This document shows, in pieces, positions 1 through 33,089 of a stretch of DNA of 33,089 nucleotides. Position 1 is the stretch's first letter, and each line of letters opens with the position of its first letter. The translations under genes and the position numbers were made by a program. The DNA comes from a virus. The stretch lies in the IMG/VR virus record IMGVR_UViG_3300042154_000908, positions 1 to 33,089 of that record; one strand, written 5' to 3'. Below the pieces are notes generated by a model. That model was not told the DNA's origin, made no database searches, and saw nothing but the letters and a program-made list of their open reading frames with translations.

Positions 1-13
1 ACAACCCCGTTAT

Positions 14-1606
14 ATGAGCGAACAGCAAAATATTAAGGAGATAATTAAACAGGAGTATATTAAGTGTGCTACAGATCCTGTTCACTTCATGAAGAAGTAT
101 TATATGATTCAACACCCTAAGCGTGGTAGAATCCAATTTAATTTATATCCTTTCCAAGAAAAAGTATTACGTTTATTTCAAAAGAATACTTACAACGTAG
201 TAAATAAATCAAGACAGTTAGGTATCTCTACCTTATCATCAGCATATGCTTTATGGCTAATGTTATTTCATAAGGACAAGAATATACTTTGTATCGCTAC
301 TAAGCAGGAAACTGCTAAAAATATGGTTACTAAAGTGCGTTTTGCCTATAATAACTTACCTAATTGGCTTAAAGTAAAAGCAGATGAGGATAATAAGTTA
401 TCACTCCGTTTATCAAATGGTTCTCAAATTAAAGCTGTTGGTGCAACTGCAGATGCAGGTAGATCTGAAGCCGTGTCCTTACTATTATTAGATGAGGCTG
501 CCTTCATTGAGGGTATTGATGAGATATTCGCTTCTGCTCAACAAACCTTAGCCACTGGAGGTCAATGTATTGCTATATCAACTCCATATGGTACAGGTAA
601 CTGGTTCCATAGAACGTTTATTGGCGCTGAACAAGGATCAAATGGCTTTATTGCTATTAAATTACCTTGGACTGTACACCCAGAACGAGATCAAAAATGG
701 AGAGATGAGCAAGATGATATTCTAGGACTTAGAAACGCTGCTCAGGAGTGTGATTGTGACTTTAGTACTTCAGGAGATACAGTAGTAGAACCTCCTATGC
801 TTAACTTTTATATGGAAACATTTATGGTTGAGCCTATGGAAAGAAGAGGATTTGATGGAAACTTATGGATTTGGGAATCACCAGACTACTCTAAAACATA
901 TATGGTTGTAGCTGACGTAGCTAGAGGTGATAGTAAAGACTATTCTGCATGTCATGTTATTGATGTAGAAGATGCTAAACAAGTAGCTGAATATAAAGGA
1001 CAAGTTGGTACTCGTGACTATGGAAATTTCTTAATTGGATTAGCCACTGAATATAATGACGCATTATTAGTAATTGAAAACGCCAATATTGGTTGGGATG
1101 TTATCCAAACTGCTATTGAGCGTGGATATCGCAATTTATATTACTCACCACGTTCAGATATTGCTATGACTAACGTTGAAATGTATTTGAATAGATTTGA
1201 TCGTGATGAAGGTATGGTTCCTGGATTTACTAACTCCTTAAAGACAAGACCACTTGTTATCTCAAAGATGGTTTCATACATTCACGAGAAGAGTTGCGTT
1301 ATTCAATCAAAACGTACACTTGAGGAACTAAGAACATTTGTATGGAAGAATGGTAAAGCACAAGCTTTAGATGGCTATAATGATGACTTGGTGATGTCTT
1401 TAGGTATTGGTTTATTCTTACGAGATACAGCATTACGTTATAGACAAACAGGTTTAGATCTATCTAAAGTGAGTGTAGGAGGTATGATGAAAACAGGATA
1501 TAATGATAATTCTGTATACCGCCATACATCTAATGGAAGTTACTTAAACCCATGGCAGATGGACACAGGTCATGGTACGGAGGATATGGATTGGTTGATT
1601 AGATAA
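14..1606 (+). CDS. terL: Large terminase subunit (gp17-like packaging ATPase/nuclease)
   Basis: This is the motor protein that translocates DNA into the prohead and cuts the concatemer. The N-terminal ATPase domain shows a Walker-A-like SRQLGIST at residues 66-73, a Walker B stretch LLLLDEAAF at 155-163 and an STP coupling motif at 189-191. The C-terminal RNase H-like nuclease shows the expected acidic residues D301 (VVADVARGD), E355 (VIENAN) and D458/D459 (YNDDLV). At 530 residues it is shorter than T4 gp17 (610). The Walker A lysine of T4 (SRQLGKT) is replaced by isoleucine. The ATG at 14 lies only 13 bases from the window edge and the frame is open upstream, so a longer N-terminus cannot be excluded. 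The portal gene follows after 38 bases. The family call is very secure. Confidence 0.97.
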   Translation: MSEQQNIKEIIKQEYIKCATDPVHFMKKYYMIQHPKRGRIQFNLYPFQEKVLRLFQKNTYNVVNKSRQLGISTLSSAYALWLMLFHKDKNILCIATKQETAKNMVTKVRFAYNNLPNWLKVKADEDNKLSLRLSNGSQIKAVGATADAGRSEAVSLLLLDEAAFIEGIDEIFASAQQTLATGGQCIAISTPYGTGNWFHRTFIGAEQGSNGFIAIKLPWTVHPERDQKWRDEQDDILGLRNAAQECDCDFSTSGDTVVEPPMLNFYMETFMVEPMERRGFDGNLWIWESPDYSKTYMVVADVARGDSKDYSACHVIDVEDAKQVAEYKGQVGTRDYGNFLIGLATEYNDALLVIENANIGWDVIQTAIERGYRNLYYSPRSDIAMTNVEMYLNRFDRDEGMVPGFTNSLKTRPLVISKMVSYIHEKSCVIQSKRTLEELRTFVWKNGKAQALDGYNDDLVMSLGIGLFLRDTALRYRQTGLDLSKVSVGGMMKTGYNDNSVYRHTSNGSYLNPWQMDTGHGTEDMDWLIR

Positions 1607-1614
1607 TACGGTAA

Positions 1615-1622
1615 ATATTTAT
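1615..1622 (+). promoter_or_regulatory. ATATTTAT motif, putative late promoter of portal gene
   Basis: Exact copy of the recurrent intergenic octamer, lying just after the terminase stop and 22 bases before the portal ATG. The function is inferred from recurrence and position only. Confidence 0.5.
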
Positions 1623-1644
1623 ACTCATACAAACAAAATAATTA

Positions 1645-3576
1645 ATGGCTGATACATCACTCTTTGGTAGGTTAAAACGATTATTCTCATCTGATGTTAT
1701 TATTAGAAACGTTGGTGGTGATCAACTAAAAGTAGTTGATACTGACCGAATACAATCGTTAGGTGCGTTGCAAACAAACGCATTAGTTGACCGCTTTACC
1801 AAAATATATACAACATCAGGCGCAGGAGTTTATAACCTTAACAACGTTTTAAACTACCAAACCTTACGTGTTCAATTATACACAGACTATGAAGCAATGG
1901 ATACAGACGCTATCGTAGCATCTGCGCTTGATATCATTGCTGACGAATGTACTTTAAAGAATGACTTCGGTGAAGTTATTCATATCAAATCATCAGACGA
2001 AAACGTACAGAAAATATTACGTAACTTGTTTTATGACGTGTTAAACATCGAGTTTAACTTATGGTCATGGACTAGAAACATGTGTAAGTACGGTGATTTT
2101 TATCTTAAATTAGAAATATCAGAAAAATTCGGCGTATATAACGTCATACCTTTCTCAGCATATGCAATTATACGAGAGGAGGGAGTAGACGTTAAAAACC
2201 CAACCTATGTGCGTTTTAAGTACGATCCTACATCGGTTGCTGGTACAACTATGGGATATGGAGTTATACCTCCAAATGCTATGTTAGGTGGAGCTGAAGG
2301 TATTTACTTTGAGAACTATGAAATGGCTCACTTCCGTCTATTAAGTGATGTTAACTTTTTACCATATGGCAGAAGTTACTTAGAACCAGGACGTAAAATA
2401 TTCAAACAATATGTTTTGATGGAAGATGCAATGTTGATTCATAGAATTGTTCGCGCTCCTGAAAAACGTGTTTTCTATGTTAACGTAGGTTCTATCCCAC
2501 CAAATGAAGTAGAAAACTACATGCAGAAGATGGTCAATAAGATGAAGAAAGTTCCTTATATTGATCCTCAAACTGGCCAATACAATCTTAAGTACAATAT
2601 GCAGAACACGATGGAGGATTTTTATATTCCTGTTCGTGGTAATGATAGTTCAACTCGTATTGATACTACTAAAGGATTAGAATATAATGGTATTGATGAC
2701 GTTGCTTACTTACGTGATAAGTTATTTGCTGCTCTTAAGATACCTAAAGCATTTATGGGTTACGAGAAAGATTTATCTGGTAAAGCAACACTTGCCGCTG
2801 AAGATATTCGTTTTGCTCGTACAGTTGAACGTATTCAACGTATTGTACTATCAGAATTATACAAAATCGCTATTGTACACTTATATGTTCAGGGATATGA
2901 AGGTGAGTCATTAACTAACTTTGAGTTAGACTTAACTACACCATCAATTATATATGATCAAGAACGTATGGCGTTACTCGCTCAAAAGGTTGACTTAGCA
3001 GGTAACATGATTGATAAAGAATTAATGCCAACTAGTTGGATTTATGAGCATTTATTCCACATGAGTGAAGAACAAATGGATGACTTACGTGATCAATTGG
3101 TTGAAGATAAGAAAACTAAATTCCGCCTAGACCAAATACAAACTGAGGGTAATGATCCATATGATTCTGGTCAAGCCTACGGTACACCATCACAATTGGC
3201 TACTGCTTACGGTACGGGTCGATATAATGCAAATAATGAAGTTCCTGTAGGATTTGATGAAACTAATCCAAACGAACCTAAACCATTACAAGGTAGACCA
3301 ACTGAACATCCATCATTTATTGGTACTCAAAAAGATCCATTAGGTAAAGATCGTTTAGGTAATAAGTTTATGAAGAGCAATGATGACCAAGAAGACGGTA
3401 CATTGCGCGCTAGCTACAAAGGCAACTCAGCATTAGCGATGGAGGCAAAAGCATCATCAACATTGGCTGGTCTTAAAGCAGCATTAGCAAACGCACCTAA
3501 AGCTAATCGCAAGATCACGTTATTTGAACAGAGCGATTTGTTAAACGAGGACAATATCCGTGAGCAACTTGATTAA
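1645..3576 (+). CDS. 20: Portal vertex protein (gp20-like)
   Basis: This forms the ring at the unique capsid vertex through which DNA enters and on which the neck is built. The family signature is clear across residues 20-500: an N-terminal YNLNNVLNYQTLR/LYTDYEAMDTDAIVASALDI region, the central RAPEKRVFYVNVGSIP stretch, a MEDFYIPVRG segment and GLEYNGIDDVAYLRDKLF. It is 643 residues against 524 for T4 gp20. The extra length is mostly a C-terminal tail from about residue 510 that is rich in Gly, Pro, Asn and charged residues and looks poorly ordered. The gene sits directly between terminase and the unknown block at 3611-6494. In T4 the sheath and tube genes lie between 17 and 20; here they do not. 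Confidence 0.97.
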   Translation: MADTSLFGRLKRLFSSDVIIRNVGGDQLKVVDTDRIQSLGALQTNALVDRFTKIYTTSGAGVYNLNNVLNYQTLRVQLYTDYEAMDTDAIVASALDIIADECTLKNDFGEVIHIKSSDENVQKILRNLFYDVLNIEFNLWSWTRNMCKYGDFYLKLEISEKFGVYNVIPFSAYAIIREEGVDVKNPTYVRFKYDPTSVAGTTMGYGVIPPNAMLGGAEGIYFENYEMAHFRLLSDVNFLPYGRSYLEPGRKIFKQYVLMEDAMLIHRIVRAPEKRVFYVNVGSIPPNEVENYMQKMVNKMKKVPYIDPQTGQYNLKYNMQNTMEDFYIPVRGNDSSTRIDTTKGLEYNGIDDVAYLRDKLFAALKIPKAFMGYEKDLSGKATLAAEDIRFARTVERIQRIVLSELYKIAIVHLYVQGYEGESLTNFELDLTTPSIIYDQERMALLAQKVDLAGNMIDKELMPTSWIYEHLFHMSEEQMDDLRDQLVEDKKTKFRLDQIQTEGNDPYDSGQAYGTPSQLATAYGTGRYNANNEVPVGFDETNPNEPKPLQGRPTEHPSFIGTQKDPLGKDRLGNKFMKSNDDQEDGTLRASYKGNSALAMEAKASSTLAGLKAALANAPKANRKITLFEQSDLLNEDNIREQLD

Positions 3577-3580
3577 TAAC

Positions 3581-3588
3581 ATATTTAT
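3581..3588 (+). promoter_or_regulatory. ATATTTAT motif, putative late promoter
   Basis: Exact octamer, continuing as CATATTTATAA, placed 4 bases after the portal stop and 22 bases before the ATG at 3611. This is the same spacing as in front of the portal gene. Confidence 0.5.
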
Positions 3589-3610
3589 AAGTAGTGCGCA
3601 TTAACTTTAT

Positions 3611-4468
3611 ATGAAAGCCAAACACAGCAAATTTAAAAATACAGGTATTTTATTTGAATTACTTGTCCGCCAGATCGCATCTGATGTGCTATCAGCCAAA
3701 GATTCATCGTCGGTTAAAATCATTAAGAAATTTTTCTCCAACAGCGAATTAGCCAAGGAGCATAAATTATATTATACTATTGCTTCAGCTGAAAAGTTGA
3801 GCGAGTCTAAAGCCGAGTCATTGATTAATACTGTACTTGATTTAAGTACTAAGTTGAATCGTGAGCAAATCAACAAAGATAAGTACAACTTGATCAAAGA
3901 GATCAAGAAGAACTACGATCTTGATGATTTCTTCAAGGCTAAGATCAATAATTACAAAGTATTAGCGTCTATCTCTACGTTAATTGAGTCTAAAAACAGC
4001 AAGGAATTTGATGATCCTAAAACAATTGTCACTAATAAGTTAACATTGTTGGAACATATCACAAAAATTCCATTGACTGAAGAAAAAATTCAAAGTGCTG
4101 TCATCAATGAGTTCACAAGAGCTGATAAAGATATTCGTATCTTGGCTTATAAATTACTTATTGAGAAATTTAATGACAAATATTCATATTTCAGTACTAC
4201 CCAAAAGAATGTGTTGAAAGAATTCATCAATAATATTTCTAATACAGAACAACTACGTGAGTTTGTTAACAAGAATGTTAATGGTTTAAAAGCTGAGTTA
4301 CAAGCATTCATTCCTAAACTAGATGACAAAACTACTCAGATCAAACTAAACGAGATATTGAATTTAATGGTTGGTGTTCCTAAAGGTAAAACTGTAAAAG
4401 ATGAGCATATGATCTCATTATTACAATACCATGAGTTACTAGATGAATTAAAAAAAGTATCTAAGTAA
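3611..4468 (+). CDS. Unknown phage protein, possible prohead-core component
   Basis: A 285-residue protein that I do not recognise with confidence. It begins MKAKHSKFKNTGILFELLVRQ and is Lys/Glu/Leu/Ile-rich, apparently almost entirely alpha-helical, with no membrane segment, signal peptide or enzyme motif. It follows the portal gene and starts a four-gene run (3611, 4469, 4996, 5215) with gaps of 0-11 bases. In T4 the slot between portal and protease holds the small prohead-core genes 67 and 68, so a role inside the assembling head is a reasonable positional guess. It is much longer than T4 gp67 or gp68 and I see no sequence match to either. Confidence 0.8.
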   Translation: MKAKHSKFKNTGILFELLVRQIASDVLSAKDSSSVKIIKKFFSNSELAKEHKLYYTIASAEKLSESKAESLINTVLDLSTKLNREQINKDKYNLIKEIKKNYDLDDFFKAKINNYKVLASISTLIESKNSKEFDDPKTIVTNKLTLLEHITKIPLTEEKIQSAVINEFTRADKDIRILAYKLLIEKFNDKYSYFSTTQKNVLKEFINNISNTEQLREFVNKNVNGLKAELQAFIPKLDDKTTQIKLNEILNLMVGVPKGKTVKDEHMISLLQYHELLDELKKVSK

Positions 4469-4984
4469 ATGGACATTAGAAAATATATTAAGGAGTATAC
4501 TACACAACTAGTAAAAGAAATGTCTGGTACTGGTACAGGTGCTGGTTTTGCTCCTGGTGTTTCCAATCCACAAATCGCTACTGCTAAAGCATTTAAAAAA
4601 ATCAAGAAAGAAGACGCTCCACAACTTGCTGGAGGTAAAGTAAAAAATAATTACGCTGTATCTCATTTTGGTTTCACAAATGCTCCTTCTGTTCCTAACC
4701 GTAAGTCTAAAGCAATAGACTATAAGCAATTATGGAAAGAATATAAAATAAACAAACCAGGAGCTGATAATTATATAGCATTTAAACTTAGACCTAATAC
4801 ATTAGAAAAATTTGAAAAACTAATGGCTACTGACACTAAGTTTTATGATGAAGTATATGATATTATTTTCTTTACTGGAAAGGATGATGATGAAAACTAC
4901 AATGTATGGGATGGAGGAAATGAAAGTAGATACGCTTACATACAAGGTGCGTTTGATGAAAAAGATAGAAACCCTGAATATTAA
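4469..4984 (+). CDS. Unknown phage protein, 171 residues
   Basis: The ATG follows the previous stop codon with no gap (TAA-ATG), so the two genes are probably translationally coupled. The N-terminus is amphipathic (MDIRKYIKEYTTQLVKEM), followed by a flexible Gly/Thr/Pro segment at about residues 20-35. The C-terminal half is soluble and acidic (FTGKDDDENYNVWDGGNESRY at about 135-155). No catalytic motif or membrane segment is visible. The position between portal and protease suggests a head-assembly role, but nothing in the sequence shows it directly. Confidence 0.78.
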   Translation: MDIRKYIKEYTTQLVKEMSGTGTGAGFAPGVSNPQIATAKAFKKIKKEDAPQLAGGKVKNNYAVSHFGFTNAPSVPNRKSKAIDYKQLWKEYKINKPGADNYIAFKLRPNTLEKFEKLMATDTKFYDEVYDIIFFTGKDDDENYNVWDGGNESRYAYIQGAFDEKDRNPEY

Positions 4985-4995
4985 ATAAAATAACA

Positions 4996-5208
4996 ATGGA
5001 TAATTTTGACTATAAAAAATTCGTATTTAACGCTAAGGCTAACATAAACGAAAATATGGAAGTTAAAGAGGCTGTTAACCCTGAACTTGATTCTAAAGTA
5101 TTAGGATATGTAAAGGATTTAGCTAAGTTTTATGAGTATAGTGATCAAGATGCTGTATTCGCTATTATCCAATCACTTGTAAGACAAGGATTATATAACC
5201 CAAAATAA
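4996..5208 (+). CDS. Unknown small protein, 70 residues
   Basis: A small soluble protein with a charged N-terminus (MDNFDYKKFVFNAK) and a predicted helical C-terminal half ending SLVRQGLYNPK. It starts 11 bases after the previous gene and ends 6 bases before the next, so it reads as part of the same operon. Coding is supported by this tight packing and an ordinary composition. I recognise no domain. Confidence 0.7.
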   Translation: MDNFDYKKFVFNAKANINENMEVKEAVNPELDSKVLGYVKDLAKFYEYSDQDAVFAIIQSLVRQGLYNPK

Positions 5209-5214
5209 AAAATA

Positions 5215-5343
5215 ATGGCTAAAGCAAAATCAGCAAGCAATAGTACCAAAGTTTCATTCGGTAAACGCAAAATAGGATCAGCACAAAAATCATTTAACAA
5301 ACACACACCACGCCCTAAAGCGTATCGTGGCCAAGGAAGATAA
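5215..5343 (+). CDS. Small basic protein, 42 residues
   Basis: Short reading frame starting MAKAKSASNSTKVSFGKRK and ending PRPKAYRGQGR. About a third of its residues are Lys, Arg or His and there is only one aromatic residue besides two Phe. It fills the space between the 70-residue gene (6-base gap) and the next gene exactly, and its stop codon overlaps the first base of the following ATATTTAT motif. From memory, short basic proteins ending in a similar YRGQGR tail occur in other T4-like phages, but I cannot verify this here. The charge suggests nucleic-acid or acidic-scaffold binding; that is inference. Confidence 0.72.
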   Translation: MAKAKSASNSTKVSFGKRKIGSAQKSFNKHTPRPKAYRGQGR

Positions 5344-5350
5344 TATTTAT
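5343..5350 (+). promoter_or_regulatory. ATATTTAT motif, putative late promoter with almost no leader
   Basis: Exact octamer whose first base is the last base of the upstream TAA stop. It ends only 4 bases before the ATG at 5355. If it acts as a -10 element, transcription would begin at or within a few bases of the start codon. Confidence 0.5.
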
Positions 5351-5354
5351 CAGT

Positions 5355-6494
5355 ATGACAACAATAGATTTATACAAAAAGCATAAAGCAGGCGAGGTAA
5401 GTCGCGAGAAATTTTTATACGAGGTTAGACGTGACGCTAAGTTACCTTGGATTATTAGTGTAACATCATATGATGATGCTATTAAAATCCTTAAGAACAA
5501 GGGTATTATCCGTGAGTCTGTAGAAGAAATTAAAGTAGATACTACTGAAGAAGCACCTATGGAAGAAATGTCTTATGAAGATACTTCTGTAGATGAAAAA
5601 TTGGAACCAGTAAGTGATGAAGATATTGAAATATATGTTGACGAATTGGGTACAAGTGTTGATAAAAAAATGTTAGGTAAATTCTTCGCTGAAAATAACT
5701 TATATGAAAGAGAAGAAGACGCTTTATTGAAACATTATGGTTTCTATAATGACGTTGACGATGTAATGGATGTTTTAAGATTCAAAGACAGATATAAGTC
5801 TCGTAGAAGAGAATTTGCTGAGTCTGATTCATTACAAGAAGGTAAGAAAAAACAACCAAAAGCGCTTGACGCGGATCATGCTAATCCATACCAATACCGT
5901 TTAGGTATTCAATATGAATTAGAATGTTCTGATGACTATACTGATGAGGGTTTAGAAAAAGCTAAAGCTAAAACATTAAGAAATTTAGCTAAAGATTCTA
6001 ACTACTACACAACGTTAAATGCTAAAAAATCACCTTACACTTTTAAAGAAACTGAAACTAACAAACCAGGAATGCAAGCAACTGCTGATGGAATGTTGAA
6101 AAAAGGTGCTGGTAAGAATGCTAAAGCAAATGTTAAAGATAATTTAGGTAAGAAAGAGCAAGGAACTGCATCTCCAAAAGGTGTTAAGGAAATGACTATG
6201 ACACCTAAGAAAGCTAAAGGAATTAGCAAAGTAATGGATATGCCTGGTAAACCAAAAGTGGTTAAAGAAGGTGTTTCATTCAAAGATTTTTTTTTAACTG
6301 AGAACGAAGAAGTAGAAGTAGATAAGAAAACTAAAAATATTGCTAAAATCAAAGCTAAGTTAAAGAAAGAAACTAAACTTATTAAGTCTAAAACTACAGG
6401 AACAACTATTGATGTAGTACCAGATAATCAAGTATCAGACATACAAGCTAGTTTAGCTAAAAAAGGAGTTCAAACAACAACAACAGACGTATAA
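5355..6494 (+). CDS. Unknown charged protein, possible head-internal component
   Basis: A 379-residue protein of no family I recognise. Residues 1-50 look folded (LYKKHKAGEVSREKF, then LPWIISVTSYDDAIKIL). Residues 50-100 are acidic. Residues 110-160 contain a second probable helical domain. From about 165 it is strongly Lys-rich and low-complexity (GKKKQPKAL, MLKKGAGKNAKANVK), ending in a Thr-rich tail. Alternating acidic and basic unstructured segments next to a prohead protease are typical of scaffold or internal head proteins, but this is positional inference. The protease gene follows after 10 bases, probably on the same transcript. Confidence 0.8.
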   Translation: MTTIDLYKKHKAGEVSREKFLYEVRRDAKLPWIISVTSYDDAIKILKNKGIIRESVEEIKVDTTEEAPMEEMSYEDTSVDEKLEPVSDEDIEIYVDELGTSVDKKMLGKFFAENNLYEREEDALLKHYGFYNDVDDVMDVLRFKDRYKSRRREFAESDSLQEGKKKQPKALDADHANPYQYRLGIQYELECSDDYTDEGLEKAKAKTLRNLAKDSNYYTTLNAKKSPYTFKETETNKPGMQATADGMLKKGAGKNAKANVKDNLGKKEQGTASPKGVKEMTMTPKKAKGISKVMDMPGKPKVVKEGVSFKDFFLTENEEVEVDKKTKNIAKIKAKLKKETKLIKSKTTGTTIDVVPDNQVSDIQASLAKKGVQTTTTDV

Positions 6495-6504
6495 TATACT
6501 AATC

Positions 6505-7149
6505 ATGTCCAAACAAGTTTTAATAGAATATTTCTCATTCCAGCCATCACCTCAATCATTGAATGAGGCGAAGTTTAATCCATCTAAAAACTTAATTGTT
6601 GAGGGTGTGGTACAACGTGCTGATGCTAAAAATCAAAATGGACGTGTTTATCCTAAAGATACTTTAAAACGTGAAGTAGAAAAGTATGTTAGTGGACCTA
6701 TCGCTGAAAATAGAGCATTAGGCGAACTAGATCACCCAGATTCATCTATTATCAATCTTAAAAACGTATGCCATAACATTACTAAATTATGGTGGGACGG
6801 AGATGATTTAATGGGTAGAATCGAAGTATTACCGACACCAAGTGGTAATATCTTAAAGCAGTTATTTGTTAATAATATTACTGTAGGTATTTCATCTCGT
6901 GGTATGGGTTCAGTTAAACCATTAGGTGAAGGTACAGTAGAGGTACAAGACGATTTCGAATTGTTATGTTGGGATTTTGTATCAACACCATCTACACAAG
7001 GTGCATTTATGCGTCCAACAGGTGGAACAATGAACGAGTCATATGACCCAACAACAATTGCTAAACCTAGCAAATATGGTAAAATCAACCAGTTAATATC
7101 TGAGATTATTTGTTCTCAAACTGGGATATGTTGCATAAAGCCTATCTAG
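6505..7149 (+). CDS. 21: Prohead core protease (gp21-like, peptidase U9 family)
   Basis: Serine protease that matures the T4-type prohead by cutting scaffold and capsid precursors after (L/I)xE sites. Visible hallmarks are an N-terminal segment IVEGVVQRADAKNQNGRVYP (31-50), the catalytic-His region ELDHPDSS with H77, and the catalytic-Ser region VGISSRGMGS with S130/S131, followed by FELLCWDFVSTPS, which probably carries an acidic residue of the active site. Its 214 residues match T4 gp21 (212). The C-terminus is unusually Cys-rich (IICSQTGICC). The stop codon TAG lies inside a hairpin (see 7135-7260). It is followed by scaffold and capsid genes, as in T4. Confidence 0.95.
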   Translation: MSKQVLIEYFSFQPSPQSLNEAKFNPSKNLIVEGVVQRADAKNQNGRVYPKDTLKREVEKYVSGPIAENRALGELDHPDSSIINLKNVCHNITKLWWDGDDLMGRIEVLPTPSGNILKQLFVNNITVGISSRGMGSVKPLGEGTVEVQDDFELLCWDFVSTPSTQGAFMRPTGGTMNESYDPTTIAKPSKYGKINQLISEIICSQTGICCIKPI

Positions 7150-7260
7150 GACTTTATCGCTTAGACATATCTACATATATTTATTGATACCCATATAGGA
7201 TCTCTAATATCCTATCGTTTTAATTACATACCCTTATATTGTCTCAAATTAAATAGACAA
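7135..7260 (+). other. Structured intergenic leader between protease and scaffold genes
   Basis: Three inverted repeats sit in this stretch. ATAAAG+CCT (7135-7143) pairs with AGG+CTTTAT (7148-7157, one bulged A) and spans the protease stop codon. ATAGGAT (7195-7201) pairs with ATCCTAT (7209-7215). TTGTCT (7239-7244) pairs with AGACAA (7255-7260). None is followed by a T-run, so they are not classic terminators. The 131-base gap is the longest in the window and precedes the highly expressed scaffold-capsid pair, so mRNA processing or stability control is plausible. Confidence 0.45.
7177..7184 (+). promoter_or_regulatory. ATATTTAT motif, putative late promoter of scaffold-capsid unit
   Basis: Exact octamer within ACATATATTTATT, 96 bases before the scaffold ATG at 7281. 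The long leader holds two small inverted repeats. Confidence 0.48.
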
Positions 7261-7280
7261 TCCCCGACAAAAATTTTATT

Positions 7281-8426
7281 ATGTCAAATCAAGCATTGTT
7301 CGCACAAGCGATCGCTGATGCTAAAGCTGTACGCGAAGCCGCGTTAGCTAATGCAAAAGCCGCTCTTGAAGAAACCTTTGCTCCACGAATCAAAGAAATG
7401 ATTTCGTTAAAACTTTCTGAAGAAGTTGAGGAAGAATTAGACGAAGTTAAAGATGAGATGGAAGAAGGAATCGAAGAGTATCGCATTAAGAAGCCTGCTT
7501 CTAACAAAGAAGAAATGCAAGAAACAGCTGATAAGGATGAAGACGACAAACTTAAAGAAGGTGACGACCAAATGGACGAAACTTACGATATGGAAGAATC
7601 TTTAGACGAAATCTTAGCTGAACTTGAAGCTTTAGAGGGAGAAGACAAAGGCGCTGACATGGAAGAAGCAAAATCTGATGATGATTCTATGATGGAAGCA
7701 GCAGAAGAAGATGATACCATGGAAGAAGCTAAAGATGACGAATTGAAAGAGGAAGAAGAAGAAGAAGAAGGTGAAGAAGAAGGTGACGAAGAAATCACTG
7801 AGTTAACTGTTGACGAGTTAAGAGACATCATTCATGATGTTGTAGCTGAGTTAATGGGACAAAGTGGATCTGAAGCTCCTGATATGGAACCAACTGACAT
7901 GGAAACTTCTGACACAGAAATTACCGACATCGACGAAATGTTATCTGAATTAGATGAAGAATCTAATGATGACCTTTACGAAGCTAAAAAAGAAAAAACC
8001 AAAGCTGAAAAAGCTAAGGAAAAAGCTGCTGAAGAAAAAGCTGCTAAGGCAGAAAAGAAAGCAGAAAAAGCTGAAAAAGAGTTAAAAGAAGCTATCAGTG
8101 TTATCAAAACATTGAAAGAATCAATTAACGAAGTGAACTTATTAAACGCTAAATTACTTTACGTTAATAAGATTTTCAAAGCTAAGTCATTAGCTGAATC
8201 ACAAAAAGTAAAAGTTATTAACGCATTTGATCGTGCAACTACAATCAATGAGGTTAAAAACATTTACGCAACATTAAAAGAATCTGTAAGTGAGACTAAG
8301 AAGTCTTCATTGAAAGAATCTATTGGTTTCGCTTCTAAAGCAGTTGGAAATGCTCCTAAGCAAACAATTGTAGAAAGCGATGCTGTTATTAACCGCTTAC
8401 AAAAATTAGCGGGTATTATTAAATAA
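7281..8426 (+). CDS. 22: Prohead scaffold/core protein (gp22-like)
   Basis: This is the internal scaffold on which the capsid assembles and which gp21 later degrades. Of 381 residues, positions 45-235 are extremely acidic, including an almost pure Glu run at 157-171. Residues 235-270 form an Ala/Lys/Glu coiled coil, and the C-terminal part (about 285-335: LLNAKLLYVNKIFKAKSLAES onwards) is the folded helical core typical of T4-type scaffolds. Possible gp21 sites of the form (L/I)xE are frequent. It lies between protease and major capsid gene, as gene 22 does in T4, but is longer than T4 gp22 (269). The start is chosen at the first ATG, which follows an A/T-rich leader. Confidence 0.88.
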   Translation: MSNQALFAQAIADAKAVREAALANAKAALEETFAPRIKEMISLKLSEEVEEELDEVKDEMEEGIEEYRIKKPASNKEEMQETADKDEDDKLKEGDDQMDETYDMEESLDEILAELEALEGEDKGADMEEAKSDDDSMMEAAEEDDTMEEAKDDELKEEEEEEEGEEEGDEEITELTVDELRDIIHDVVAELMGQSGSEAPDMEPTDMETSDTEITDIDEMLSELDEESNDDLYEAKKEKTKAEKAKEKAAEEKAAKAEKKAEKAEKELKEAISVIKTLKESINEVNLLNAKLLYVNKIFKAKSLAESQKVKVINAFDRATTINEVKNIYATLKESVSETKKSSLKESIGFASKAVGNAPKQTIVESDAVINRLQKLAGIIK

Positions 8427-8446
8427 ATTTAAATTTTCATTAACAA

Positions 8447-10099
8447 ATGAGTACTGTTCAATCTTTAATCGAATCTGCTAACCCATGGCAGTCAGTTCAA
8501 TCTGATGCAAGCAAATTAGCTAGCAAATGGGCAAAATCAGGTCTTTTGGAAGGTCTTGGCGAACAAGACAGAACTACTATGGCTATGTTGTTGGAGAATC
8601 AAGCTAAGCAATTAGTTGTTGAGTCTTCTCAAACTGGTACAGGTGGTACATTCACTCCAGGGACTGGTGAACAATGGGCTGGCGTTGCCTTACCTTTAGT
8701 ACGTAAAGTATTTGGTCAAATCGCTTCTAAAGAGTTCGTTTCTGTACAACCAATGAGCTTACCAGCTGGTTTAGTATTCTTCTTAGATTTCCAATATGGA
8801 ACTAACAAGAATCCTTTCAAAGATGGTAATTCTTTATATGGTGCTACATCTACAAACTTTGGTAACTTCGCTTCTGGTGGTTTATATGGTGCTGGCCGTT
8901 ATGGTTACACAATGAACCAAACATCTTCAGTAGTATCTTTAGCTACAGCTTCAGCTGTAACTTCAGCTTCTTTCGCTGATATCCAAGGTGATGCTAACTT
9001 CTCTGCTTCTCAAGTAGCAGGTGGTATTAAGAAAGTAGTTGTTGCTGTTTCTAACATCCCTAACTACGATACTTTAGGTGTAGGTGCATTTGTTATCTCA
9101 GCTACTAGTAATATTGCTCCTGAGCAAGTTTTACCTCAGTTCACTAAGATCAACGGCAGCAATATCGAATTCTTCGTTACTGCTTCTTCTGGTTTGAATC
9201 CATTCACTTCTCCATTAGCTACAACAGTTTTCTATAATAAGCAAACTGATTTTAACGCTCGTGGTGATTTCGAAGATGGTTCTACATACGCTGTTCCAAA
9301 CGCTCAATCTGCAACTACAATTTCTATTCCAGAAATTAACGTTCAGTTACGTTCTGAGACTATTGCTGCTAAAACTCGTAAGTTAAAAGCACAATGGACT
9401 CCAGAATTTGCACAAGACTTGAACGCTTACCATTCATTAGACGCTGAAGCTGAATTAACTTCTATCTTATCTGAATACATCTCTTTAGAGATTGATTTGG
9501 AAATCTTAGATATGTTAGTTGAAGCAGCTCCAACTGTTGAAGCATGGTCTGCACAGTCTAACAGATTCGTAACTGTTGCTGCTAACGGTGCTATCACTTA
9601 TGTTGATAGTTCAGTTGCTGCTGGTGGATACTACAACACACAAGGTGGTTGGTTCCAAACTTTAGGAACTAAAATGCAAAAGATCTCTAACACAATCCAC
9701 CAAAGAACATTACGTGGTGGTGCTAACTTCTTAGTTACTTCTCCTTCAGTAGCTACTGTTTTAGAATCAATCCCAGGATTCGCAGCTGATACAGATGGTG
9801 CAGCAGATACTATGAAGTATGCGTTTGGAGTACAAAAAGTAGGTCAATTAAATAGCCGTTACAAAGTTTATAAGAATCCTTATATGACTGAAAACGTTAT
9901 CTTAATGGGCTTCCGTGGTAACCAATTCTTAGAATCAGGTGCCGTTTACGCTCCATACATTCCATTGATCATGACTCCATTAGTGTACGATCCAAATACC
10001 TTCACTCCACGTAAAGGTATCATGACTCGTTACGCTAAGAAGATGGTTCGTCCTGAATTCTATGGTAAGATCTATGTATTAGACTTAAACACTATCTAG
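8447..10099 (+). CDS. 23: Major capsid protein precursor (gp23-like)
   Basis: The main shell protein (HK97 fold in this family). At 550 residues it is close to T4 gp23 (521). The N-terminal 59 residues look like the delta propeptide (ANPWQSVQSDASKLASKWAK, then MAMLLENQAKQLVVES). The likely gp21 cut is after E59 in LVVE-SSQTG, just before the conserved start of the mature protein (FTPGTGEQWAGVALPLVRKVFGQ). The family core AQWTPEFAQDLNAYHSLDAEAELTSILSEYISLEID at about 315-350 and the C-terminal PRKGIMTRYAKKMVRPEFYGKI are both clear. The gene is followed by the strongest terminator in the window, which fits high expression. Confidence 0.97.
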   Translation: MSTVQSLIESANPWQSVQSDASKLASKWAKSGLLEGLGEQDRTTMAMLLENQAKQLVVESSQTGTGGTFTPGTGEQWAGVALPLVRKVFGQIASKEFVSVQPMSLPAGLVFFLDFQYGTNKNPFKDGNSLYGATSTNFGNFASGGLYGAGRYGYTMNQTSSVVSLATASAVTSASFADIQGDANFSASQVAGGIKKVVVAVSNIPNYDTLGVGAFVISATSNIAPEQVLPQFTKINGSNIEFFVTASSGLNPFTSPLATTVFYNKQTDFNARGDFEDGSTYAVPNAQSATTISIPEINVQLRSETIAAKTRKLKAQWTPEFAQDLNAYHSLDAEAELTSILSEYISLEIDLEILDMLVEAAPTVEAWSAQSNRFVTVAANGAITYVDSSVAAGGYYNTQGGWFQTLGTKMQKISNTIHQRTLRGGANFLVTSPSVATVLESIPGFAADTDGAADTMKYAFGVQKVGQLNSRYKVYKNPYMTENVILMGFRGNQFLESGAVYAPYIPLIMTPLVYDPNTFTPRKGIMTRYAKKMVRPEFYGKIYVLDLNTI

Positions 10100-10125
10100 T
10101 ATTTAACCGTCTAGTTTAGATACCT

Positions 10126-10158
10126 GAGACCCGAGCCTGTAAGCTCGGGTCTCTTTTT
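10126..10158 (+). terminator. Intrinsic terminator after the capsid gene
   Basis: A perfect 11-bp stem, GAGACCCGAGC (10126-10136) with GCTCGGGTCTC (10143-10153), closes a 6-base loop and is followed by TTTTT. It is the most GC-rich element nearby. An ATATTTAT motif begins 3 bases after the T-run. Confidence 0.95.
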
Positions 10159-10161
10159 GTC

Positions 10162-10169
10162 ATATTTAT
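10162..10169 (+). promoter_or_regulatory. ATATTTAT motif directly after terminator
   Basis: Exact octamer (TCATATTTATAT) 3 bases after the capsid terminator and 5 bases before the ATG at 10175. A terminator immediately followed by this motif is the best positional argument that it is a promoter. Confidence 0.58.
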
Positions 10170-10174
10170 ATTAT

Positions 10175-10438
10175 ATGAGTTTGATTGTAGATGAAATGCC
10201 ATGGCCGTTGTTTAAACAACAACCGCATATTAATAAATTACCGTTACAAGAACAGGTGAAGCGTTATAATGCTTATCTTGATCAACTAAGTAATTTACAC
10301 TACCAAAACTGGTATAATTCCCAACCTAAAGGACCAGCTCCAAAACGTATAATAACTAGTGGGTTTCTTCAACAAGAGGACTTATATTATATACTACAAG
10401 AAGATGGATCTAAAATTTACATAACTATAGAAGAATAA
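10175..10438 (+). CDS. Unknown small protein, 87 residues
   Basis: Begins MSLIVDEMPWPLFKQQPHINK and ends in a short beta-like segment (ITSGFLQQEDLYYILQEDGSK, IYITIEE). It is soluble, with no recognised domain. I chose the ATG at 10175 rather than the in-frame TTG at 10157, because the TTG start would place coding sequence across the terminator's T-run and the whole ATATTTAT motif. The next gene follows after 4 bases. Confidence 0.75.
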   Translation: MSLIVDEMPWPLFKQQPHINKLPLQEQVKRYNAYLDQLSNLHYQNWYNSQPKGPAPKRIITSGFLQQEDLYYILQEDGSKIYITIEE

Positions 10439-10442
10439 CAAT

Positions 10443-11081
10443 ATGCCAGATTTACCAATATCCGGACTACCATCCCTAGTCACTCCAACCTCAACAGATG
10501 TATTTGCTATTGTTAATGGTGGCATAACTAAAAAAACAACTGTACAAGCAGTTGGTAATACTGTATTTAACCAAATATCAAATTCAGTTATATTACCTAG
10601 TCAAACTGGATCTTTTGGTGTGACTAATTATTATGGTTCATTTTTACATACAGCTTCAATGCTTAACCCAGCACCAGGAACTGCTAATACAATGTCTTTA
10701 AGTACAACAGATATTTCTCAAGGTGTTATTATTTCTGGTTCTATTAATGATAAAATTAAGTTTACTAATGCAGGAATTTATGATATTCAATTTTCAGCTC
10801 AATTAGACAAAACATCAGCTGGATCTGATTTTATTATTTATATTTGGATAAAACAAAATAACAGTGATGTTCCTATTAGTAATACAGCTGTGACTGTATT
10901 AGGAGGTAGTAATGCTAAAACTGTAGCTGCTTGGAACTGGTTTGTTAATGTTAATGCTAATGATTTTATTCAATTAATGTGGGCATCTGCTGCTTCTGAT
11001 GCTCGAATACAATATAATGCCTCACCTACTTATGGGCCAGCCGTACCGTCATTAATAGTGACAGCTAATAGAGTAGGTTAA
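10443..11081 (+). CDS. Structural protein with probable C1q/TNF-like beta-sandwich
   Basis: A 212-residue protein with two parts. Residues 1-38 carry a common phage virion N-terminal pattern (ISGLPSLVTPTSTDVFAIVNGGITKKTTV), seen from memory at the start of many fibre or decoration proteins. Residues 80-210 look like a C1q/TNF-type jelly roll: IKFTNAGIYDIQFSAQLDK, then FIIYIWIKQNNSDV, then the W-rich WNWFVNVNANDFIQLMW, ending VPSLIVTANRVG. Such folds usually form trimers on the virion surface. It may be a head decoration or a short fibre; the position next to the capsid gene slightly favours the head. The stop overlaps the next ATATTTAT motif by one base. Confidence 0.72.
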   Translation: MPDLPISGLPSLVTPTSTDVFAIVNGGITKKTTVQAVGNTVFNQISNSVILPSQTGSFGVTNYYGSFLHTASMLNPAPGTANTMSLSTTDISQGVIISGSINDKIKFTNAGIYDIQFSAQLDKTSAGSDFIIYIWIKQNNSDVPISNTAVTVLGGSNAKTVAAWNWFVNVNANDFIQLMWASAASDARIQYNASPTYGPAVPSLIVTANRVG

Positions 11082-11088
11082 TATTTAT
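11081..11088 (+). promoter_or_regulatory. ATATTTAT motif, putative late promoter of small membrane protein
   Basis: Exact octamer starting on the last base of the upstream stop codon, 55 bases before the ATG at 11144. Confidence 0.5.
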
Positions 11089-11143
11089 CCATGGTACCAA
11101 CTAATGCGCGTTTTGCATTTTTTCACTCAAAACCCATTAAAAC

Positions 11144-11251
11144 ATGGAGCAATTAGCATTCATTCTACATTGGCATTTTTTGTTAGGTGTAGTAGTTGGT
11201 GTAGTGGTAGGCCCACACATCAAAAATTTAGTTTCTAAGTTTAAAAAATAA
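11144..11251 (+). CDS. Small single-pass membrane protein, 35 residues
   Basis: A short frame, MEQLAFILHWHFLLGVVVGV at its start, giving one membrane helix (about residues 4-23) with a Gly/Val zipper-like pattern (GVVVGVVVG), then a basic tail ending NLVSKFKK. The short acidic N-terminus and basic C-terminus suggest the C-terminus is cytoplasmic. It is bracketed by an ATATTTAT motif and a strong terminator, so it appears to be its own transcription unit. That makes coding likely despite the length. It could be a small holin-like or envelope-associated protein, but nothing identifies which. Confidence 0.7.
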   Translation: MEQLAFILHWHFLLGVVVGVVVGPHIKNLVSKFKK

Positions 11252-11256
11252 ACTAA

Positions 11257-11283
11257 AAGCCCTACAGAAATGTAGGGTTTTTT
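11257..11283 (+). terminator. Intrinsic terminator with GAAA tetraloop
   Basis: CCCTACA (11260-11266) pairs perfectly with TGTAGGG (11271-11277) around a GAAA loop, flanked by an A-run before and TTTTTT after (11278-11283). It ends the 35-residue gene's unit, and an ATATTTAT motif follows after 4 bases. Confidence 0.95.
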
Positions 11284-11287
11284 ATTC

Positions 11288-11295
11288 ATATTTAT
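11288..11295 (+). promoter_or_regulatory. ATATTTAT motif, putative late promoter of phoH
   Basis: Exact octamer (TCATATTTATAT) 4 bases after a terminator T-run and 19 bases before the phoH ATG. Together with the motif at 10162 this is the second terminator-motif pair. Confidence 0.58.
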
Positions 11296-11314
11296 ATCGA
11301 ACAAATCGTTATAC

Positions 11315-11983
11315 ATGAGAGAACCTAATCGCGAGAGAAAAAGTGAAATCAAGTCAATTAATGTTTTGCAGTTAAATGAAGAGCAGAAAGAAGCAAAACG
11401 TTTAATAGTAGAAAATCAAGTTGTTATAGTGACAGGTAGAGCAGGAAGTGGTAAATCATTAGTATGTGCTCAAGCCGCGTTAGATTTTCTTAAGAAAAAA
11501 CAAATCAATTGCATTTACAATACTAGAGCAGCCATTGAGGTTGGTAGAAGCTTAGGTTTCTTACCTGGTGCTTTAAATGAAAAATTTGACCCATACATGG
11601 AGGCATTAGTTGAAAACTTAACTAAATGCTGCGCTGATAAAAACGAAGTACCCAAATTACTTCAAGACGAGAAAATCAAAGCAATACCAGTACAATTTAT
11701 TCGTGGTAAAACAGTTGATGATATATTAATTGTTGAGGAAGCACAAAACCTAACTAAGGGTGAAATGCTAGCCATACTAACACGTTTAGGTAAAAATGGT
11801 AAGATTGTAATCAATGGAGACAATGAGCAAACCGACATTAAAACGTCGACAGGTGAGATGAACGGACTATCGTATGCTATTGAATTATCCAAGAAAATTG
11901 ACGAGATTAAGTGGATTAAACTCAAGGAAAATCACCGCTCTGACCTAGTAGGTAAGATACTAGAATATGAATATGGGAAATAA
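11315..11983 (+). CDS. phoH: PhoH-family P-loop ATPase
   Basis: Residues 20-222 match the PhoH ATPase core, related to superfamily 1 helicases. Walker A is GRAGSGKS (41-48), followed by the typical YNTRAAIEVGRSLGFLPG segment (68-85). Walker B is DDILIVEEAQN (135-145). Then come sensor-like IVINGDNEQTDI (164-175) and the C-terminal motif ENHRSDLVGKIL. The 222 residues are a bare ATPase core, without the N-terminal PIN or KH domains of some bacterial homologues. phoH is a common gene of marine T4-like phages, and its role there is unsettled (RNA metabolism or phosphate stress have been proposed). It stands alone between a terminator and the neck operon. Confidence 0.95.
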   Translation: MREPNRERKSEIKSINVLQLNEEQKEAKRLIVENQVVIVTGRAGSGKSLVCAQAALDFLKKKQINCIYNTRAAIEVGRSLGFLPGALNEKFDPYMEALVENLTKCCADKNEVPKLLQDEKIKAIPVQFIRGKTVDDILIVEEAQNLTKGEMLAILTRLGKNGKIVINGDNEQTDIKTSTGEMNGLSYAIELSKKIDEIKWIKLKENHRSDLVGKILEYEYGK

Positions 11984-11992
11984 CTAATAAGT

Positions 11993-12000
11993 ATATTTAT
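11993..12000 (+). promoter_or_regulatory. ATATTTAT motif, putative late promoter of neck operon
   Basis: Exact octamer (GTATATTTATAT) 9 bases after the phoH stop and 17 bases before the gp13-like ATG. Confidence 0.5.
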
Positions 12001-12017
12001 ATTGGAAATAACTAACT

Positions 12018-13178
12018 ATGGCCAATATAGCAATTTGGGACGGTTCATCAACATTTAATAGCGGCTCAACACCATTCGGATTTTACGATACAGATCCTGC
12101 ATTCGCTGCGGACGCTGACAAAGTATCAAAATTTTGTGCAGCTCGTTTGGGTTACCCATTAATGGATGTTGAATTACAATCTGGCTCATTCTACGCTTGC
12201 TTCGAAGAAGCAGTAACAACATACGGTAACGAGGTTTACTTGTTCAAAATACGTGATAACTTTTTATCACTTGAAGCTACACCTACTGGATCAGCATTAA
12301 ACAATACTGTAATTTCACCTAATCTTGGTAACATGATTAGAATTGCTGAAGATTATGGTACTGAAGCAGGTGTTGGTGGATTTGTAGATTACCATACTGG
12401 ATCTCTTGACTTAGAAAATGGAAAACAAATATATGACCTAGATGTATGGGCTCAACAATCAGCATCATTACAACCAGGCGATACAATAGAAGTTAAAGAA
12501 GTATTTTACCAAGCACCACCTGCTATTGTAAGATATTTTGACCCATATGCTGGTACAGGTACAGGTGTGCAATCATTATTAGATACATTTGGGTTTGGTT
12601 CTTATTCCCCAGGTATTAACTTTATGATGATGCCTATATATTGGGATATTCAAAAAATACAAGCAATTGAATTGAATGATCAGGTTAGAAAGAGTGCTTT
12701 CTCATTTAACATTGTTAATAATAAATTAGAAGTATTCCCTGTACCTACAGATAGACCAGGAAAAATGATCTTTAAATATATTTCTCGTATGGAACGAGGA
12801 GCACCTGCTAAAGCGCCTTATAGTGGTTCTAATATGGTTACTAATATAAGTAATGTTCCATTTAATAATCCTACTTATCAGCAAATTAACGCTCCAGGTA
12901 GACAATGGATCTTCTTATATACATTAGCATTAGCTAAAGAATTATTAGGATATATTAGAGGTAAGTACACTACAGTTCCTATTCCTGGCGCTGAAACTAC
13001 TTTAAACCAATCTGATTTGTTAACAGATGCTAGAACAGAAAAAATAGCATTGTTAGAGAAATTAAGAGGTGATTTAGATGAAGCGACAAGACAAAAACAA
13101 CTTGAACGTAGACAAGCCGAAAATGTTGCTATGAAGTCTACTTTTGAAAATGTTCCTTTACCAATCTTTATAGGTTAA
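12018..13178 (+). CDS. 13: Neck protein (gp13-like head completion)
   Basis: A 386-residue protein that starts the gp13-14-15 order. Residues 25-75 (ADADKVSKFCAARLGYPLMD, FYACFEEAVTTYGNEV) look like a helical connector core. Residues 170-260 hold the segments I associate with gp13-type necks of marine T4-like phages: INFMMMPIYWDIQKIQAIEL, RKSAFSFNIVNNKLEVFPVP and FKYISRME. A long helix with charged heptads lies at 335-370. T4 gp13 is 309 residues. It should sit below the portal ring and seal the filled head with gp14. The next gene starts 2 bases after the stop, supporting one neck complex. The family call rests partly on gene order. Confidence 0.8.
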   Translation: MANIAIWDGSSTFNSGSTPFGFYDTDPAFAADADKVSKFCAARLGYPLMDVELQSGSFYACFEEAVTTYGNEVYLFKIRDNFLSLEATPTGSALNNTVISPNLGNMIRIAEDYGTEAGVGGFVDYHTGSLDLENGKQIYDLDVWAQQSASLQPGDTIEVKEVFYQAPPAIVRYFDPYAGTGTGVQSLLDTFGFGSYSPGINFMMMPIYWDIQKIQAIELNDQVRKSAFSFNIVNNKLEVFPVPTDRPGKMIFKYISRMERGAPAKAPYSGSNMVTNISNVPFNNPTYQQINAPGRQWIFLYTLALAKELLGYIRGKYTTVPIPGAETTLNQSDLLTDARTEKIALLEKLRGDLDEATRQKQLERRQAENVAMKSTFENVPLPIFIG

Positions 13179-13180
13179 TT

Positions 13181-13672
13181 ATGGCAATGTTTGGAAGGTC
13201 GAGAGACATAAATCTATTCTTATCTGTAAATAATGAGTTACTACATGACGTAATATCTCAAGAGATAGGTTATTATAAGATAATTTTAAATGATGTACCT
13301 GCTAATTTATATGGTGAGTCAACTGAAAAAATGTATCTAGGTCCAGTACTAATGTCTTGTCTTATTGAAAGAGGAGACTTTAATTCATCATCAGATGATT
13401 TTGGTCAAGATATAGATCGAGCAGTAAAGTATCGTTTTTTAAAAAATGATTTAATAAACGCAAACGTTGTACCTGAAATAGGTGATGTTATAATGTATAA
13501 TGAGTTGTATTATGAAGTAGATGAAGTAAACCAAAACCAACTTATTCTAGGTAAAGATAATGATTATGCTTACTCAGAAGGATTAGAAAATTTTGGTTCT
13601 AGTTGGTCTATTATTTGCTCTACCCATTACACACGTGCAGAAAAATTAGGTATAACTAAACAAAGAATTTAA
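13181..13672 (+). CDS. 14: Neck protein (gp14-like head completion)
   Basis: A 163-residue protein with the recognisable gp14 pattern: a short N-terminus, FLSVNNELLHDVISQEIGYY (13-32), NLYGESTEKMYLGPVL (42-57), and a C-terminal half with IGDVIMYNELYYEVDEVNQN. T4 gp14 is 256 residues, so this is a shorter version like those of other marine T4-like phages. It forms the lower ring of the neck to which the tail attaches. It is packed between gp13-like (2-base gap) and gp15-like (ATG overlaps its stop by one base, TAATG), so the three are almost surely co-translated. Confidence 0.87.
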   Translation: MAMFGRSRDINLFLSVNNELLHDVISQEIGYYKIILNDVPANLYGESTEKMYLGPVLMSCLIERGDFNSSSDDFGQDIDRAVKYRFLKNDLINANVVPEIGDVIMYNELYYEVDEVNQNQLILGKDNDYAYSEGLENFGSSWSIICSTHYTRAEKLGITKQRI

Positions 13673-14904
13673 TGTCTAACTATAAACCACGCCCACAGAA
13701 TAGAAGAGAATTTCTCGATACTTTGGTTATGCCCTATGATCAAAACATAGGTAATCCTAACCAAATTGAGAGTGAACCTCTTGTACCTGGCGCTCCTGAA
13801 ATTAATAGAGCATTACAAATGTCTCATAAAAATGAAGACACTAAAAAGTTTTCTATTAGTTTAGAGGATAATGATGAGACTATTAAATATTATTTTGATA
13901 ATGTTATTAAGCCAACTGTTTATAACAATGGCTCTCAAATACATGTACCTGTAATTTATGGCTCACCTGAACGTTGGAAATCAGTTCAAGCAGATGGTTA
14001 TTACAGAGACAAAGACGGAAAAGGAATGGTACCTCTTATCATGTATAAGAGAAATACTATTGAGAAGAATAGAGAACTAGGAAACAAATTAGACGGTAAT
14101 ATTGTTCATAACGTTCAATTGTTTGAAAAGAGATATACTAAAAGAAACATATATGATAATTTTAGTGTGTTGAGAGGACAATTACCTGAAAAAGAATTTG
14201 TAGTAGGTGTAATACCTGACTACGTTACTATCACCTACAACTGTGTTGTATTCACAGATTTTGTAGAACAAATGAATAAGATAGTTGAAGCAATTGAATT
14301 TGCTTCTGACTCATATTGGGGTGATCCTAATAAATTTAATTTTAGAGCTAGAATTAACTCATTCAATACAGTAACTGAAGTTGTTAATGATAATGATAGG
14401 GCAGTTAAAACTAATTTTGATATTATTTTAAGTGGTTACTTAGTACCTGACACTATAAACAGATACAAAGCAAACTCAGACTTAGCTTATAGTGTTACTA
14501 AAGTAATTATTAACGGTGAAACTGTATTAAGTGGACTAGGAAGTTCCGCACCACCAACAGTAAACATTACTTCAGGTGGAGCTACAAATGTACTTATTAC
14601 TCAAACATCAGGTGTGGATCAATCAACTATAGATTACTTGAATACTAATATTCAACATGATGCTGATATAATAACAACCAATACAGCCGTATTTACAGGT
14701 AGAAGTTTTGCTCCGGCCCCACCAAGTTTACCAACTACATCAGCTACTAACTTTACAGTATTTGTAAACGGTCAATTTGCTCCTGCTGGTTCAGTAACAA
14801 GTATAACTGATGGTCCTGTAACAGTAACATTTAACACTACAATATTAGGATACACATTGAAATCAACAGATATTATAACATTAATAGGTAAATTCTCGTC
14901 ATAA
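13672..14904 (+). CDS. 15: Tail terminator / sheath stabiliser (gp15-like) with C-terminal extension
   Basis: Residues 60-265 resemble T4 gp15: HVPVIYGSPERWKSVQADGY (91-110) followed by VPLIMYKRNTIEKNRELGN, then VIPDYVTITYNCVVFTDFVE (180-199) with MNKIVEAIEF, and a closing TNFDIILSGYLVPD. gp15 caps the finished tail tube and sheath and docks onto the neck. T4 gp15 is 272 residues; this one is 410. The additional 140 residues are Ser/Thr/Asn-rich with a Pro linker (APAPPSLPTT, about 347-356) and a small beta domain (FTVFVNGQFAPAG to the end). Start and stop overlap both neighbours by one base. Confidence 0.8.
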   Translation: MSNYKPRPQNRREFLDTLVMPYDQNIGNPNQIESEPLVPGAPEINRALQMSHKNEDTKKFSISLEDNDETIKYYFDNVIKPTVYNNGSQIHVPVIYGSPERWKSVQADGYYRDKDGKGMVPLIMYKRNTIEKNRELGNKLDGNIVHNVQLFEKRYTKRNIYDNFSVLRGQLPEKEFVVGVIPDYVTITYNCVVFTDFVEQMNKIVEAIEFASDSYWGDPNKFNFRARINSFNTVTEVVNDNDRAVKTNFDIILSGYLVPDTINRYKANSDLAYSVTKVIINGETVLSGLGSSAPPTVNITSGGATNVLITQTSGVDQSTIDYLNTNIQHDADIITTNTAVFTGRSFAPAPPSLPTTSATNFTVFVNGQFAPAGSVTSITDGPVTVTFNTTILGYTLKSTDIITLIGKFSS

Positions 14905-15350
14905 TGGCATTAATAAGAAGTGAACAGATAGAGAACCCCGTCCATTTAACGGGTAGTTTTAGTGGTAGTTTTAATGGTATATTTGCCAATGTAACTGCTT
15001 CTGCTCTATCTATTAATTCACCATATGCTATTGTCACATTAGATGGATCAGGTAACGCCACTGGTTCACAAGCATTAACATATAGAAACGATACAGTATC
15101 ATTAACAGGTAGTCTATCCATAACTAATACTAATGGTTCATTTGCATTTGTGCAAAACCAAGGTGTAGTGTTATCAATGGAAAGTACAGTTGATGATTTC
15201 TTCATTATAAAAAATCGCACCTCAAACGAGACATTGTTCAAGATTAATAGTAGTGGTACGATTGTGTTACGAGACCAACTCACAACGCCACAAGCGTATA
15301 GTGGGGGATTGATATATTCCGCATCTAACTTTTATGTTGGTCTAGAATAA
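14904..15350 (+). CDS. Short fibre-like structural protein
   Basis: A 148-residue protein that starts on the last base of the gp15-like stop (TAATG). Its N-terminus HLTGSFSGSFNGIFANVTAS is one copy of the Gly-Ser-Phe repeat that fills the fibre genes downstream. The middle (GSGNATGSQALTYRNDTVSL) and the C-terminus (DDFFIIKNRTSNETLFKINS) have the short beta-strand pattern of phage fibre shafts. There is no chaperone domain. It may be a small fibre connector or a tail-side decoration; its exact place in the virion cannot be read from sequence. Confidence 0.75.
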   Translation: MALIRSEQIENPVHLTGSFSGSFNGIFANVTASALSINSPYAIVTLDGSGNATGSQALTYRNDTVSLTGSLSITNTNGSFAFVQNQGVVLSMESTVDDFFIIKNRTSNETLFKINSSGTIVLRDQLTTPQAYSGGLIYSASNFYVGLE

Positions 15351-15354
15351 TATC

Positions 15355-15362
15355 ATATTTAT
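15355..15362 (+). promoter_or_regulatory. ATATTTAT motif, putative late promoter
   Basis: Exact octamer (TCATATTTATCA) 4 bases after the previous stop and 30 bases before the ATG at 15393. Confidence 0.5.
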
Positions 15363-15392
15363 CATTGCACAACACAAAATTAAAATTAGAAC

Positions 15393-16553
15393 ATGGCAGC
15401 AACATGGAAAAAGGTCGTAGTCTCAGGCTCGGCCGCCCAACTTCAATCACTACAGGTAGATGCTAACGTAAGCGTAACGGGTTCGTTACTAGTTAGTACT
15501 AACCAAATCATAACAAGTGCTCAAGCATCTACTAAATTAACTGGTTCGTTTACTGGTTCATTTACTGGTGATGGTACAGGATTAACAGGTATAGCTTCAT
15601 CTTTAGCCATTTCAGCATCTAATGCTATTGGTGGTGGTGATAGCAATGACGTAATTAATCTTAGAAATGAAGCCTTAGTTATTTCTGGTTCAACTTTAGA
15701 AGGTTTGTATGTTAGTGTTGCAAACAATACAGTAAGCATTGACTTAGCTCAAAGTATTAAAACTGACGCTCAAGTTACATTTGCTGGTGTTACTGGTTCA
15801 TTTAGTGGATCATTAACTGGTGTTGCTACTAATGCTACTTCAGCATCATATGCTTTAACTGCTTCTTCCGCTGTATATTCACTAAGTGCTTCATTTGCAA
15901 CTAGTGCTTCTCGTTCAGAAAGAGCTGGTATTGCAGATACTACAAAAGCATCATTAACTCAAGGTACTGGTATTACTACTTTCACATTTGATGGTTCAAC
16001 AGCTCAAACTGTAGAATTAAAGAATGCAAGTTCATTAACAAACAACATTGTAACTAAATGGGATAGTAGTAATGGACAATTAGTAAATTCAAATATTACA
16101 GATAACGGCAGTGCTGTTTCAATAGGTTCAGGTATTCCAGTTACTGTTAATAGTAATTTAACTGTTACAGGTGACTTAACAGTTGCAGGTACAGCTAGCT
16201 TTAATAATACTCAAAACTTATTAATTGCTGATAGATTCGCGGTGTTTGCTTCTGGTTCTACTTCATTGACTGATGGTGGTATTATTATTGCCTCTTCAAC
16301 TGGAGGTGGTGGTATTTCAGGATCTGCATTCTTTGTAGAATCAGCTACTGCTGGAGCATATGGTCGTTTTGCTGTTGCTTATGATGTTCATGCTTCTGCT
16401 TCATCAGTTGTTGCAGATGAATATATGAACACAACTAAATTTACATCTGCTGATCCATCAGACGCAACTCCACCAACATGGGGTAGTACAACAAATGGTA
16501 TTGGTAATATGTGGGTTAATACATCAACATCAGATATATACATTTGGGCTTAA
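15393..16553 (+). CDS. Tail fibre-like protein without chaperone
   Basis: A 386-residue protein. The N-terminal 25 residues (MAATWKKVVVSGSAAQLQSL) match the start of the 1355-residue fibre at 16899 (MPNWKKVIVSGSDASLNSLN), suggesting a shared attachment segment. Residues 48-68 are a GSFTGSFTGDGTGLTG repeat. Residues 88-133 (NEALVISGSTLEGLYVSVAN to DLAQSIKTDAQVTF) are paralogous to residues 268-313 of the fibre at 21002. Residues 145-175 are Ala/Ser/Tyr repeats. The C-terminus ends GNMWVNTSTSDIYIWA, a common phage fibre ending. It is probably a trimeric fibre or fibre segment. No S74 domain is seen. Confidence 0.8.
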   Translation: MAATWKKVVVSGSAAQLQSLQVDANVSVTGSLLVSTNQIITSAQASTKLTGSFTGSFTGDGTGLTGIASSLAISASNAIGGGDSNDVINLRNEALVISGSTLEGLYVSVANNTVSIDLAQSIKTDAQVTFAGVTGSFSGSLTGVATNATSASYALTASSAVYSLSASFATSASRSERAGIADTTKASLTQGTGITTFTFDGSTAQTVELKNASSLTNNIVTKWDSSNGQLVNSNITDNGSAVSIGSGIPVTVNSNLTVTGDLTVAGTASFNNTQNLLIADRFAVFASGSTSLTDGGIIIASSTGGGGISGSAFFVESATAGAYGRFAVAYDVHASASSVVADEYMNTTKFTSADPSDATPPTWGSTTNGIGNMWVNTSTSDIYIWA

Positions 16554-16573
16554 TTAATATTTTTAAAACTGTT

Positions 16574-16783
16574 ATGATCAATTTAAAGAACGTTATTAAT
16601 AGAGGAGCTTCTGTACCTACAGAGGCTCCTTCTACTACTACTCCATTCACGTCAGATGAAATTAAGTTATTGTTAATGATGGTACGCCAATCAACATTCA
16701 AGGGCGACACCATTGAATCCGTGTACAACCTCGTGAATAAATTACAGACAATGTATAACGAGATTTCTGAACGTACGCCCTAA
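16574..16783 (+). CDS. Unknown small protein, 69 residues
   Basis: Starts MINLKNVINRGASVPTEAPS and has a helical C-terminal half (SDEIKLLLMMVRQSTFKGDT, then VYNLVNKLQTMYNEISERTP) that could form a small coiled coil. It lies between two fibre genes. An in-frame TTG at 16544 would add 10 residues but overlaps the end of the fibre gene; I prefer the ATG. It has no membrane segment and no known domain. Its position suggests a fibre-assembly helper or small structural part, without direct evidence. Confidence 0.65.
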   Translation: MINLKNVINRGASVPTEAPSTTTPFTSDEIKLLLMMVRQSTFKGDTIESVYNLVNKLQTMYNEISERTP

Positions 16784-16785
16784 TC

Positions 16786-16793
16786 ATATTTAT
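16786..16793 (+). promoter_or_regulatory. ATATTTAT motif, putative late promoter of giant fibre
   Basis: Exact octamer (TCATATTTATAA) 2 bases after the previous stop and 105 bases before the ATG at 16899. Confidence 0.5.
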
Positions 16794-16898
16794 AACTAGC
16801 CATTTTAATTAGTTTCTAGTGATAGAATCTGATTATGCGTCTCCGCAAGGAGAAGTGGGCTTAACAAGTCGTTAAGTAACCAACCGTAATTAGAGAAC
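16794..16898 (+). other. Structured 105-base leader of the giant fibre gene
   Basis: Contains TCTCC-GCAA-GGAGA (16840-16853), a 5-bp stem capped by a GNRA-type tetraloop, and CTTAAC-AAGTC-GTTAAG (16860-16876). A weaker ACTAG/CTAGT pair lies at 16795-16820. There is no T-run, so these are not terminators, and no tRNA cloverleaf can be drawn. A stability or translation-control role is plausible. Confidence 0.45.
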
Positions 16899-19800
16899 AT
16901 GCCAAATTGGAAGAAAGTCATCGTGTCTGGCTCGGATGCCAGTCTGAATTCGCTTAATGTAAACACATACATTTCAGCGTCAACATTTAGTGGAAATTTT
17001 ACAGGATCTCTTCAAGGCAGCTCTTCTTACGCACTTACATCCTCATACGCTTTATATGCAGCAGTCGCACCTAACTTGGGTACTACGACTACCTTTACGC
17101 AGGCGGCATCAGCATCGACTTGGACGTTTACCCACAATTTAAACACGCTTACGCCACAAATTACCGTATATGATTACGGGCGTAATGTAATTATACCTCA
17201 AAATATTCAGAGTACTGATCCTAATACTACTGTATTATCTTTCAGCTCAATCCAATCAGGATACGCTGTAATAGGTACAGGTGGTGGTTTAGTAATTACT
17301 GGTTCAACATTTAATTTTACTCAAGCATCAGCGTCAAGCACATGGTTGATTGAACATCCTCTTAATACAAAGACACCTATTGTTCAAATATATGATGCGA
17401 ATTATAACTCTATACTTACAGAGTATATTTCAGGATCAAGCAATAGTTTATTAACTGTTAATGTTGGTGCGGCACAAACAGGATATGCTGTTTTATCTAA
17501 CGGAGGTAACTTATTCATTAGTGGCTCATCAGCTCGTTTGACTCAATCAATTGCTGCTGTAACATGGAGTTTTACTCACTCACTTAATACAAAATATCCT
17601 GTAGTACAGGTATATGATGCTAATGATAGCGTTATTGTACCCGCAACTATCACAGCAATTGATACTAATACTACTCAAATTACTTTCGCTACACCTACAA
17701 CAGGTGTCGCTGTAGCTGAATTTAGTGGTATAAATGGATTACAAGATAATACTGTAAGTTCATCTTATGCTGTTACAGCATCATCAGCAATCTACTCATT
17801 TAGTAGTTCTTACGCCACAACCGCCTCATCAGCTGATGCTTTTATAGTTAGAAATAGTCTAACAGCATCAGGATTAAGATATCCTACTACTGATGGTTTA
17901 GAAAACCAAGTATTAAAAACAGATGGCACTAACGATTTAGCATTTGGTGACGTAAATACAATGTATGAAATAGTTTATACAGGTGAAAACATTACTAAAA
18001 GTGATCCATTATATATTTCAGGTTCACAAGGAGCAAATCCAATTGTGTACAAAGCAGACGCTGCAAATGCAGCTAAAATGCCAGTAGTATACATTGCATC
18101 AGAAACAATTGCCGCAGGTAATACTACAAGAGGCATTGTACTTGGTTTAATTGAAGGAATTAATTTAACTGGCTACCCAGCAGGAACAGAAGTTTATGTT
18201 GCTGTAGGAGGTGGTTGGACGTCAACTAGACCTACGGGAACAGCAATTGTGCAAGTGTTAGGTATAGTAACTAAAGAAGGAAATGGAGGCAAAGGATTAG
18301 TATTAAATCCAGGTCCAGTAGAATTACCTAATATTCAATCAGGTTTCACTTGGATAGGTGATTCAAACAGTTACCCAGTGGCTGTATCAACTTCATCTTT
18401 ATTAGTTACTACTTCATCATACGCCACAACAGCATCTGTAGCACCTAGTTATACTTTAACTAGTTCATTCTTAGCATTTACTTCATCAGTAAATGCAACT
18501 ACAGGAGCATTAAACGTTACTACAGGTGCTTTAAATGCTACTACTGGCGCATTAAACGCAACTACAGGAGCATTAAATTCTAGAACAGGTTCTTATGCCA
18601 CTACAGGATCAAATACATTTATTGGTACTCAAACCATAACTGGTAATGGTACTGTAACAGGTGATTGGACAGTTCAAGGTAATCTAACAGCACAAACATT
18701 TATAATTTCATCTTCAGTATCTTACTTTACTGAATCATTCAGTAGTGGTAGTACTAAATTTGGAGATGATACAGGCGATACTCATCAATTTACTGGTTCA
18801 GTTAAAATAACAGGATCATTTGAAGTAACAGGAAGTGTAACTGCAAACTATGGATTTACAGGATCGTTATTTGGTACTTCATCTTGGGCACAAAATGCGG
18901 TTGGAGCACCTTATTATGTTCTAACTAGTTCATTTAGCACAACAAGCGCTTCTATCTCATCTCGTGTTACTAACTTAGAAAGTACAGCTAGTGCATTTGT
19001 AGTAGCAAGTGCTTCGTTCTCATCTTCAATTGTAACACTAACTAATGCTAGTGCTTCATTAGCCATTAATAGTGGATCTAATAGTACTCGCTTTACAGTA
19101 TTAGAAAACGCTAGTGCGTCATTTGCTTTACAAAGTGGATCTAACAGTACTCGCTTTACAATATTAGAATTAGCATCAGGTTCATTATCAGCATCAGTTG
19201 CCACATTGATTAATATGTCTGCGTCTTATGCTATTGCAAGTGGTTCAGATAGTGCTCGTATAACAAGATTAGAAGGAACAGCTAGTACCTTAACTACAGC
19301 AAGTGCTTCATTTGCTACAGTTTCTGCTTCTTATTCTAATCTAAGTGGCTCATTCAGAAGTGGTTCATTTACAGGATCATTTATAGGTACTTTATTTGGT
19401 ACTGCTTCTCAAGCATTAACAGCATCTAGTGTTAACCCATTAACTCAAATTGTTTCTATTAATGGTGGTTTAAATGTAACAGGATCAACTAACTTATCAG
19501 GTAGTGCTGGTACTACAATATTAAGCGCTAATGTAGATACAATTGTATTTAGTGGTTCATTTACTTCTACTGGTTCTGTTTCAATTACTGGTAGTGTAAA
19601 GGTTTCAGGTGGTATAACAGGTTCATTATTAGGAACTTCATCTTATGCTGTTCAAGGATTAAGTTCATCTTTTGCTTTAACAGCATCATATGTTGCATCT
19701 ATTGCTAACTTAAGTACAACTCAAATCGCTACAGGTAGTGTTACAGCTAGTGTAAGTGGTAGTGATGCTACATTTAGAGTAGTAAGTGGATCAAATACAT

Positions 19801-20966
19801 TCTTATATGTTAGTTCTAGTGGTTTAACTACTGTATCTGGTACATTTGCAGTCACTGTAAATAATGTAAATGAATTCTTAATATCATCTACTGGATCATC
19901 TCTTGGTAATGCATTAACTGATACTCATAATGTCACTGGTTCATTTAATATAACTGGTAGCTTAATAGTAAGAGGTAATACAACAAGTAGTTTAACAGCA
20001 TCTCAAGCTATAAGTTCATCTTATGCTTTAACTGCATCTTATGCTTTGAATGGTGGTAGTGGTGGAGGTGGAACAAATGCTTACACTCATACTCAAGCGG
20101 CTTCATCTTCAACTTGGAATGTTAATCATGCTTTGAACTCTAGAAACATAAACATTACTGTCTATGATTTTGGATACAATGTAATTATACCTCAAAACAT
20201 TACCAATATTGATGCTAACAACTCAGTAATAACATTTAGTTCTCCTCAATCTGGAGTTGCAGTGTTTAATCCTGGAGGATTATTTGTTACTGGATCTACA
20301 TCTGTTTTATCTCAATCATCAGCAGCCGTTACTTGGAGTTTTAATCATAATTTGAATTCAAGACTTATAAACATTGATGTTTATGGTTCTGACTATAGTC
20401 AAGTTATACCTGCTAGAGTTACTTTGATGAGTCCAAGTTCATCACAAATTACTTTTGCAACTGCAACTTCTGGTTACGCTGTGGCAACAGTAAATGGTTT
20501 TAGTGGTTCTGTTACAAGTGCTCAAAATACAGTTGTTCAAACTGATGGTACAAATGCTACTCGTTACATAACATTCACTGATACTTTATCTGGATTAGGT
20601 CCTGTTTACGCTGATGCTGGAATATCATATAATCCAAGTACAAATGCATTAACAGTAGGTACATTGACTGAAACATCAACCATTGAGTTAAAACAAAACA
20701 TTAAAGACTTTGTGACTCCACTCGCTAAGTTTATGGCTTTACAACCAGTTTCATACAAGTGGAAAGAAAATAAACGTAAAGATATAGGTTTCATCGCGGA
20801 ACATGTTCAGGAATTATTCCCTGAAATAGTTGCGGAGGATGGTAAATCCATGTCTTACACTAAGTTGACGCCAATTTTAATTGATATTGTACAACGCCAG
20901 CAGGAAACCATCGAGGAAATGAGAAAGGAACTAAAGGCAATTAAGAGACATATTGATAAACATTAA
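16899..20966 (+). CDS. Giant tail fibre/adhesin with C-terminal S74-type chaperone
   Basis: A 1355-residue modular protein. After the WKKVIVSGS attachment segment (4-12) come three tandem beta modules with the pattern TW..(H)..LNT..P..VYD...(I)IP...GYAV (about 65-130, 138-203, 213-277). A different beta module lies at 355-475 (YTGENITKSDPLYISGSQGA onwards). A 7-residue repeat follows at 532-559, then an Ala/Ser coiled-coil-like region (about 690-830), two more TW modules (about 1062-1128, 1138-1203) and a C-terminal S74-type domain from S1260 (STIELKQNIKDF, GFIAEHVQELFPEI). S74 domains guide trimer folding and then cut themselves off just before a Ser, here probably before S1260. The last 25 residues form a charged coiled coil (RQQETIEEMRKELKAIKRH). 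Confidence 0.88.
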   Translation: MPNWKKVIVSGSDASLNSLNVNTYISASTFSGNFTGSLQGSSSYALTSSYALYAAVAPNLGTTTTFTQAASASTWTFTHNLNTLTPQITVYDYGRNVIIPQNIQSTDPNTTVLSFSSIQSGYAVIGTGGGLVITGSTFNFTQASASSTWLIEHPLNTKTPIVQIYDANYNSILTEYISGSSNSLLTVNVGAAQTGYAVLSNGGNLFISGSSARLTQSIAAVTWSFTHSLNTKYPVVQVYDANDSVIVPATITAIDTNTTQITFATPTTGVAVAEFSGINGLQDNTVSSSYAVTASSAIYSFSSSYATTASSADAFIVRNSLTASGLRYPTTDGLENQVLKTDGTNDLAFGDVNTMYEIVYTGENITKSDPLYISGSQGANPIVYKADAANAAKMPVVYIASETIAAGNTTRGIVLGLIEGINLTGYPAGTEVYVAVGGGWTSTRPTGTAIVQVLGIVTKEGNGGKGLVLNPGPVELPNIQSGFTWIGDSNSYPVAVSTSSLLVTTSSYATTASVAPSYTLTSSFLAFTSSVNATTGALNVTTGALNATTGALNATTGALNSRTGSYATTGSNTFIGTQTITGNGTVTGDWTVQGNLTAQTFIISSSVSYFTESFSSGSTKFGDDTGDTHQFTGSVKITGSFEVTGSVTANYGFTGSLFGTSSWAQNAVGAPYYVLTSSFSTTSASISSRVTNLESTASAFVVASASFSSSIVTLTNASASLAINSGSNSTRFTVLENASASFALQSGSNSTRFTILELASGSLSASVATLINMSASYAIASGSDSARITRLEGTASTLTTASASFATVSASYSNLSGSFRSGSFTGSFIGTLFGTASQALTASSVNPLTQIVSINGGLNVTGSTNLSGSAGTTILSANVDTIVFSGSFTSTGSVSITGSVKVSGGITGSLLGTSSYAVQGLSSSFALTASYVASIANLSTTQIATGSVTASVSGSDATFRVVSGSNTFLYVSSSGLTTVSGTFAVTVNNVNEFLISSTGSSLGNALTDTHNVTGSFNITGSLIVRGNTTSSLTASQAISSSYALTASYALNGGSGGGGTNAYTHTQAASSSTWNVNHALNSRNINITVYDFGYNVIIPQNITNIDANNSVITFSSPQSGVAVFNPGGLFVTGSTSVLSQSSAAVTWSFNHNLNSRLINIDVYGSDYSQVIPARVTLMSPSSSQITFATATSGYAVATVNGFSGSVTSAQNTVVQTDGTNATRYITFTDTLSGLGPVYADAGISYNPSTNALTVGTLTETSTIELKQNIKDFVTPLAKFMALQPVSYKWKENKRKDIGFIAEHVQELFPEIVAEDGKSMSYTKLTPILIDIVQRQQETIEEMRKELKAIKRHIDKH
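18492..18575 (+). repeat. 21-bp tandem repeat (four copies) in the giant fibre
   Basis: Four in-frame copies of 21 bp encode NATTGAL / NVTTGAL / NATTGAL / NATTGAL, followed by a degenerate NSRTGSY. Copies differ at synonymous positions, so the heptad has been kept by selection rather than duplicated very recently. Confidence 0.85.
19073..19168 (+). repeat. 60-bp direct repeat in the fibre coiled-coil region
   Basis: The stretch reading AGTGGATCTAA(T/C)AGTACTCGC and the following bases appears at about 19073 and again 60 bases later. It encodes SGSNSTRFT(V/I)LE twice and is almost identical at DNA level, indicating a more recent duplication than the rest of the gene. Confidence 0.75.
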
Positions 20967-20967
20967 C

Positions 20968-20975
20968 ATATTTAT
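20968..20975 (+). promoter_or_regulatory. ATATTTAT motif, putative late promoter
   Basis: Exact octamer (ACATATTTATTT) one base after the upstream stop codon and 26 bases before the ATG at 21002. Confidence 0.5.
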
Positions 20976-21001
20976 TTAAGACATACAAATTATCTGAAGG
21001 C

Positions 21002-22843
21002 ATGCCCAACAATATTTTAATAACCCCAGGTAAGTCATCTATACAATTTAGCGGAAGCTTAGTAAACAGTATAGAATTACTTACAGACGCTACAGGAAGT
21101 GTGACGTTTTATGGCTACGGTACAGGATCTAAAGCTATCGTAACCATCTACGATACATCGTCTGGTTATCTTGGTATTAACCAAGTAAAACCTTCAGCAT
21201 CACTACATGTTAACTCACCTAGTGGTGGGTTTGCTGCTTTGTTTACAACAGCAACAGCTACTGCATTTGCTATTAGTTCTACAACTAATAATATAATGAT
21301 GGGTAAGAGTGTAGATGATGGTATAAACGCATTACAAATTGTAGGTAGTGTATCAGCATCAGCATTCACTGGTTCGTTTTCAGGAGGTGTAACAGGTTCA
21401 TTTACTGGTAGTGTTTTAGCTACTGGTTCGTTTACAGGTTCATTCGCTGGTCAAGTAGTTAGTGCTAACGCTCGTTTATCTGGTTCATTAACAGGATCAT
21501 TTACAGGTACTAGTACAGGTTCATTTACAGGTATATCATTTGCTACTGGTTCATTAACAGGGTCATTCACAGGAGCTGTTAACGCTACTGGCTCAGTAAG
21601 CGGCGCCTTTGCAGGTGCTGTTACTAGTGCTACAGCCAACATGACAGGATCATTTAGTGGTTCTCATATTGGAACTGCTTTATTGACTGGATCATTTAGT
21701 GGTTCATTTAAAGGTGATGGTGCTAATTTAACAGGTGTTGTTACAACATTAGCTGTTACAGGTGCTTTATCATCTAGTGGTTTAATGACTAGTGGTACTA
21801 TTGATCTTAAAACACAATCTTTAACATTAAGTGGCTCGTTAAGCAAAGGTGTATATGTGACATTTGACAATACAACTCGTATTGCATCATTTGACCTTGC
21901 TCAAAGCATTTCTCAATCTGCAGATGTAATATTCAACTCTGTAACTTCTAGTTTCACAGGAGCATTTACAGGTACTTTATTTGGTACTGCATCTCAAGCA
22001 TTAACTTCATCCTACGCATTAAACGCAGGATTAGGATACAATACAACTCAATTTACTCAAACTACACCTACAGCATCTTGGATTATACCTCACACTTTGA
22101 GGACACAATCTCCAATGGTACAAGTGTATGATTTAAGTTATAATCAAATTATTCCTAACGCTATTACTGGTGTTGATAATGGTACTGTTAAGGTTGAATT
22201 CTTAGTACCTACATCAGGATATGCTATGTTATCTAATGGTGGTGGTTTTAGTCCAACAGGATCTCAAGCATTCTTATCTCAATCATCAGCAGCTGTTACT
22301 TGGAGTTTTGATCACAACTTAAACACTAAGTATCCTGTATTCCAAATATACGGTGACAATGATGAAGTATTAATACCAGCAGGTATTAAAGCATTATCTC
22401 CTAGTGGTAGTGAAATTTATTTTGCAGTACCAACAACAGGTGTTGCCGTAGCAGAATTTAGTGGTATAAGTGGCAGTTTCGTCTCAACATATGGAGATGG
22501 AATGATATCAGGTTCACTTACAATTATAAATAATTTAATCGTATCAGGTAGCATTACTGAATTATCAACTCGTACTGCAAAATCAGATATTACGCCTTTA
22601 TCATACAGCACAGCCGAATTTATGAAACTTGCTCCTGTGTCGTACACATTGAACAATACAGGAACTAAAGAAATTGGTTTCATAGCTGAGGAGGTACACG
22701 ATATTTATTCCGAGATATCACGTGATGGACTAAGTATATCTTATACTAAGTTTGCACCGGTTTTGGTTAAAGTGATTCAGGAACAACAACAACGCATTGA
22801 GCGTTTGGAACAAATGTTAAAAAACAATAACAATATAAGCTAA
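21002..22843 (+). CDS. Second tail fibre with C-terminal S74-type chaperone
   Basis: A 613-residue protein. Residues 1-118 form a distinct N-terminal domain (ILITPGKSSIQFSGSLVNSI, LGINQVKPSASLHVN). Residues 121-246 are a dense run of TGSFTGSF-type repeats. Residues 266-315 are paralogous to the fibre at 15393 (LSGSLSKGVYVTFDN, DLAQSISQSADVIF). Two TW...H.L beta modules follow (about 350-412 and 424-487). The S74-type domain starts at S522 (STRTAKSDITPL) with GFIAEEVHDIYSEI, and ends in a coiled coil (EQQQRIERLEQML). Self-cleavage before S522 is expected for this family. The kelch gene at 22845 starts one base after the stop, so the two are probably made together. Confidence 0.88.
   Translation: MPNNILITPGKSSIQFSGSLVNSIELLTDATGSVTFYGYGTGSKAIVTIYDTSSGYLGINQVKPSASLHVNSPSGGFAALFTTATATAFAISSTTNNIMMGKSVDDGINALQIVGSVSASAFTGSFSGGVTGSFTGSVLATGSFTGSFAGQVVSANARLSGSLTGSFTGTSTGSFTGISFATGSLTGSFTGAVNATGSVSGAFAGAVTSATANMTGSFSGSHIGTALLTGSFSGSFKGDGANLTGVVTTLAVTGALSSSGLMTSGTIDLKTQSLTLSGSLSKGVYVTFDNTTRIASFDLAQSISQSADVIFNSVTSSFTGAFTGTLFGTASQALTSSYALNAGLGYNTTQFTQTTPTASWIIPHTLRTQSPMVQVYDLSYNQIIPNAITGVDNGTVKVEFLVPTSGYAMLSNGGGFSPTGSQAFLSQSSAAVTWSFDHNLNTKYPVFQIYGDNDEVLIPAGIKALSPSGSEIYFAVPTTGVAVAEFSGISGSFVSTYGDGMISGSLTIINNLIVSGSITELSTRTAKSDITPLSYSTAEFMKLAPVSYTLNNTGTKEIGFIAEEVHDIYSEISRDGLSISYTKFAPVLVKVIQEQQQRIERLEQMLKNNNNIS
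21362..21709 (+). repeat. Run of GSFTGSF-coding repeats
   Basis: About a dozen near-identical short units reading ACTGGTTC(A/G)TT(T/A)ACAGG(T/A)TCATT or close variants, encoding TGSFTGSF-type residues 121-236. The same unit occurs as single or double copies in the genes at 14904, 15393 and 16899, offering homology for recombination between fibre genes. Confidence 0.85.
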
Positions 22844-22844
22844 T

Positions 22845-25800
22845 ATGGCAATATTACAGTCAACAACAATCAGTGGTAGTCTAACAATGAGCGGCAGCAC
22901 AGCGCTAACTGGGAATGTCACTTTAAATTACTTTTCATCTTCTGTATCAGGAGCTATTGCCCCAATAACTGCTGTTTGGACAGCGGGTGGTGCTTTAAGT
23001 ACAGCTAGATATGGTATGGGTAGCGCAGGTACTGCTACAGCCGCTTTAGCATTTGGAGGTTATTCAAGTGTAGCTCCTGGTCCATTTGCATGTACAGAAG
23101 CATACAACGGTTCATCTTGGTCTGGAGGTGGAGCAATGATTACAGGAAGAGTAGGTTTAGGTGGAGCAGGAACAGCAAATGCTGCTTTAGCATTTGGTGG
23201 ATATAAGTCAAATTTCCCAAGTGCCATGCTAACTTGTGCTGAAAAATATAATGGCTCTGCTTGGTCATCAACAGGAGCAATGATCACAGCTAGATGTGGA
23301 ATCGCTGGATTAGGAACCCAAAACGCCGCTTTAGCAGTAGGAGGATGTTTTTCACCTACTCAAGTTAGATGTACAGAAATATTTAATGGTACCGCTTGGT
23401 CTGCTGGTGGAGCTATAATCACTGCTAGACAATATGGAGCTGGAGCAGGTACAACAAACGCAGGTTTATTTGCTGGTGGTCAAGGTGCTTCTTTCACTGT
23501 CCTAACATGTACAGAACTTTATAATGGATCTACTTGGTCTTCAACTGGTGCGTTAAGTACTGCTAGAGAAGTAGCAGGAGCTGGTACTCAAACAGCAGCT
23601 ATTGTTTTTGGTGGTACCCCTGCAACCGCTACTTGTACAGAATTATTTAATGGTACTACTTGGTCTACTTCTGTAGCTATGATTACAGGTAGAAGATGTG
23701 GAAATGGTGCCGGTACTCAAGCATCAGCTTTAGCATTTGGTGGTAAATGTGTTGGAGCCGCTCCTTCTACAGCAACTACTGAAGTATTCACTGCAGGTAC
23801 ACCAGGTACACCTGGTACTACAGTATTTACTTGTATCAAGTCACTTGACTATTCAACAGTTACAGGAAATATTTCAATATTAAGTGGTAGTTTAGCTTTA
23901 GCCCCATTTGCTACTGGTAGCGCCCCAGTTACAGGTTCAGCAGGACAAATATTTTTTGATAGCACAAACACAACTTTAAGAATAAGTGGTGTTGGTAGTG
24001 GTGGTGGTGTATGGTCAAGTGGAGGTGCTATGATTACTGCTATTAATAGTCAAACTAGTGCGGGTACAACAAATGCTGCTTTATCATTTGGTGGTTTTGC
24101 TCCTACTGTAGTATCATGCACAGAAAGATATAATGGATCAACTTGGTCCACTACTGGAGGTTTAATTACAGCTAGAGGATTTTCATTTGGAGGTGTAGGT
24201 ACTCAAAACGCTGCTTTATCTGCAGGCGGTGGTAACCCAGGAGCTGCAGCTAATACTGAAAAATATAATGGAATTGCATGGTCAGCAACTGGTAACTTAA
24301 ACTGTGCTCGTGCTTATTTAGCTTCTACTGGTGTTCAAAATGCCGCTTTAGCAATGGGTGCTTATATTGCTCCTACAGGAAGAACATGTGTTGAATCTTT
24401 TAATAGTGTAGCTTGGACTGTAGGTGGAGCTTTAATTACTGGATTACATAGTTCAGCAGCCGCTGGTACTCAAAATGCAGCTTTAACAGTAGGTGGTGAT
24501 CCTACTTGTACTCAAGCATACAATGGTATAGCTTGGACTATAGGTGGTAACATGATTACTGGTAGAAATCGTTTAGCTGCTGGAGGTACTCAAAATGTTG
24601 CTATAGCAATGGGAGGTAATAATGGAGCTATAGTTTCATGTGTTGAAGAATATAATGGTACTACTTGGTCTACAAATAATGCTATGATTACTGCTCGTGA
24701 AAAATTAGGTGGAACAGGTACTCAAGCCGCTGCTTTAGCATTTGGTGGTCTCACACCAGCAGCAGCCTCATCTACTGAAGCATATAACACAACAAACATC
24801 CAAACATGTTATATCCCAACAATTGAATTTGCAACTCAAGATAAGGCACAACAACAATTGCCTGATATTGAAGGAAAAATATTTTATGACACCAACTCAA
24901 AACAATTTAAAGTAACTGGTCAGTCATATGGTGCTGGTACTTGGAGCGTCGTAACGGCTTTAATCTCAGCTAGACAAGGTATTTTTGGTGCAGGTACTTC
25001 AACCGCGGCTTTAGCAGCTGGTGGTGATTCTCCAGCAGGAGCTAAATTAACATGTACAGAAATATATAATGGTTCTACTTGGGCAGCGGGTGGGGCTATA
25101 ATTACTGCTAGATTTTTAGGAGGGGCTGCGGGTACTACAAATGCTGGATTGATATTTGGTGGAGCTACAGGACCAGGAGCTGTAGTAGCATGCACTGAAA
25201 AATATAATGGTTCTACTTGGTCTTCCACAGGTACTTTAGGATTTGCTAGATATATTTTAACTGGAACCGGCACTCAAAATTCAGCTTTAGCTGTTGGAGG
25301 ATATTCTCCCTCTGCTCCAGCTACAGCAAGAACATGCACTGAAAAATTCAATGGTTCAACATGGGCCACATCTACTGGTACACCTCAAGTTACAGAAGGT
25401 GGTACTCTTGTAGGTACACAAAACGCAGCTTTATATATAAGTATAAACACTCCAACTAATACTAAATGTGCTATTAAGTTTGATGGTACAACTTGGTACG
25501 CCGCAACGTCTACTAACTGTAATCACCGTGTAGCTGCAGGATTTGGCACACAAAACAACGCTGTTATAGCAGCAGGACAAAACCCAGCAATAAGCAATAC
25601 AACTGAAGAATTTAATGGTGTATCTTGGAATATAGGAGGAAATATAACTACTGCTAGATCATTTACAGCAGGCGCAGGAACACAAACATCAGGATTAGCA
25701 TTTGGTGGACAAGCTCCATCAGTTGTATCATGTACAGAACTTTACACAATCCCAACTATCACAACAACATGTACTCTTACATCAATAGGTAACGTGACAG

Positions 25801-26768
25801 CAAATGAAATTAAACGTATTTGTGAACCAGGACAATTATTCTATAATAGAGATACTAACCAATTAGCAGTAACAATTAATGATGGTAATGGTGTTTGGAG
25901 TAATACAACTAGTTTAACAACAGTTAGAGCAGAAGCTGCAGGAACTGGTACACAAAATGCCGCTATACTTATGGGGGGTTATAGCTCCCCTACTGGTATT
26001 GTTGGGTGTACAGAATTATTTAATGGTTATTCTTGGACATCCGGAGCTGTTTTAATTACAGGAAGGGCTAGACTAGCCGCTTCTGGTGTTCAAAACGCAA
26101 CTTTAGGATTTGGAGGTGCTACTCCTTCCGGCGCTACAAACGTATCATGTGTAGAAGCATTTAATGGTGTGACTTGGGCAGCAGGCACTGCTTTAATCAC
26201 AGCTAGAAGATTCTTATTTGGAGCAGGTTCTCAAAATGCTGCTTTAGCATCTGGAGGATATGGCCCTGGTAATCTTTCTTGTACTGAAAAATATAATGGA
26301 ACAGCATGGGCTTCTAGTGGGGCTTTATCAGCTGCTAGATATCGCGGAGGTGGAAGTGGTACTCAAAATGCCGCTATTGTGACTGGTGGTGCTCCTGGAG
26401 CGGGAGCGTGTACAGAATTATTTAATGGTTCTACTTGGTTAACAGGACCTGCTTTAATAACAGGTAGATTTGATAACTCTAACGGCGGACTTCAAAACTC
26501 AGCTGTGACATTTGGTGGAGCTACACCAACAAACATAGCATGCACAGAAGAATATAATGGAACATCATGGTCATCCGGAGGTACTATGGGTACAGCTAGA
26601 AAAAGTGTTGGCCAAAATATTGGTACTCAGGGTAGATCATTAGCTGCAGGAGGATATGCTCCTGGCGCTGTAACTTGTGTAGAAAAATATAATCATACAG
26701 GCGTTACTTACCAACCAGTATATTTCAACTTAGCTGAATTACAACGTTTTTCTACTAAATCTATTTAA
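22845..26768 (+). CDS. Giant kelch-like protein: four predicted six-bladed propellers
   Basis: A 1307-residue repetitive protein. The basic unit is about 45-50 residues: GTQNAALAFGG, a variable loop, CTE.YNG..W, then GGA(L/M)ITAR. This has the hydrophobic-run-GG, Tyr, Trp spacing of kelch repeats. I count six Trp blades in each of four blocks (about 45-316, 389-648, 699-968, 1017-1283). Blocks are separated by linkers carrying GQ(I/L)F(F/Y) or GKIFYD and ending in a G.(G/T)(V/T)W strand that opens the next block. The N-terminus (SGSLTMSGSTALTGNV) resembles fibre shafts; the C-terminus is HTGVTYQPVYFNLAELQRFS. No catalytic motif, membrane segment or S74 domain is seen. It is probably a surface-exposed virion adhesin or decoration; a carbohydrate-binding role is a guess. 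Confidence 0.82.
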   Translation: MAILQSTTISGSLTMSGSTALTGNVTLNYFSSSVSGAIAPITAVWTAGGALSTARYGMGSAGTATAALAFGGYSSVAPGPFACTEAYNGSSWSGGGAMITGRVGLGGAGTANAALAFGGYKSNFPSAMLTCAEKYNGSAWSSTGAMITARCGIAGLGTQNAALAVGGCFSPTQVRCTEIFNGTAWSAGGAIITARQYGAGAGTTNAGLFAGGQGASFTVLTCTELYNGSTWSSTGALSTAREVAGAGTQTAAIVFGGTPATATCTELFNGTTWSTSVAMITGRRCGNGAGTQASALAFGGKCVGAAPSTATTEVFTAGTPGTPGTTVFTCIKSLDYSTVTGNISILSGSLALAPFATGSAPVTGSAGQIFFDSTNTTLRISGVGSGGGVWSSGGAMITAINSQTSAGTTNAALSFGGFAPTVVSCTERYNGSTWSTTGGLITARGFSFGGVGTQNAALSAGGGNPGAAANTEKYNGIAWSATGNLNCARAYLASTGVQNAALAMGAYIAPTGRTCVESFNSVAWTVGGALITGLHSSAAAGTQNAALTVGGDPTCTQAYNGIAWTIGGNMITGRNRLAAGGTQNVAIAMGGNNGAIVSCVEEYNGTTWSTNNAMITAREKLGGTGTQAAALAFGGLTPAAASSTEAYNTTNIQTCYIPTIEFATQDKAQQQLPDIEGKIFYDTNSKQFKVTGQSYGAGTWSVVTALISARQGIFGAGTSTAALAAGGDSPAGAKLTCTEIYNGSTWAAGGAIITARFLGGAAGTTNAGLIFGGATGPGAVVACTEKYNGSTWSSTGTLGFARYILTGTGTQNSALAVGGYSPSAPATARTCTEKFNGSTWATSTGTPQVTEGGTLVGTQNAALYISINTPTNTKCAIKFDGTTWYAATSTNCNHRVAAGFGTQNNAVIAAGQNPAISNTTEEFNGVSWNIGGNITTARSFTAGAGTQTSGLAFGGQAPSVVSCTELYTIPTITTTCTLTSIGNVTANEIKRICEPGQLFYNRDTNQLAVTINDGNGVWSNTTSLTTVRAEAAGTGTQNAAILMGGYSSPTGIVGCTELFNGYSWTSGAVLITGRARLAASGVQNATLGFGGATPSGATNVSCVEAFNGVTWAAGTALITARRFLFGAGSQNAALASGGYGPGNLSCTEKYNGTAWASSGALSAARYRGGGSGTQNAAIVTGGAPGAGACTELFNGSTWLTGPALITGRFDNSNGGLQNSAVTFGGATPTNIACTEEYNGTSWSSGGTMGTARKSVGQNIGTQGRSLAAGGYAPGAVTCVEKYNHTGVTYQPVYFNLAELQRFSTKSI
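22977..26693 (+). repeat. 24 kelch-type blades in four groups of six
   Basis: Blade units of about 140 bp, diverged from each other. Groups correspond to DNA 22977-23792, 24009-24788, 24939-25748 and 25893-26693. In nearly every blade a Cys precedes the TE.YNG motif. Counting was by eye from the Trp positions. Confidence 0.75.
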
Positions 26769-26775
26769 TATTTAT
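26768..26775 (+). promoter_or_regulatory. ATATTTAT motif, putative late promoter of second kelch gene
   Basis: Exact octamer starting on the last base of the upstream stop codon, 31 bases before the ATG at 26807. Confidence 0.5.
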
Positions 26776-26806
26776 TTGAAATACAATATACAAAACACAA
26801 TAACGC

Positions 26807-29734
26807 ATGTTAATTCATAACGCAGTCATAACAGGTTCAGTAATATTAAGTAACACGCCCTTAACATACGCCAGTTACACATCAGGATCTTCACCTGTGA
26901 CATCATCAGTTGGTCAAGCTTATTTCGATATAGCTAGTGAAGATTTACAAGTAACAGGTTTAGGTACAGGAGGTGGTGTATGGGCTAGTGGAGGTGCGTT
27001 AATTACAGCAAGAGTAGCTATAGCGGGTACTGGTACACAAAACGCAGCTTTATCATTTGGTGGTTATGTTACTCCAACCCATACTTCATGCGTTGAAAGA
27101 TATAATGGCACTGTTTGGTCAGCTGCTACTGCTTTAATAAATGGTAGACATGGCTCAGCAGCCGCTGGTACTCAAAACGCTGGCTTAGCAATTGCTGGTT
27201 ACCAATCAGTAAATACACAAATAACATGTACTGAAAAATTTAATGGTACGGCTTGGGCTGCTACAGGAGGTGTAATTAATGCTAGAGGTATTCTATCAGG
27301 CGCTGGTACTCAAAATGCAGCATTAGCATTTGGTGGTGCTACTTCACCATATACAGAAGGATTCAACGGTATATCTTGGTCAAGTTGTAGTGGTTTAATT
27401 ACAGCTGTAAGAGCAGGCGCTGGTGGGGGTACTCAAAACGCCGCTATCGCTACTGGTGGTAATTCTCCATCTGCTATTGTAGCATGTACAGAATTATCTA
27501 ATGGTGTTTCTTGGGCGGCTGGCCCATCTATGATTAATGCTAAAAGAGCCTCTAGCTTAGCTGGTACTCAAAATATCGCTTTATCATTTGGTGGTTATGG
27601 CGACTCAGGATTAGTAGGAACAGAAGAATATAATGGTACATCTTGGACAGTAGGTGGCAGTATGATTACAAATAGATGTAGATTAGGAGGTTCAGGTACT
27701 CAGTCACAAGGTTTAGCATTTGGTGGATCTTCATCTCCAGGAGTTTCAAACACATGCACAGAAGCTTACACAACAACAAACATAAAAACCTGTAAGATAG
27801 CCACTATTGAAACAGTAACTAATCAACCTGCGGAACAACAACTTGATCCAACAGCAGGTAAAATATATTATGACAACAACTCAGGCCAATTTAAGGCTGT
27901 GGGTGTGTCTTATGGTGCTGGTACTTGGAGTGCTAGTGGTGCAATGATTAATGCTGTAGCTCGTAATGCTGGATTCGGTACTCAAACATCTGCTCTGAGT
28001 GCTGGAGGGTATACACCTACAGTAGTATCTTGTGTAGAAGCATTTAACGGCTCAACTTGGTCTTCTTGTACTGGTTTAATTACAGCTAGAAGATTAACAA
28101 ATGGAGTAGGATCTACTTCTGCTGGATTAGTCATAGGCGGTTTCAACTCTAGTACTTGTGGTTGTACAGAAAAATGGAATGGATCAACCTGGTCTACTAC
28201 AGGAGCTTTAATCAACGCTAGATACGGTTCTATGGTAGCCGGTACACAAAATGCTGCTGTTTCCGCTGGTGGTAGTGGTGGTGGCTTATCTACTACAGAA
28301 AAATTTAATGGTTCAACTTGGGCCGCAGGAAATAATATTAACAATCCAAGACAACTAGGTACTGGTGTTGGTACTCAAAATGCTGCTTTAGGATTTGGTG
28401 GTACATGTGGACCGAATGTATGTAGTTGTACAGAAGCATATAATGGAACTACTTGGTATGCTGCAGCTGCTCTTCCTCAACCAACCAACTACCCAATAGG
28501 ATCAGGAACACAAAACTCAGCTTTATCTATGGGAGGGTATGCTCCAGCTCAACCTACTGTTACAAATAGGTCTTATGAATACAATGGTGTAGCTTGGTCA
28601 ACAGGAGGTAGTTTAATTACATCTAGAGCAGTAGGTGGTGGTGCTGGTTCTCAAACAGCCGCTGTTGCTTTTGGAGGTCAGACTCCGACTAATGTGACTT
28701 GTACTGAACTTTACAACGTCCCAACCACATATACTACATGCACACTTACCTCAATTGGTAATGTGACCGCAAACGAAATCAAACGTATATGTGAACCAGG
28801 ACAAATATTCTATAACCGTGATACTAACCAATTTAATGTCACAATTAATGGTGGTAATGGTGTTTGGAATAACTCAGCTAACTTAAACACTGCTAGATTT
28901 AACTTAGCAGGAGCTGGTACTCAAAATAGTGCTTTAGCATTTGGTGGAGTAGTGAATGTAGATTGTGCTTGTTCAGAAGCATTTAATGGTTATTCTTGGA
29001 CTGTATCAAGTCCATTAATTACTGCTAGAAGAGCTTTAGCAGGAGGTGGCCAACAAAACGCCGCTTGGGGTGCTGGCGGATTAGCAGCTCCAGCTTATGT
29101 AACATGTACTGAATTGTATAATGGATCAGCTTGGGCAGCGTCTGGAGCTTTAAGTACTGCTAGATACCAACTTTATGGTATAGGTACTCAAAACGCGGCA
29201 GTAGTAGCTGGAGGATATAGTACAGCTGCTTCAGTAAACGCTTGTGTTGAAGTATTTAATGGTACGTCTTGGTCAGCGGGTTGTGCTTTAGGAGCTGCTC
29301 GATACAGAGGTGGTTCAGGAGCTGGTACACAAAACTCTGGCTTAATTGCAGGAGGTACTTTCCCAGCATTATTAAGTTCTTCTTGTAAATATAATGGCTC
29401 ATCTTGGTCATCAGGTGGTAACTTAAACACAGCTAGATCTCAAGGTAATAACGCTGGTACTCAAAATGCCGCTTTATACTCTGGAGGAACAACACCAACT
29501 ATTGCCACTTGTACTGAAGAATATAATGGAACAGCTTGGTCTGTTACTTCTCCTTTACTTACAGCAACTTCAAATTTTGGAGTATCTGGTACTCAATCAA
29601 GAGCTGCAATGTTTGGAGGAAATGCTCCTACAACATCGGCTGCTACACAAAAGTATAATCACACAGGTATCACATACCAACCACTATACTTTAACTTAGA
29701 TGAATTACAAAAATACTCATCAGTTTCTAAATAA
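26807..29734 (+). CDS. Giant kelch-like protein: three predicted six-bladed propellers
   Basis: A 975-residue paralogue of the preceding gene. Three blocks of six blades lie at about residues 58-322, 372-638 and 686-952. The N-terminal segment (TSGSSPVTSSVGQAYFDIAS to GGGVW) corresponds to the linker before the second block of the 1307-residue protein. Its two linkers match linkers 2 and 3 of that protein, one almost perfectly (CTLTSIGNVTANEIKRICEP in both). The C-terminal tail HTGITYQPLYFNLDELQKYS also matches. It therefore equals the larger protein minus its first propeller. Likely role as for its neighbour: a surface virion component, exact function unknown. Confidence 0.82.
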   Translation: MLIHNAVITGSVILSNTPLTYASYTSGSSPVTSSVGQAYFDIASEDLQVTGLGTGGGVWASGGALITARVAIAGTGTQNAALSFGGYVTPTHTSCVERYNGTVWSAATALINGRHGSAAAGTQNAGLAIAGYQSVNTQITCTEKFNGTAWAATGGVINARGILSGAGTQNAALAFGGATSPYTEGFNGISWSSCSGLITAVRAGAGGGTQNAAIATGGNSPSAIVACTELSNGVSWAAGPSMINAKRASSLAGTQNIALSFGGYGDSGLVGTEEYNGTSWTVGGSMITNRCRLGGSGTQSQGLAFGGSSSPGVSNTCTEAYTTTNIKTCKIATIETVTNQPAEQQLDPTAGKIYYDNNSGQFKAVGVSYGAGTWSASGAMINAVARNAGFGTQTSALSAGGYTPTVVSCVEAFNGSTWSSCTGLITARRLTNGVGSTSAGLVIGGFNSSTCGCTEKWNGSTWSTTGALINARYGSMVAGTQNAAVSAGGSGGGLSTTEKFNGSTWAAGNNINNPRQLGTGVGTQNAALGFGGTCGPNVCSCTEAYNGTTWYAAAALPQPTNYPIGSGTQNSALSMGGYAPAQPTVTNRSYEYNGVAWSTGGSLITSRAVGGGAGSQTAAVAFGGQTPTNVTCTELYNVPTTYTTCTLTSIGNVTANEIKRICEPGQIFYNRDTNQFNVTINGGNGVWNNSANLNTARFNLAGAGTQNSALAFGGVVNVDCACSEAFNGYSWTVSSPLITARRALAGGGQQNAAWGAGGLAAPAYVTCTELYNGSAWAASGALSTARYQLYGIGTQNAAVVAGGYSTAASVNACVEVFNGTSWSAGCALGAARYRGGSGAGTQNSGLIAGGTFPALLSSSCKYNGSSWSSGGNLNTARSQGNNAGTQNAALYSGGTTPTIATCTEEYNGTAWSVTSPLLTATSNFGVSGTQSRAAMFGGNAPTTSAATQKYNHTGITYQPLYFNLDELQKYSSVSK
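26978..29662 (+). repeat. 18 kelch-type blades in three groups of six
   Basis: Same blade unit as in the preceding gene. Groups correspond to DNA 26978-27772, 27920-28720 and 28862-29662. Codon choices differ from the neighbouring gene even where the protein is identical, as in the conserved linker, so the duplication is not recent. Confidence 0.75.
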
Positions 29735-29741
29735 TAATAAC

Positions 29742-29749
29742 ATATTTAT
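29742..29749 (+). promoter_or_regulatory. ATATTTAT motif, putative late promoter
   Basis: Exact octamer (ACATATTTATAA) 7 bases after the kelch gene stop and 22 bases before the ATG at 29772. It is the last clear copy, so it may drive everything from here to the window end. A one-base variant, ATATTTAA, lies at 32639-32646. Confidence 0.5.
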
Positions 29750-29771
29750 AATCACATAAAACAAAAAACAA

Positions 29772-30035
29772 ATGAAATATTTCGTTATTCAAAACCCAGG
29801 TGTTGAAGGATTTATCACTCACGCTGACAACGCAACAGCACATATCGCTGAATACCCAGGAAACGTATTCGTAACAGAAAACGCAGCATGGGGTGCACGT
29901 GTAAGTGCAGTTGAGAAAACAAAAGCAGAAGCTCAAGCTATCGTTGACGCGGTAATTGCTGAAGCAAAAGCTAACTTCGTTCCTAACGAAAATGAGCCAA
30001 ACCAAGTTGGACCACAAGACATTACACTTCCTTAA
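29772..30035 (+). CDS. Unknown small protein, 87 residues
   Basis: Begins MKYFVIQNPGVEGFITHADN, with a short beta-like N-terminal half, then an Ala/Glu/Lys-rich helix (VEKTKAEAQAIVDAVIAEAK, about residues 47-66) and a polar tail. It has no Cys and no membrane segment. It follows the kelch genes with its own ATATTTAT motif. GC content and codon choice look slightly higher than in the kelch genes, as expected for a well-expressed small gene. I do not recognise the family; a minor structural protein is possible. Confidence 0.75.
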   Translation: MKYFVIQNPGVEGFITHADNATAHIAEYPGNVFVTENAAWGARVSAVEKTKAEAQAIVDAVIAEAKANFVPNENEPNQVGPQDITLP

Positions 30036-30094
30036 TGGAGGTGTTTGGCTTGTCCAAATAAATTAGTTACATTCAATAAATTGTTATAACACAT

Positions 30095-30832
30095 ATGGAA
30101 GAAAATAAAACAAACGAGCAAGTTGAACTAACTCCGGTTAGCGAACTTGCTCCTGTTCTTAATGTATTGAAAGAGCATGACGCTCAAATCATTAAAGAAT
30201 TAAGAGAAGAATTAACTGACACTTGGTCTAAACGTCAGATCTTTAGAACCGAAACCGAAATGCGCGTTTCAGTATTAAACGACGTTAAACATCCAACTCC
30301 TGCATCCAAGTATTGGCAAGCAGTGAGAGAACAGTCAGCTATGTTTGAGAATTTAGTATCATTATCGTTTGAATTAAGACGTAATGAAATTAAGCGTAAA
30401 AAATTAGAGAAAAAATTAAGCGAGACTCAAGATGAGTTAGACGCTGCTGAAATCTCTATTGACTTAGATCAAAACATATACGAGCGTGCATCTATGGAGC
30501 AAACAGCTAAAGATAGAGTACGTGAGATCAATACATGGTCTGAAATCAAAAAAGAATTAGACAACGGTCAATTCGATAATAAGAATGTTAACACGCATCA
30601 AGTTGAAGCGTTACACTTAACATTGTTAAATAGAGCACAAACATTGAATGAACATTCAGATCCAACTGAAGTACAAAACATCATGGGTCCATTACAAACA
30701 ATGCATCGCTTGAAAGAACAAAACTTGTTAGCTGAAGGTGGTGATGGTAAGACAATTAAGAAATTATCGTTCAATCCAAACGGTCACTTAACACCAGAAC
30801 TACAAGCAGCACAACCAGAACAAAACCAGTAA
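30095..30832 (+). CDS. Unknown coiled-coil protein, 245 residues
   Basis: A soluble, charged, mostly helical protein. Residues 25-60 (LKEHDAQIIKELREEL, TWSKRQIFRTETEMR) and especially 100-135 (IKRKKLEKKLSETQDELDAA) have strong coiled-coil heptads. The C-terminus is polar and Gln-rich. No enzyme motif is visible. The dioxygenase gene starts 3 bases after the stop, so it probably belongs to the same transcript as the four dioxygenases. Whether it is a structural protein or a partner of those enzymes cannot be told from sequence. Confidence 0.75.
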   Translation: MEENKTNEQVELTPVSELAPVLNVLKEHDAQIIKELREELTDTWSKRQIFRTETEMRVSVLNDVKHPTPASKYWQAVREQSAMFENLVSLSFELRRNEIKRKKLEKKLSETQDELDAAEISIDLDQNIYERASMEQTAKDRVREINTWSEIKKELDNGQFDNKNVNTHQVEALHLTLLNRAQTLNEHSDPTEVQNIMGPLQTMHRLKEQNLLAEGGDGKTIKKLSFNPNGHLTPELQAAQPEQNQ

Positions 30833-30835
30833 TAA

Positions 30836-31414
30836 ATGTTTTTATATTCTAAGCCCAACGCGTTACCAGTAGATCTGTGTAACGTGTTGATTCAAAGTTT
30901 TGAACAGTCTCCATTACAGAAACGAGGTGCTATAGGGTACCTAGGAGAAACAGTCGAGAAACATGACGTTAAGTCTTCCACTGACATTACTTTTGATCCT
31001 TCATTTATTAAAGATCCAGTATGGGGTCCTCAATTACAAGCAGTAGTTGATACTTTATCTCATGGTATGGAAGATTATATTTCTAGGTTTGATATGGCGA
31101 TGAACAATATGGATGATTTTCGACTGAATGATCAATTCAATATGCAACGCTACACTCCAGGAGAAGGATTTCATGGATGGCATTGTGAGAGAGCAGGATT
31201 GACTCATTCAAACAGAATATTGGCTTGGATGTTTTATTTAAACGATGTAACAGATGGTGGTGGAACTCAGTTCTACTACCAACAACACATTGAACAACCA
31301 CAAGCAGGTAAATTAATTATCTGGCCTAGTGATTGGATGTACTTACACCGTGGTTTAACTTCACAAACACAAACAAAATATGTTTTAACAGGGTGGTACG
31401 TCCACTACAAATAA
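30836..31414 (+). CDS. 2OG-Fe(II) dioxygenase, HxE metal-site variant
   Basis: A 192-residue double-stranded beta-helix oxygenase. The metal site reads H116-C-E118 (GFHGWHCERA) and a distal H171 (WMYLHRG), with K181 (KYVLTGW) in the position that usually binds 2-oxoglutarate. The central strands RILAWMFYLNDVTDGGGTQF and AGKLIIWPSDW are typical of prolyl-hydroxylase-like members. Most family members use HxD and Arg; Glu and Lys here are conservative changes that may still support activity. It is the first of four consecutive oxygenase-like genes with gaps of 3-19 bases. The substrate is unknown; a protein (virion or host) is the most likely type. Confidence 0.88.
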   Translation: MFLYSKPNALPVDLCNVLIQSFEQSPLQKRGAIGYLGETVEKHDVKSSTDITFDPSFIKDPVWGPQLQAVVDTLSHGMEDYISRFDMAMNNMDDFRLNDQFNMQRYTPGEGFHGWHCERAGLTHSNRILAWMFYLNDVTDGGGTQFYYQQHIEQPQAGKLIIWPSDWMYLHRGLTSQTQTKYVLTGWYVHYK

Positions 31415-31421
31415 ATGTTTT

Positions 31422-32036
31422 ATGTTATTAAGACCCCATCTCCATCAAGAGACAAAAACTAACTTCTCTGACTTTTATTATTTTAAGTCTGCCTTCACAG
31501 ATGACATGCTTAAGAGATTAGATGACATGATCTATTCTAATGGGTATAAATTTGAGAATGGAAAAACATCTGACTCATATGGTAACTCAAGTGATGATCC
31601 AACATCAAATGTTAGACGAATCGCTTATGTTAACCCCGTAGAACACTCAAAATGGTTGTATGACGCACTAGAACCACTAGTATTACAAGCCAATAGAGAA
31701 TTATATAATTTTGACATCCAATACGTGACTGATCCAATTCATTACGTGATTTACCCGCCTGAAGGAGGACACCTAAGATGGCATATGGATGTAGGGTACG
31801 GCGAAGTTAACCGCCGTAAATTGTCACTAACCGTGCAATTAAGCGACCCGAGCGAATATGAAGGTGGCGATTTCCATATTTGGTATGGAGGTGATGAAGG
31901 ACACTTCATTACTATGCCTAAAGAGAAAGGTACAGTATTAATATTTCCTTCTTTCCTAATGCACCGTGTGACTCCTGTAACTAAAGGAACAAGAAAAGCA
32001 TTGGTATTCTGGACAGGAGGTGAACCTTATAAATAA
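31422..32036 (+). CDS. 2OG-Fe(II) dioxygenase, canonical HxD...H...R
   Basis: A 204-residue enzyme with the full canonical site: H121-M-D123 (LRWHMDVG), H181 (FLMHRVTPV) and R191 (GTRKALVFW). The strands KLSLTVQLSDPSEYEGGDFH and GTVLIFPSFLMHRV match the prolyl 4-hydroxylase/PKHD-type hydroxylase pattern. The N-terminal 100 residues are a less conserved support domain. I chose the ATG at 31422; the ATG at 31415 is in another frame that stops after 15 codons. Of the four oxygenases here, this one has the most conventional active site. Confidence 0.92.
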   Translation: MLLRPHLHQETKTNFSDFYYFKSAFTDDMLKRLDDMIYSNGYKFENGKTSDSYGNSSDDPTSNVRRIAYVNPVEHSKWLYDALEPLVLQANRELYNFDIQYVTDPIHYVIYPPEGGHLRWHMDVGYGEVNRRKLSLTVQLSDPSEYEGGDFHIWYGGDEGHFITMPKEKGTVLIFPSFLMHRVTPVTKGTRKALVFWTGGEPYK

Positions 32037-32041
32037 TAGTT

Positions 32042-32632
32042 ATGGAATTTAATGTAAATGAAGAGTTACTCTTCTATACTCCGTTATGGAGCGTTTATGC
32101 AAAAGATTTGGACAATACTAAAATTAAAGAGTATTGTTTAGAAACACGTGAGAAAACTCAAGGTGTACAATTATCAAATAAAGGTGGTTGGCACTCAAGA
32201 GAAATACTAACACCATTGCCTACAGAACTAGAGGCATTATTCAAAGATTTAACTGAGTTTGTTAATACCTACTGTGCTAAAACCACTGGTATTTCTGGAT
32301 TAGAGTTAGGTAATTTTTGGATCAATATTAATGGTAAACATGACTATAATTTACTTCATGATCATTTTGGAGGTATTATTTCAGGCGTTTATTATGTAGA
32401 CGTACCAACGTCAAACATGGGAAATTTGATATTAGAGAGAAATGACCATATGGAATACTTTTTACCATCACAAGTACAAGGTTTAACTCCATTCACTTCT
32501 CAATCATCATCTAAGCAACCATTAACTGGAATGACTTATTTGTTCCCATCATTTACTCGTCATAGAGTAGATAGAAATGATAGTGATTTAGAGAGAATCT
32601 CTATCGCATTTAACTTTGTTTTACCAAAGTAA
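32042..32632 (+). CDS. Putative 2OG-Fe(II) oxygenase, HxH-type
   Basis: A 196-residue protein resembling the phage/bacterial group of putative 2OG-Fe(II) oxygenases (TIGR02466-like), in which the first metal motif is HxH rather than HxD. The relevant stretch is NLLHDHFGGIISGVYYVDVP with H106 and H108. The distal part is YLFPSFTRHRVDRND with H174, then ERISIAFNF with R185 as the likely 2-oxoglutarate ligand. The N-terminal LLFYTPLWSVYAKDL is also typical. It starts 5 bases after the previous oxygenase. Catalytic activity is less certain than for the HxD enzyme. Confidence 0.85.
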   Translation: MEFNVNEELLFYTPLWSVYAKDLDNTKIKEYCLETREKTQGVQLSNKGGWHSREILTPLPTELEALFKDLTEFVNTYCAKTTGISGLELGNFWININGKHDYNLLHDHFGGIISGVYYVDVPTSNMGNLILERNDHMEYFLPSQVQGLTPFTSQSSSKQPLTGMTYLFPSFTRHRVDRNDSDLERISIAFNFVLPK

Positions 32633-32651
32633 TTAGTTATATTTAATTGTT

Positions 32652-33089
32652 ATGAGTGCTCAAGTATTTAATTTGTTCCCGACACCACTGTATGTAAACA
32701 CATACCCTGGAGATACTACTGAAATAGTAAAGTATTTTGATTCTGCTGAGATGAATGAGACCAATCCTGGTTATGGAATGATCTCAAAAAACAGCTATAT
32801 CATTGATAGCCCAGTATGTGCTCCATTGTCTAATTGGATAATGGGATGTTTCAAAGAATTTGCGACTGAAGTAATGCGTTATGATTACAAAGAATTACAG
32901 TTTGCTCAATCTTGGCTAACATATAAAATGCCAGGACAATTTCATAAAGCACATACTCATCCAAACACACTTATAGCAGGGGTATTTTATTATGATAGAC
33001 AAGAGGATGATGCCGCTATCTGTTTTAGCAAAGAAGCTAAATCATTTAATCGTTCATATTTTGAACCATCATTACTTCCAGATTATAAT
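32652..33089 (+). CDS. Putative 2OG-Fe(II) oxygenase, HxH-type (cut by window end)
   Basis: The frame is open from the ATG at 32652 to the last base, giving 146 residues with no stop. The N-terminus AQVFNLFPTPLYVNTYPGD has the FPTPLY pattern of the same putative oxygenase group as the gene before it. The metal-site region is FHKAHTHPNTLIAGVFYYD with H101 and H103. The distal His and Arg would lie beyond the window. Its identity to the preceding protein is low apart from these motifs, so they are old relatives rather than a fresh duplicate. Confidence 0.82.
   Translation, partial: MSAQVFNLFPTPLYVNTYPGDTTEIVKYFDSAEMNETNPGYGMISKNSYIIDSPVCAPLSNWIMGCFKEFATEVMRYDYKELQFAQSWLTYKMPGQFHKAHTHPNTLIAGVFYYDRQEDDAAICFSKEAKSFNRSYFEPSLLPDYN

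Follow-up and report, generated by a model that had tools for sequence, protein, structure and literature searches.

A putative late promoter octamer and a candidate gp55-like sigma factor in Far-T4-like phages

Introduction

In phage T4, activation of late transcription requires the gp45 clamp. The T4 late promoter is an 8-bp -10-like element, TATAAATA, which lacks a -35 box and lies ahead of late structural genes. In the structural account given in PMC7892883, gp55 flips A-12, A-9 and A-8 of this element, and its residue Y97 stacks on A-12. A variant of the T4 element described in silico, the late promoter of Aeh1, carries a/gC at -13/-12 (PMC2988020), and from the remark on Aeh1 in that paper we infer that TATAAATA occupies positions -13 to -6 in T4. 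The same review of T4 late transcription, published in 2010, contains a passage that asks why no fused late sigma is seen in nature (PMC2988020).

Far-T4 phages are common in sea water and in fresh water, and Rhodothermus phage RM378 is described as a Far-T4 relative with T4-like morphology; the same paper reports no detection of the T4 core genes of transcription regulation in this clade (PMC4360716). On the side of a possible host, the sigma-A promoter of Flavobacterium needs TAnnTTTG at -12 to -5, and 5.5% of the mapped mRNAs of F. psychrophilum are leaderless (PMC9723704).

Here we analyse a virus record of 33,089 bases, taken at its full length as the window, in which a sequence-only reading had proposed that a recurrent intergenic octamer, ATATTTAT, is a novel late promoter. 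Within the terms searched, none of the open-literature papers listed was seen to describe the octamer as a promoter in such phages.

Results

PHROG profiles identified genes for terminase, portal, head protease, major head protein and PhoH in the window, together with head-tail adaptor, virion structural and tail-fibre-like proteins, which marks the record as a T4-like head and tail module; it is probably a fragment. Rfam at gathering scores gave zero matches in the window. Flavobacterium phage vB_FspM_immuto_2-6A (immuto), 57% identical in the major capsid protein, is the isolate nearest to the window, and after it come Microcystis phage Mel-JY01, the 484-kb phage LR756508 and RM378. Judged by capsid similarity, the window's lineage would fall within the Far-T4 clade.

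The octamer ATATTTAT occurs in the window in 14 exact copies, all on the + strand, where 5.24 (sd 2.37) are expected on both strands together and none of 100 shuffles reached 14. Thirteen of the copies sit at gene junctions, in a gene table with 843 nt of non-coding DNA, and 1000 dinucleotide shuffles of these junctions gave a mean of 0.35 copies and a maximum of 4. Every coordinate in the earlier count of 13 intergenic copies and one genic copy, in one orientation, proved exact. Junctions with a gap of at least 20 nt carry the octamer in 12 of 14 cases, against 1 of 15 tighter junctions (copy 5343).

All of the features that follow are on the + strand. The octamer at 1615–1622 precedes the portal gene (ATG 1645) and has an A at position 12, counting its first A as 0; those at 3581–3588 and 5343–5350 precede genes 3611 and 5355, the ATG of the latter, which is predicted to be leaderless, following 4 nt after the octamer. 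The copy at 7177–7184 stands ahead of gene 7281, itself placed between the head protease and capsid genes, and is separated from its ATG by 96 nt, a leader (7185–7280) with a covarying hairpin common to relatives. After the capsid gene, an intrinsic terminator read from the sequence (10126–10158) ends 3 nt upstream of the octamer at 10162–10169, which is followed by a small gene (ATG 10175), and a second, likewise read from the sequence (11260–11283), ends 4 nt upstream of the octamer at 11288–11295, ahead of the PhoH gene 11315; both had been noted at this spacing. Between the two, the copy at 11081–11088 precedes the small ORF 11104. Further copies stand ahead of the head-tail adaptor gene 12018 (11993–12000), the virion structural gene 15393 (15355–15362), the long tail-fibre-like gene 16899 (16786–16793, 105 nt from the ATG), the tail-fibre-like gene 21002 (20968–20975), gene 26807 (26768–26775) and gene 29772 (29742–29749). 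The one remaining copy (22701–22708) falls within gene 21002 and is probably there by chance; coding copies are rare in relatives. Copy 10162 is intergenic if the next gene begins at ATG 10175, and not if it begins at TTG 10157. In copies 5343, 11081 and 26768 the first A is part of the upstream TAA. Position 12 is a purine in 12 of the 13 junction copies. The longer form (T/A)CATATTTAT(A/T), which had been suggested for most copies, did not hold: 6 of the 13 junction copies conform to it, and the preceding base is barely conserved in relatives.

As relatives we took the 80 viral-contig loci that best matched the capsid protein (1.257 Mb, 54 kb of it non-coding); their genes were called mechanically, longest ORFs first, and intergenic counts vary slightly between scripts (22 or 21 for immuto). 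A per-strand count relative to ORFs, which had been put forward as a check, favours the promoter: in these loci ATATTTAT occurs between genes 375 times forward and 29 times in reverse, and within genes 71 times forward and 39 times in reverse. It ranks first among 8-mers for intergenic enrichment, at about 115-fold over genes, and is found in 77 of the 80 loci, while TATTTAT is the top 7-mer at 51-fold. Orthologous junctions are reused, with sites ahead of gene 3611 in 55 relatives, gene 7281 in 44, gene 5355 in 39, the portal gene in 37, the PhoH gene in 30 and gene 12018 in 25 (27 sites). The orientation bias of ATATTTAT is less marked around the sigma gene described below, with forward-to-reverse counts of 72:32 and 105:25.

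In immuto the octamer occurs 31 times forward and 4 times in reverse, of which 22 and 1 are intergenic; in the genome-wide 8-mer ranking of this phage ATATTTAT is eighth and TATTTATA second. Read backwards, ATATTTAT is TATTTATA, the same element offset by one base, so that a count of the reversed pattern is no valid control. In Mel-JY01, 20 forward and 7 reverse copies are intergenic, and those in gaps of late genes include sites that follow the terminase and capsid genes and a site that separates tail sheath from tail tube; genome-wide, ATATTTAT lies outside the top 12 8-mers of this phage, and 31 of its 51 forward copies are inside genes. Because Mel-JY01, whose host is cyanobacterial according to its record, carries both the octamer and a gp118-type protein (see below), the element appears to track phage lineage and not host phylum. 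The variant TTATTTAA is found in 30 kb of RM378, in 7 intergenic and 2 coding copies. Octamer enrichment was absent from 100 of the 484 kb of LR756508, despite a 40% identical sigma, and T4 and two cyanophages showed no excess of ATATTTAT (11:13, 3:9 and 2:6 by record strand, gene strand ignored).

We then modelled motifs without supervision, by EM on gene gaps, in the window and in stretches of immuto (78–100 and 113–160 kb, chosen by us as late, and the first 78 kb), Mel-JY01 (0–60 and 155–190 kb), RM378 (30 kb), LR756508 (100 kb) and T4 (39 kb); for the window, the relatives and the immuto regions alike, late means assigned by gene content. The T4 positive control returned TTATAAATAt, that is TATAAATA. 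The window gave aaATATTTAT, the late regions of Mel-JY01 AaATATTTAT and those of immuto gaTATTTATA, while RM378 gave TTATTTAAna, of the TTATTTAA type, and LR756508 a weak tTTtAA motif only. From the first 78 kb of immuto came TTCnTATATT. At the -35 position, 30 of 32 sites of this early type carry TTG, against 6 of 21 of the late type. With both boxes the early class reads GTTG-N16-TTCnTATATT. Of its exact intergenic sites, 21 of 25 lie within 16–78 kb; the late-type intergenic sites fall in two virion-gene regions in 14 of 21 cases and outside them in 7. The T before the core was left out of this early/late contrast because the search pattern for the early class already contains it. By these patterns, the early region of immuto has a separate class of predicted two-box promoters.

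For a logo of the element we used the 372 of 375 sites away from locus ends and removed flanks more than 80% identical, leaving 282 non-redundant sites; distances were counted on 369 of the 375. Across the 282 sites every upstream column stays at or below 0.26 bit and TTG is near background, so there is no fixed -35 box, as the window's own copies had indicated. Downstream, position 8 is A in 67% of these sites, and position 12 is A or G in 91% and C in 1%. Restricting the count to the 232 sites whose ATG lies 10 nt or more away leaves the purine at 91%, and the 71 coding copies show a weaker excess (79%). From octamer to start codon the distance is mostly 12–23 nt, with a full spread from 4 to more than 100 nt. 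A sharp second class, comprising 34 of 369 sites, has the ATG exactly 4 nt past the octamer, with its A at position 12. Thirty of these 34 sites stand before matches of gene 5355, which makes the class essentially one conserved gene; among the 39 relatives with an orthologous site there are 35 direct matches to the window gene, 30 with a spacing of 4 and 5 with a spacing of 5. These regularities suggest a transcription start at position 12 and a leaderless gene 5355. The distance so obtained for the octamer is that of the F. psychrophilum sigma-A box, at -12 to -5 (PMC9723704).

Hairpins followed by T-runs, resembling terminators, lie upstream of 67 of 369 octamers and of 28 of 741 octamer-free gene starts, a control that was not matched for gap length. 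A G/T signal at -17/-16 was considered as a -35 box and rejected: the words found there are mostly T-runs and AGG/GGA, and we attribute it to terminator tracts and to the ends of genes. Some weak upstream element may be present at octamer sites. Orthologues of gene 7281 have a leader of about 90–109 nt between octamer and ATG. The mean fold z of 44 such leaders is -2.5, with 28 of them at -2 or below and the window's own at -1.31, and one hairpin covaries, with compensatory changes at 7 of 7 stem pairs across 31 sequences. A structured RNA that starts just past the octamer agrees with transcription from the octamer.

For the gp55-like sigma that had been suggested, a candidate can be named that is encoded outside the window; its gene is absent from the 33-kb window itself. 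A T4 gp55 profile weakly matched one immuto gene (E 0.008), and a general sigma profile matched its orthologue in another contig (E 0.005), where the gene neighbourhood is shared with the immuto gene. The immuto protein, gp118, is annotated as hypothetical and has at least 80 homologues in viral contigs. Two sets were assembled from this family: profile A3, from 43 of 80 homologues after an identity filter, and A5, with 55 of the 67 sequences reached by adding 24 from the second 80 homologues. Profile A3 matched nine of ten records, namely all nine large Far-T4-side records, T4 being the exception. Four of these matches are not independent (G009 and G010 were fetched with a gp118-family protein; immuto and G002 are the discovery records), leaving G001, G003, G004, Mel-JY01 and RM378 as independent matches, that of RM378 being weak (E 3.7e-4) and its sigma diverged, at 264 aa. 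In a phage collection searched with tblastn, gp118 orthologues occurred only in immuto (4 records), LR756508 and Mel-JY01.

Compared by hhalign with six gp55 proteins, the family scored 79.7%, and 92.7% with a more diverse alignment, over about the first 120 residues of both; 40 column-shuffled gp55 alignments gave at most 1.5%. The invariant Y95 of the gp118 family was aligned on Y97 of T4 gp55. Weak matches to Pfam Sigma70_r2 (E up to 0.1, best E 0.0061) were seen for 21 of 43 members, and searching the sequences of solved structures with this family's profile returned nothing useful. A model of one homologue, L092 (pLDDT 78), gave weak Foldseek matches (best E 0.48). In a structural second look at L092, on which the fold assignment of the family rests, all 50 matches listed were, by their titles, sigma factors or sigma-like polymerase subunits; T4 gp55 (7d7c_F) was near the top of those listed (Z 9.9, 128 aligned, rmsd 6.9), SigB also scored Z 9.9 (90 aligned, rmsd 2.4), and values of Z below 13 can be unspecific with helical models. 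The C-terminal domain of gp118, modelled alone (pLDDT 84), showed no clear fold match in a structure comparison: the best, at Z 6.5, was an integrase-associated domain, the match to sigma-E was weak (Z 5.0, 80 aligned, rmsd 6.0), and T4 gp33 was absent among the matches listed, an absence that carries no weight. Taken from profile comparison and modelling, the gp118 family would be a distant but supported gp55-type sigma in its region-2 half. Its pairing with the octamer is correlative, and we infer it from their occurrence in the same phages.

Profiles for the T4 clamp (phrog_223 and PF02916, gp45) match T4 and none of the nine Far-T4-side records, several of which are possibly fragments; phrog_223 also matches two cyanophages. 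For a DnaN-type clamp nothing rose above the cut-off in ten records, with one sub-threshold match in G001. Annotations list family A polymerase genes in immuto, and family B polymerase and a clamp loader in Mel-JY01, so that some clamp may exist in these phages, and a diverged one may be present on the Far-T4 side. Since no T4-type clamp was found, activation is probably unlike that of T4. The late sigma seems to be common to differing replication modules.

Discussion

We consider it very probable that ATATTTAT is a promoter, and likely that the full statement also holds, namely that it is a Far-T4-like late promoter element directed by a gp55-like phage sigma. We favour a late promoter system of the gp55 type that has diverged and uses a new sequence, a system of a kind already known from T4. 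The original proposal of a novel late promoter is favoured by the gene-strand bias and the late-gene placement in the best 80 loci, by the purine, by the upstream terminators, by the separate early class and by a gp55-like protein, backed by profile and fold comparison, in the nine large Far-T4-side records, five of which are independent of its discovery. On this reading ATATTTAT (core TATTTAT, often with an A next) would serve as the -10-like element of late promoters, occupying about -12 to -5, with transcription starting at or beside the purine 12 nt after its first base. Leaders would mostly be short, at 8–19 nt, apart from one head gene with a structured leader of about 90–100 nt and the leaderless gene 5355. 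Host RNA polymerase would be brought to the octamer by a phage sigma of about 230–260 residues, represented by immuto gp118 together with its orthologues. The N-terminal half of this sigma is predicted to be a sigma-region-2 domain akin to T4 gp55, and it is followed by a C-terminal domain predicted to be helical.

Like the T4 late promoter, the octamer is a putative 8-bp -10-like element ahead of late structural genes, with no -35 box. As in the gp55/gp33/gp45 system, there is a candidate phage sigma with a region-2 domain, and the deep-pocket adenines at -12 and -8 are kept (PMC7892883). Unlike in T4, TATTTATA replaces TATAAATA, with two central bases different and 6 of 8 positions in common, and the gp118 sigma is far diverged from gp55, has an extra helical C-terminal domain and occurs where no T4-type clamp was detected. 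The sequence-only reading had called the motif close to the reverse complement of the T4 element; this stands, in that TATTTATA is the reverse complement of TATAAATA, and the element can equally be read directly, with two central changes. In the T4 register, the adenines at -12 and -8 are preserved in TATTTATA, and T stands at -10 and -9; taken with the alignment of Y95 on Y97, this suggests that the same gp55 pockets could read the new element. The T4 register puts the start two bases beyond the purine peak. Variation of the same 8-bp element among T4 relatives is known from Aeh1 and cyanophages (PMC2988020); unlike in Aeh1, the changes here are at -10 and -9, on the Far-T4 branch, and the sigma is barely detected by T4-based profiles. 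In the Far-T4 relative RM378, a divergent sigma-family member occurs together with the TTATTTAA variant. A study of Ma-LMM01, another Microcystis phage, reports that it has host-type promoters and no gp55, so not every such phage would work in this way.

A different phage factor, whether an ECF-type sigma or some other protein, might read the octamer as a late promoter in place of the gp118 family. The correlative nature of the gp118 link leaves room for this, as do the second, ECF-like sigma of G001, the nearest long relative, and LR756508, where a gp118 relative is present and octamer enrichment is absent from the 100 kb covered. We nevertheless regard it as unlikely: the ECF-like profile phrog_1740 matches 2 of 10 records (G001 and RM378), in a set in which four records are fragments of 62–66 kb and which Mel-JY01 lies outside, against 9 of 10 for the gp118 family in a partly overlapping set, and it has no match in the whole genome of immuto, a carrier of the octamer. 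We considered the ECF-like sigma of G001 as the late sigma and set it aside because, within these ten records, phrog_1740 is confined to G001 and RM378, barring a weak third match. That third match is the gp118 orthologue of G002 itself.

Promoters of the Bacteroidota sigma-A have a TTG box upstream. That the unmodified host holoenzyme reads the octamer as a variant of its primary-sigma promoter (TTG ... TAnnTTTG) is very unlikely. Both share an AT-rich stretch at -12 to -5, the distance obtained for the octamer and that of TAnnTTTG (PMC9723704), and TTG is in slight excess at -26 to -19 (36 of 282 sites, where the control windows gave 24 and 17). However, the T before the octamer is unconserved (24% overall, 7 of 21 in immuto), and the late element lacks both this T and the terminal G of the TAnnTTTG box as well as a fixed upstream box; immuto keeps a distinct class in which that TTG box is the rule, and the octamer also occurs in the phage of a cyanobacterium.

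An element acting in translation or on the mRNA, such as a ribosome site or a processing site, would fit the many copies 12–23 nt ahead of an ATG, but it is highly improbable given that the distance between octamer and ATG ranges from 4 to more than 100 nt, that the 7281 orthologues interpose their long leader with its covarying hairpin, and that the purine is fixed relative to the octamer and not to the ATG. Chance, intergenic AT-richness (73% A+T in the relatives) or a replication or packaging signal can hardly account for a forward-to-reverse ratio of 375:29 within the same intergenic DNA, or for 13 junction copies where shuffles reach 4 at most.

Returning to a late promoter served by the gp118 family, there is a more specific version, which we consider possible but doubtful: a fused, single-protein late sigma that would combine a gp55-like region 2 with a C-terminal domain replacing gp33 (region 4), act free of a T4-type clamp, read TATTTAT and give rise to some leaderless late mRNAs.

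The control of transcription in Far-T4 phages, left open in the paper that describes them (PMC4360716), now has a named probable promoter and a named candidate late sigma. With immuto and its cultured partner Flavobacterium sp. LMO8 the question can be put to a direct test, and late operons could be annotated over many contigs using the octamer. The natural series TATAAATA, TATTTATA and TTATTTAA would offer a view of the co-evolution of a phage sigma and its promoter.

Gene starts and a probable structured leader in the window

In orthologues of the window gene that starts at 5355, the octamer, the recurrent 8-mer with core TATTTAT proposed as a late promoter element, lies 4-5 nt upstream of the ATG in 35 of 39 relatives, and the late mRNAs of this gene and its orthologues are predicted to be leaderless. 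A probable structured leader lies upstream of the gene between the head protease and capsid genes (window 7185-7280; for example L058:8610-8706 in a relative). One of its stems has compensatory changes at 7/7 pairs across 31 sequences, and the mean fold z is -2.5 over 44 sequences, with the window's own copy at -1.31. A search against Rfam returned no match in the window.

Elsewhere, positions 22845-29734 encode two adjoining very large proteins (1307 and 975 aa), each matching phrog_27227, of unknown function. Three 2OG-Fe(II) oxygenase-like genes stand side by side at 30836-32632, a cluster not headed by the octamer; beyond them, another reading frame is cut by the window end.

A probable second promoter class and a second, ECF-like sigma in relatives

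The nearest long relative, G001, carries a second, ECF-like sigma (phrog_1740 match, E 4e-19) in the region L089:1498-2034 and 2395-2876; given the base composition of this phage, the adjoining ORFs seem out of place.

In the nearest isolate, Flavobacterium phage vB_FspM_immuto_2-6A (L081-L084), a separate early-type promoter has the regular form GTTG-N16-TTCnTATATTTAg.TAt, mainly at record 16-78 kb. In immuto as a whole, intergenic copies of TTCnTATATT number 25 forward and 0 reverse, and at least 4 forward copies also occur in 14 of the 80 loci (L092-L171) around homologues of gp118, the candidate gp55-like late sigma. Early-type and late-type (octamer) elements overlap at immuto record ~40254, ~130562 and ~149754, preceding groES/EL, PhoH and a gene with a baseplate hub annotation. 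These sites are perhaps promoters active in both phases.
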